Positions 1-44,850 of a stretch of 44,850 bases of DNA are shown piece after piece. The stretch spans positions 1 to 44,850 of the forward strand of contig PMCA01000036.1 of the NCBI GenBank assembly GCA_003153935.1, read 5' to 3'. The notes under the pieces were generated by a model, which searched no databases, was not told where the DNA came from, and was given only the letters and a program-made list of their open reading frames with translations. Position numbers and translations under genes: made by a program. Within the stretch, counting starts at the first letter, position 1. Every line of letters starts with the position of its first letter. Origin of the DNA: Elusimicrobiota bacterium. Lineage in GTDB: Bacteria; CAYTYR01; UBA6262.

Positions 1-1138
1 GATAGAGAAGATGCCGGAAGGCTTTGGCTCAATCGGGCATACCGACAACTCCCCGGTGGCGGCCATGGCAAAGAAGGAGCAGAAATTCTTTGCGATCCAG
101 TTCCACCCCGAAGTCGCGCATACCGATGAGGGCATGAGGATCTTGCGGAATTTCGTGTTTGAGATCAGCGGCTGCAAGCCGACTTGGGAGATGGCGTCTT
201 TCATCGAGTGGTCAATTGCCGATATCCGGTCGCGGGTCGGCGGCAAAAAGGTTATATGCGCGCTCAGCGGGGGGGTCGATTCCTCGGTAGTGGCGCTGCT
301 GCTTCACAAGGCTGTCGGAGAACAGCTGACCTGCATCTTTGTGGACAACGGGGTGCTCAGAAAAGACGAGGCCGAAAAGGTCAGGAAGACCTTCAGCGAT
401 CATTTTCATATCAATCTCGACTTTGTGGACGCGCGCTTCCGGTTTCTCGACAGACTAAAAGGAGTGATTGATCCCGAAAAGAAGCGCAAGATCATCGGGC
501 ATGAATTCATAAATATTTTTGATAAGGAAGCCCGCCGTATCCGTGGCGTTAAGTACCTGGCCCAGGGGACATTGTATCCCGATGTCATAGAAAGCGTCTC
601 GGTCAAAGGACCCTCGGCTACTATCAAGAGCCATCATAACGTAGGCGGCCTGCCCAAGAAGATGAATTTAAAGCTGGTTGAGCCGCTTAAATTCCTGTTC
701 AAGGACGAAGTGCGTAAACTGGGACGCGAACTGGGAATATCCGAAGAGATAATCAACCGGCAACCATTCCCCGGACCGGGACTGGCCATCCGCATCCTGG
801 GCGAAGTCACCCTGGAACGGGTTGAACTGCTGCGCCTGGCCGATATCATAATCGTGGAAGAGATAAAGAAGGCTAATTTATACAACCAGATCTGGCAATC
901 TTTCGCCGTGCTCCTACCCGTAAAAAGCGTAGGGGTTATGGGCGATGAACGCACTTATGAGAATACCATCGCTTTGCGCGCCGTGAATTCCAATGACGGC
1001 ATGACCGCCGACTGGGTGCGCCTGCCTTATGAGATACTGGCGCACATATCCAACCGCATCATCAACGAAGTCAAAGGCGTCAACCGGGTAGTATATGACA
1101 TCAGCTCCAAGCCCCCGGCGACGATAGAATGGGAATAG
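1..1138 (+). CDS. guaA: GMP synthase (glutamine-hydrolysing), 5' truncated
   Basis: Converts XMP to GMP using ATP and glutamine. The reading frame is open to the left window edge, so the N-terminus and the glutamine-amidotransferase nucleophile are missing. What remains, numbered from the internal Met at base 11, is the end of the amidotransferase domain with FHPEV (residues 31-35), then the ATP pyrophosphatase domain with the P-loop SGGVDSS (86-92), then the dimerisation domain ending in KPPATIEWE, the usual GuaA C-terminus. It heads the visible part of the nucleotide cluster and is followed at once by a heptamer array and purC. Identification is very secure; only the start is unknown. Confidence 0.97.
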
Positions 1139-1172
1139 TGCAGTTGATAGTTAAGTGTTGATAGTTGATAGA
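1139..1172. repeat. Heptamer array between guaA and purC
   Basis: Four 7-base units in register at 1142-1169: AGTTGAT, AGTTAAG, TGTTGAT, AGTTGAT. The array begins three bases after the guaA stop codon and ends about 10 bases before the purC Shine-Dalgarno sequence (AGAGGA). It is a single arm with no inverted partner nearby. The same unit recurs at 14891-14918 and 19878-19898. Confidence 0.8.
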
Positions 1173-1189
1173 AAATACAGAGGAAACAA

Positions 1190-2074
1190 ATGATAGTTAC
1201 TGAAACAAACATTAAAGAGTTTCCCTTATTGACCAAAGGTAAAGTCCGCGACGTCTACGACCTCGGCGATGAATTGCTGATCGTGGCCAGCGACCGTATC
1301 AGCGCTTTTGATTTTGTTTTGCCGACGCCGATACCGGACAAGGGGAAGATACTGACGCAAATCAGCGTTTTTTTCTTTGACCTTACCAAGGAAATCATCC
1401 CCAATCACCTTATAACCACTGATGTCGCCAAATTTCCGCAGGAACTGGCGTCTTATAGCGCCATACTGAAAGACCGTTCCATGCTGGTCAAAAAAGCCAA
1501 ACGCCTGGACGTTGAATGCGTAGTCAGGGGATACCTGGCCGGCAGCGGCCTAAAGGACTATAGGAGGACCCAAAGCGTCTGCGGCATTAAACTTCCCGCC
1601 GGCCTGGTGGAGGGCGATAGACTTCCGGCAGATATATTCACCCCGTCAAGTAAAGCTGAACAGGGACTGCATGACGAGAATATAACCGAGCAGGAAGTCG
1701 AGAAGCTCGTAGGGAAGAAATTAGCCGGCGAACTGAGAGAAAAAAGCTTGAGTGTCTACAAAAAAGCCAGTGACTACGCCCGCGGCAAGGGCATTATTTT
1801 AGCCGATACTAAGTTCGAGTTTGGCCTGGTAGGCGGGCAGATGATCCTGATCGACGAGGTTTTCACGCCGGATTCATCGCGCTTCTGGGACCTGGCAGAA
1901 TACCAGCCAGGAAAACCGCAGCCCAGTTTTGACAAGCAATTCGTCCGCGACTACCTGGAGAGCCTGCATTGGTCCAAGCAACCGCCGGTGCCGGTCCTGC
2001 CGGAAGACATAGTACATAAAACACGGGAGAAATATCTGGAGGCCTATAAGCGGCTGACGGGAAAAGAGTTATAG
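1190..2074 (+). CDS. purC: SAICAR synthase
   Basis: Phosphoribosylaminoimidazole-succinocarboxamide synthase joins CAIR and aspartate with ATP in IMP synthesis. The protein has 294 residues, the usual size of the longer bacterial/eukaryotic-type enzyme. It shows the N-terminal GKVRDVYD nucleotide-binding motif, SDRISAFD, the substrate motif VVRGYLAGSG (about 110-120) and the C-terminal segment with DTKFEFG. The start is the ATG preceded by AGAGGA at a normal distance. It follows guaA across a heptamer array and is followed 7 bases later by purS, so it is very likely cotranscribed. Confidence 0.97.
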   Translation: MIVTETNIKEFPLLTKGKVRDVYDLGDELLIVASDRISAFDFVLPTPIPDKGKILTQISVFFFDLTKEIIPNHLITTDVAKFPQELASYSAILKDRSMLVKKAKRLDVECVVRGYLAGSGLKDYRRTQSVCGIKLPAGLVEGDRLPADIFTPSSKAEQGLHDENITEQEVEKLVGKKLAGELREKSLSVYKKASDYARGKGIILADTKFEFGLVGGQMILIDEVFTPDSSRFWDLAEYQPGKPQPSFDKQFVRDYLESLHWSKQPPVPVLPEDIVHKTREKYLEAYKRLTGKEL

Positions 2075-2081
2075 AAAAATT

Positions 2082-2564
2082 ATGATCTACCGTATCGAAG
2101 TCGGTTACAAAAAAAACATCCTGGATGCCCTGGGAGAGAGCGTCAATAAGGATATACACGACCTGGGCATAAAGAAAGTTTCCAAAGTTAAGTCGGTGCA
2201 GATCTATAAAATAGACGCCGACTTAAATTTTGCCCAGGTGGATGAACTCTGCCGCAAGCTCCTGATCGATCCCATTACCCAGGAATATCTGGTTAACCAA
2301 CCGGTGGAACACGAAGCCGCGCTGCCTCATATCCTGGTCGAGGTCTGGTTCAAGAAGGGGGTTACCGACGCCGTGGGGGATACGGTGATCACCGGCGCGC
2401 GTGACCTGAACATCCAGGGCGCCATAAACTCCGTTCACACCGGTACCAAGTATGTTCTGTACGGCCAGAAACTTACCACCCAGCAGGCGGAAACCATCGC
2501 CCGTAAACTGCTGGCTAACGCCATCGTGCAGGACTATAATATTAACCAGGGAAAACTCGCATGA
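2082..2564 (+). CDS. purS: PurS, tandem-duplicated single-chain form
   Basis: PurS is the small structural subunit of the PurL-PurQ-PurS FGAM synthase complex and helps pass ammonia from PurQ to PurL. Canonical PurS is about 80 residues and works as a dimer. This protein has 160 residues made of two PurS-like halves. Residues 1-77 run from YRIEVGYKKNILDALGE to LLIDPITQEYLV. Residues about 82-160 run from HILVEVWFKKGVTDAVGD to KLLANAIVQDYNI. Each half has the beta-alpha-beta-beta-alpha pattern and the KLL(I/A)(D/N)xI(T/V)Q(E/D)Y ending. Position between purC and purL, with a 4-base ATGA overlap into purL, supports the role. That the fusion acts as a covalent dimer is inference. Confidence 0.9.
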   Translation: MIYRIEVGYKKNILDALGESVNKDIHDLGIKKVSKVKSVQIYKIDADLNFAQVDELCRKLLIDPITQEYLVNQPVEHEAALPHILVEVWFKKGVTDAVGDTVITGARDLNIQGAINSVHTGTKYVLYGQKLTTQQAETIARKLLANAIVQDYNINQGKLA

Positions 2565-4981
2565 CGGAAACAGATAAAGTAAGCATCATCAACATACGGG
2601 ATCAGGGAGATGACGGACTGCTGGCTATTTCCCGCAAGAACCTGCTAGCCCTTAATTTAACGGAGATGAAGACCATCCAGGATTATTTCCGCGACCTTGG
2701 CCGAGATCCGACCGACGTGGAGCTGGAAACGCTGGCCCAGACCTGGAGCGAACATTGCAAGCATAAGACCCTGCGGGGGATCATTGAGTACAGATCGCAG
2801 ACGGCAGATGGCAGTTGGCAGTCAGAAACGATTGACAATCTATTAAAACAAACCGTGATGAAGGCCACCGCGGAACTTAACCTGCCCTGGTGCCTCAGTG
2901 TCTTTAAAGATAACGCCGGGGTTATAGATTTTACTAAAGACAACGCCCTGGCCTTTAAGGTGGAGACCCATAATCACCCCTCGGCGCTCGAGCCCTACGG
3001 CGGAGCAGGGACGGGTATCGGCGGCGTTATCCGGGATATAGTGGGGGTTGGCCTCGGCGCCAAACCGGTCGTCAATACCGATGTTTTTTGTTTCGGGCCG
3101 CCGGATACGCCTTTTGATTCTATCAGCGATAGTATCCTGCATCCGAAACGGATAGCCAAAGGAGTGGTCGCCGGTGTCAGGGATTACGGTAACCGCATGG
3201 GTATACCGACCACCAACGGCGCGGTTATATTTGACCCCAGCTTTATTTATAATCCGCTGGTGTTCTGCGGCACCGTCGGTCTGATGCCGAAAAAATATAT
3301 CAGCAAGGAAGTGCTTCCCGGGGACCTGGTCCTGGCAGTAGGCGGGCGCACCGGGCGGGACGGGATCCACGGCGCCACTTTTTCATCCATAGAGCTGGAC
3401 AAGGAGACCGAGGTTTCAGCCGTACAAATAGGCAATCCGATCGTAGAAAAGAAAGTTACGGATACTCTGCTGAAAGCCCGCGACCTGGACCTGTATCGCG
3501 GCGTTACCGACTGTGGCGCTGGTGGTTTCTCTTCGGCAGTCGGGGAACTGGGTGAGAGTTGCGGAGCCAGGGTCTACCTGGACCGGGCGCCTTTGAAATA
3601 CCAGGGAATGCTACCCTGGGAGATCTGGATCAGCGAATCGCAGGAAAGAATGGTACTGGCCGTGCCGCCGGAAAACCTGGACCGCATCATGGAAATATTT
3701 ACTGCGGAAAATGTGGAAGCCACGGTCATCGGACAGTTCACCGCCACTAAAAAACTGGAATTATTATATAACGAGGAAACGGTCGCCACCCTGGATATGG
3801 ATTTCCTGCACGACGGGGTACCGAGATACGTCAGGAAAGCGATGTGGCAGTTACATAAACACGAAGAACCGTCTGCGAGTCGCGAGTCGCGGGTCGCGGG
3901 TCAGAAATCATTGGGGAAGATTTTAAAACAAATTCTTTCACAGCCGACGGTAGCCAGCAAAGAGTGGATCATCCGGCAATACGATCATGAAGTCCAGGGT
4001 GGCAGCATCATCAAACCGCTGACCGGCGCCGTGAATGACGGGCCCAGCGATGCTTCTGTCTGCCGTCCGGACCTGTCCAGCTGGTCAGGATTTGTAGTGT
4101 CCAACGGGATCAATCCGCGCTACGGACTGATAGACCCTTACTGGATGACCGCCAGCGCTATAGACGAAGCTCTGCGTAACCTGGTCTGCGTAGGCGGGGA
4201 TATAGAAAGAACAGCCCTGCTGGATAATTTTTGCTGGGGCAATCCCGACAAGGAAGAACAACTAGGCGGTATCGTGCGCGCCGCCCGGGCCTGCTATGAC
4301 GCCGCTAAGGCCTATAAAACACCGTTCATCAGCGGTAAGGACAGTTTAAACAACGAATACTCGCTGGAAGGCAGATCCTTATCGATCATGGCTACGATGC
4401 TTATATCGGCCATTTCCGTTATCTCCGATGTAAGAAAATGCATCACAATGGATATCAAGAAGAGCGGAAATTTGATCTACCTACTGGGTGATACTTATGA
4501 GGAATTAGGCGGTTCGCAGTACCTGGCGCTGTTGGGTTTAACGGGCAATGGTGTCCCCAGGGTTAATTTCGCTAAAGCCAAGTCGTTATTTACCTCCTTA
4601 ACTAAAGCCATCGGGCAAGGCCTCGTTGCCTCCTGCCATGACTTGAGCGAAGGCGGCCTGGCGGTGGCAGCGGCGGAGATGGCTTTTGCCGGGAATCTTG
4701 GGATGGAAATACAGTTGGCAGATGGCAGTTGGCAAATAGCAGATAAAGACAAAAACGAAACCGCGATACTTTTCAGTGAAAGTAATTCCAGATTTTTGGT
4801 GGAAGTGGACCCAAAGAATAAAAAAGCTTTTGAAAAAGCGATGAAAGGGCAGTCTGTAGCTTTGATCGGTAAGGTTCGTAAAGATAAAACTTTGCAGGTC
4901 AAAGGATTAGGTGGGAAAGTAATTTTAAAAGAAAATATCGCCGGGCTGAAAGAAACCTGGCAGAAAACGTTAAGATGGTAA
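2561..4981 (+). CDS. purL: FGAM synthase, large subunit PurL
   Basis: Phosphoribosylformylglycinamidine synthase II uses ATP and ammonia from PurQ to make FGAM. At 806 residues it is longer than the common small PurL (about 720-750). It has the signature WSEHCKHKT near residue 65, VETHNHPSALEPYGGA (about 136-150), GRTGRDGIHGATFSS, DCGAGG and the second-half HDLSEGG motif near 690. Three insertions at residues about 79-88, 439-448 and 718-729 are encoded by heptamer arrays. They read through in frame and seem to lie in loops or the inter-half linker. The ATG overlaps the purS stop by four bases and purQ starts 1 base after the stop. Function is secure; the insertions are unusual. Confidence 0.97.
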   Translation: MTETDKVSIINIRDQGDDGLLAISRKNLLALNLTEMKTIQDYFRDLGRDPTDVELETLAQTWSEHCKHKTLRGIIEYRSQTADGSWQSETIDNLLKQTVMKATAELNLPWCLSVFKDNAGVIDFTKDNALAFKVETHNHPSALEPYGGAGTGIGGVIRDIVGVGLGAKPVVNTDVFCFGPPDTPFDSISDSILHPKRIAKGVVAGVRDYGNRMGIPTTNGAVIFDPSFIYNPLVFCGTVGLMPKKYISKEVLPGDLVLAVGGRTGRDGIHGATFSSIELDKETEVSAVQIGNPIVEKKVTDTLLKARDLDLYRGVTDCGAGGFSSAVGELGESCGARVYLDRAPLKYQGMLPWEIWISESQERMVLAVPPENLDRIMEIFTAENVEATVIGQFTATKKLELLYNEETVATLDMDFLHDGVPRYVRKAMWQLHKHEEPSASRESRVAGQKSLGKILKQILSQPTVASKEWIIRQYDHEVQGGSIIKPLTGAVNDGPSDASVCRPDLSSWSGFVVSNGINPRYGLIDPYWMTASAIDEALRNLVCVGGDIERTALLDNFCWGNPDKEEQLGGIVRAARACYDAAKAYKTPFISGKDSLNNEYSLEGRSLSIMATMLISAISVISDVRKCITMDIKKSGNLIYLLGDTYEELGGSQYLALLGLTGNGVPRVNFAKAKSLFTSLTKAIGQGLVASCHDLSEGGLAVAAAEMAFAGNLGMEIQLADGSWQIADKDKNETAILFSESNSRFLVEVDPKNKKAFEKAMKGQSVALIGKVRKDKTLQVKGLGGKVILKENIAGLKETWQKTLRW
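2795..2825 (+). repeat. In-frame heptamer array 1 inside purL
   Basis: Four units in register: TCGCAGA, CGGCAGA, TGGCAGT, TGGCAGT. They encode SQTADGSWQ at PurL residues 79-87, just after the conserved SEHC signature. An 18-base stretch at 2803-2820 is identical to 4717-4734 in the same gene and is read in the same frame. Confidence 0.85.
3875..3902 (+). repeat. In-frame heptamer array 2 inside purL
   Basis: Four perfect-register units: GCGAGTC twice, then GCGGGTC twice. They encode ASRESRVAG at residues 439-447, in the linker between the two PurL halves. The same CGAGTC/CGGGTC words occur in the carB-alaS spacer at 27452-27482. Confidence 0.88.
4712..4746 (+). repeat. In-frame heptamer array 3 inside purL
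   Basis: Five units in register: CAGTTGG, CAGATGG, CAGTTGG, CAAATAG, CAGATAA. They encode QLADGSWQIADK at residues 718-729. The TAG and TAA in the last two units are out of frame. It shares 21 of 23 bases with 2798-2820. Confidence 0.85.
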
Positions 4982-4982
4982 A

Positions 4983-5777
4983 ATGCTAAAACCTAAAGTA
5001 CTCATACTACGAACGGCCGGTACGAATTGCGATATGGAGACGGAACACGCTTTCCGCCTTGCCAGCGGTGATCCGCGCCGGGTGCACATAAATGAACTGG
5101 TGGCCAAAAGGGAAGTTATGGCCAGTTATGATATCCTGGCCATACCCGGCGGCTTTTCTTACGGCGATGATATCGCCAGCGGCAAGGTCCTGGCCAACGA
5201 ATTGCGTTATGAGTTAGGTGAACAAGTACGCGATTTTGCTTCCTGCGGCAAGCCGGTCATCGGTATCTGCAACGGTTTCCAGGTATTGGTAAAAGCCGGT
5301 TTACTGCCCGGGTTCACGCCCATAGACGAAGAGTTGCAGGCTACGCTTACTTTTAACGATTCTGCTAAATTCGAGGCCCGGTGGATCTATCTCAAGGTTT
5401 CCACTAAGAACAAATGCTTATGGACCAAAGGCATTAAAAAATTATTGACCTTACCCGTAGCCCACGGCGAGGGCAAGTTCATACCCAGGGAGAAGAAAGT
5501 GCTCGATCTGTTAAAAAATAACGGCCAGGTAGTACTGCAATATACTGACGCCAAAGGTAAGTCTGCCGGCTATCCGGCCAACCCGAACGGCTCAGTGGAA
5601 AGTATTGCCGGCATCTGCAACCCGCAAGGTAATGTGTTCGGCCTGATGCCGCATCCGGAGAGGCACTTAACCAAATATAACCATCCCCGTTGGACCAGGG
5701 AAAAACTTGGCGAGAAGGGTGACGGCTTACAGATTTTTATAAATGCAGTAGAGTACTCAAAGAAGAAAAAGTTATAA
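4983..5777 (+). CDS. purQ: FGAM synthase, glutaminase subunit PurQ
   Basis: Class I glutamine amidotransferase that releases ammonia for PurL. The protein has 264 residues, slightly longer than the Bacillus type (about 227). The N-terminus [14 protein letters not shown] is typical. The catalytic triad is visible as Cys96 in GICNGFQ, and His224 and Glu226 in MPHPER. The gene lies 1 base after purL, and with purS and purL it makes up the three-subunit enzyme. Its stop codon TAA (5775-5777) is the last three bases of the first GTTATAA heptamer unit of the downstream repeat, so the C-terminal end of the reading frame runs into the repeat. Confidence 0.96.
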
Positions 5778-5852
5778 GTTATAAGTTTTAAGTTATGGAT
5801 AAATTTATTCTACCTAAACTTAACACTTAACACTTTAAACTTTCAACTTATG
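5771..5852. repeat. Inverted heptamer element between purQ and purF
   Basis: The left arm 5771-5798 has four units: GTTATAA, GTTATAA, GTTTTAA, GTTATGG. The right arm 5818-5852 has five units: ACTTAAC, ACTTAAC, ACTTTAA, ACTTTCA, ACTTATG. The arms are imperfect reverse complements around a loop of about 19 bases and can fold into a long AT-rich hairpin. The left arm supplies the purQ stop codon. The right arm ends 4 bases before the purF Shine-Dalgarno AAGAGG (5857-5862). Confidence 0.85.
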
Positions 5853-5868
5853 TACTAAGAGGTTATCA

Positions 5869-7224
5869 ATGTATAATGAATTAAATGAAAAATGCGGAGT
5901 ATTCGGTATCTACGGCCACCTGGAAGCGGCCCGGTTGACTTACCTGGGCTTGTACGCTCTCCAGCACCGTGGCCAGGAATCAGCCGGGATCGTCACTGCC
6001 GACGGCCGTAATATGTTTTCCCACCTGGGCATGGGCCTGGTGGCGGATATTTTTAACCGCGATGTCCTGGATAAATTGCCCGGTTACCTGGCTATCGGTC
6101 ATAACCGTTATTCAACTACCGGTATGAGTTTTATTAAGAACGCGCAGCCGATCCTGATCAAATACGCCAAGGGCCAGCTTGCCATCGGACATAATGGCAA
6201 TCTTACCAATACCGACCAGATACGGCAACGCCTGGAAAAAGAAGGCTCGATATTCCAAACCACCAGCGATACCGAGGTGATCCTGCATCTTATCGCCAAA
6301 GCCAACGGCGTCCCTCTGGATGTAGCAGTGGTCAAGGCACTGAAACAGGTTAAAGGCGCCTATTCCCTGGTCATGGCCACGGCGGATACTTTGATCGCGG
6401 CACGTGATCCTTACGGGGTTCGCCCGCTCTGCCTGGGCCGTTTGGGAGACGCTTATGTAATTTCCAGCGAAACTTGCGCCCTGGACCTGATCAACGCCAC
6501 TTATGTCCGCGATATAGAGCCCGGTGAACTGGTCATCATAAACGATCAAGGGCTCAAGAGCATAAAATTCGCCAAAGAAAGAAAATCGGCTTTGTGTATT
6601 TTTGAATTTATCTACTTCAGCCGCCCGGATAGTTATGTTTTCGGTCACAACGTCCATATGATCAGGCGGGAATACGGCAAACAGCTGGCCCGGGAATCGC
6701 AGGTAAAAGCTGACCTGGTCATACCGGTACCGGACAGCGCCAACAGCGCGGCCGTGGGCTACGCCGAACAAGCGGGCATACCCTTTGAAACAGGGTTGAT
6801 ACGTAACCACTACATCGGAAGGACTTTCATCGAACCCGACCAGCAGATACGCGACTTCGGCGCCAAGATCAAATACAATCCAGTACGGGAAGTGTTGAAG
6901 GGCAAACGCGTGGTGGTAATAGACGATTCTATTGTCAGAGGCACGACCTCGCGTAAGCTGGTAAAAATGATCTACGAGGCCGGCGCCAAGGAAGTGCACC
7001 TGCGCATCAGTTCCCCGCCGATAATCGGACCCTGTTTTTACGGTATTGACACACCGACCAAAAAGGAACTGATCGCCAGCTCCCATACCGTAAAAGAGAT
7101 AGAAAAATATCTTGGGGTGGATAGCCTGCGCTACCTGAGCCTGTCGGGATTATTAAAAGCCAGCAAGGTAGAATCAACCAAGTTTTGTTGCGCCTGTTTC
7201 ACTGATGACTACCCGATAAAATAG
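5869..7224 (+). CDS. purF: Amidophosphoribosyltransferase
   Basis: First committed step of purine synthesis: PRPP plus glutamine to phosphoribosylamine. The protein has 451 residues. It starts with an 8-residue propeptide before Cys9 (KCGVFGIYG), the N-terminal nucleophile after processing. The glutaminase domain has HRGQESAGI and IGHNRYST. The PRPP-binding motif [16 protein letters not shown] lies near residue 347. Cys in [14 protein letters not shown], Cys in GPCFYG and the C-terminal CCACF match the iron-sulfur (Bacillus-type) PurF. The ATG is preceded by AAGAGG. A heptamer hairpin separates it from purQ; purD follows after 8 bases. Confidence 0.97.
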
Positions 7225-7232
7225 GAGAAGTC

Positions 7233-8561
7233 ATGAACATCCTCGTGATCGGCGGGGGCGGACGCGAACATGCCCTCGTATGGAAACTAAGGCAAAGTCC
7301 CGCAGCCGGTGAGATACATTGCCTGCCGGGAAACGCGGGTATAGAAGGTATCGCCAAATGCGCCGATAAACCCGTGGATGATTTACCGGCTATAGACAAA
7401 TACTGCAAGAATCACAACATCGGGCTGGTAGTGGTCGGACCCGAAGTGCCCCTGATAAAAGGAATTACCGACTATCTGGAACAGCGCAACTACAAGGTCT
7501 TTGGTCCCAATAAGCAGGCCGCTATGCTGGAAGGCAGTAAGGCGTACTCCAAGAATTTCATGAAGAAATACGGGATACCGACACCTCGTTTTGAAATATT
7601 CACCCATCCTAAACAAGCCCTTGATTTTATCAAGAAGCCGGTCTTTAAGAACGGTGTGGAAAAAGCCGGATATCCGATCGTGGTCAAAGCCGACGGATTA
7701 GCCGCGGGCAAAGGCGTCATCATCTGCCACAACCAGGCGGAGGCGGAAAAGGCCGTGGACATGATCATGCTCAAAAAGATGTTCGGCCAGGCCGGCGACA
7801 AAGTTATCATGGAAGAATGCCTGGAAGGGGAAGAAGCGTCGTTCCTGTGTTTTACCGATGGGGAAACAATTGTTCCCATGCTTCCCGCCCAGGACCATAA
7901 AAGGGTTTACGACGACGATAAGGGACCCAATACCGGCGGCATGGGCAGCTACGCGCCCGTAACCAAGCTCAGCGCGGAGCTGATGCGCAAGATTCAGGAA
8001 CGAGTCCTGAACGGTACTTTGCAGGGATTGAAACAGGAAAAGATCCGCTATCGCGGAGTGATCTTTGTCGGAATAATGATTGTCAAAGATGAGCCCTATG
8101 TGTTAGAATATAACGTTAGGTTCGGTGATCCGGAGACAGAAGTGATACTGCCACTGTTAAAGACGGACCTGGTCAAGATAATCGAATATATCTCCATAGG
8201 TAAATTGAAAGATATAAAGATCGAATGGGAAAATAAATCCTGCGTCTGCGTCGTCATGGCCAGCGAAGGCTACCCCGGAGGATTCCCTAAGGGGAAGGTG
8301 ATAACCGGGCTAGACAGCGCCGCTGCCTTAAAAGAAACCATGGTTTTCCACGCTGGCACCGCTTATCCTCAGCGGGAGACGGCCCAGGGACTGATAGAAT
8401 ACGACCGTTCAAAAATTGTTACCAGCGGCGGCCGGGTACTGGGAGTTACCACCCTGGGAACAGACCTGAGGGAAGCGATTGACCGGGCCTACCAGGCTGT
8501 GGGTATGATACAGTTCGAGGGAGCTCACTGGCGCAAGGATATAGGTAAAAAAGGGCTATAA
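7233..8561 (+). CDS. purD: Phosphoribosylamine-glycine ligase (GAR synthetase)
   Basis: ATP-grasp ligase making GAR from phosphoribosylamine and glycine. The 442 residues are slightly longer than usual (about 425), partly through the insert FIKKPVFKNGVEKAG before VVKADGLAAGKGVI. Motifs seen: N-terminal ILVIGGGGREHAL, GPEVPL, LEGSKAYSK, DHKRVYDDDKGPNTGGMG, EYNVRFGDPETE. The start is the ATG after AGGAGA in the 8-base gap from purF. It ends just before the second inverted heptamer element. Confidence 0.97.
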   Translation: MNILVIGGGGREHALVWKLRQSPAAGEIHCLPGNAGIEGIAKCADKPVDDLPAIDKYCKNHNIGLVVVGPEVPLIKGITDYLEQRNYKVFGPNKQAAMLEGSKAYSKNFMKKYGIPTPRFEIFTHPKQALDFIKKPVFKNGVEKAGYPIVVKADGLAAGKGVIICHNQAEAEKAVDMIMLKKMFGQAGDKVIMEECLEGEEASFLCFTDGETIVPMLPAQDHKRVYDDDKGPNTGGMGSYAPVTKLSAELMRKIQERVLNGTLQGLKQEKIRYRGVIFVGIMIVKDEPYVLEYNVRFGDPETEVILPLLKTDLVKIIEYISIGKLKDIKIEWENKSCVCVVMASEGYPGGFPKGKVITGLDSAAALKETMVFHAGTAYPQRETAQGLIEYDRSKIVTSGGRVLGVTTLGTDLREAIDRAYQAVGMIQFEGAHWRKDIGKKGL

Positions 8562-8572
8562 AGACAAAAACT

Positions 8573-8660
8573 GTGTTAAGTTTTAAGTGATAAGTGTTAA
8601 ATTAATGAAATGATTTTTAACCTAAACTTAAAACTTTTAACTTATAACTTAAAACTATAA
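8573..8660. repeat. Inverted heptamer element between purD and purE
   Basis: The left arm 8573-8600 has four units: GTGTTAA, GTTTTAA, GTGATAA, GTGTTAA. The right arm 8626-8660 has five units: ACTTAAA, ACTTTTA, ACTTATA, ACTTAAA, ACTATAA. The arms are imperfect reverse complements around a loop of about 25 bases. This has the same four-plus-five layout as the purQ-purF element, with related but not identical units. Confidence 0.85.
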
Positions 8661-8686
8661 TAAAGACTGTAATGTGGAGATTATTT

Positions 8687-9148
8687 ATGAAACATAAAGT
8701 AGCTATCATAATGGGCAGCGAATCGGACCGCGAGATCATGGCCGAAGCGGGAAACGTTTTGGACTCTTTCCAGATACCCTACGAGATCAAGGTAATGAGC
8801 GCGCATCGCACCCCGGAAAAAGTGGCGGCCTTCGCCAAACAAGCGGAGCAACACGGCTTCACCGTGATCATCTCCGGAGCCGGTAAAGCGGCACACCTGC
8901 CGGGAGTTATCGCCGCCTATACGGCACTGCCCGTAATAGGCGTACCGATCAAGACTAAGGACCTGTACGGTCTGGACTCCTTGCTGTCCATCGTGCAAAT
9001 GCCAGCCGGCGTGCCTGTAGCGACAGTAGCCATTAACGGGGCCAAGAACGCCGGCATATTAGCCGCGCAAATCGTCTCCCTTTACGATAAGAAAGTCAGC
9101 AATCAGGTAAAGGCTTATAAAAAACGGCTGGCCGCCGGGAGTAAATAA
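8687..9148 (+). CDS. purE: N5-carboxyaminoimidazole ribonucleotide mutase (class I PurE)
   Basis: Interconverts N5-CAIR and CAIR. SAHRTP, the AAHLPG motif and [16 protein letters not shown] match class I PurE, which normally depends on PurK; no purK is seen here. The usual GAGGAAHLPG reads [11 protein letters not shown] chose the ATG at 8687 because GGAGA (8676-8680) lies 6 bases upstream; a longer frame from the ATG at 8672 would add five residues (MWRLF) and lack a ribosome-binding site. The product has 153 residues. Its TAA stop overlaps the pyrR ATG by one base. Confidence 0.94.
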
Positions 9149-9702
9149 TGACCAATTTATACCGCACTAAAAAAGTTATCATGACCAAAGCGGAGATAGC
9201 CATAGCCATAAAACGGCTGGCCCTGGAGATCGTGGAGAAGAACCACGGCACCAAGGACCTGGCTATAATCGGCATCCGTACCAGGGGAGTTTTCCTGGCG
9301 GAGCGGCTCTCCGCAGAGATCAAAAAAATCAGCAAAAAAACCATGCCTATCGGAGTATTGGATATTACTTTATATCGCGATGATTTTACCAGCCTGTCGG
9401 AAATGCCGGTAGTCAAGGAAACGCAAATACCTTTCGTGATCGATGACAAGAAAATTATACTGGTAGACGATGTCCTGTTCACCGGCCGGACCATACGGGC
9501 GGCACTGGATGAGATCATAGACTTTGGCCGTCCGCAAAGCATCCAACTGGCAGTCCTGATCGACCGCGGTCACCGGGAGCTGCCGATACAGGCGGATTTC
9601 GTCGCTAAAACATTCAAGACCGCCCTGACGGAGATGATAAGCGTTAACTTCCAGGAAATTGACAATAATGACCAGGTAACCCTTAACGACAAGGTCTCTT
9701 AA
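9148..9702 (+). CDS. pyrR: PyrR, pyr operon RNA-binding regulator / uracil phosphoribosyltransferase
   Basis: PyrR binds pyr mRNA in response to UMP and often has uracil phosphoribosyltransferase activity. At 184 residues it is the usual size. IGIRTRGVFLAERL and the PRPP loop IILVDDVLFTGRTIRAALDE are characteristic, followed by VLIDRGHRELPIQADFVAK. The start ATG overlaps the purE stop; an internal ATG at 9181 is a possible alternative, but the TAATG coupling favours 9148. It sits directly before pyrB, where a candidate PyrR site covers the pyrB Shine-Dalgarno, suggesting translational control of the pyr genes. Confidence 0.95.
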   Translation: MTNLYRTKKVIMTKAEIAIAIKRLALEIVEKNHGTKDLAIIGIRTRGVFLAERLSAEIKKISKKTMPIGVLDITLYRDDFTSLSEMPVVKETQIPFVIDDKKIILVDDVLFTGRTIRAALDEIIDFGRPQSIQLAVLIDRGHRELPIQADFVAKTFKTALTEMISVNFQEIDNNDQVTLNDKVS

Positions 9703-9710
9703 TAATGCAG

Positions 9711-9736
9711 TCTCTAAACCAAGGAGGTTTAAGGGA
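9711..9736 (+). promoter_or_regulatory. Candidate PyrR-binding hairpin over the pyrB Shine-Dalgarno
   Basis: TAAACC (9715-9720) and GGTTTA (9726-9731) form a 6-bp stem with loop AAGGA. The perfect Shine-Dalgarno AGGAGG (9722-9727) lies in the loop and 3' arm, 9 bases before the GTG start. The string CCAAGGAGGTT matches my recollection of the Bacillus PyrR loop consensus CCNGNGAGGYU at 10 of 11 positions. The hairpin itself is visible; PyrR binding is inference from the match and the adjacent pyrR. Confidence 0.6.
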
Positions 9737-10678
9737 GTGAAGCTTAAAGACAGGAACTTACTGGGTATCGAAACGCTGGATCCGGCGGAGATCGATTTGA
9801 TCCTGAATACCGCAGTTCCTTTTAAACAGATGTTTACCCGCTCGGTCAAGAAAGTACCGACCCTGCGCGGTAAAACCGTGGTCAACCTTTTTTACGAACC
9901 TTCCACCCGCACCAGAGCATCTTTTGAACTGGCCGAGAAAAGACTCAGCGCCGACGTCCTGAATATCTCCGTGGCTACCTCCAGCGTCGTAAAAGGCGAA
10001 AGCCTGATCGACACCGCCAAGACCATCGAAGCCATGAAAGCCGATTTTGTCGTGATCCGCCACAGCATGGCGGGAGCCCCGCACCTGCTGGCGCGCACCA
10101 TCAACGCCAGCATCATCAACGCTGGCGACGGTATGCACGAGCATCCCACCCAGGCTCTGCTGGACCTTTTCACCATCCGGGAAAAGAAGGGGCGGATCGA
10201 AAAACTAAATGTGGTCATTGTCGGCGACATCCTGCATTCACGGGTAGCCCGCTCCAATATCTGGGGCCTGAATAAAATGGGGGCTAAAGTTACCGTAGTC
10301 GGACCGGTGACGCTGATCCCGTCCCATATCGAAGACCTGAAAGTAAAAGTTTCCCATAAATTAGAGGAAGTATTGCCGGAAGCGGACGTTATCTACGTAC
10401 TGCGCATGCAGCGCGAACGGCAGAAGCAACATCTTTTTCCGTCGCTGCGCGAGTACAGCGAGTTGTACGGAGTAGACATGGATAAACTGGCCAAATGCAA
10501 GAAAGACGTGATCGTAATGCATCCTGGCCCGATGAACCGCGGTATCGAAATATCCAGCGAGGTAGCCGACAGCAGCTATTCAGTTATCACGGAACAGGTA
10601 ACCAACGGCATCGCCGTGCGCATGGCGGTATTGTACCTGCTGGGCGGCGGAGCGGAGAATGTGGAGGGAGCCGAATAA
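9737..10678 (+). CDS. pyrB: Aspartate carbamoyltransferase catalytic subunit
   Basis: Makes carbamoyl-aspartate from carbamoyl phosphate and aspartate. The protein has 313 residues. The carbamoyl-phosphate motif S56-T-R-T-R60 lies in YEPSTRTRASFE. HPTQ is at 136-139, and HPGPMNRGIEI starts at 262. The start is GTG, read from a strong AGGAGG inside a hairpin. No pyrI regulatory subunit follows, so the enzyme is probably the unregulated or PyrC-associated type. The TAA stop overlaps the pyrC ATG (TAATG). It opens the contiguous block pyrBCKDFE. Confidence 0.97.
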   Translation: MKLKDRNLLGIETLDPAEIDLILNTAVPFKQMFTRSVKKVPTLRGKTVVNLFYEPSTRTRASFELAEKRLSADVLNISVATSSVVKGESLIDTAKTIEAMKADFVVIRHSMAGAPHLLARTINASIINAGDGMHEHPTQALLDLFTIREKKGRIEKLNVVIVGDILHSRVARSNIWGLNKMGAKVTVVGPVTLIPSHIEDLKVKVSHKLEEVLPEADVIYVLRMQRERQKQHLFPSLREYSELYGVDMDKLAKCKKDVIVMHPGPMNRGIEISSEVADSSYSVITEQVTNGIAVRMAVLYLLGGGAENVEGAE

Positions 10679-11970
10679 TGCGTATCCTCATTAAAGGCGG
10701 CAGAGTGATAGATCCTGCCAGCCGGATAGACGCGGTCAGGGACATTTATATCGAAGAGGGCACCATTAAAAAAGTGAGCGCCAATTTAAAACTCAATAAG
10801 ACCAATATTAAAGTCATCGACGCCAGGGGCAAGGTAGTGGTCCCGGGGCTTATCGACATGCACACGCACCTGCGGGAACCGGGGCGCGAGGACGAGGAAA
10901 CTATCGCCAGCGGCACCCGGGCCGCCTGCCAGGGCGGCTTTACCAGCGTCTGCTGCATGCCCAACACCCAGCCGGTCACTGACAACCAGGCCCAGGTGGA
11001 ATTCGTTATGAGCAAAGCGCAAAAAGAAGGCTGGGTCAATGTTTATCCGATCGGCGCTATCACCAAGGGCCTGTCCGGGGAAGAATTATCTCCAATCGGG
11101 GAATTAAAGGAAGCGGGGGTAGTCGGCATAACGGACGACGGGGAACCGGTGGCCAATTCCATGATCATGCGCCGCGCCCTGGAATATTCCAAGATGTTCA
11201 AACTGCCGGTCATTTCGCACTGCGAGGACAAGAACCTATCTGTCGACGGCTTGATGAATGAGGGCTACTTCTCCACTATCCTGGGTATGCGCGGCATTCC
11301 CCGCCAGGCCGAGGAAATAACCGTTTCCCGGGACATCATGCTGGCGGGCATGACCGGCGGGCACTTGCACATAGCTCACGTCTCGACCGCCGGCAGCGTG
11401 GAAATGATCCGCCGCGCCAAGCGTATGAACATCAAGGTCACCGCGGAAACCGCGCCTCATTACTTCACCCTGACCGAGGACGCGGTCAAGACTTATGATA
11501 CTAACACCAAGATGAACCCGCCCCTGCGCACTGCCAGCGACGTCAAGGCTATCAAACGCGGCTTGCAGGACGGCACCATAGATTGCATAGCCTGCGACCA
11601 TGCCCCGCACCTGGACGAGGAAAAGAACCAGGAATACGAGTTGGCGCCCTTTGGCATCATCGGGCTGGAAACTTCCCTGCCGCTTATCCTGACCGAACTG
11701 GTGGATAAAAAGGTCCTGACGCTGAGGGAGGCGATCAAGAAGGTCACGCTGAACCCGGCCCGTATACTGGGCCTGCATAAGGGCACCCTGGCCGTGGGAG
11801 CGGACGCCGACATCACCATTATTGATACACGCTTGACCAAGACCATTGATAAATTCGAGAGCCAGAGCAAGAATTCGCCTTTTATCGGTTACAAACTTAA
11901 AGGATTTGCTTGCTACACCATAATCGGCGGGCGGATCTGTCTGGCGGAGGGCGCGCTTGTTTCAAGATAA
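10678..11970 (+). CDS. pyrC: Dihydroorotase
   Basis: Zinc amidohydrolase that cyclises carbamoyl-aspartate. From the ATG at 10678 it has 430 residues, the type I PyrC size. The frame is open upstream to 10495 inside pyrB, but the TAATG overlap and the GGAGG 10-15 bases upstream fix the start. Metal ligands are visible: His62 and His64 in DMHTHLREPG, H in SHCED, H in LHIAHVSTAGS and Asp307 in DHAPH. The last 14 bases overlap pyrK. Confidence 0.96.
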   Translation: MRILIKGGRVIDPASRIDAVRDIYIEEGTIKKVSANLKLNKTNIKVIDARGKVVVPGLIDMHTHLREPGREDEETIASGTRAACQGGFTSVCCMPNTQPVTDNQAQVEFVMSKAQKEGWVNVYPIGAITKGLSGEELSPIGELKEAGVVGITDDGEPVANSMIMRRALEYSKMFKLPVISHCEDKNLSVDGLMNEGYFSTILGMRGIPRQAEEITVSRDIMLAGMTGGHLHIAHVSTAGSVEMIRRAKRMNIKVTAETAPHYFTLTEDAVKTYDTNTKMNPPLRTASDVKAIKRGLQDGTIDCIACDHAPHLDEEKNQEYELAPFGIIGLETSLPLILTELVDKKVLTLREAIKKVTLNPARILGLHKGTLAVGADADITIIDTRLTKTIDKFESQSKNSPFIGYKLKGFACYTIIGGRICLAEGALVSR

Positions 11971-12727
11971 ATGCCGGATACTGGCCAACGAGCCGATCTG
12001 CGGTAATTTCTACAGGCTGGTCCTGGAGAGTAAAAGTATCGCCGCCGCGGCTGTACCGGGACAATTCCTGAATATCCGCGTTGAGCAGGGAACGGATTTC
12101 CTCTTGCGCCGCCCGCTCAGCATCCACGAAATAAAGAAAAATAGTGTTTCAATCATTTATAAAACAGTCGGACGGGGAACCGGCAAGCTTTCGCTGAAGA
12201 AGCCTAAGGAATCACTTGATGTCATCGGCCCACTGGGCAAAGGTTACACGCTCAGCGACGGCAAAGCCGTCCTGGTCGGCGGCGGCACCGGGGTAGCCTC
12301 GTTGAAATTCCTGGCGGCGGATCTGATAAATAAGCAACAGGCCGCGGTAGTGGTCATGATCGGCGCCAGAACCAGGGAAGAGGTCCTGTGCGGAAATGAA
12401 TTCAGCGAGCTCGGTTGCAAAGTGGAGATCTGCACCGAGGACGGCACGCTGGGGTTCAAGGGAATGGTAACCAGCTTATTGAAACAATATCTGTCTGTCA
12501 TGGGAGCGCACCCGCGGGTAGTTTACGCTTGCGGACCGATGCCCATGTTGAAAGAAGTGGGACGCCTGACCAGCCATTTCCGTATACCCTGCGAAGTATC
12601 CCTGGAGGAACATATGGGCTGCGGGGTGGGAGCTTGCATGGGCTGCGTCGTCCCGGCACGTAACGGAGGTTATTTACGCGTCTGCAAAGACGGCCCGGTT
12701 TTCGACGCCAGAGAGGTAGCACTATAG
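11957..12727 (+). CDS. pyrK: Dihydroorotate dehydrogenase electron-transfer subunit
   Basis: FAD and [2Fe-2S] protein that passes electrons from class IB PyrD to NAD+. The protein has 256 residues. RPLSIHEI is the flavin-binding motif and GGGTGVASLKFL the NAD-binding loop. The cluster ligands are Cys222, 227, 230 and 243 (C-x4-C-x2-C-x12-C). The start is TTG, 14 bases inside the end of pyrC, with GGAGGG (11946-11951) five bases upstream. The TAG stop overlaps the pyrD GTG. Adjacent pyrD confirms the pairing. Confidence 0.95.
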   Translation: MFQDKCRILANEPICGNFYRLVLESKSIAAAAVPGQFLNIRVEQGTDFLLRRPLSIHEIKKNSVSIIYKTVGRGTGKLSLKKPKESLDVIGPLGKGYTLSDGKAVLVGGGTGVASLKFLAADLINKQQAAVVVMIGARTREEVLCGNEFSELGCKVEICTEDGTLGFKGMVTSLLKQYLSVMGAHPRVVYACGPMPMLKEVGRLTSHFRIPCEVSLEEHMGCGVGACMGCVVPARNGGYLRVCKDGPVFDAREVAL

Positions 12728-13638
12728 TGGGAGATTTAAAAATAAAGATCGGCGATATGCAACTGAAGAATCCCGTCATGGTGGCCAGCGGCACTTTCGG
12801 TTACGGCGAGGAATACGCGCAGTTGGTCGATCTTAATAAATTAGGGGCCATCGTTACCAAGAGCATCACTCTTAAACCACGGGCAGGTAATAACCAGCCC
12901 CGTTTATGGGAAACAGCTTCCGGCCTGCTCAATTCCATCGGCCTGCAGAATGTGGGCCTGAAGACCTTCATAGAAGAAAAGCTTCCGTATCTGCAGAAAT
13001 ACGATACCGGCATTATTGTCAGCATCGCCGGCGAGACCGTAGACGAATACGAGAAACTGGCCCAGGCGCTTAAAAAGGAGAAATTTGACGCGCTGGAAAT
13101 TAATATATCCTGTCCCAATGTACGGACAGCCAAAAGGATGTTGTTCGCCCAAGACCCGGAACTGGCCCGGCAAGTCATCAGGAAAGTTCGGCGCTACTAT
13201 AAGAAAACCGTGATCGTAAAATTAACTCCCAATGTCACGGATATCGGCCTGATCGCCAAGGCCTGCGAAAAAGCCGGCGCGGACGCCATCGCGGTGGTTA
13301 ACACCTTTAACGGTATGGCGGTGGATCTAAAAAAAGGCGTTCCCGTATTTAAAAATATAGTCGCCGGCCTGTGCGGCCCGGCCATAAAACCCCTGGCCCT
13401 CTATAAAGTTTACGAAACCAGCCAGGCGGTAAGAATACCGGTCATCGGCATGGGCGGCATCATGAATTTCCATGACGGCCTGGAATACATTCTGTGCGGC
13501 GCCAGCGCCATAGCGGTAGGCGCCGGGAATTTCATCGATCCCCAGATACCGGTCAAGATAATCAAGGATATGGAGCTGTACTTGAGGGAGAACCACCTGG
13601 GCAAGATCTCCCGGCTGGTCGGGAGCCTTAAATGCTAA
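12727..13638 (+). CDS. pyrD: Dihydroorotate dehydrogenase, class IB catalytic subunit
   Basis: FMN enzyme oxidising dihydroorotate to orotate, partnered with PyrK. The protein has 303 residues. The active-site base Cys129 in NISCPN is diagnostic for class I; class II has Ser. Other marks are the N-terminal NPVMVASGTFGYG, VVNTFNGMA and the FMN phosphate motif VIGMGGI. The GTG start overlaps the pyrK stop by one base. The 3' end overlaps pyrF by 7 bases. Confidence 0.97.
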   Translation: MGDLKIKIGDMQLKNPVMVASGTFGYGEEYAQLVDLNKLGAIVTKSITLKPRAGNNQPRLWETASGLLNSIGLQNVGLKTFIEEKLPYLQKYDTGIIVSIAGETVDEYEKLAQALKKEKFDALEINISCPNVRTAKRMLFAQDPELARQVIRKVRRYYKKTVIVKLTPNVTDIGLIAKACEKAGADAIAVVNTFNGMAVDLKKGVPVFKNIVAGLCGPAIKPLALYKVYETSQAVRIPVIGMGGIMNFHDGLEYILCGASAIAVGAGNFIDPQIPVKIIKDMELYLRENHLGKISRLVGSLKC

Positions 13639-14318
13639 CCTTGAGCAAGCTGATCGTGGCGCTGGACATAGCGGATGAACCGGCGGCGTTGAACCTGGTG
13701 GACCGCTTGTCCGGCACCGTGGATGTATTCAAGATCGGGCTCCAGCTTTTCACCGCCGGCGGCCCGGCTATAATCAAACAGGTGCAGGCCAAGGGCGGCA
13801 AAGTATTCCTGGACCTTAAACTTCATGACATCCCGAATACTGTAGCCAAGGCAGTGGAAGCGGCCCAAAAGCACGGAGTTTACGCCATGACCGTTCATCT
13901 AGCCGGCGGACTGGAAATGTTGCAGAAAGCGGCCGCGGTCAAGCCCCGTCCGCAACTCTGGGGAGTTACCGTACTGACGAGCCTGAACGACGATAACCTG
14001 AAACGAGTCGGGGTCAAATTCACAGTTAAGGAACAGGTGCAGAACCTGGCCAAGCTGGCTAAAGAAGCGGGACTTGACGGTATCATTTGCTCTCCCCAGG
14101 AAATAACCATAACCCGTCCACTGGTGGGAGACACTTTCACCATCGTCACGCCCGGAGTTCGCGCCAAAACCGCGGACGACGACCAGAAGCGCACTTTAAG
14201 CGCCAGTGAAGCCGTTAAATTAGGAGCTGATTTTATAGTCGTGGGCCGGCCGGTGATCCAGGCCAACGATCCCCGTGAAGCAGCATTGAACATGTTAAAG
14301 GAGATAGGTGAGAGATGA
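13632..14318 (+). CDS. pyrF: Orotidine-5'-phosphate decarboxylase
   Basis: Last step to UMP. The protein has 228 residues, typical of the bacterial TIM-barrel enzyme. IVALDIAD at the N-terminus and the catalytic D61-x-K63-x-x-D66 in DLKLHDIPNTV are seen. The phosphate-binding end motif is IVVGRPVIQANDP. It overlaps pyrD by 7 bases and pyrE by 4 bases, indicating translational coupling. Confidence 0.97.
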   Translation: MLTLSKLIVALDIADEPAALNLVDRLSGTVDVFKIGLQLFTAGGPAIIKQVQAKGGKVFLDLKLHDIPNTVAKAVEAAQKHGVYAMTVHLAGGLEMLQKAAAVKPRPQLWGVTVLTSLNDDNLKRVGVKFTVKEQVQNLAKLAKEAGLDGIICSPQEITITRPLVGDTFTIVTPGVRAKTADDDQKRTLSASEAVKLGADFIVVGRPVIQANDPREAALNMLKEIGER

Positions 14319-14896
14319 TAACACCGGTAAAGGTTTTAGATATATTCCAGGAAAACCAGGCTCTGCTAAAGGGTCATTTCCAGCTTTCCAGCGGACTGCA
14401 CAGCGAGAAGTACCTGCAATGCGCGCTGGTGCTGCAGCATCCCAAGCTGGCTAAAATATTGGGCAAGACACTAGCTGAGCAATTTAACAGTGCCCAGGTT
14501 ATCAGCGTAGTGAGTCCCGCTCTGGGCGGCCTGATCATCGGGCACGAAGTAGCCAAAGCGCTGGGAACCCGTTTCATCTTTACCGAGAGGCAGGAAGGGC
14601 GCATGGTATTGCGCCGCGGCTTCAGTATTGAAAAGGGCGAGAAGGTAATAGTTATCGAGGATGTATTCACCACCGGCGGGTCCACCAAGGAAGTCATAGA
14701 AGTGGTAAAAAGCTATGGCGGCGAGGTCAGCGCGGTAGGTGCCATTATCGACCGCAGCGACGCGGATATAGATTTCGGCGTACCCGGGAAATACCTTTTG
14801 AAACTTAAAATAAAAACTTACGAACCGGCCAAATGCCCGCTCTGCAAAGAAGGCTTGCCGGTTTATAAACCAGGCTCGAGAGCGAAAACTGGTTGA
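14315..14896 (+). CDS. pyrE: Orotate phosphoribosyltransferase
   Basis: Adds ribose phosphate from PRPP to orotate. The protein has 193 residues. FQLSSGLHSEKYLQC is the substrate region and VIVIEDVFTTGGSTKE (about 111-126) the PRPP motif. The C-terminal CPLCKEGLPVYKPGSR is found in the longer PyrE subgroup. The ATG overlaps the pyrF stop. The TGA stop (14894-14896) lies within the first heptamer unit of the downstream array, so the repeat supplies the end of the frame. Confidence 0.96.
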   Translation: MITPVKVLDIFQENQALLKGHFQLSSGLHSEKYLQCALVLQHPKLAKILGKTLAEQFNSAQVISVVSPALGGLIIGHEVAKALGTRFIFTERQEGRMVLRRGFSIEKGEKVIVIEDVFTTGGSTKEVIEVVKSYGGEVSAVGAIIDRSDADIDFGVPGKYLLKLKIKTYEPAKCPLCKEGLPVYKPGSRAKTG

Positions 14897-14919
14897 TCGT
14901 TCATAGTTGATAGTTGATA
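14891..14919. repeat. Heptamer array between pyrE and purM
   Basis: Four units in register at 14891-14918: GGTTGAT, CGTTCAT, AGTTGAT, AGTTGAT. The pyrE stop codon TGA lies in the first unit. It is a single arm, with no inverted partner before purM. Units match those at 1142-1169. Confidence 0.8.
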
Positions 14920-14946
14920 AATAATACTTAGATCAGGAGCGGAAAT

Positions 14947-15933
14947 TTGGATTATAGAAAAGCAGGGGTTAATATAAACGCGGGAGAAAGACTCGTGGAA
15001 ATGATCAAGCCTTTAGCTAAAGCCACCAGGCGCCCCGAAGTTATCGCCGATATCGGCGGTTTTAGCGCCCTGTTTGACGGTTCATTCAGGAAACTCAGAC
15101 ATCCGGTGCTGGTTTCCTCAACCGACGGGGTAGGGACCAAGTTAAAACTGGCTTTCCTGCTTAACAAGCATGATACAGTAGGTATCGACCTGGTAGCTAT
15201 GGGCGTCAACGATATTATCACCTGCGGGGCGGAACCGCTGTTTTTCCTAGATTATTTTGCCTGCGGCAGGTTAGATGTGAAAAACGCTTCCAAGGTCATA
15301 AAAGGCATTGCCGAGGGCTGTAAACAGGCCGGCTGTACCCTGATCGGCGGTGAAACCGCAGAGATGCCAGGATTTTACCCGCCGGGGGAGTACGACCTGG
15401 CCGGTTTCGCCGTGGGGGTTGTGGACAAAGATAAAATTATTAACGGGAAGAACATAAAACCGGGGGACCTGGTTATCGGCTTGCCTTCCAGCGGCCCGCA
15501 CTCCAACGGTTATTCCCTGATACGCAAAATATTCACTAACGTAGAGTTAAAAAAATACCAAAAAGAATTATTTGCGCCTACAAAAATATATGTGCGTGAA
15601 ATTCTAAACGCTATACGCTATATGCCAAACACTATTAAGGGCCTGGCCCACATAACCGGCGGCGGTTTCCTGGACAATATACCGCGCATCCTGCCACCGC
15701 AATGCCAGGTGCAGATAAACGCCGGAGCCTGGCCGTTGCCGGAGATATTTTACCTGATGGAACAGAAGGGCAATGTACCAGTCGAAGAAATGTACCGGAC
15801 TTTCAATATGGGTATCGGTATGATAATGATAGTGGCTAAAGACAGATCAGCCGCACTATTGAAGTTGTTTAAAGATGGCAAGGTTCTCGGCCAGGTGGTA
15901 AAAGGGAATCGCGACGAGGTGAAAATAGTTTGA
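14947..15933 (+). CDS. purM: AIR synthetase (phosphoribosylformylglycinamidine cyclo-ligase)
   Basis: ATP-dependent cyclisation of FGAM to AIR. The protein has 328 residues, close to the family's usual 340. The N-terminal [22 protein letters not shown] (about 57-65), [12 protein letters not shown] and the C-terminal [13 protein letters not shown] are signatures. The start is TTG with AGGAG 8-12 bases upstream; no better ATG or GTG is available before the conserved DYRKAGV. Its TGA overlaps the purN TTG by four bases. Confidence 0.96.
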
Positions 15934-16562
15934 AAAGGGCACAGTTAAAAATTGGCGTACTGGTTTCCGGCGGCGGCAGCAACCTACAGGCCATTATAGA
16001 CGCTATCCGGAAGAAAAAGCTACCGGCGGAAATAATGCTGGTCATCAGCAACAAGGCTAATGCCGGCGCCCTGGAGCGCGCGCGCAAGTTTAACATCCCG
16101 ACCAAAGTCCTGGATCCTAAATCATATCCCGACCGGGAAGCTTATACCAGTGAAGTCACGGACACGCTCAAGAACAACGGCGTAGAACTGGTTTGCCTGG
16201 CCGGTTTCATGTGCATATTGACACCTTATTTCGCCCAGTCTTTTCCTTTGCGCGCCTTAAATATCCATCCGGCTTTACTCCCGGCTTTTGGCGGCGCCGG
16301 CATGTACGGGCACCACGTGCACGAGGCCGTGATCAAGTCAGGCGCCAAGTATTCCGGATGCACTGTGCATTTTGTGGACGAGGGTTGTGATTCCGGACCG
16401 ATAGTGTTGCAGCAGGTAGTCAAGGTTCTTGACCATGACACAGCGGATAGCCTGGCCAAGCGGATATTGCGCTATGAACATGATATTTATCCGCAGGCCA
16501 TAAAATATTTCGCCTTGGGTAAGCTGATAATTGAAGGGAAAAGAGTAAAAATAAAGAAATGA
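15930..16562 (+). CDS. purN: Phosphoribosylglycinamide formyltransferase (GART)
   Basis: Transfers a formyl group from 10-formyl-THF to GAR. The protein has 210 residues. The N-terminal [15 protein letters not shown], the catalytic N111-I-H113 in [11 protein letters not shown], and the Asp in DEGCDSGPI are seen. The TTG start overlaps the purM stop (TTGA), with GAGGTG upstream. The stop overlaps the next gene's ATG (ATGA), so purN is translationally coupled to an HD-GYP gene, which is an unusual partner. Confidence 0.96.
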
Positions 16563-18085
16563 AGACATCCTTAACGGGAAAACTGATAGTAGTTCTTCTC
16601 TGTCTGGCACTACTGCCCCTGGCCCTGATCTCTTTCATCGCGGCGGTGGACCTGGACAAGGTGTTCAAAACTTTCAGCTTGAACTCAGAAACCATCCAGC
16701 AGAGTACCTACCAGGAATCGAAGCGTATTGTCGAAAAATTGACGCAGGATGACGTTAAGGAGATCGCCCGGCATGTGGTCCGCGAGATGGATCTGTATCT
16801 TGGAGCGCACAGCATGCTGAAGCTGGCGGCCCTGCAAACCAACCCGGAGTTCCGGCGGATCGCCTTGCAACCGGTTGGCCAAGTCGGAGATACATCGGTA
16901 TACGAGATCCCCAGCGGTATCAGCCGGTTCAATTTAAATCCGGCACTTGTGAATACCGGTCCGGCCACCTGGGGAGATGCGTATCCGGAATACACGCGTT
17001 TAGTTAATGAACACCTGGTTAACAATGGTAAGGAGATCGGCGGATTTTATACCTGGCAAGAGCCCAATGGCAAGGTCCGCAAGAAATATATGTATCTGGT
17101 GCCGGTCACGGCCAAAACCGCTGACGGTGTGCAACTGGGACTAATGGCCTCGACCTTTATCGATGAAAACTCGGGCGCTTTATCGGCGATCAATGATAAG
17201 ACGCAGAAAATACTGGCCAAGACCCAAAGCGATACAGCGATGATATTAAGTTCCCTGTATGTCAGGAATTTTATTATTCTCGGAATATTGGTGATTGTTG
17301 TAATATTGGTGACCCTGTTATTCATACAGCAAACAGTAAAGCCGATCCGGCAATTGATAAATGAAATGAATAGTTTCGCGCTGGGTAATAAGCAGGTGGT
17401 AGTCAATGTCAGCGCGCATGATGAGATAGGCCAGTTGGCCAAGTCCTTTGACAGTATGATCAAGATGATCCTTAAGGAAGAGAATAAAACCAAAGAGATA
17501 TATATCGGCATCATCGCCACTCTGGCCAAAGCTTTGGAAGCCAAGGACGCTTATACGCTGGGCCACACCGAACGCGTGACTGATTACGCGGTAAAGATCG
17601 CCCAGTACATGGGCCTGAGCGAAGAGGAAACGGAAACTATTAACAAGGCCGCGCTGCTGCACGATATCGGCAAGATCGGCATTAAACCGGAAATTCTCGA
17701 CAAGAAAGAGAGCCTGACACCGGAAGAACGCACCATCATTAAAACTCATCCGGTGCTGGGAATCAACATACTCAGTCCGATAAAAATTTTGGGAGACATC
17801 CTGCCGATCATTCGCTACCACCATGAGCGTTTCGATGGCACGGGTTACCCTGAGGGCCTGTCCACCGACGAGATTCCGCTGGGCGCCAGGATCCTGGCCG
17901 TAGCCGATAGTTTCGATGCCATGACTAGTGACCGACCTTATCATTTGCGTTTATCTCTGGATGATGCTATTATGGAGCTGGAAAACAATTCTGGCACTCA
18001 GTTTGATCCTGATGTCGTAAAAGCGTTGCTGGTAATTCTTAAGAAAGAGTACCAGTACCAAAATCCTAAACGGAAGGAGGGATGA
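16559..18085 (+). CDS. Membrane sensor with HAMP and HD-GYP domains
   Basis: Predicted cyclic-di-GMP phosphodiesterase. Residues about 8-29 form the first membrane helix and about 30-235 an extracytoplasmic sensor region, possibly Cache-like (GGFYTWQEPNGKVRKKYMYLVPV). The second membrane helix is about 237-259, a HAMP segment about 260-310, and the HD-GYP domain about 318-500. Catalytic marks are HTERV near 335, HDIGK near 368 and HHERFDGTGYP near 421-431, all intact. It overlaps purN by four bases and precedes a tiny basic ORF. HD-GYP enzymes can degrade c-di-GMP to GMP, which makes the purine-operon location suggestive. The ligand and actual activity are not shown by sequence. Confidence 0.9.
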   Translation: MKTSLTGKLIVVLLCLALLPLALISFIAAVDLDKVFKTFSLNSETIQQSTYQESKRIVEKLTQDDVKEIARHVVREMDLYLGAHSMLKLAALQTNPEFRRIALQPVGQVGDTSVYEIPSGISRFNLNPALVNTGPATWGDAYPEYTRLVNEHLVNNGKEIGGFYTWQEPNGKVRKKYMYLVPVTAKTADGVQLGLMASTFIDENSGALSAINDKTQKILAKTQSDTAMILSSLYVRNFIILGILVIVVILVTLLFIQQTVKPIRQLINEMNSFALGNKQVVVNVSAHDEIGQLAKSFDSMIKMILKEENKTKEIYIGIIATLAKALEAKDAYTLGHTERVTDYAVKIAQYMGLSEEETETINKAALLHDIGKIGIKPEILDKKESLTPEERTIIKTHPVLGINILSPIKILGDILPIIRYHHERFDGTGYPEGLSTDEIPLGARILAVADSFDAMTSDRPYHLRLSLDDAIMELENNSGTQFDPDVVKALLVILKKEYQYQNPKRKEG

Positions 18086-18087
18086 TA

Positions 18088-18141
18088 ATGGCGAAGAAAA
18101 AAGCGAAGAAAAAAGTAGCTAAGAAGAAAAAGAAAAGATAA
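18088..18141 (+). CDS. 17-residue lysine-rich micropeptide
   Basis: The frame from ATG 18088 to TAA 18141 encodes MAKKKAKKKVAKKKKKR, with 13 of 17 residues Lys or Arg. AAGGAGGG (18074-18081) gives a near-ideal ribosome-binding site about 7 bases upstream. The alternative ATG at 18082 (two residues longer) is too close to that site. The frame begins 2 bases after the HD-GYP stop. A role in binding nucleic acid or ribosomes is only a guess from charge. Translation itself is not proven, but the ribosome-binding site argues for it. Confidence 0.55.
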   Translation: MAKKKAKKKVAKKKKKR

Positions 18142-18300
18142 GTAGTTTCGCGCTAATCATCCACGAATGAAATCAGTGGCCACTGATTAGAAAACCGCAA
18201 CACCGATAGCTTATCATACATATTTTAGAGGAGAAATAAAAGTTCCTTCTAATTTAGCAGGATTTTATTGCCCTAATTCGTCTAAAGGAAAACATATCAT
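18142..18300 (+). promoter_or_regulatory. purH leader with a perfect 18-bp palindrome
   Basis: AATCAGTGGCCACTGATT (18171-18188) is a perfect dyad. CTAATCA (18153-18159) is an alternative partner for TGATTAG (18184-18190), and CCAC/GTGG (18161-18164/18176-18179) adds another option, so two competing folds are possible. There is no T-run after it, so it is not a standard terminator. A purine-rich GAGGAG at about 18228-18233 has no start codon near it. The purH ribosome-binding site is TAAAGGAA (18282-18290). Confidence 0.4.
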
Positions 18301-19872
18301 ATGACTAAAATACAGAGAGCCCTTATCAGTGTCAGCGACAAGACCGGGCTGGAAAAACTGGCCGCCGCCCTGCAGGAATTGAAGGTGGAGATCCTTTCTA
18401 CCGGCGGTACCGCGAAATACCTTAAGGATAAGGGCCTGTCCGTGAAAGATGTCAGTGATTTTACCGGTTTCGCCGAAATGCTCGACGGAAGGGTGAAGAC
18501 GCTGCACCCTAAGATCCACGGCGGCTTGCTGGCTTTACGCGGCAATCCCCAGCACCAGAAACAGGTCAAGGAGCATAAGATAGAATATATCGATATGGTG
18601 GTAGTGAATCTCTACCCGTTCGAGAAAACACTTTTGAAACCTGACGTCAAAAAAGAAGAAATAATTGAAAATATAGATATCGGCGGACCGGCGATGCTGC
18701 GCTCGGGCGCCAAGAATTACCAGGACGTAGCGGTAGTATGCGACCCAGCGGACTATGAAGCCATCATCAGGGAATTAAAGGAACATGACGGACAGCTGGA
18801 CGCGGCCACTAAGGAAAAACTGGCCGCCAAGGTTTTTACGCATACCGCTCATTATGACTCGGCTATCAGCGCTTATTTTGCCACCCAGTTAAAACCGGGG
18901 GCGGAAGAAACCCTGCCGGACCGGATCGAGTTCAGATTGGAGAAACTCCAGTCCTTGCGTTACGGAGAGAATCCGCACCAGGCCGCCGCTTTCTATAAAG
19001 AGACGGGGCGCAGCAACAAATACGACCTGACCGGCCTGCGGCAGATGCACGGCAAGGAACTTTCGTTCAATAATATCATGGACCTGGAAGCCGCCTGGAA
19101 TATAGTCAAAGATTTTGGCAAACGAAAAGTAGCGGTGATCGTCAAGCATAATAATCCCTGCGGCGTGGCCGGCGGTGATTCCCTGGCAGCGGCGTTCCTG
19201 AAAGCCCTGGCCGGCGATCCGGTCAGCGCGTATGGCGGCATTGTCGCCACCAACTTTGAGATCGACGCGGATGGCGCCCGGGAAATGGTCAAAATATTCC
19301 TAGAGCTGACTATCGCCCCGTCCTACACTCCGGAAGCGGTGGAGATACTAAAAGCCAAGAAAAACCTGCGCATCATCGAATTGCCGTTGAACCCGACGAC
19401 TGGCGTAGCGGAACTTGACCTTAAAAAAATCAGCGGCGGATTCCTAGCCCAGGTCAAGGATACGCGCACGGAGGAAACGGAACTAAAGGTAGTGACCAAG
19501 CGTCAGCCGACACCGGCGGAATTACAGGCTCTTAATTTTGCCTGGATAGTCTGCAAAAATGTGAAATCAAACGCCATTGTTTATACTAACACTGATCAAA
19601 CCCTGGGTATCGGCGGGGGACAGACGAGCCGCGTTGATTCCAGCGAGATAGCGGTATTAAAAGCCCAGAAACACGGGCAGAAATTAAACGGCTCAGTAGT
19701 CGCCAGCGACGCATTTTTCCCGTTCCGCGACGGCGTGGACGCAGCGGTCAAGGCTGGAGCCACGGCTATCATACAGCCGGGGGGCTCGGTCCGCGACGAA
19801 GAAGTGATCCAGGCCTGCAATGAGAACAATATCGCCATGGTCTTCACCGGGGTAAGGCATTTTAAGCACTAA
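18301..19872 (+). CDS. purH: Bifunctional AICAR transformylase / IMP cyclohydrolase
   Basis: Final two steps to IMP. The protein has 523 residues. The N-terminal IMP cyclohydrolase (MGS fold, about 1-190) begins RALISVSDKTGLEKLA, with STGGTAKYL and DGRVKTLHPKIHGG. The C-terminal AICAR transformylase has KHNNPCG at 282-288 and ends GVRHFKH. TAAAGGAA lies about 10 bases before the ATG. It comes after a 159-base leader, the longest gap so far in the cluster, so it may have its own control. An inverted heptamer element follows the stop. Confidence 0.97.
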   Translation: MTKIQRALISVSDKTGLEKLAAALQELKVEILSTGGTAKYLKDKGLSVKDVSDFTGFAEMLDGRVKTLHPKIHGGLLALRGNPQHQKQVKEHKIEYIDMVVVNLYPFEKTLLKPDVKKEEIIENIDIGGPAMLRSGAKNYQDVAVVCDPADYEAIIRELKEHDGQLDAATKEKLAAKVFTHTAHYDSAISAYFATQLKPGAEETLPDRIEFRLEKLQSLRYGENPHQAAAFYKETGRSNKYDLTGLRQMHGKELSFNNIMDLEAAWNIVKDFGKRKVAVIVKHNNPCGVAGGDSLAAAFLKALAGDPVSAYGGIVATNFEIDADGAREMVKIFLELTIAPSYTPEAVEILKAKKNLRIIELPLNPTTGVAELDLKKISGGFLAQVKDTRTEETELKVVTKRQPTPAELQALNFAWIVCKNVKSNAIVYTNTDQTLGIGGGQTSRVDSSEIAVLKAQKHGQKLNGSVVASDAFFPFRDGVDAAVKAGATAIIQPGGSVRDEEVIQACNENNIAMVFTGVRHFKH

Positions 19873-19877
19873 AATGC

Positions 19878-19940
19878 AGTTCATAGTTGATAGTTGATTG
19901 AAAAAGCTTTCACAATCAACAATAAACGATCAACAATCAA
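19878..19940. repeat. Inverted heptamer element between purH and dCMP deaminase
   Basis: The left arm 19878-19898 has three units: AGTTCAT, AGTTGAT, AGTTGAT. The right arm 19913-19940 has four units: CAATCAA, CAATAAA, CGATCAA, CAATCAA. GTTGATTG (19893-19900) pairs exactly with CAATCAAC (19913-19920). The next in-register heptamer, CAGGAGT, carries the Shine-Dalgarno of the following gene. Confidence 0.85.
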
Positions 19941-19951
19941 CAGGAGTTTAC

Positions 19952-20401
19952 ATGCGGCCGAATTGGGACCAATATTTTATGCAGATAGCCCAGGTGATCG
20001 CCACCCGAGCCACTTGCTTGCGGCGCAACGTGGGAGCGGTCCTGGTCAAAAATAAGCGCATCATCTCCACCGGGTACAACGGTACCCTGACCGGATTGCC
20101 GCACTGCGACCGGGTAGGCTGCCTGCGCGAGAAACAGGGAATACCTTCCGGGCAAAGGCAGGAATTATGCCGGGGCATGCATGCCGAGGCCAACGCGCTT
20201 TTATTCGCGTCCACCTACGGCATAGACATGCATAACGCCACGTTGTATTCAACCAACCAGCCCTGCGTGTCCTGCGCCAAGATGATAATCCAGGCAGGCA
20301 TAAAAAAGGTAGTATTCGAAGGTGCATATCCTGACCGCCTGGCGGTGCAGATGTTCAAGCAGGCCAAAGTCAAGCTTGAGAAATTTAAACACAACCGTTA
20401 A
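19952..20401 (+). CDS. Deoxycytidylate deaminase family protein (ComEB-like)
   Basis: Zinc-dependent deaminase most like dCMP deaminase, which feeds dUMP for thymidylate. The protein has 149 residues from the ATG at 19952. Zinc ligands and the catalytic Glu are visible: His77 and Glu79 in GMHAEANA, and Cys105 and Cys108 in QPCVSC. I placed the start here because CAGGAG lies 5 bases upstream and RPNWDQYFM is the typical N-terminus. A frame extending to TTG 19898 would be encoded by the repeat. It is a pyrimidine-salvage gene inside the purine run. Confidence 0.9.
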   Translation: MRPNWDQYFMQIAQVIATRATCLRRNVGAVLVKNKRIISTGYNGTLTGLPHCDRVGCLREKQGIPSGQRQELCRGMHAEANALLFASTYGIDMHNATLYSTNQPCVSCAKMIIQAGIKKVVFEGAYPDRLAVQMFKQAKVKLEKFKHNR

Positions 20402-20421
20402 CTGTTTCGAAAGGAGCGATC

Positions 20422-21714
20422 ATGATCCCGCGTTATAGCACACCGGAAATGGAAAAGATCTGGACCGACGAAAATAAATTCCAGAAAATGCTGGAAGTGG
20501 AGATCCTGGCCTGCGAAGCCATGGCCAAAATAGGCATTATCCCCGCGGCTGCGCCGGCGGCCATACGCAAAAAGGCCGTTATCGATGTTGATCGTATCCG
20601 GGAGATAGAAAATACCACGCATCATGACGTGATCGCGTTCCTGACCCAGCTGGAAGAGCGGGTCGGAGCCGAAGCTAAATATATACATCTGGGCCTTACT
20701 TCTTCCGATGTGCTGGATACAGCGCTCAGTCTGCAGATGCGGGAAAGCCTGGACATTATCCTGGCCGACCTGCAAAACCTGGCCGCCGTGCTGAAGAAAC
20801 AGGCCAAAGCCTATAAAAACACCCTTATGGTAGGCCGGACCCACGGCATATACGCGGAACCGGTCACTTTTGGCCTTAAACTGGCTTTATGGTATTCTGA
20901 CACCCTGCGTAACATTCAACGCGTAAAAGAGCTGATTCCGGTCGTCAGCGTTGGCAAGATCAGCGGGGCGGTGGGGACTTACGCCAATATTGACCCGCGC
21001 GTCGAATCCTATGTCTGCCGGAAACTCAAACTTCAGGCCGCGCCGATCTCCACCCAGATACTGCAACGCGACCGGCACGCCCAGTATCTCAGCGTGCTGG
21101 CCATCTGCGCCGCCAGCATCGAAAAATTCGCTACCGAGATCAGGCACCTGCAGCGCAGTGAAGTCCGGGAGGTCGAAGAATTTTTTGCCAAGGGACAAAA
21201 GGGTTCCAGCGCCATGCCGCATAAACGCAATCCCATAACCTGCGAACAGCTTTGCGGCCTGGCCCGTATCATCCGCGGTAACGTCACCCCAGCCCTGGAA
21301 AATATCACCCTGTGGCACGAGCGGGATATCAGCCATTCCTCTGTAGAGCGGGTGATCCTGCCTGATAGTTCTACCTTGCTGGATTATATGCTGAAGAAAT
21401 TCATCAAGGTTGCCGGCAACCTTCTGGTCTATCCTGATAACATGAAAGAGAACCTGGAGAGAACCAAGGGGCTGATTTTCTCGCAACAGGTTCTGCTTAA
21501 TCTTATAGACAAAGGCGTCGCCCGCCAGCAGGCTTATGTCATCGTCCAGCGTAACGCCATGCGGGTCTGGCAGGAGAAAGGTAATTTCAACGATTACCTG
21601 AAAGATGACGCCGAGCTGCAGCAATATGTCAGCGCCAAAGAGATCGACGCCAGTTTCGATTATAAGTACCATTTGAAAAACATAGATAAAATATTCAAAA
21701 GACTGAAAATATAA
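20422..21714 (+). CDS. purB: Adenylosuccinate lyase
   Basis: Cleaves SAICAR to AICAR and adenylosuccinate to AMP. The protein has 430 residues. The fumarase-superfamily signature GSSAMPHKRNP (261-271), with its flexible catalytic Ser loop, is intact. TSSDVLDTA and GRTHGIYAEPVTFG are further marks. AAAGGAG precedes the ATG. purA follows after 21 bases, giving the expected purB-purA order for AMP synthesis. Confidence 0.97.
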   Translation: MIPRYSTPEMEKIWTDENKFQKMLEVEILACEAMAKIGIIPAAAPAAIRKKAVIDVDRIREIENTTHHDVIAFLTQLEERVGAEAKYIHLGLTSSDVLDTALSLQMRESLDIILADLQNLAAVLKKQAKAYKNTLMVGRTHGIYAEPVTFGLKLALWYSDTLRNIQRVKELIPVVSVGKISGAVGTYANIDPRVESYVCRKLKLQAAPISTQILQRDRHAQYLSVLAICAASIEKFATEIRHLQRSEVREVEEFFAKGQKGSSAMPHKRNPITCEQLCGLARIIRGNVTPALENITLWHERDISHSSVERVILPDSSTLLDYMLKKFIKVAGNLLVYPDNMKENLERTKGLIFSQQVLLNLIDKGVARQQAYVIVQRNAMRVWQEKGNFNDYLKDDAELQQYVSAKEIDASFDYKYHLKNIDKIFKRLKI

Positions 21715-21720
21715 GAATAA

Positions 21721-23034
<1,314 letters not shown>

Positions 23035-23056
23035 GTATGATTCGAAAGGAACCATC

Positions 23057-24166
23057 ATGACAAAAGCAGTGCTGGCTCTAGAGGATGGGACGATCTTCCA
23101 CGGTATTAGCTTCGGCGCGGAGGGTGAAAGCTACGGGGAAGTAGTTTTCAATACCTCCATGACCGGATACCAGGAAATCATTACCGACCCGTCTTATAAA
23201 GGGCAGCTGATCACCATGACCTATACGGAGATCGGTAATTACGGCATAAACGAAGAAGATGTGGAAGCCAGCCAGATCTACTGCGAAGGACTCATCGTCA
23301 AGGAATATTCCAAGGTTTATTCCAACTGGCGCGCCACCAAATCATTGTCCGATTACTTGAAGGAACAGGGCAAACCTGGTATAGAAGGCATCGATACCAG
23401 GAAATTGACCAGGCTGCTGCGTACCAAGGGAGCGATGAGAGGTCTTATCTCCACCATCGATTTCAACGAGAAATCTTTGCTGGCCAAAGTACGCAAATCG
23501 CCGGTAATGGTGGGACAGGACCTGGTGAAGAATGTAACCTGCGCAGAAATTTACCATTGGCATACGCCGGAACAGGAATGGATCGCCACGCCGAAACAGA
23601 AGAAATACAAGGTAGTGGCCATCGACTGCGGCGTCAAACAGAATATCCTGCGCCTGCTGGAATCCGTGGGCTTCGACGTAACCGTGGTCCCGGCCCGCAC
23701 CGACGCCAACACTATCCTTGGTTTAAATCCGGATGGCGTCTTTATATCCAACGGTCCCGGCGATCCCGAACCAGTTACTTATGTGATCGAAACCGTACGC
23801 CAACTGCTGGGTAAAAAACCCATTTTCGGCATCTGCCTCGGGCACCAGATTTTGGGGCTGGCCCTGGGTGGTAAGACTTACAAGCTGAAATTCGGACATC
23901 ACGGCGCCAATCACCCGGTCAAGAACCTGGCCAGCAGCAAGATCGAGATAACCGCGCAGAACCACGGCTTCTGCGTCGACATAAATTCACTGAGCCAGAA
24001 CGACATCGAACCCACCCACATCAATTTAAACGATAATACCAACGAAGGTTTCCGTCACAAGAAGTATCCGGCTTTCTGCGTGCAATACCATCCCGAGGCC
24101 TCGCCCGGCCCGCACGACTCCCGGTATTTATTTGACGAATTCATAAACCTGATGGAGAAGCGTTAA
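23057..24166 (+). CDS. carA: Carbamoyl-phosphate synthase small (glutaminase) subunit
   Basis: Supplies ammonia for carbamoyl phosphate. The protein has 369 residues. The N-terminal domain has [18 protein letters not shown]. The amidotransferase domain has the catalytic Cys260 in GICLGHQ, and His345 and Glu347 in [18 protein letters not shown] precedes the ATG. carB follows after 2 bases. The pair supplies the pyr genes, yet lies about 9 kb downstream of them, after the purine genes. Confidence 0.97.
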
Positions 24167-24168
24167 TC

Positions 24169-27100
24169 ATGCCCAAACGCACCGACCTGAAAAAGATAAT
24201 GTTGATCGGCTCGGGTCCGATAATCATCGGCCAGGCCTGCGAATTCGATTATTCCGGAACCCAGGCCTGTAAAGCCCTGAAGGAAGAGGGCTATGAGATC
24301 ATCCTGGTCAATTCCAATCCCGCGACAATCATGACTGACCCGCAGATCAGCGACCGTACTTATATCGAGCCTTTAACCGTGGAGATACTGGAGAAAATCA
24401 TCGCCAAGGAACGGCCGGACGCTTTACTGCCGACCATCGGCGGACAAACCGCTCTGAACCTGACCGTGGCCCTGGTGGAGAAAGGCATCATCGACAAATA
24501 CCAGGTGGAATTGATCGGCGCCGATTTCGAAGCTATCCGCCGCGCCGAGGACCGTAACGTTTTTAAGAAGACCATGCAGAATATCGGTATGGACCTGCCC
24601 AAAAGCGGTTACGCCCACAGCATCAATGAAGCCCTGGAGATCGCCAAAGGCATCGGTTTCCCGCTGGTGCTCCGTCCATCATTTACTCTCGGCGGCACCG
24701 GCGGCAGCATCGCCTATAATATCGACGAGTTCATGGACCTGGCCGCCTTCGCCCTGGAACACAGCCCCGTCAGCGAAATGCTGATCGAGGAATCGGTGAT
24801 CGGCTGGAAAGAATACGAACTGGAAGTCATGCGCGACCGCAAGGACAACGTAGTGATAGTTTGCTCCATCGAGAATTTCGACCCCATGGGCGTGCACACC
24901 GGCGACAGCATAACCGTAGCGCCGGCACAAACCCTGACCGATAAAGAATACCAGCGCATGCGCGACGCGGCCGTAAAAGTGATCAGGGCCATCGGCGTGG
25001 ATACAGGCGGCAGTAACATCCAATTCGCCATCGATCCAAAGACCGGGCGCATGGTGATCATCGAAATGAACCCCCGTGTCTCCCGTTCTTCCGCCCTGGC
25101 TTCCAAAGCCACCGGATTTCCCATCGCTAAAATTGCCGCCAAACTGGCGGTTGGCTATACCCTCGACGAGATACCCAACGATATTACACAGAAGACCCCG
25201 GCCTGCTTCGAACCGACCATTGATTACGTCGTTACCAAGATACCCCGGTTCGCTTTTGAGAAATTCGCCGGCGCCGACGCGCGCCTGGGAATATCCATGA
25301 AGAGCGTAGGGGAAGTAATGGCCATCGGCCGGACTTTTAAGGAGTCCCTGCAGAAAGCCATTCGCGGCCTGGAGATCGGCCGTCATGGCTTAGGCAACGA
25401 TAATCATTACCTGGAGAAAGAACTTAAGACCGGTCTCAAGAACGAGGAGACACGCAAGGACACCCTGGACCGGATAAAACAATATATCAAGCTGCCTACC
25501 AGCGAGCGCCTTTTCTATATTAAGTACGCCTTGCAGAGCGGTTTTTCCGTCGAAGAAATTGCCGAAGCCAGCCTGATCGACCGCTGGTTCATCCACCAAA
25601 TTAAGGAACTCTGCGATTTTGAAGAGTCACTGCGCGAGATCAAATTCGGAAAATTGAAAACACATGAAAAGTTGGCCGTTCTGACCAGCGCCAAAAAATT
25701 GGGCTATTCCGATTTCCAGCTGGCGCAGATCTTCAATTTAAAAGAGGAATATATCCGCAAATTAAGGTATGGGGCCAAGCTGGTCCCCAACTATAAGCTG
25801 GTCGACACCTGCGCTGCTGAGTTCCAGGCCTTCACGCCGTATTATTATTCTACCTATGAAGACGAGGATGAAAGCAACGAGACCAGCCAAAAGAGCAAGA
25901 AGAAAAAGATCATGATCCTGGGCGGCGGACCTAACCGTATCGGCCAGGGTATAGAATTCGATTATTGCTGTGTGCACGCGGCTTTCGCCCTGGATGAGAT
26001 GGGCTACGAAACTATCATGGTGAATTGCAACCCGGAAACCGTCTCTACCGACTACGACACCAGCGACCGTCTTTACTTCGAACCGGTGACTTTGGAGGAC
26101 GTGCTGAATATCAACCGGCGGGAAAAGCCGGATGGGGTCATTGTGCAGTTCGGCGGCCAAACACCGCTGAACCTGGCTCTGGAACTGAAAAAGAACGGGG
26201 TTAAGATAATCGGAACTTCTCCTGATAATATTGATCTGGCTGAGGACCGCAAGCGTTTCGGCCGGCTGTTGGACAAACTTAAAATACCTCAGGCCGAGAA
26301 TGGCACGGCGATGAGCTTCGGCGAGGCCAAAGCGATCGCCGCCAAGATCGGTTACCCGGTGATGGTGCGCCCCAGTTACGTGCTGGGCGGCCGGGCCATG
26401 GAGATCGTTTACGACGAACAAACCCTGGAGAATTATATACGCAAGGCCAAGGATATCTCGCCGAAACATCCTATCCTGATAGATAAGTTCCTGTCGGACG
26501 CCATTGAGATCGACTGCGACGCGGCCTCCGATGGCAGGGATGTATTCATTGGCGGCATCATGGAGCATATAGAAGAGGCCGGCATCCATTCAGGGGACAG
26601 CGCCTGCGCTTTGCCTCCTTACACTTTGACCGCGGAACAGATCAAAGAGATTAGAACTTATACGACCAAACTGGCGATGGCCCTGCATGTGATAGGGTTG
26701 TTGAATATCCAATACGCCATCAAAGACGGCATTATCTATGTCCTGGAAGTGAATCCGCGGGCCTCCCGTACAGTACCGTTCGTCAGTAAAGCTACCGGCA
26801 TACCTTTAGCTAAGATCGCCGTCGCCTGCATGGTCGGAAAGAAACTTAAGGACCTTAACATCCCGTTGGGCGGGGTACAGATGAAGTATACGGCGGTCAA
26901 AGAGGCCGTTCTGCCATTTATAAAATTCCCGGGCATCGACAGCGTGCTCGGACCAGAAATGAAGTCTACCGGTGAAGTGATGGGCATTGACGCCAATTTT
27001 GGCCTGGCTTTCGCCAAGTCCCAGATGGCCGCCGGCAGTTCCCTGCCAGCGAGCGGTACGGTATTTATCAGCGTCAATGACCGTGATAAAGAAAGGATCG

Positions 27101-27447
27101 TGCCAGTAGCGCGCAAGCTGCAGGATCTTGGTTTTAAGCTGATCGCCACGAAAAATACCGGGGCTGTCCTGACCGGGCACGGTCTGACCATTGAAGAGAT
27201 ATCCAAGATCGGCGAGGGCCGGCCGGACATGGTGGACATTATCAAGAATAAGCAGGTGGACCTGATCATCAATACGCCCAAGGGCACCCGTTCCCGCAGT
27301 GACGGTTATACTATCAGGCAGCACGCACTGATCCATAGCGTGCCGGTCATCACCACGGTTTTCGGCGCGGAAGCCGCCGTGGACGGGATTACCGCCTTGT
27401 CCAAGCAGGGCATCGCAGTCAAGCCGATACAGGAATACTACAAATAA
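24169..27447 (+). CDS. carB: Carbamoyl-phosphate synthase large subunit
   Basis: Makes carbamoyl phosphate from bicarbonate, ammonia and two ATP. The protein has 1092 residues, slightly above the usual 1070. Two ATP-grasp halves are seen: the first from [20 protein letters not shown] and the second from [20 protein letters not shown]. They are joined by an acidic then lysine-rich linker (about 561-582, [16 protein letters not shown]) that is not typical. The C-terminal MGS regulatory domain is about 960-1092 ([12 protein letters not shown] onwards). GGAGAAG upstream serves as the ribosome-binding site. It ends the nucleotide run. Confidence 0.97.
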
Positions 27448-27451
27448 ATCA

Positions 27452-27482
27452 ACGAGTCTCCGGGTCTTCGGGTCACGAGTCA
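27452..27482. repeat. CGAGTC-type repeat between carB and alaS
   Basis: Four copies of the word CG(A/G)GTC at 7-8 base spacing: ACGAGTC, TCCGGGTC, TTCGGGTC, ACGAGTC. It starts 5 bases after the carB stop. The word matches the in-frame array 2 of purL (GCGAGTC/GCGGGTC). Two units are 8 bases long, so the register is less strict. Confidence 0.7.
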
Positions 27483-27528
27483 TTGTATTTATTAATAATA
27501 CCGAAAGTTAACGTTTTAAGGAGTTTGT

Positions 27529-30150
27529 ATGAAATCAGACGAAATACGCAAAAAATACCTGGACTTCTTCGTCGAGCGCAAACACCACCCGGCCAAAAGC
27601 GACGGTCTGGTGCCGTCAAGCGACCCGACCTTGTTATTTACCAGCGCCGGCATGGTGCAGTTCAAGAATATGTTCCTGGGCAAAACCCGCCTCGAATACA
27701 CCCGGGCCACCAGCTGCCAGAAATGTTTCCGCACTAACGACCTGGAACGGGTAGGGCGTACCGCTCGTCACCACACCTTTTTTGAAATGCTGGGCAATTT
27801 TAGCTTCGGCGATTATTTTAAGAAAGAAGCCATCAGCTGGGCCTGGGAATTCCTGACCAAGGTGATAAAACTGCCTGAAGATAAATTATGGGTAACCATT
27901 TACGAAGACGATGACGAGACCGCCAAGATCTGGTCTGCCATTGTCAAACCTGAGAGAATAGTCCGGCTGGGCAAGGATTCTAATTTCTGGCAGATGGGCG
28001 AGACTGGCCCCTGCGGTCCCTGTTCGGAGATAATCTACGACCAGGGTGACAAATTCGGCTGCGGTAAAGAGGATTGCAAAGTAGGCTGCGACTGTGACCG
28101 CTATTTAGAGGTCTGGAACCTGGTCTTCACCCAATTCGACCGGGATGAAACTGGTAAATTGAATCCTTTGCCCCAGAAAAATATCGACACTGGCATGGGA
28201 CTGGAAAGGCTGGCGGCGGTAGTGCAGGGCGTACCGTCCAACTTTGACACTGACCTGTTCCAACCTATAATAAGGCAAGCTGCTGACCTGGCCGGTGTTG
28301 AATATGGCCGGGAAGAGAAAACAGATATTTCCCTGAAGATCATCTCTGATCATGTGCGGGGTGTTTCCTTCCTGATTGGTGACGGCATTTTGCCGTCTAA
28401 CGACGGCCGTGGTTATGTTTTGCGGCGCATGATCAGGAGAGCGCATCGCTACGGTAAAATATTGGGGATCAATGAGCCGTTCCTGCATAAGCTGGCGTCC
28501 GTGGTCATCGAAACCATGAAAGGGACTTATACCGAGCTCGCTGAAGCCAAGGAACATATTTATAGTGTGATCATGCAGGAAGAAAATAAATTCCAGCAAA
28601 CTTTGGAACAGGGACTGAACATCCTGGACGAGGTTATCGCTGAAGCCAAAACTAAAAAGCTCCGGTCCATACCCGGAGAACAGGTATTTAAATTATATGA
28701 CACTTTCGGTTTCCCGGCGGACCTGACACAGGAGATCGTCGCCGAGCAGGGGCTGGGAGTGGACCTGTCCGGTTTCGATCAGGAAATGGAAAAACAAAAA
28801 GAGAAGGCCCGCGCCGCCTGGAAAGGCTCCGGCGCTGAAGATATTTCTTTCTATAGCGTGCTGCATAAAGAAACCGGTGACGCTGATTTCGTCGGTTACG
28901 AAGAAGAGAAGATCAGCACCAAGATAGCAGCCCTGCTGGTAGATAAAAAAACCGTATCTACCGCCAATGCCGGCGAAACTGTGTCCGTCGTCCTGTTCCA
29001 AACGCCCTTTTACGGAGAGACCGGCGGTCAGGTCGGCGACACGGGCAGGATAACTAAAGGTAAAGATATTTTAGAGATAACCGATACCATCAAACCGGTG
29101 CCCGGATTGATTGTCCACCAGGGCGTCATAAAGTCCGGCACTTTCAATAAGAATGATACCGTCGAGGCGAGCATCGACGAAGAACGGCGCAATGACATCG
29201 CCCGTAACCATACCGCCACGCATTTGTTGCAAGCCGCCTTAAGAACCATTTTCGGGGCTCATGTGGCGCAAGCGGGATCCCTGGTCGAACCGGAGCGTTT
29301 GCGTTTCGATTTTTCCCACAACCAGGGTCTCGACCAGCACGAGCGGGAAAAACTGGAAGATATCGTCAACGGCTTTATCCGGGCCAACCTGCCCGTCAAA
29401 GTCACCGAGAAATCACTCGACGAAGCTAAGAAATCAGGAGCTATCGCCCTATTCGGCGAGAAATACGGCGCCAAGGTCAGGGTAGTGGAAGTGCCCGGCG
29501 TCAGCCAGGAATTATGCGGCGGCACGCACTGCGGAGCGACCGGCGAGATAGGGTTATTTAAGATCCTGAACGAAGCCAGTATCGCCCAAGGGGTACGCCG
29601 CATCGAAGCTATAACCGGACGCGCGGCAGTTGGTTTTATGCACCAACAGGCTAACTTGCTCACCGAATTGGAAGCATTGCTTAAAACCAACACTAATGAA
29701 CTTCTTAAAAAAGCGGCTAAACTGCTGGAACAGGTAAAGACTCTGCAAAAGGAGATCCAGCAGCAAAAAACCTCCGGCCAGACCTTTAATGTCTCTGACC
29801 TAACCAAAGAATTCAAGACCATTAATGGGGTTACGGTCCTGGCCAGGAAGGTAGATGAGGCCGGACCGGAAGAACTGCGCCTGTTGGGGGATAAGCTGAA
29901 AGAGATCCAGAAAAGCGGAGTTTTTGTCCTGGGAGGGGTCAAAAATGACAAAATAGCCCTTATATGCCTGGTCACCCAGGATCTATACCCCAGAGGCCTG
30001 CATGCGGGTAAAATAATCAAGGAAGTGGCAGCAGTGGTGGGCGGGTCTGGAGGCGGGCGGCAGGATATGGCCCAGGCCGGCGGCAAGGATATTAATAAGC
30101 TGGATGAGGCTATCTCAAAAACCATTGAAATCATTGAGCATTTGAAATAA
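27529..30150 (+). CDS. alaS: Alanyl-tRNA synthetase
   Basis: Charges tRNA-Ala. The 873 residues are full length. The class II catalytic domain comes first (SDGLVPSSDPTLLFTSAGMVQFKNMFLG), then the editing domain with H561-x3-H565 in NHTATHLL and C663/H667 in CGGTHC. The C-terminal oligomerisation region ends VGGSGGGRQDMAQAGG, so the C-Ala glycine motif is present. AAGGAG (27518-27523) precedes the ATG. It follows carB across an 81-base gap containing a repeat; linkage to nucleotide synthesis is positional only. Confidence 0.97.
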   Translation: MKSDEIRKKYLDFFVERKHHPAKSDGLVPSSDPTLLFTSAGMVQFKNMFLGKTRLEYTRATSCQKCFRTNDLERVGRTARHHTFFEMLGNFSFGDYFKKEAISWAWEFLTKVIKLPEDKLWVTIYEDDDETAKIWSAIVKPERIVRLGKDSNFWQMGETGPCGPCSEIIYDQGDKFGCGKEDCKVGCDCDRYLEVWNLVFTQFDRDETGKLNPLPQKNIDTGMGLERLAAVVQGVPSNFDTDLFQPIIRQAADLAGVEYGREEKTDISLKIISDHVRGVSFLIGDGILPSNDGRGYVLRRMIRRAHRYGKILGINEPFLHKLASVVIETMKGTYTELAEAKEHIYSVIMQEENKFQQTLEQGLNILDEVIAEAKTKKLRSIPGEQVFKLYDTFGFPADLTQEIVAEQGLGVDLSGFDQEMEKQKEKARAAWKGSGAEDISFYSVLHKETGDADFVGYEEEKISTKIAALLVDKKTVSTANAGETVSVVLFQTPFYGETGGQVGDTGRITKGKDILEITDTIKPVPGLIVHQGVIKSGTFNKNDTVEASIDEERRNDIARNHTATHLLQAALRTIFGAHVAQAGSLVEPERLRFDFSHNQGLDQHEREKLEDIVNGFIRANLPVKVTEKSLDEAKKSGAIALFGEKYGAKVRVVEVPGVSQELCGGTHCGATGEIGLFKILNEASIAQGVRRIEAITGRAAVGFMHQQANLLTELEALLKTNTNELLKKAAKLLEQVKTLQKEIQQQKTSGQTFNVSDLTKEFKTINGVTVLARKVDEAGPEELRLLGDKLKEIQKSGVFVLGGVKNDKIALICLVTQDLYPRGLHAGKIIKEVAAVVGGSGGGRQDMAQAGGKDINKLDEAISKTIEIIEHLK

Positions 30151-30190
30151 TTTTAATAAATCACTTTAAATATATATCTAAGGGAATTAC

Positions 30191-32146
30191 ATGGGTTACA
30201 TGCAGCCGAAACCGATCGGCAAAATAAGGCGGGACGGGTCTAAGAAGTCCAAGAAGGCCAGATTCCGCTTACCTATACATATATTTACCCTACTGACCTT
30301 TCTGGTAGCCGGAGTGGTCCTTTTTAGCTCCATCTATTCCTACTTCTATTTTTACCGGCACCGCCCCCTGATGCTTAACGCTACTCAAAAAAAATACCGC
30401 CATTATGATTTTGTGGTATTCCATCTCGATCATCTGGGTAAATCACCCAATAACACGAATCTGGTAGTCTTCATCGAAAAGAATAATATCTCCCTGACTT
30501 CTATAGGCGGCATCAAAGGAACATTACTGGCATATAATCCCAGCCTGCACCAATATGAAGCCAGGTGGCCAGTCCCCTGGAATGCGCCCGGAGGCACCTA
30601 TACCGCTAAGTTAATAATCCCGCGGGAGAAGAAACCGCCCCAAGTCCTGACCACCACTTTTGAGATCGAACGGGTTACTCCCCCGGCAGTGAAACCGGGA
30701 CTGGGAGTCCTGACCCTGGAAAGCACTACCTATTTGGAATCAGCTAAGATCAAAGACCCGGACGGGGTGGTAGGCAATTGGGAGAATATTTTCTCCTGGG
30801 CCGATTTCCTGACGGCGGACGCTATCTGGTACCTGGCCGGACAGACCGCCAGCTGGGGCACCAAGATCAACAATGATTTTCCCTGGGTCCAGTCCAACGC
30901 GCAGTTCGTACCCAAATTTGCCAAAGCCGCGCATAAGCGCGGATTTAAATTCGGCGCCTGGGTGGCCTGCTACCTGACCTTTGGCGATATAACCAAAAAA
31001 GCCGACTATAACTATGCCTACAATTATGACGGGAAGCTGGGCACCTGCGTTCCCACCCGTTCCGTTTCCATCGGCGACGCGAAACGGCGCAATGACATCA
31101 TCAAGATGCTTAAACACCTGGCGGCTATCCCCGAGGTGGATTATATCGGCGTGGATTATATACGCAACGCTATCGGCGGTTATGAAATGGTGAACCAGTT
31201 CGTCGACGATATGCGTCCCGACCTGCCGGCCAACTGGAAGAACCTCGACAAAATGGGGCGAATGTGCTGGCTTGGACGGGAGATACAGAACCGGCAGAAA
31301 ATGAAACTGGTCGACCAATGGAACTGGTGGCGCGCCCAGTATATCGCCCATATAATCAAAGAGATCAAGGAAAAAGTCGATACTAATAAACCGCTCTGGT
31401 GTTATACTCTGAGCTGGGAGAAGGGTTGGCAGCACGGGCAGGACCCGATCATGATGAATGACGCCGGCGCCGACCTGGACGCGGTTATGCTGTACGAATG
31501 CGACCGGGGCCAGTTCAACGACCTGATAAAAGACTGGAACCGTTATGTCGGGACCAACCAGGTAAATTTACTGGGCGGGGACGTAGTAGACTGGAACCTG
31601 CACCAAAGCGTGACCAATCCTCCCGGGCCGCTGGAGCTCTATGACCGCCTCGTAACCGCTCACCGTAAGATGTCCGGTGACGGCAAAATAAAAGGCATGT
31701 TCTGGCACGACCTGGCTCGCGGACTATGGGGCCGCCTGGGACCGTATTCGGTCAATGAATGGGCCATTGCCGGGGCCGCCGCTTTTGCCACTCTTAGACA
31801 GGATTGGGGTTTGCTGGACATAGAGCTGCTCCCAGAATGGCCGGAAACCATGGCCAGCGGACGGGAATATGAGATCAAGGTCAAGGTCAAGAACCGTTCC
31901 CAGTATGAGCAGCATGAAATAATTACCGAGTTTTTACCGACACCATATATGACATGCCTAAGTGACCGCAAACAGGTGATCAAGTCTCTGGCTTCGGGCG
32001 CCCAGCAGACAGTTTCTTTTAACATAAAAGTCCGGGGTACTGACTCCGGCCGGGCGTTCCAGAACATGCTGGCCTTTTCCGGCCAGTGGGACGCCAAAAC
32101 CGCCTATCACCGCCTGGTTACCTTCAAATATTCGCGGGTACAATAA
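30191..32146 (+). CDS. Membrane-anchored glycoside-hydrolase-like TIM-barrel protein
   Basis: The protein has 651 residues. A basic N-terminus (about 1-28) is followed by a membrane helix (about 28-55), so it is probably anchored facing outward. Residues about 60-165 look like a beta-sandwich. A TIM-barrel-like region about 175-540 contains FAKAAHKRGFKFGAWVACY, VDYIGVDYIRN and a late DAVMLYE strand. This resembles the GHL10/DUF187-type putative glycoside hydrolases, though I recognise the style rather than a named family. A C-terminal Ig-like domain (about 555-651) has ITEFLPTPYMTCLSDRKQVIKSL. The substrate is unknown. AAGGGA precedes the ATG at 30191; an ATG three codons later is also possible. 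Confidence 0.65.
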   Translation: MGYMQPKPIGKIRRDGSKKSKKARFRLPIHIFTLLTFLVAGVVLFSSIYSYFYFYRHRPLMLNATQKKYRHYDFVVFHLDHLGKSPNNTNLVVFIEKNNISLTSIGGIKGTLLAYNPSLHQYEARWPVPWNAPGGTYTAKLIIPREKKPPQVLTTTFEIERVTPPAVKPGLGVLTLESTTYLESAKIKDPDGVVGNWENIFSWADFLTADAIWYLAGQTASWGTKINNDFPWVQSNAQFVPKFAKAAHKRGFKFGAWVACYLTFGDITKKADYNYAYNYDGKLGTCVPTRSVSIGDAKRRNDIIKMLKHLAAIPEVDYIGVDYIRNAIGGYEMVNQFVDDMRPDLPANWKNLDKMGRMCWLGREIQNRQKMKLVDQWNWWRAQYIAHIIKEIKEKVDTNKPLWCYTLSWEKGWQHGQDPIMMNDAGADLDAVMLYECDRGQFNDLIKDWNRYVGTNQVNLLGGDVVDWNLHQSVTNPPGPLELYDRLVTAHRKMSGDGKIKGMFWHDLARGLWGRLGPYSVNEWAIAGAAAFATLRQDWGLLDIELLPEWPETMASGREYEIKVKVKNRSQYEQHEIITEFLPTPYMTCLSDRKQVIKSLASGAQQTVSFNIKVRGTDSGRAFQNMLAFSGQWDAKTAYHRLVTFKYSRVQ

Positions 32147-32221
32147 ATAGGATTGCATTTTTACCCGGCTTATGATAAAAATGGGGCTAGCCGAGCGTCA
32201 TAAAATTTTCAGGGAGGCTAT

Positions 32222-32383
32222 ATGCCATCGAAGAAGGATCTGACCGTTGACAGCATCGAAAAAAGATTGAAACAACTGGAAATAGACATCGTCCTGAAAC
32301 AGCTGGAACTGGTGGAACTGCAAAAAAGAAAAAGCGAATTAACCTTATTAAAACTGCATAAAGAAAAAGATATTGAGGAATAG
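32222..32383 (+). CDS. Small helical (coiled-coil-like) protein, 53 residues
   Basis: The frame from ATG 32222 to TAG 32383 encodes 53 residues that begin MPSKKDLTVDSIEKRLKQLE and are almost wholly charged/leucine heptad-like helix (KQLEIDIVLKQLELVELQKR). AGGGAGG (32211-32217) gives a strong ribosome-binding site. It ends 17 bases before sppA and probably shares its transcript. I do not recognise a family; a short amphipathic or coiled-coil partner protein is the visible character. Confidence 0.65.
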   Translation: MPSKKDLTVDSIEKRLKQLEIDIVLKQLELVELQKRKSELTLLKLHKEKDIEE

Positions 32384-32400
32384 CGAAAGGGGCAACAAGA

Positions 32401-33351
32401 ATGGATAAAAGAAAATTATTAACCTACGGTTTGCTGGGTCTCTGCGCCCTGGCAACGATACTGGGTCTGATACAACTTTTTAAGGGACCCAACACCGCCA
32501 CAGCTAAGGCCGATAAACCCGGCCTGGAAATTCCCAAAATGGGAAAGAGCGGCATAGCCGTGGTCTATATTTACGGCGATATCTACGTAGAGCGCCAGAG
32601 TTCCGTTTTCCCGGGTTTTATGGAAGGGGCCGACTCAATCGTCGACCGGCTGAGAAAACTGGGTAAAAACCCCAATGTCAAGGCCGTGGTCCTGCGTATA
32701 AATTCACCCGGGGGCAGCACCGGGGCCAGCCAGGAAATATATGAAGAGGTCAAAAAATTACGCGCCAAAAATATAAAGGTGATAGTATCCATGGGAGATG
32801 TCGGCGCCAGCGGCGCTTATTATATTTCCTGCCCGGCGGATAAGATCATCGCCAACCCCTCGACCATCACCGGCAGCATCGGCGTGATCTTCAATTTCGG
32901 CAACATGGAGGAACTGTTCAAGAAGATCGGTGTAAAATTCGAGGTGGTCAAGAGCGGTAATAACAAGGATATTGGCGCCTTCTGGCGCGCGCCGCGGGCG
33001 GAAGAACGCAAATTATTGCAAGGCATGATCGATAATACTTATGAGCAATTCGTCAACGCCGTGGCCGAGGGCCGCAAAATGCCGGTGGAAAAAGTGAAAG
33101 AGCTGGCGGACGGGTCCATCTTCACCGGCGAACAAGCGCTTAAGCTGGGGCTGGTGGACCAGCTGGGTAATTTTCCCGACGCCATACAGGAAGCGGGGCG
33201 CATGGCGGGACTGGGTGACGACCCTTATATTATCAAGGACTATTCCTCAGCCGAAAAAATCTGGGAAATGTTCGGCCGCAAATTTGACGAAGGCAGTTTG
33301 AATAAGCTCGTGGAAAAGACCAGCACCCGGCTGGCTTATATACTGGAGTAA
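32401..33351 (+). CDS. sppA: Signal peptide peptidase SppA
   Basis: Membrane serine protease that degrades cleaved signal peptides. The 316 residues match the short Bacillus-type single-domain form. An N-terminal membrane helix is about 7-27. The catalytic dyad is Ser137 in GDVGASGAYY and Lys189 in VVKSGNNKDIGAF; the 52-residue spacing matches the short type. LRINSPGGSTGAS is the oxyanion region. AAAGGGG lies upstream. A Yip1-like membrane protein follows after 2 bases. Confidence 0.93.
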   Translation: MDKRKLLTYGLLGLCALATILGLIQLFKGPNTATAKADKPGLEIPKMGKSGIAVVYIYGDIYVERQSSVFPGFMEGADSIVDRLRKLGKNPNVKAVVLRINSPGGSTGASQEIYEEVKKLRAKNIKVIVSMGDVGASGAYYISCPADKIIANPSTITGSIGVIFNFGNMEELFKKIGVKFEVVKSGNNKDIGAFWRAPRAEERKLLQGMIDNTYEQFVNAVAEGRKMPVEKVKELADGSIFTGEQALKLGLVDQLGNFPDAIQEAGRMAGLGDDPYIIKDYSSAEKIWEMFGRKFDEGSLNKLVEKTSTRLAYILE

Positions 33352-33353
33352 AA

Positions 33354-33941
33354 ATGGAACTGGCAGAAGTAATATCAGAGATCATCATCGATCCGGAGAG
33401 AGGCTTAAGCGAAGTTCTCGTTTCCCGGAAACCCTTGCTGCTGGCTATCGGTATAGCCATAGCCGGCCTGTTCTGCCAGATCGTTTCCGCCATGCTGCTG
33501 GAAAGTTACAGCCCCGACCAGATCGCCGGCATGTTTATCGCCCGGTTCCTGGCTAGCTTGTTCTCCTTCGCCGTTTTCTGGTTCGTGCTCACGGCTATGT
33601 TCCATTTTATCGCCACCTGGCATCAGACCGAAGGCTCGAGCCACAACCTGTTCGTGCTCTTCGGCAGCAGCCTGACCCCGATGATCTTCATGCCCGTCGC
33701 TGCCCTGCTGGCCAAAAACCTCGGCTCCGGCGGACATTTTGTATTTTTCCTGTTATCCGCGGCTATCTTCGTCTGGGTACTTTTCCTGCAGGTTAAGAGT
33801 CTAAAATTGATCTACCACTGGCAGACCGGGAAAGCCATACTGGTTTATATAATGCCCTTTGCTTCTACTTTTGTCCTCCTGTTTATATCCACTATTATGC
33901 TGATAGTTTTGGCTTTCGCACTTTTTGCCAGCTACTTTTAA
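33354..33941 (+). CDS. Yip1-domain-like integral membrane protein
   Basis: The protein has 195 residues with about five hydrophobic segments: about 27-48, 62-85, 98-120, 126-150 and 165-190. The N-terminal start MELAEVISEIIIDPERG resembles the IxxPxxxF-type entry of bacterial YIP1 family proteins. Family assignment rests on topology and that N-terminal pattern. No function can be given. It lies 2 bases after sppA and is probably coexpressed. Confidence 0.6.
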   Translation: MELAEVISEIIIDPERGLSEVLVSRKPLLLAIGIAIAGLFCQIVSAMLLESYSPDQIAGMFIARFLASLFSFAVFWFVLTAMFHFIATWHQTEGSSHNLFVLFGSSLTPMIFMPVAALLAKNLGSGGHFVFFLLSAAIFVWVLFLQVKSLKLIYHWQTGKAILVYIMPFASTFVLLFISTIMLIVLAFALFASYF

Positions 33942-33947
33942 TCCCCT

Positions 33948-34868
33948 ATGAAAAAACACCAGCCAGCTTACCTTAAATCTCACTCCGACGGCACTTTAGC
34001 TAAGAAATTGGCCGCGGCCAACGCGCGCCTGCAACACTGCGACCTGTGTCCACGCCGCTGCCTGGTTAACCGGCAGGCTGGCGAGAAGGGGTTTTGCGGC
34101 GCTGGCGCGGATCTGAAGATCTCCTCCTATAACGCTCATTTCGGGGAAGAACCGCCGATCAGCGGGACTCATGGTTCGGGTACTATTTTCTTCACGGGCT
34201 GTAACCTGCGCTGCGTTTTTTGCCAGAACTATCCTATCAGCCAGCTGGGCCATGGCCAGCCGTTCACTGTCCGGGAACTGGCGGATATCATGCTGGAGCT
34301 AAAAAAGAGAAAATGCCACAATTTAAACCTGGTAACCGGCGCCATTTACCTGCCGCAGATCCTGTCCGCCCTGGAGCTCGCTATAAAAGAAGGATTTGAC
34401 CTGCCCCTGGTTTATAACTGCAGCGGTTATGAATCCCTGGACGCCCTGGAGTTGCTGGATGGCATAGTAGATATTTACCTGCCTGACGCCAAATATAACG
34501 ATCCCCGAATGTCCAAAAAATATTCCCAATCTGCTGATTACCCTGAAATAAACAAACTGGCGCTAAAGGAAATGTACCGCCAGGTAGGCGACCTTATTCT
34601 TGATGAAGAGGGTCTGGCGGTCCGGGGATTGATCATCAGGCATCTCGTCCTGCCGGAAAATATCGCCGGTAGTGAACAAGTACTGGAATTCATTGCCAAA
34701 GAAATATCTGCCCAAACCTTTCTTAGCCTCATGGCCCAATACCATCCCGCGCATTTAGCCAGCAACTTCCCCGAGCTATCCCGCCGTCTGACCAAACCTG
34801 AATATGAGCGGGTCGTGGACAAGCTCCATGAACTGGAACTGGATAATGGCTGGTGCCAGGAATTATAG
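33948..34868 (+). CDS. Radical SAM protein, PflX/COG1313 type
   Basis: Radical SAM iron-sulfur protein of the PflX-like group. The protein has 306 residues. A first cysteine motif CDLCPRRC (about 28-35) with a following FCGAG precedes the SAM-cluster motif C85-x3-C89-x2-C92 in CNLRCVFCQN. NLVTGAIYLPQI and YNCSGYES further match this group. The substrate is unknown. A Memo-family gene lies directly downstream with its own likely promoter; such radical SAM and Memo genes are often neighbours. Family is secure, function open. Confidence 0.85.
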   Translation: MKKHQPAYLKSHSDGTLAKKLAAANARLQHCDLCPRRCLVNRQAGEKGFCGAGADLKISSYNAHFGEEPPISGTHGSGTIFFTGCNLRCVFCQNYPISQLGHGQPFTVRELADIMLELKKRKCHNLNLVTGAIYLPQILSALELAIKEGFDLPLVYNCSGYESLDALELLDGIVDIYLPDAKYNDPRMSKKYSQSADYPEINKLALKEMYRQVGDLILDEEGLAVRGLIIRHLVLPENIAGSEQVLEFIAKEISAQTFLSLMAQYHPAHLASNFPELSRRLTKPEYERVVDKLHELELDNGWCQEL

Positions 34869-34876
34869 TAATATTC

Positions 34877-34905
34877 TTGACTTAAACCGGGCTTTGAGTT
34901 AAAAT
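34877..34905 (+). promoter_or_regulatory. Candidate sigma-70 promoter for the Memo-family gene
   Basis: TTGACT (34877-34882), a 17-base spacer and TAAAAT (34900-34905). A second TATAAT lies at 34911-34916 without a well-spaced -35. AGAGGAG then leads to the ATG at 34933, giving a short leader of about 20 bases. Confidence 0.6.
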
Positions 34906-34932
34906 TCAGATATAATTTCAGAGGAGATTTTT

Positions 34933-35742
34933 ATGCGCAGGGCTCCCATAGTAGCCGGACAATTTTATGCCGGTAGTGAAAGAACTTTGATAACCGAGGT
35001 CAAAAAGTTCCTGTCCAAAGACACGGAAGCCAAAAAACGGGCTTTGGGCATCATGGTGCCTCATGCCGGTTATATCTATTCGGGACGAGTGGCTGGCAGC
35101 GTTTACGGCCGGATAGAAATGCCGGCCACAGTGGTCATGATCGGACCTAATCATACCGGGTTCGGGCACATGGTTTCTTTAATGGCTGAGGGCACCTGGA
35201 CCACACCGCTGGGGGTATGTTCCATAGACGACATCCTGGCCCAAAAGATCATCAAGAATTGCGACCCCTTGATCACTGTCGACAGCTCCGCTCACCAGCG
35301 CGAACATTCGCTGGAGGTGCAACTGCCATTCCTGCAATACCTCAAAAAAGATATAAAGATAGTTCCTATCTGTTTGGCTGATTATAGCTTAGAGGTTTGC
35401 CGAAACCTGGGGACGGGAATTGCCAAGGCCATCGCCGCCAGCGCCGAGCCAACTCTGGTGCTGGCATCATCGGATATGACTCATTACGAATCTAAAGCCA
35501 GCGCCCGGGAGAAAGACAATCTGGCGATCAAGGATATTCTGAACCTGGCTCCGGAAAGCTTAATGGCCACCGTGACCAGCCAGGAGATCAGCATGTGTGG
35601 TTCAGGTCCAACGGCCGTTATGCTGTTTGCCGCCAGGATACTGGGAGCCACCAAAGCCGAATTGACCATGTATGACACCAGCGGTACAGTCACCGGCGAC
35701 GACAATTCAGTAGTAGGCTACGCTGGGATTATTGTTAGTTGA
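34933..35742 (+). CDS. amrB: AmmeMemoRadiSam system protein B (Memo family)
   Basis: Memo-family protein with the extradiol-dioxygenase-like fold. The 269 residues match the full length. The N-terminal PIVAGQFYAGSE, VPHAGYIYSGRVAGSVY (His near 49), GPNHTG, QREHSLEVQLPFLQY and SSDMTHYE give the metal-site histidines; MCGSGPTAVM is the conserved Cys region. GAGGAG lies 6 bases before the ATG. The upstream neighbour is a radical SAM protein of the PflX type; the AMMECR1 partner of the usual triad is not in the window. The biochemical role is uncertain for the whole family. Confidence 0.88.
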   Translation: MRRAPIVAGQFYAGSERTLITEVKKFLSKDTEAKKRALGIMVPHAGYIYSGRVAGSVYGRIEMPATVVMIGPNHTGFGHMVSLMAEGTWTTPLGVCSIDDILAQKIIKNCDPLITVDSSAHQREHSLEVQLPFLQYLKKDIKIVPICLADYSLEVCRNLGTGIAKAIAASAEPTLVLASSDMTHYESKASAREKDNLAIKDILNLAPESLMATVTSQEISMCGSGPTAVMLFAARILGATKAELTMYDTSGTVTGDDNSVVGYAGIIVS

Positions 35743-35789
35743 GAGAAAAACAGTACACTTAACACTGTTCTTATGAAAATGGAGGTTCA

Positions 35790-36809
35790 ATGACTGAGAT
35801 CAGGAAGGACCCCTTTACCGGACAATGGATAGTAACCGGCACCGAAGGCGAGCAGGATTTTTTTACTTCGCTGGCCCTGCAGGAAAAAACTGAATGGAAG
35901 GTTTGTCCTTTCTGCCCCGGCAGTGAAAAAGTCAGCGGCAAGGAAATTTACGCGTTACGGACCCCCGGCACGCCGGCGGACAGTCCCGGTTGGGAAGTGC
36001 GGGTGATCGTTTCCAAGCAGGCGGCACTGCAGATCGAAAGCGATCCGGACCGCCGGCCCGAAGGCATGTACGACCTGATGAATAACGTCGGCGCGCATGA
36101 AGTTATAATCGAAACTCCCGACCATATCAAGAACCTTTCCAATCTTTCCGTTGACCAGGTAACCAAGGTCTTGAGCACTTACCAGGCGCGCATGCGTGAC
36201 CTGGAAGGGGACCGCCGGTTTAAATACTCCCTCGTATTCAAGAACCAGCGCAAAGCGAGCAAATACCGCCTGGGACACTCGCACTCGCAACTGGTCGCCC
36301 TGCCCATTACGCCGAAAAGCATAAAAGATGAACTGCAGAATTCACGCGAATATTACAGTTATAAGGAGCGCTGCCTTTACTGCGACGTTATCACCCAGGA
36401 GCTTAAGGACCCCAAGAGGATCGTGGAAGAAAACGATTATTTCGTGGCCATTACTCCTTTTGCCAGCCGTTTCCCTTTCGAGGTCTGGGTCCTCCCCAAG
36501 AGGCACAACTGCGATTACCTGCGGGAAAGCTACGACAGCATCAATAACCTGGCCAAGATACTGAAAGGCAGCCTGCTGCGTATAGAAAAAGTTCTGGATG
36601 ATCCTCCGCTGAATTACATGCTGCATACTGCACCGTACCTGCGCGAGCGGGAAGGTTACTGGGGAACCATCCGCGACGACTATCACTGGCACATCGAGAT
36701 CACGCCCCAAATCCTGGAGCTGACTGGATTCGAGTGGGGCACTGGTTCGTACATCGAGCCTTTGCTGCCGGAAACTGCGGCCCAGATCCTGCGCGACGTC
36801 AAACTATAG
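35790..36809 (+). CDS. GalT-family nucleotidyltransferase (HIT superfamily)
   Basis: The protein has 339 residues. Annotation as galactose-1-phosphate uridylyltransferase would be usual: it starts MTEIRKDPFTGQWIV, has zinc-type CPFC (Cys39, Cys42), a second CLYC pair, and FPFEVWVLPKRHN. The active-site motif is H163-S-H165-S-Q167 rather than the classical HPHxQ of GalT. HSHSQ is what I recall for ADP-glucose phosphorylase-like relatives, so the true sugar nucleotide is uncertain. GGAGG lies 5 bases before the ATG. It is followed 8 bases later by a MarC-family gene. Confidence 0.8.
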   Translation: MTEIRKDPFTGQWIVTGTEGEQDFFTSLALQEKTEWKVCPFCPGSEKVSGKEIYALRTPGTPADSPGWEVRVIVSKQAALQIESDPDRRPEGMYDLMNNVGAHEVIIETPDHIKNLSNLSVDQVTKVLSTYQARMRDLEGDRRFKYSLVFKNQRKASKYRLGHSHSQLVALPITPKSIKDELQNSREYYSYKERCLYCDVITQELKDPKRIVEENDYFVAITPFASRFPFEVWVLPKRHNCDYLRESYDSINNLAKILKGSLLRIEKVLDDPPLNYMLHTAPYLREREGYWGTIRDDYHWHIEITPQILELTGFEWGTGSYIEPLLPETAAQILRDVKL

Positions 36810-36817
36810 GGGATGCC

Positions 36818-37426
36818 ATGGCTGATATTTACATTCTGCTTAAACCGTATATTTTAAGTTTCATTCCCATATTCGTCGCTATAGATGTTTTCGGGATCCT
36901 GCCTATATTCATCGGCTTGACCGGCGACATGAGCAGGGAGCACAGGAACGCCAATATTATTCAATCCGTGCTCACCGCGACGACCATCGCCATCATATTC
37001 ATGCTGGTGGGAAAGCTGATCTTCCTGATCATGGGTATCACCGTGCCTGATTTTAAGATCGCCGGCGGCATCCTGCTGCTAATCCTGTCAGTAAACTTGC
37101 TCCTGCCCGGGGACCAGTCCCGGAAACATCATTATACCGACGCGGGTATCTTCCCGATCGGCACGCCATTGATCACCGGTCCGGCCGTATTGACCACCAC
37201 TCTGGTCCTGACCGACACTCTCGGTTGGTTCCCAACCTTCATCTCCCTGATCATTAATATGCTGATCACCTGGGCGGTTTTGCGTAAGAGCGAGGTCCTG
37301 ACCAAGATCATCGGAATTAACGGTATGAGAGCCTTCTCCAAAGTGGCAGATATCCTGCTGACCGCCATCGCGGTCATGATGATACGTAACGGCGTCATTG
37401 AGATCTACCGCGTGTATTTTCGCTAA
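36818..37426 (+). CDS. MarC-family (UPF0056) integral membrane protein
   Basis: The protein has 202 residues from the ATG at 36818, with about six membrane segments. FIPIFVAIDVFGILPIF and IFPIGTPLITGPAVLTT are the two conserved MarC half-motifs. The frame is open upstream into galT (to 36734), but AGGGG just before ATG 36818 and the normal MADIYILL-type start favour the short form. Function of the family is unknown; the name MarC does not imply drug resistance. Confidence 0.88.
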   Translation: MADIYILLKPYILSFIPIFVAIDVFGILPIFIGLTGDMSREHRNANIIQSVLTATTIAIIFMLVGKLIFLIMGITVPDFKIAGGILLLILSVNLLLPGDQSRKHHYTDAGIFPIGTPLITGPAVLTTTLVLTDTLGWFPTFISLIINMLITWAVLRKSEVLTKIIGINGMRAFSKVADILLTAIAVMMIRNGVIEIYRVYFR

Positions 37427-37443
37427 AAATAGTAAATTTATTA

Positions 37444-37472
37444 TTGACAGCAGGAACGATAATGGTGTAAAT
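37444..37472 (+). promoter_or_regulatory. Candidate promoter for the GAD-domain/lysine-tail gene
   Basis: Perfect -35 TTGACA (37444-37449). The -10 is weaker: TGTAAA (37466-37471) at 16 bases or GTAAAT (37467-37472) at 17 bases. It is followed by a short leader and AAGGAGGA before the ATG at 37502. Confidence 0.5.
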
Positions 37473-37501
37473 ATTTTTAGCACTGAAAAAGGAGGAACAA
37501 C

Positions 37502-38011
37502 ATGATAAAGGACATCTCTTCTCTTTTCAAGAAAACCAGTTCGCACATCATCGCGGAAACGATCAAAGCGGGCGGAGCGGTATTAGGACTGGAAGTTGAT
37601 AAATTTAACGGCATCCTGGTAAAAAACGATAAATTGAGCAACTTACTGCAGGATGAGATCGTCGCTAAGGCCGGAGTCCACGGGTTTATTTCCACTGATG
37701 AGCTGCCGCAATACGGAATTAACCTGGATGATAAAAAGAAGATATTGAAAGCTTTCAGTTGCGGTAAAGATGACGTGGTCGTGATCGTGGCCGACATAAG
37801 AGCCAAAGCTGAAGCAGCCCTGAAAATAATTGAGCAAAAGATCTCCGAGCGCCAGGCCAAAACAAAAGGCAAACCCAAGAAAACCGTCAAGCCCGCCAAA
37901 AAGGTCAAGAAGACCAATCCCAAAAAGGCCGCCAAAGCCAAGAAAGCCAAGAAGACAAAACCAAATAAAGCTAAAAAAACGGCGCAGAAAAAGAAAGCCA
38001 AAAAGAGATAA
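37502..38011 (+). CDS. Stand-alone GAD-like domain protein with histone-H1-like lysine tail
   Basis: The protein has 169 residues. Residues 1 to about 115 form a compact domain with GGAVLGLEVDKFNG, GVHGFISTDELPQYGI and DDVVVIVADIRAKAEAAL. This resembles the GAD domain of archaeal GatE, and more distantly the GAD insertion of bacterial AspRS, by my recollection of (F/I)HTDELPxYGI and the VVxVADxxxxAExAL ending. Residues about 116-169 are nearly all Lys, Ala, Pro, Thr (KGKPKKTVKPAKKVKKT onwards), like H1-type basic tails. AAGGAGG lies 8 bases before the ATG, behind its own promoter. A nucleic-acid-binding role is inferred from the tail; nothing else is known. Confidence 0.7.
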   Translation: MIKDISSLFKKTSSHIIAETIKAGGAVLGLEVDKFNGILVKNDKLSNLLQDEIVAKAGVHGFISTDELPQYGINLDDKKKILKAFSCGKDDVVVIVADIRAKAEAALKIIEQKISERQAKTKGKPKKTVKPAKKVKKTNPKKAAKAKKAKKTKPNKAKKTAQKKKAKKR

Positions 38012-38040
38012 GTTACCCGTCGGCAACCCATAAATTGAAC

Positions 38041-38160
38041 TTGACAAAATCCCCGCCTGTGCTATTTCTATATTACTCAAAATTAATCTCCTAAATAAAT
38101 TAAAAAACCGCTTAATTTGTGAACCGGTTTTTTCATTTAAGAAAAATCAGCGTTTAGGAG
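38041..38160 (+). promoter_or_regulatory. Promoter and structured leader of the large secreted protein gene
   Basis: TTGACA (38041-38046) is followed by the AT-rich TATTTCTATATT (38063-38074), where the -10 must lie; the exact hexamer is unclear. CTCCTAAA (38088-38095) is exactly complementary to TTTAGGAG (38153-38160), which contains the Shine-Dalgarno of the gene starting at 38168. Between them lies a terminator-like hairpin. The leader could therefore hide the ribosome-binding site. Confidence 0.5.
38102..38133 (+). terminator. Intrinsic terminator-like hairpin in the leader
   Basis: AAAAAACCG (38102-38110) pairs exactly with CGGTTTTTT (38125-38133) around a 14-base loop. With the A-run on one side and T-run on the other it could terminate both strands. 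It lies 35 bases upstream of the ATG at 38168 and downstream of TTGACA, so it is either the terminator of the previous gene or an attenuator. Confidence 0.65.
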
Positions 38161-38167
38161 AAAAGCC

Positions 38168-41100
38168 ATGGAGAGAAAACTAGTAACTTTATTACTGGGA
38201 ATGTTTCTATTATTTCCCGGTAATGTTCTTTTTGCCGCTACCGCGCATGATTGGTTAGCTGCGCAGCAGTATCCCACCGGATTGGTTGACAGCTTTGAAG
38301 GGGACGGTTCCACCGTCGCCTATACTTACGACCAAGCCTGCGCCGTCATAGCTTTCACCTGCGAGAACGACCTCACCCGCGCCAAAAAAATACTCGATAA
38401 ATACGCTGCCATGCAGAACGCCGAAGGCAGCTGGGATAATGGCTATTTTGCCGACACTGGATTGGCTACGTCCACCTGGCGCCGCAGCGGCGAAACCTTG
38501 TGGATGATCCTGGCCATGAACTACTATACCAGGAAAACCGGAGACACCACCTACAAAGCCAGCGCCAAGAAAGCCATGGACTGGATAATTACCCTGCAGG
38601 AGACCAACACTGCCGATCCCCGCTATGGTTCGATCTATGGCGGTTTGACCGATACCGGAGCCCGCGAGACCTGGACCAGCACCGAACACAATTTAGACGC
38701 CTATTCCGCCCTCTATTACACCGGAGAGATCCAAAATAACCAATACTACAAAGATAAAGCCCAGCTGGTTTACAATTACCTGGTAAACAAGATGTGGGAT
38801 AACAATGCCGGTCGGTTCTATACCGGTTATAATGATTACAGCACTTACCTTGATCCCCAGAGTTGGTCGGTAGTGGCTATCGGCAAGACCGGTCCCGCCG
38901 GCCAGGATTTTACGCGGGCGATCACTTTTGCCTATAACAATATGCATATAACCCGCAGCCTTAGCGGCGTGACCTACGACGGTTATGACTATGACGGCAC
39001 TATAACCGCGCCGGGTGGCGGGGTCTGGTTCGAGGGCACCGAGCAAATGGCCGTTACCTATGAGTTCCTCGGCAATACTACCCAGGCCAATTATTACCAT
39101 GCGCAGGTCGCTAAAGCCCAACAGGCCAATGGCGGCGTGTGGTGCGCGGTCGGCGATGGAGCGGACTACTCCTGGCCGACCAACTTTCAGCATAGCGCCG
39201 TAGCTACGACCAGCTGGTTTGTTTTCAGTTCCCAAACCCCCAGGGTCAATCCCTTCATGCCGCCGGTCCCGTCGGCCGATACGACACCGCCGGTGATATC
39301 CGGAGTGGTAGCCGGCAGTATAACTGCCAATTCGGCCTCCATAACCTGGACCACTAATGAATCCAGCGATTCACAGGTTGAATACGGCTTAACCGCTTCC
39401 TACGGGAACAGCACTACTCTTAACACCAACCTGGTCCTGAGTCACAGCGTTAATCTTACCGGTCTTACCTCCAACACGCTTTACCATTATCGCGTAAAAT
39501 CCAAAGATTCTGCCGGCAATTTAGCGACTGGCGTGGACAATAATTTTACAACTTCAAACACAACTCCACCGCCGAGCGGCTCCAAGAATTACGCCCCGAC
39601 CACATTGGTAACGACCCAGGGTAACGGCACCGGGAATTATGCGAACTTGTCTGCTGACGATAACGTGTTCTACTCCAACAATGCCCAGCAAACCGGATCG
39701 ACTTTTTACACTGACTGGTACGCCGGTACGACTATCGCTGAAGCCAAGGCCAATGTAACCAAGTTGACGCTGACCTGGAACGGCCATTACACGACCAGCC
39801 AATATCAGGGATTGTTCCTCTACAATTTTGTCTCGGCAACTTGGGCCAGGCTGGATTACCAGCTCGTAGGCACCGCAGAACAAACTATCGTCTTTTCTAC
39901 TACCGACATCGCCAGTTACATTTCCGCTACCGGTGAGATCAGGTTAAGAACCTATACGGAAAGTGCCAGCAATGTCGCCTGCTACGCGGATTATGTCAAT
40001 TTCGCCGTGGATACCAACGGGACGGCCGATACCACACCGCCCGTTATTTCCGCGGTATTATCTTCGGCCATTACTACCACTGGTGCGACCATTACCTGGG
40101 CCACTGATGAGAATAGCGACACCCAGGTGGAGTATGGCGCGACCACGTCTTACGGCAGCAGCTCTGCTCTTAATACTTCAATGGTCACAAGCCACAACGT
40201 AACTCTAACCGGATTAACCAGCAGTACCTTATACCACTTCAGAGTCAAGTCCAAGGACGCGTCCGGGAACTTAGCTACCAGCGGCGATTATACTTTTACC
40301 ACCTTGGGCAGTGGGAGTATGTCCAGAAATTATCAACCCAGTGGTATAACCGTCACTCAGGGAACAGGGCAGGGGAGCTATGCTAACCTGGCCGCTGACG
40401 ATAATAGTTTCTACTCGGTAAACGCCATGCAGAACGGAACCTCTTTCTATACCGATTGGTACGCTAACGCTACTATTGTTGAAGCGCCAACTTCCATTAC
40501 TAAACTGACCGTGACCTTTAACGGTCACTATACCTCTAACCAAGCGCAAACCTTATATCTGTATAACTTCGTAACCAGCGCCTGGGACAGCATTGACTCG
40601 TCAACAGTAGGTACGACCGAGATGACCCTGACGATCATTAAGACCACCAACATCACCAACTACATCTCGGGCACCGGCGAAATAAGACTGCGCGACTACA
40701 CGCAAAGAGCCGATAATGTGTGCCTCTATGCTGACTATATCAATTTCGCCGTCGAATATAATAACGTCGCTGACACTACGCCGCCAACCATCAGCGCGGT
40801 CACCAGCGGCAGCATTACCAATACCACCGCGGTTATTACCTGGACCACCAACGAGAACAGCGACACCCAGGTAGAATACGGAACGACCGCTTCTTATGGC
40901 AGTAGCACGGCTTTAAATTCGACAATGACGCTGAGCCATACGGCCAACCTGGCCGGATTAGCCAGCGGCACAGCCTATCACTACCGCGTTAAATCCAAGG
41001 ACTCAGCCGGTAACCTGGCCACCAGCGGCGATTATACTTTCACGACTACGGGCACGCAAACTAAGGATTACCTGGCAACTTCCATCATTATGACCAGGGG

Positions 41101-41836
41101 GACCTTTAGCGGTAACGTCGGCAGTTTGGCTGCTAACGACAGCAGTTATATGGCGGTAACATCAGCCAGACAGGGCAATACGTATTATATTGACTGGTAC
41201 GCGAAAACCGTCATTACCGAGACGCCTGCCAAAGTAGCTAAACTTACCGTAACCTACGATGGGAAATATTCTTCCAGCCAATCACAGGGTATTTTCCTTT
41301 ACAACTTTGTTTCCGGCGTGTGGGCGCGGCTCGATTACCGGTCGGTCGGCACTGTAGATACGACCATTGTCATTCCGACCACGGCGATATCCAGCTATAT
41401 TTCCGCCACCGGCGAGATACGGGCGCGCCTCTATACGCAAAGCTCCTACAACCACATCTGTTATGCCGATTATATAAAGTTCAATATTGAGATGAAAGCA
41501 GGGGGCAGCCAGGCCATTCAAAGCATAACTACTACAGCCGCCGCTTTGAACGGCGGGGAAACCAAACTGTATGATAACCTGTTCAACCCGGCCAGGGGTG
41601 AACGCGCCCGCCTCGATTACACGATAGACGATGAGGGTCAGGTAACCGTCAAAATATACAATATAGTGGGTGAACTGGTTCGCACCCTGGTTGATGATAA
41701 TAAATCCGCCGGCAGCTATACCGAATACTGGAACGGCAAGAATGACAGCAGCGAAACCGTAGCCAGCGGTGTTTACCTGTTCTTTATCGAAGCGCCCGGC
41801 ATTAAGACCATTAAAAAAGCCGCAGTTATAAAATAA
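38168..41836 (+). CDS. Large modular secreted protein with alpha-barrel, three Fn3/beta-sandwich pairs and FlgD-like C-terminus
   Basis: The protein has 1222 residues. A signal peptide is about 1-24. Residues about 25-365 form a helical, six-hairpin-glycosidase-like region (SAKKAMDWIITLQE, YSALYYTGE, GGGVWFEGTEQMAVTYEFLG). Then three units of about 250 residues follow, beginning at 371, 621 and 869. Each has a fibronectin-III-like domain (DTTPPxIS to HYRVKSKDSAGNLAT) and a beta-sandwich of unknown type (FYTDWYAxTTI to YADYVNFAV). The last about 90 residues are FlgD-Ig/type-IX-sorting-like, ending SGVYLFFIEAPG then a Lys-rich KKAAVIK. The substrate is unknown; surface polysaccharide is a guess. 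TAGGAG precedes the ATG. Confidence 0.75.
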   Translation: MERKLVTLLLGMFLLFPGNVLFAATAHDWLAAQQYPTGLVDSFEGDGSTVAYTYDQACAVIAFTCENDLTRAKKILDKYAAMQNAEGSWDNGYFADTGLATSTWRRSGETLWMILAMNYYTRKTGDTTYKASAKKAMDWIITLQETNTADPRYGSIYGGLTDTGARETWTSTEHNLDAYSALYYTGEIQNNQYYKDKAQLVYNYLVNKMWDNNAGRFYTGYNDYSTYLDPQSWSVVAIGKTGPAGQDFTRAITFAYNNMHITRSLSGVTYDGYDYDGTITAPGGGVWFEGTEQMAVTYEFLGNTTQANYYHAQVAKAQQANGGVWCAVGDGADYSWPTNFQHSAVATTSWFVFSSQTPRVNPFMPPVPSADTTPPVISGVVAGSITANSASITWTTNESSDSQVEYGLTASYGNSTTLNTNLVLSHSVNLTGLTSNTLYHYRVKSKDSAGNLATGVDNNFTTSNTTPPPSGSKNYAPTTLVTTQGNGTGNYANLSADDNVFYSNNAQQTGSTFYTDWYAGTTIAEAKANVTKLTLTWNGHYTTSQYQGLFLYNFVSATWARLDYQLVGTAEQTIVFSTTDIASYISATGEIRLRTYTESASNVACYADYVNFAVDTNGTADTTPPVISAVLSSAITTTGATITWATDENSDTQVEYGATTSYGSSSALNTSMVTSHNVTLTGLTSSTLYHFRVKSKDASGNLATSGDYTFTTLGSGSMSRNYQPSGITVTQGTGQGSYANLAADDNSFYSVNAMQNGTSFYTDWYANATIVEAPTSITKLTVTFNGHYTSNQAQTLYLYNFVTSAWDSIDSSTVGTTEMTLTIIKTTNITNYISGTGEIRLRDYTQRADNVCLYADYINFAVEYNNVADTTPPTISAVTSGSITNTTAVITWTTNENSDTQVEYGTTASYGSSTALNSTMTLSHTANLAGLASGTAYHYRVKSKDSAGNLATSGDYTFTTTGTQTKDYLATSIIMTRGTFSGNVGSLAANDSSYMAVTSARQGNTYYIDWYAKTVITETPAKVAKLTVTYDGKYSSSQSQGIFLYNFVSGVWARLDYRSVGTVDTTIVIPTTAISSYISATGEIRARLYTQSSYNHICYADYIKFNIEMKAGGSQAIQSITTTAAALNGGETKLYDNLFNPARGERARLDYTIDDEGQVTVKIYNIVGELVRTLVDDNKSAGSYTEYWNGKNDSSETVASGVYLFFIEAPGIKTIKKAAVIK
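39278..41495 (+). repeat. Three tandem 744-750 bp coding repeats
   Basis: The codons for Asp of DTTPP fall at 39278, 40028 and 40772, giving periods of 750 and 744 bases (250 and 248 residues). Copies two and three share stretches such as the codons for TSGDYTFTT (near 40277 and 41021), suggesting they are the most recent duplication. Each unit is one Fn3-like plus one beta-sandwich module. Confidence 0.85.
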
Positions 41837-41854
41837 ATGACCATGGAGAACAAA

Positions 41855-42760
41855 ATGAGACATCTAAAATTTCTGGGGATTTTGCTGACGGGACTGCTGA
41901 CCGCGCAACTGCTTTATGCCGGCGCCGGGACCACCGGTGCGGTGGTACTGAAGGAATCTATCGGCGCGCGGGCGACAGCCATGGGTGACGCGTATGTTGG
42001 CATAGCCAGCGGAGCTGACGCCATATTCTGGAATCCTGCCGGTTTAGCGGAAATGAAAACCCGGGAGATCGGCGCTATGTACCTGAAAGACGTAGCTGAT
42101 ATTGACTTTGAGACTATTAATTATGTCCAACCCCTGCCGCACGGCCAGGCAGTTGCTATAGCGATTGAGAGATTGTCCGCCGGGAACCTGGAGATCAATT
42201 ACCTGGATGGGACGTCCCGTACCGTCAACGCTCAAAGTGATTTCGTGTATAATGCCGCATACGCGAAACAAATATTAGACAATTTGAGCGCCGGTGCAAA
42301 CTTTAAGTTACTCAGCAGCAACCTGGCGGAAACCGAGACGGCGTCCGCCTACGCCGTCGACCTGGCCGTGCTCTACAAACTGGCAACAGTTAAGGGTTTA
42401 TCAATGGGAGCGAACATCCAGAATATAGGCAGTGGTATCAAGTACATCAGTGAAACAGATCCTTTACCCTTGAATGTGAAAGTAGGAGCCGCCTATAGAA
42501 CGGAAGTGAAAAACGATGTTTTAACCGTAGCGGCTGACTTCAACAAGCCGAAAGAGCTTTCCAGCCGGGTTAACCTGGGCTTTGAATACCTTTATAACAA
42601 AATAATGGCCTTTAGGGCCGGTTATAAGATCGGATATGACCTTGACACCTTCACCGCTGGGTTCGGCTTTAAAATCGGCAATTACGGGCTTGATTACGCG
42701 TTTGCGCCCAAGGGTGATTTAGGCAACAACCACCGGCTGTCATTTAGTCTTAATTTTTAA
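41855..42760 (+). CDS. PorV/PorQ-like outer-membrane beta-barrel protein
   Basis: The protein has 301 residues from the ATG at 41855. I chose that start because GGAG (41845-41848) lies 6 bases upstream; ATGs at 41837 and 41843 lack a site. A signal peptide ends about residue 23 (LLYAGA). The hallmark SIGARATAMGDAYVGIASGADAIFWNPAGLA identifies the PorV/UPF0164 FadL-like family. Repeated amphipathic strands end in a terminal Phe (FSLNF), typical of barrels. It follows the large secreted protein after 18 bases, a pairing that fits PorV carrying type-IX-like cargo. Confidence 0.85.
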   Translation: MRHLKFLGILLTGLLTAQLLYAGAGTTGAVVLKESIGARATAMGDAYVGIASGADAIFWNPAGLAEMKTREIGAMYLKDVADIDFETINYVQPLPHGQAVAIAIERLSAGNLEINYLDGTSRTVNAQSDFVYNAAYAKQILDNLSAGANFKLLSSNLAETETASAYAVDLAVLYKLATVKGLSMGANIQNIGSGIKYISETDPLPLNVKVGAAYRTEVKNDVLTVAADFNKPKELSSRVNLGFEYLYNKIMAFRAGYKIGYDLDTFTAGFGFKIGNYGLDYAFAPKGDLGNNHRLSFSLNF

Positions 42761-42772
42761 TACTTTTGCCGC

Positions 42773-42800
42773 TTGACAAACGTTGATTTTCTGGTATATT
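42773..42800 (+). promoter_or_regulatory. Promoter of the TPR protein unit
   Basis: TTGACA (42773-42778), a 16-base spacer and TATATT (42795-42800) preceded by TGG, an extended -10. This is the best promoter match in the window. Transcription would start near 42807, leaving a leader of about 124 bases. Confidence 0.75.
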
Positions 42801-42930
42801 CATAATAACAATTATATATCAGCCACGTAGTTACTTGCTGTGTGCACTTGGAGAGAGCGCATAGAGCCAGTCATTAAGTTGCCAATCGAAAGTAGATTCG
42901 GCAGCTTTTTTATTTGTAAAAGGAGCAAAA
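42801..42930 (+). promoter_or_regulatory. Leader with intrinsic terminator ahead of the TPR gene
   Basis: Between the promoter and the ATG at 42931 lies about 70 bases with no recognised motif, followed by the terminator at 42876-42911. AAAGGAG (near 42919-42925) is the ribosome-binding site. I searched by eye for known riboswitch cores (c-di-GMP, TPP, SAM, glycine, THF) and found none. Confidence 0.5.
42876..42911 (+). terminator. Intrinsic terminator/attenuator hairpin
   Basis: AAGTTGCCAATC (42876-42887), loop GAAAGTA, then GATT, one bulged C and GGCAGCTT (42895-42907). This gives a 12-bp stem with one G-U pair, followed by six T. It lies between a strong promoter and the gene start, so it would stop most transcripts unless overridden. 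Confidence 0.75.
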
Positions 42931-43680
42931 ATGAGATCAAAAACACTAATATTGGCACTAACCGCATTCATAATAGCTGTTTCAGCAATGGTAGCCCATG
43001 CCGAAACAGCTTCCGATTTAATGCAGAAGGAACAAGCCGCCAGCAAGCTTTTCGATGACGCGGATGCGTTATTAATACAAAAGAACGATGATGCCGCCTT
43101 AGTCAAATACAACGAAATCCTGAATACCTACCCGGATTCTTTGGCAGCTCCGGTCGCTATGATAAGAATCGCCAATATCCAGCGTTCCAATAAACAATTT
43201 GCCGAGTCTATAGCTACATTTAACAAGATAGTAGCTAAATATCCGGATACCTCTTTTGCCGCGCAAGCTATGTTCAACATTGCCAACATCTACGAAGAAA
43301 CCACCGACATGCAACAAGCCATCGATAAATACCAGGAAATATCCGATAAATACCCAAATAGTGAAAATCAAAACATAACCAACGTAGTCTCTCAAGCCAA
43401 AACCCATCACGACAATCTGCAAAATAGCGTAACCCTGATAAAAGAGAAAATCAAACAACGTGAAGAAAGAATAGTGAAGCTTAAAACCTATAAAATGCCA
43501 CCCGACCAGCTTGAAAAAATGATGGTGGATAATTATATAAATCTTGTAGATTTATACTCTATGGTTAATAAGAAAAACGAAGCTATTAAATGCCTAGAAA
43601 AAGCATTAGAAGAATATCCAAATAATGATAATAAGATACTTATTATCAATAAATTAAAAGGATTACACAATAATGAATAA
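42931..43680 (+). CDS. Secreted tetratricopeptide-repeat protein
   Basis: The protein has 249 residues. A signal peptide is about 1-24 (AMVAHA before ETAS). TPR-like helical pairs occupy about 35-150 (NDDAALVKYNEILNTYPDS, KQFAESIATFNKIVAKYPDT, TDMQQAIDKYQEISDKYPN), then a charged helix, and a last TPR near 205-245 (NKKNEAIKCLEKALEEYPNND). The pattern is like BamD/CpoB periplasmic scaffolds, but I would not name it. Its stop overlaps the next ATG by 8 bases. The coding bias becomes AT-rich in its last third. Confidence 0.8.
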   Translation: MRSKTLILALTAFIIAVSAMVAHAETASDLMQKEQAASKLFDDADALLIQKNDDAALVKYNEILNTYPDSLAAPVAMIRIANIQRSNKQFAESIATFNKIVAKYPDTSFAAQAMFNIANIYEETTDMQQAIDKYQEISDKYPNSENQNITNVVSQAKTHHDNLQNSVTLIKEKIKQREERIVKLKTYKMPPDQLEKMMVDNYINLVDLYSMVNKKNEAIKCLEKALEEYPNNDNKILIINKLKGLHNNE

Positions 43681-44850
43681 ATATTTTCAATTTACATTTT
43701 CTATATTATTAGTTCTTTTAGTAGTTTGTTTTTCCTTTGAAGCAAGAGCCGATATATATCAATCCTTTAGAGGAAATTTCTTTTATACAGTAGATAACAA
43801 GTTATTGACGCCAGAGACTGGGGAGATAATTCTAAGTGTAGTGGGGTTAGATAAAGACAAAGTTATAGTAGAAGCTTCCAGGCTGGCTTCTTTGGCAAAT
43901 TCTTACACGAAAGTTCAACTTCAACATCCTACAGATTTTAGTAGTTATTATATGGGTATTAGTGATCTTAGCGCACCAGGAGTAAGTTCTGGATTAGATA
44001 TATGGCAAATTTGTGACTCATTTGGGTTTGACGCAAGTATTGTTAAAAATTGTGTTCCATGGCTTAGATTTACGAAACCAGTAGTAATTACAAGCATAGT
44101 TATCTTGGGTGTTTGCAGGGATATAGATACTACAAACCCAAGTATAAAATGGCGGGATGAAAACCTTAACCCTCTAATTGCTAAGACTTTCTATAAAAAT
44201 AGTTCATCTGAATTTTATGGAGATTTGCCAAAAGGCAAAGTGTATTTAGGAGATGATAATTCAGGGGTCAAGCTAGATACTTTTAGCGTGGATTTTCCTG
44301 TATACGATGGTGTAGGTACACCAAATGACATCCTAATAAAGGATTTAAAAACTGAATATCTTGGTAACCCCAACAATGCCGGTACAATATATGTGGGTGC
44401 ATCTAGCTGGCCATACACCCATGAAATAGCATGGACACATTCCGCTGAATTTAGAGGATATCATATACCCGTAGGAACTTATTACATAGCGCCTAGAGTG
44501 GCAGATAACAGGGGCAACGTCACCGTTGATAAGACTTGTTTCTTTACTGTTTCTGACCAAAGTGGCTTATGTTTCCATGACCAGATGCCTGCTGGTAATA
44601 TATATGATAAAACACCTAATATTGCTGTAAAAATTGATACTAGTTTGTGCGACGGAATAAACACTAAGTCAATTTATATGACAATAAATGGGGACCCTAT
44701 TACAGCCTCCTATAAGTCTAACTCAGAAACCGAGGGTGAAATATCTGCATCCCCGGCATTTCTTAATCCTGGGACGTATCACGTTATAGTAAGGGCATGT
44801 GATAACCAGGGCACCCAAGGTGGGTTGGGTTGGGATTTTACGATTATTGA
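43673..44850 (+). CDS. Secreted Ig-like-domain protein, truncated by window end
   Basis: The frame from ATG 43673 stays open to the right edge (392 codons). A signal peptide is about 1-27 (FSILLVLLVVCFSFEARA). The middle has no recognised domain. Near the end an Ig-like repeat appears (DTSLCDGINTKSIYMTINGD, then LNPGTYHVIVRACDNQGTQGG, with a W-D-F-T end), a common adhesin/surface-protein module. Codons are clearly AT-richer than in the nucleotide cluster. It overlaps the TPR gene by 8 bases and is probably cotranslated. The full length and function are unknown. Confidence 0.75.
   Translation, partial: MNKYFQFTFSILLVLLVVCFSFEARADIYQSFRGNFFYTVDNKLLTPETGEIILSVVGLDKDKVIVEASRLASLANSYTKVQLQHPTDFSSYYMGISDLSAPGVSSGLDIWQICDSFGFDASIVKNCVPWLRFTKPVVITSIVILGVCRDIDTTNPSIKWRDENLNPLIAKTFYKNSSSEFYGDLPKGKVYLGDDNSGVKLDTFSVDFPVYDGVGTPNDILIKDLKTEYLGNPNNAGTIYVGASSWPYTHEIAWTHSAEFRGYHIPVGTYYIAPRVADNRGNVTVDKTCFFTVSDQSGLCFHDQMPAGNIYDKTPNIAVKIDTSLCDGINTKSIYMTINGDPITASYKSNSETEGEISASPAFLNPGTYHVIVRACDNQGTQGGLGWDFTII

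Follow-up and report, generated by a model that had tools for sequence, protein, structure and literature searches.

Tandemly repeated heptamers of cyanobacteria, known as STRR, reportedly have small dispersed repeats embedded in their arrays. Heptamer direct repeats of the word TAACTGA have been described in Beggiatoaceae, Cyanobacteria and Bacteroidetes (MacGregor 2015, PMC4679880), and PMC4692102 describes GGGAATC and GGGGA(T/C)T repeats in Xanthomonas and Nostoc. An excess of heptamers has been noted before, and slippage, regulation and exchange have all been proposed as causes.

We analyzed a 44,850-nucleotide stretch (the window) of contig PMCA01000036.1 of an Elusimicrobiota bacterium (GCA_003153935.1), together with the rest of its genome (G000) and three relatives of the same family (G001, G002 and G003); these belong to a sample of 59 genomes, including G000 itself, three family mates and one class mate. 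The window carries a nucleotide biosynthesis cluster, in which ten gene names are backed by NCBIfam. The initial annotation had noticed arrays with a period of seven bases scattered through this cluster and knew of no described family, a view that is not supported, because heptamer tandem repeats are described in several bacterial lineages (PMC4679880 and PMC4692102). Like the TAACTGA repeats (PMC4679880), the arrays have a period of seven and few units per set, are mainly intergenic and sometimes genic, show 7-nt indels between close strains, are lacking in some relatives and are patchy across phyla; moreover, TAACTGA read on the opposite strand is an AGTT-type word, as here. In contrast, the TAACTGA repeats have one favored word, and the main genome of that study contains a single inverted repeat, whereas here the words are many, inverted arms are paired around loops specific to each family, and word swaps occur inside genes. 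With the Xanthomonas and Nostoc repeats (PMC4692102), the arrays share the heptamer period, the mainly intergenic location, some inverted pairs, and variation of length and sequence among close relatives; those repeats are proposed G-quadruplex formers, whereas the words here, by reading, mostly lack GGG runs.

The arrays of the window are as follows:

1142..1171, + strand: single AGTTGAT array ahead of purC (Tandem Repeats Finder, TRF, period 7)
2797..2822, + strand: in-frame GGCAGAT/GGCAGTT array inside purL (score 13; TRF 2803-2822)
3875..3902, + strand: in-frame array of exactly four GCGAGTC/GCGGGTC units inside purL (score 18; TRF)
4712..4746, + strand: in-frame CAGTTGG/CAGATGG array inside purL (TRF 4712-4744; codon alignment)
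5769..5851, strand undefined: family A hairpin in the purQ-purF gap (score 16 for each arm; alignment A1)
8573..8656, strand undefined: family A hairpin in the purD-purE gap (model R1 match G000:C1:8572-8659)
14892..14919, + strand: single GTTGATA array overlapping the pyrE stop codon, ahead of purM (score 12; TRF)
15604..15636, + strand: weaker in-frame CTATACG array inside purM (TRF 15604-15622)
19878..19942, strand undefined: hairpin behind purH, one arm AGTTGAT and the other ACAATCA (partner test; TRF)
27456..27482, + strand: loose array of GRGTC cores behind carB (TRF period 8, 27456-27474)

TRF agrees with the initial annotation on period 7 at every place named there except the last, which had been given as a looser arm at 27452-27482: it is indeed loose; TRF gives period 8 there, and the cores read by eye are spaced 8, 8 and 7 bp apart. 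The purM array was absent from that annotation. The first array begins 3 bp past the stop codon of one ORF, and the purQ stop codon falls within the left arm of the hairpin behind it, which has AGTTWWA arms (TRF 5769-5796 and 5815-5849) and a loop ending in TACCTA, and is matched by model R1 at G000:C1:5763-5851. The purD-purE hairpin (TRF arms 8573-8600 and 8624-8656) shares 83% identity with L048:5912-5995 of the same genome across 84 bp. The TRF arms of the hairpin behind purH are 19878-19898 and 19912-19942.

The arrays are confirmed by a Markov control, which the initial annotation had named as a possible refutation. Using an ungapped period score, we identified seven period-7 arrays in the window at a score of at least 12 and none in Markov copies; at a score of at least 11, there were eight, whereas 100 order-3 Markov copies averaged 0.02. 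In the 401,486 bases of its own genome, window included, 24 period-7 arrays reached a score of 12, and five order-4 Markov copies of this sample contained none at the threshold. All other periods from 3 to 30 yielded 0-1 arrays each, except 14 (seven arrays) and 21 (six), which are raised as harmonics of 7; thus, tandem units of exactly 7 bp are over-represented, as in STRR-like repeats. The single copy number suggested by the initial annotation is roughly right, in that the 64 arrays of the four genomes span 19-35 bp and none is longer, although the scan threshold excludes shorter ones. AGT or ACT occurs in 0.41 of 176 words compared with 0.27 of shuffled words, a moderate enrichment.

We consider it probable, at roughly two chances in three, that the intergenic arrays mainly belong to hairpin elements that are interspersed, non-autonomous and specific to the lineage. 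An inverted partner lies within 90 bp of 22 of the 64 arrays in the four genomes, and over 990 kb, 20 of 35 arrays in non-coding DNA were paired, against 1 of 23 in coding DNA. In an element of about 75-105 bp, two inverted arms, each of four to five degenerate heptamers, enclose a short loop characteristic of the family; AGGTA or its complement adjoins the arms in 11 of 33 loops (1.2 expected). The two families modeled, A and TAGCG, have the same loop between different flanks, and their match numbers vary by relative. Family A has 38 matches in G000 (19 places, because the palindrome is matched on both strands), 48 in G001, 6 in G002 and 45 in G003, and TAGCG has 0, 59, 72 and 45 two-strand matches, respectively; the models were trained unevenly, family A without G002 and TAGCG without G000, so that these differences are partly open to bias. 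In seven more distant genomes, family A gave one weak match, in one genome, and TAGCG gave none. Two TAGCG copies, L085 of G003 and L269 of G002, are 94.5% identical over 73 bp, with identical loop and unit order and different flanks. Another TAGCG copy in G002 is missing 14 bp of the left arm, and unit number differs between copies in 7-bp steps.

The initial annotation held that presence and absence at the same loci in sister genomes would support mobility, and such sites were found. The purF-purD junction is filled in G003, whereas the window has a gap of 8 bp there, G001 has one of 13 bp, and G002 carries an AT-rich palindrome; the junction read as pheS-pheT is filled in G003 and empty in G000, and L269:3697 is filled in G002 and empty in G001. 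At L080:17898, a copy is inherited at the same position across G001-G003. Other junctions of the window carry different repeats in relatives: two arms with the words TAGCTCA and GAGCTAA in G001 and a decayed palindrome, read by eye, in G003 ahead of purC; different repeat words in G001-G003 between purD and purE; TAGCTCG-type and AGCTGAA arrays in G001 and G003 between pyrE and purM; and GGTTGCG and AAACTCG arms in G003 behind purH. No clear target-site duplication was seen; at one junction TTTTA is common to both flanks, yet the element's own end is similar.

These arrays are not mainly a product of independent slippage. Replication slippage of local seven-base seeds, with a polymerase favoring period 7 (a hypothesis cited from an earlier paper in PMC4692102), would account for the 7-bp steps, for the internal homogeneity of the arrays and for the heptamer excess in many bacteria reported in the same source. 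It is distinctly unlikely given that inverted partners carry family-specific loops, that 73-bp copies are nearly identical between different flanks, that filled and empty sites exist, that the arrays stop at 35 bp, and that words at one position can be unrelated while the flanking third codon positions still agree (see below). The interpretation in the initial annotation is supported in part: a single kind of object with varied words, rather than simple slippage, is borne out, many intergenic arrays being arms of dispersed hairpins.

The hairpin elements resemble MITEs in being non-autonomous, dispersed inverted repeats with filled and empty sites. With REPINs they share, according to PMC3116915, two inverted arms, a less conserved spacer, similar size and a dispersed, extragenic distribution, and REPIN singlets are there seen as remnants, comparable to the single arms here; for REPINs, that study also searched population reads for excision and empty sites. 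This likeness extends to the paired arrays only, and the arms here are degenerate tandem heptamers, whereas REPIN arms are one conserved REP with an invariant 16-mer. REPINs are associated with RAYT transposases (PMC3116915), and candidate REP-transposase-like Y1 genes occur here: each of the four genomes has Y1 transposases, with 12 matches in total, and three of the proteins, from G000, G003 and G002, score 72, 69.8 and 66.1 bits against NF047646, below its cut-off of 80. Around the eight of these 12 loci that we examined, no period-7 array lies within about 1.5 kb, and no enzyme was linked to the elements. The degenerate seven-base units with small embedded palindromes also resemble cyanobacterial STRR; in the elements described here, the two arms flank a loop and point toward one another. 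Embedded palindromes occur in L206 and in an insert in purL of G003.

The architecture also has an independent occurrence in another phylum. In the Planctomycetaceae genome G059, the same arrangement on another core occupies at least 40 places including the query, the 39 others being 89-95% identical; its arms have a modal number of four units, with 3-9 among the arms that the script could walk. AGTTGAT (3.3 copies) is present in at least 114 stretches, so such words are common to other lineages, and the record titles among the matches listed include Bacteroidota, Cyanobacteria, Planctomycetes, Chloroflexi, Clostridia and others.

The strand asymmetry of the arms bears on a further alternative, in which a telomerase-like or DGR-like enzyme extends broken ends with heptamers copied from a template; the healing of two ends would then leave arms in inverted orientation whose G-rich strand points inward. 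Indeed, the G-richer arm is the left one in 32 of 36 hairpins, although hairpins within a family do not count as independent, and among the matches listed from other phyla, left-arm G skew is positive in 25 of 28 opposite array pairs, neutral in three and reversed in none, although the 114 loci behind this figure were all chosen by one AGTT word. The opposite skew in 3 of the 36 hairpins rules out that the G-rich arm always comes first, and loops common to copies are not expected from healed ends. Furthermore, RVT_1 was found in none of the four genomes (91-95% complete), which leads us to reject reverse-transcriptase templating for this family and makes unlikely, in its reverse-transcriptase form, the template-driven process raised by the initial annotation; Ku is present in only one of the four, which excludes Ku end joining as a general requirement. 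We therefore regard end healing as extremely unlikely.

Template switching between the arms of a hairpin is likewise not supported, because a copy's own arms are no more alike than arms of different copies in two families, which argues against one arm as a running template. In 18 family A copies, left arms scored a mean of 14.9 against their own right arm and 15.7 against that of another copy (permutation p 0.79). Of 24 Planctomycetaceae copies submitted to the script, 17 were parsed; in these, the number of units in one arm does not correlate with that in the other (r 0.05; equal in 8 of 17, permutation p 0.14), nor is any association visible between the states of units equally far from the core (T/T 21, T/G 17, G/T 12, G/G 12). 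A mirrored unit order, a first impression from few copies, failed in this larger comparison.

Selection as intergenic regulatory hairpins or protein-binding sites, a role proposed for the TAACTGA repeats (PMC4679880), would fit the position of the window's intergenic arrays just after stop codons and before start regions, and some sites are kept in three species. Nevertheless, the families are lineage-specific, junctions are empty or carry other repeats in relatives, and arrays occur inside genes too, so that selection for such a role is a very unlikely origin.

The weakest part of the hairpin-element reading is the origin of the single arrays in genes. No partner was detected for 42 of the 64 arrays in the four genomes, so hairpin elements are not their direct explanation, above all for the single in-gene arrays. 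In-frame single arms lie in purL and purM in the window and in purQ in relatives, giving three sites in purL, one in purQ and one in purM over the four genomes. Between relatives, these arrays are often better kept than their flanks or are swapped for an unrelated word, sometimes of equal length. The purL array at 2797 is 0.85 and 0.81 identical to G001 and G003 (flanks 0.75-0.76) and 0.58 identical to G002 (flank 0.78). At purL 3875, GCGAGTC-type units (four) in the window correspond to four ATCAACA units in G002 and to GGCAGAY in G001, all of equal length, with ungapped identities of 0.43 to G001 (flanks 0.71) and 0.07 to G002 (flanks 0.70). The purL 4712 site has CAGATGG in G001, CAGCTGG in G002 and AAGCTGG in G003. 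CTATACG at purM 15604 is common to the window and G003 (0.93; flank 0.69), and G001 has CCATCTG-type units of equal length (0.56; flank 0.71). The purQ arrays of G002 and G003 have equal length and an identity of 0.07-0.10. For unrelated words at one position (purL 3875 in the window and G001 against G002; purQ in G002 against G003), identity is 0.07-0.29, compared with 0.44-0.57 at third codon positions of the flanks. Words that differ at fixed sites, which the initial annotation had proposed to look for, thus exist, in genes too and sometimes at equal length, and insertion alone does not explain wholly different words at one fixed position.

Such differences could reflect in-place rewriting, in which any period-7 array, irrespective of its word, is swapped in place for another one some 28 bp long, by cassette exchange or by conversion from a different locus. 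Equal-length differences at purL 3875, purQ and purM agree with it, as does the split of 38 comparisons (at least 18 compared bases each) into 14 with array identity at or above that of the flank, 15 in which it does not exceed that of third positions and 9 between, although these cover few sites, contain reciprocal pairs and lack independence. However, degenerate words make identity noisy, stepwise mutation and homogenization could yield part of the change, and no donor tract or enzyme was found, the four genomes having no RVT_1 match and Ku in just one; we consider rewriting unlikely. Neutral drift with homogenization may be the sole cause of the in-gene changes, but the spread of identities is unlike a single rate. 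A bolder form, one-step exchange of approximately 28-bp heptamer cassettes at fixed sites, word-blind but period-specific and coupled to a multi-phylum hairpin superfamily, is doubtful. Under cassette exchange, period and often length are kept, and the new word comes from the lexicon of the lineage. We know of no description of such a process.

For the hairpin elements, we envisage spread by copy-and-insert in a MITE- or REPIN-like manner, with a putative enzyme supplied in trans. Copies would persist mainly in the interval from one gene's stop codon to the start region of the following gene, and within genes nearly only single arms would be tolerated, in frame. After insertion, whole 7-bp units may be added to or lost from the arms and variant units may accumulate; the four-unit length would then be largely inherited from a master copy. 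With many arrays being arms of hairpin elements in two unrelated lineages, the puzzle of heptamer abundance becomes a question of mobile elements and their enzyme. If the swaps in purL, purQ and purM occur in one step, they would point to an exchange process, and these sites could be assayed directly.

The initial annotation had described seven-base-period arms between 1139 and 27482 of the window, and TRF assigned period 7 to all the places it named but the last, where 27456-27474 has period 8. The claim also held up in the Markov control: with an ungapped period score, seven window arrays reached level 12, which none did in 100 order-3 Markov copies. The window's own genome (G000) has 24 period-7 arrays that reach 12 in the 401,486 bases sampled, and the other periods from 3 to 30 gave 0-1 arrays each, save the harmonics 14 (7) and 21 (6); five order-4 Markov copies, the control for this count, contained no array at 12. 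Three relatives carry such arrays too (G003, 23 in 329 kb; G001, 14 in 259 kb; G002, 3 in 20 kb), and the 64 arrays of the four genomes measure 19-35 bp. Beyond period 7, the 329 kb of G003 contain 11 period-8 arrays and 5-8 arrays each of periods 16, 22, 23 and 30. Between two genes of this genome, at L071:3675-3759, arrays with a period of 8 or 16 and words like ATCAGGNN lie in inverted orientation.

The window encodes a purine, pyrE and carB cluster (ten genes named), and its intergenic arrays occupy the gap from the stop codon to the following start region. Across 990 kb of G000, G001 and G003, with a coding fraction of 0.86 as set by the ORF rule, we placed 61 arrays, 35 in non-coding DNA, 23 in coding DNA and 3 at gene edges. 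Nearly all coding arrays are single (22/23); an inverted partner accompanies 20 of the 35 non-coding arrays and is absent from 15. Requiring a score above all 120 shuffles of the flanks, we detected a reverse-complement partner within 90 bp for 22/64 arrays and none for 42/64. Looser seeds gave 36 hairpins with loops of 0-54 nt. The excess of G over C is greater in the left arm than in the right arm in 32 of these hairpins, smaller in 3 and the same in 1, same-family copies not being independent. AGGTA or its complement occurs in 11 of the 33 loops of at least 8 nt (1.2 expected); AGGT lies seven times in the left half and once in the right, and ACCT eight times in the right half.

Other features of the cluster were also recorded. 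A 17-codon ORF at 18088-18141 of the window, preceded by a strong Shine-Dalgarno-like sequence, has the product MAKKKAKKKVAKKKKKR; G001 and G003 have a similar short lysine-rich ORF at the matching position, and in all three genomes the palindrome AATCAGTGGCCACTGATT follows it. G003 carries a tandem pair of carB-like genes (L071:5077-10866), to which the window carB shows 54% identity over the full length of one and 87% to the other (817 aa, truncated at the contig end). Relative to the other three genomes, G002 (L069) has ~3.6 kb extra between purL and purQ.

The hairpins form dispersed families with lineage-specific match numbers. Through its hairpins, a 20-kb stretch of G003 yielded dozens of non-syntenic matches in the three relatives, besides the syntenic ones. 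Two families were aligned, A and TAGCG, and covariance models were then used for genome counts. Family A has about five AGTTWWA units per arm and an inner AAGGTA...CACCT; two of its members lie in the window:

5769-5851, family A hairpin element
8573-8656, family A hairpin element

The TAGCG element spans 73 bp, and a G003 copy (L085:13471-13543) is 94.5% identical to one in G002 (L269:6689-6761) and 86.7% identical to one in G001 (L274:6555-6629), with differing flanks in both cases. By eye, the G002 copy at L269:3653 has a left arm shorter by 14 bp, and that at L272 (also G002) a different palindrome within the arm. The model trained without G002 sequence gave at least 38, 48, 6 and 45 family A matches in G000, G001, G002 and G003, respectively, the 38 representing 19 places because both strands match; the TAGCG model, trained without G000 sequence, gave at least 0, 59, 72 and 45. 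Scoring stopped at the best 150 first-look candidates in many genomes, which makes these counts lower bounds. Among seven more distant genomes, family A had one weak match, in one genome, and TAGCG had no covariance-model match.

Orthologous sites include filled and empty states, and array length changes by whole units. From 87 elements (43 hairpins and 44 single arrays), 83 element-genome comparisons had both flanks found. Between purF and purD, G003 contains a hairpin, the window a gap of 8 bp, G001 one of 13 bp and G002 an AT-rich palindrome; the putative pheS-pheT junction is filled in G003, empty in G000 and occupied by other repeats in G001. Among the rows listed, the L269:3697 site is filled in G002 and empty in G001, and the hairpin at L080:17898 is inherited, being alike across G001, G002 and G003. 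Several junctions carry genome-specific words, for example purD-purE in all four genomes. No clean case of target-site duplication was found.

Within genes, words can differ at equal length. The purL array at 3875 consists of four GCGAGTC-type units in the window; its counterparts of equal length are four ATCAACA units in G002 and GGCAGAY units in G001. In G003, ATCAACA units are split by an in-frame 30-bp palindromic insert. This insert, within L070:4296-4358, is of the TCCGCC..GGCGGA type. The purQ arrays of G002 and G003 are equal in length with an identity of 0.07-0.10, G001 has another word and the window has no array. The purM array is 0.93 identical between the window and G003 (flank, 0.69), and G001, a congener of G003, carries a different word of equal length. 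Of 39 in-gene comparisons, which include reciprocals and represent few independent sites, 38 had at least 18 compared bases; array identity equalled or exceeded that of the flank in 14, was at or below third-codon-position identity in 15 and lay between in 9. None of four aligned, more distant PurL loci (one partial; ten submitted) had arrays at the three purL sites.

An exact 23-base AGTTGAT pattern matched at least 114 stretches, the record titles listed including Bacteroidota, Cyanobacteria, Planctomycetes, Chloroflexi, Clostridia and others, and is also present in eight viral contigs. In 80 of the 114 listed loci, all selected via the AGTT word, we found 116 further period-7 arrays of many words away from the AGTTGAT seeds; arrays at these loci reach 212 bp. 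Neighboring pairs were opposite in 28 cases and in the same orientation in 11, and left-arm G skew was positive in 25 of the opposite pairs and neutral in three. In a Planctomycetaceae genome (G059), a 44-nt core, TCGCAAGCGG...CCGCTTGCGA, flanked by heptamer arms, occurs in at least 40 places including the query, the other copies being 89-95% identical (40 of 603 candidates scored). Among 17 parsed of 24 copies, in which one arm per side could not be walked, the modal arm has four units (left 9/17, right 8/17). In Chamaesiphon (L206:3878-4014), an AGTTGAT array is broken repeatedly, at regular spacing, by a 22-24 bp spacer with ACTTCGGCTACGCTCAGTG, a pattern resembling cyanobacterial small dispersed repeats. 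Two Bacteroidales hairpins (L112, 6152-6248 and 6584-6673), separated by ~400 bp, resemble each other in loop and right arm; one has a left arm made entirely of AGTTGAG units, the other a left arm made entirely of AGTTGAT units.

Arm comparisons in family A and in the G059 copies count against arm-to-arm templating, and reverse transcription was set aside, with RVT_1 matches in none of the four genomes. Y1 transposases are present, with REP_Tyr_transpos-like scores of 66-72, under the cut-off of 80; none of the eight Y1 loci has a period-7 array nearby, and these enzymes are thus candidates only. Mazel 1990, Elhai 2008 and Costa 2002 are background studies. For comparison we drew on PMC4679880, PMC4692102, PMC3116915 and PMC4853749, the first two also being our source for Mrazek 2007. 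In the literature searched, outside which most subscription papers lie, we saw no account that treats heptamer arrays as the arms of hairpin elements. We infer that the hairpin elements would move by copying and insertion, with the enzyme supplied in trans, and that single arms may be remnants or separate insertions.

Follow-up and report, generated by a model that had tools for sequence, protein, structure and literature searches.

The GAD domain is known as an insertion within large enzymes. In bacteria, it belongs to the synthetase AspRS, and lack of the domain in AspRS is reported to accompany a slower release of Asn-tRNA from the asparagine transamidosome (PMC9499178). In archaea, it is inserted in GatE, an amidotransferase subunit of ~620 aa for which structures are available (1zq1 and 2d6f). 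Since GAD has been studied only inside such enzymes, its own role is poorly understood. A second element of importance here is the H1-like tail. H1-like DNA-binding proteins typically carry Lys/Ala/Pro tails, with bacterial examples provided by Hc1- or AlgP-like proteins. In the 44,850-nucleotide stretch of an Elusimicrobiota bacterium genome analyzed in this study (hereafter the window), we found a small protein in which, in contrast to archaeal GatE, GAD makes up the entire folded part, and is joined to a tail of this type.

The GAD protein is encoded by a complete gene preceded by a strong Shine-Dalgarno sequence (Table 1), with no promoter or terminator consensus found on its strand. As for its domain, the resemblance to GAD lies well outside what chance would give. 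The Pfam GAD model PF02938 (curated cut-off 23.4 bits) matches residues 18–107 with 26.4 bits when the domain is searched alone and 23.9 bits when the whole protein is used, while a tail-less orthologue scores 35.9 bits. Matches to GatE models are significant as well, with 76.5 bits for the archaeal model NF003107 (E 1.5e-21), in which residues 2–129 align to GatE positions 281–408, and 52 bits for TIGR00134 (E 3e-14). The closest sequences in the PDB are GatE chains (1zq1_C, E 8.8e-14; 2d6f_C, E 1.4e-8). An AlphaFold model generated with 13 related sequences as input is confident (pLDDT 90, pTM 0.83), and Foldseek returned GatE on top (TM 0.82–0.87, the highest value being for 1zq1), followed by the GAD domains of AspRS (TM about 0.7–0.8). 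Likenesses to KH domains (E of at least 0.24 in Foldseek) and to the C-terminal region of RecA (E 0.07) were discarded as not significant. The original prediction of a GAD-like domain in residues 1–115 is therefore borne out by profile, fold and comparison, with its span corrected to about 1–118.

Table 1. Features of the free GAD gene and of the genes upstream, with their positions in the window.
Feature	Positions	Strand	Remarks
Radical SAM protein, activase-like, below AmrS cut-off	33948..34868	+	In shared gene block
Memo-family protein (AmmeMemoSam_B)	34933..35742	+	In shared gene block
GalT-like protein	35790..36809	+	Adjoins free GAD gene in f187 too
MarC/NAAT-family membrane protein	36812..37426	+	Upstream neighbour; also upstream in 3/3 same-family genomes, with a NAXE-like gene between
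Shine-Dalgarno AAGGAGG, strong	37489..37495	+	Read directly from sequence
Stand-alone GAD protein gene, complete, 169 aa	37502..38011	+	ATG start; orthologues in 3/3 same-family genomes; purifying selection
GatE-type GAD domain, residues 1–118	37502..37855	+	Profiles, PDB sequences, pLDDT 90, Foldseek
DELPQYGI motif, residues 66–73	37697..37720	+	Common to free GADs and GatE, not to AspRS GADs
Lys/Ala/Thr/Pro tail, residues 119–169	37856..38008	+	Net charge +27, predicted disordered; 4/4 f1 genomes

The domain had been likened to the GAD of either GatE or AspRS, and only the first likeness holds up well. AspRS models match far more weakly than GatE models, with 14–16 bits (E 0.003–0.01) and in the insert region only. 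Sequence identity over the structural alignment with the archaeal GatE insertion is 31–33%, compared with only 12–19% for the AspRS insertion despite a shared fold. Moreover, a DELPxYG motif, which extends to DELPxYGI in archaeal GatE and in the window protein, is present in all 13 free GADs and in all six GatE sequences (in one of them split by an insert), whereas it is found in none of 18 AspRS. In a phylogenetic tree, the free GADs lie beside the GAD domains of GatE and away from those of AspRS (split 74/86), in a clade with support of 84/93. These values are only moderate, as expected for a domain of 118 residues. Judged by sequence comparison, the free GAD protein is thus of the GatE type and not of the AspRS type. 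It is nevertheless neither of these enzymes, since it covers only GatE positions of about 280–408, without the cradle (kinase/amidotransferase) and tail domains that surround the GAD of GatE, and scores 52–76 bits against GatE cut-offs of 320–456, and at 169 aa it is devoid of the class II catalytic core and the anticodon-binding domain of AspRS. In the archaeal genome G386, which encodes both GatE and a free GAD, an insertion of ~20 residues splits the DELP...YGI loop of GatE itself (locus L062), while the loop of the free GAD is intact.

The second part of the protein was predicted to be a Lys/Ala/Pro tail of about 54 residues. There is indeed a basic tail, although it is 51 residues long and also contains Thr: it consists of 51% K, 18% A, 10% T and 8% P, with no acidic residue. 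Over 40 residues, the Lys content reaches 53%, compared with 28% in the window's next-highest open stretch. The tail thus resembles Hc1- and AlgP-like tails in composition and predicted disorder, being long, probably unstructured and rich in Lys, Ala and Pro, a likeness by which we do not claim homology to histone H1. It is confined to the family to which the window's genome belongs (f1), where it occurs in all four genomes, the three relatives having tails of 44–45 residues with a matching make-up, and it has been kept although synonymous sites are near saturation in the wider pairs. Orthologues outside f1 are tail-less proteins of 118–121 aa and are acidic (pI 5.1–5.7). Together, profile, fold and comparative evidence upheld the notion of a free GAD bearing an H1-like lysine tail.

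The gene is conserved beyond the window. It was found in the three same-family genomes that were searched (56–61% identity), and dN/dS between near relatives is 0.04–0.12 in the + frame. This indicates that a functional protein is made in this frame, and that a 184-aa ORF overlapping the gene on the opposite strand is not required to explain the conservation. When a sample of 386 bacterial genomes was searched by profile, nine contained free GAD genes (E < 1e-33, open frames of 120–184 aa), cleanly apart from AspRS-embedded GADs (E > 1e-8, frames mostly of about 600 aa). The bacterial free GADs fall into three families from three different candidate phyla, f1, f187 and f96, with genes in five of six genomes of the f187 phylum (one copy being shortened) and three of six of the f96 phylum. 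The shortened copy, in genome G781 (L110:1501-1722), is in frame, encodes roughly 70–79 aa and has lost the STDELPxYG half. Among 390 archaeal genomes, two (G386 and G390) have a free GAD, the remaining strong matches being embedded in GatE. In G390, the gene shares its contig with those for eIF6, ribosomal protein S19e and a PDCD5-type double-stranded-DNA-binding protein, so that this archaeal copy does not stem from a stray bacterial contig. By label, carriers include Elusimicrobia MAGs (e.g., UBA6262), Clostridia MAGs and one Thermoplasmatales MAG. A second bacterial survey, which drew largely the same genomes, revealed no further lineage, and a match in the distant genome G048 (E 5e-4) was discarded because it is an Hsp20-like gene. 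A mobile or viral origin was rejected, as no relatives turned up among plasmids, phages and viral contigs, and neither a PHROG family nor a meaningful match in PADLOC was obtained. In the bacteria of all three phyla and in the two archaea, the genes have 118–169 codons, and the domain of the window protein, with its STDELPxYG, fills 118 residues from start to end in a gene of its own; the 13-member alignment has 19 invariant columns. The window protein therefore almost certainly belongs to a family of conserved, free-standing GAD proteins of the GatE type.

The genomic context of the free GAD gene is conserved only in part. A block consisting of radical SAM, Memo and GalT-like genes, with the GAD gene at its end, is shared by f1 and f187, to which are added MarC in f1 (plus a NAXE-like gene in the sister genus) and endonuclease V, PolX and a second GalT-like gene in f187. 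In f187, the GAD gene is one gene away from polX, and Fpg and endonuclease V genes are near. At L053:5184-9056, PolX is flanked by two GalT-like paralogues directly upstream of the free GAD gene; the substrate of these paralogues may not be galactose. As for the AmmeMemoRadiSam system (AMMECR1, Memo and AmrS), Memo is three genes upstream of the GAD gene in the window and a true AmrS lies about 5 kb from it in G390, while the radical SAM protein of the window scores 22 bits against an AmrS cut-off of 220. No Memo gene was found in the f96 stretches read, where the neighbours are a nitroreductase, a glycerophosphodiesterase and a macro domain protein. In the archaeon G390, the genes are transcribed in the order cinA, polX, ligA, topA, GAD and FBPase, with a gap of 17 bp between topA and GAD, and in G386 the GAD stop codon overlaps the start of a gene with weak likeness to NucS endonuclease (21.5 bits). 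No gat gene was present on the GAD contig of any carrier checked. Similarly, no tRNA gene adjoins the GAD gene in the window, L053, L057–L060 or L099–L102, the nearest being a tRNA-Ala gene about 1 kb away in f96. Elsewhere in the window, positions 38168–42760 encode a protein of 1222 aa that combines three fibronectin-III-type repeats with GH114-associated domains and a FlgD-Ig/C-terminal sorting-like domain. It adjoins a PorV-like protein, and these features hint at secretion by a type IX-like system. At positions 11–27447, a single co-directional cluster running from a guaA-like gene to carA/carB contains a near-complete gene set for the biosynthesis of purines and pyrimidines and is followed by alaS, as read from the translations.

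Enzymes with an embedded GAD are found alongside the free protein in some carriers. In contrast to archaea with GatE, the bacteria with a free GAD encode GatCAB but lack a full-length GatE; GatB was identified in the genome of the window (G000) and in most carriers checked. A split GatE was rejected, since matches in G000 correspond to GatB and the free GAD only, with no other piece of GatE. In the three same-family genomes (G001–G003), there is an AspRS with its own GAD and a LysRS in addition to the free GAD, and class II matches are AspRS- and LysRS-like only, leaving no third gene as a possible AsnRS. Together with the presence of GatB, this suggests that tRNA-dependent Asn synthesis is probably used. 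In G000 itself, which is 95% complete, no class II AspRS, AsnRS or LysRS gene and no PF00152 match was detected, probably because of assembly gaps, as both AspRS and LysRS are present in G001–G003. The PF02938 marker, which normally reports AspRS, is satisfied in G000 by the free GAD. That the free GAD compensates for a loss of AspRS was rejected because G001–G003 carry it besides a GAD-bearing AspRS. In G386, a 642-aa frame encodes a complete GatE that includes a GAD. The free copy thus appears superfluous for GatE in G386 and for AspRS in G001–G003, each of these enzymes having a GAD of its own.

What might such a protein do? The accessory role in binding tRNA, the ribosome or DNA that was originally proposed is plausible, even though it is weakened by the finding that the tail exists only in f1. 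Since orthologues in other lineages are tail-less and acidic, nucleic-acid binding is not established as the core property of the family. We tentatively favour a small adaptor, which may use its GAD surface to dock to a partner that handles RNA in translation, its tail adding nucleic-acid affinity in f1. The inserted GAD module of GatE would then be made as its own 118-residue protein retaining the GatE-specific DELPxYGI loop, the partner would most likely be tRNA, or an amidotransferase or synthetase for misacylated Asp/Glu-tRNA, and the lysine tail would act in f1 as a general tether raising local nucleic-acid affinity without sequence specificity. Docking to tRNA or the amidation machinery appears likeliest because GAD is otherwise found only in Asp/Glu-tRNA enzymes and the GatE-specific loop has been kept. 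The probable use of tRNA-dependent Asn synthesis and the reported slower release from the transamidosome when AspRS lacks GAD also speak for it. The absence of gat linkage and of an adjoining tRNA gene, the presence of GAD in GatE of G386 and in AspRS of G001–G003, and the existence of acidic tail-less members count against this adaptor.

Because linkage to gat genes was never seen and two lineages have the gene near DNA-repair genes (polX in both, in one of them within a topA-ligA run), a serious rival is an accessory role in DNA repair or topology, for which the free GAD would have been recruited, with the H1-like tail as a DNA tether. Such recruitment, which we consider unlikely, is in keeping with the position of the gene at the end of the G390 run, with its neighbours in f187, with the NucS-like overlap in G386 and with the resemblance of the tail to those of H1-like DNA-binding proteins. 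However, neither the Memo, GalT-like and MarC context in f1 nor the context in f96 is one of DNA repair, PolX is common to just two lineages, where two stretches of 20 genes could overlap by chance, members without a tail are acidic, and we know of no GAD that binds DNA. The broader scenario, in which a domain of tRNA enzymes became independent and found a new use, in both bacteria and archaea, as a DNA-maintenance adaptor in topA-ligA-polX contexts, acquiring a histone-like tail in one candidate phylum, is quite doubtful.

The acidic nature of the tail-less orthologues and the heterogeneity of the neighbours would suit a protein-protein module with no nucleic-acid function of its own, which dimerises or docks to some enzyme, for which the conserved DELPxYG loop could serve as a surface, the tail being a lineage-specific add-on. 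We consider this as unlikely as the DNA role; among the solved structures found, the parent domains are confined to tRNA enzymes, and the tail is retained in all four f1 genomes. Finally, a lone domain without its enzyme could be what is left of a gatE or aspS gene that has decayed, and the 79-aa in-frame copy of G781 might be taken as support. Identical boundaries in archaea and in bacteria of three phyla, strong purifying selection, a complete GatE in the same G386 genome and a confidently predicted, well-formed fold make a relic extremely improbable.

While the GAD domain is known, an independent and conserved GAD protein, with or without a tail, is apparently undescribed. This agrees with the initial impression that it had not been described and is consistent with the literature searched, which includes few subscription journals and cannot prove absence; databases may already carry such proteins as generic "GAD domain-containing protein." An isolated, soluble GAD of 118 residues would allow the binding partner and activity of the domain to be tested directly. 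Moreover, the family would show that the insertion domain of GatE exists, or once existed, in independent form, with implications for how GatE came by its GAD.
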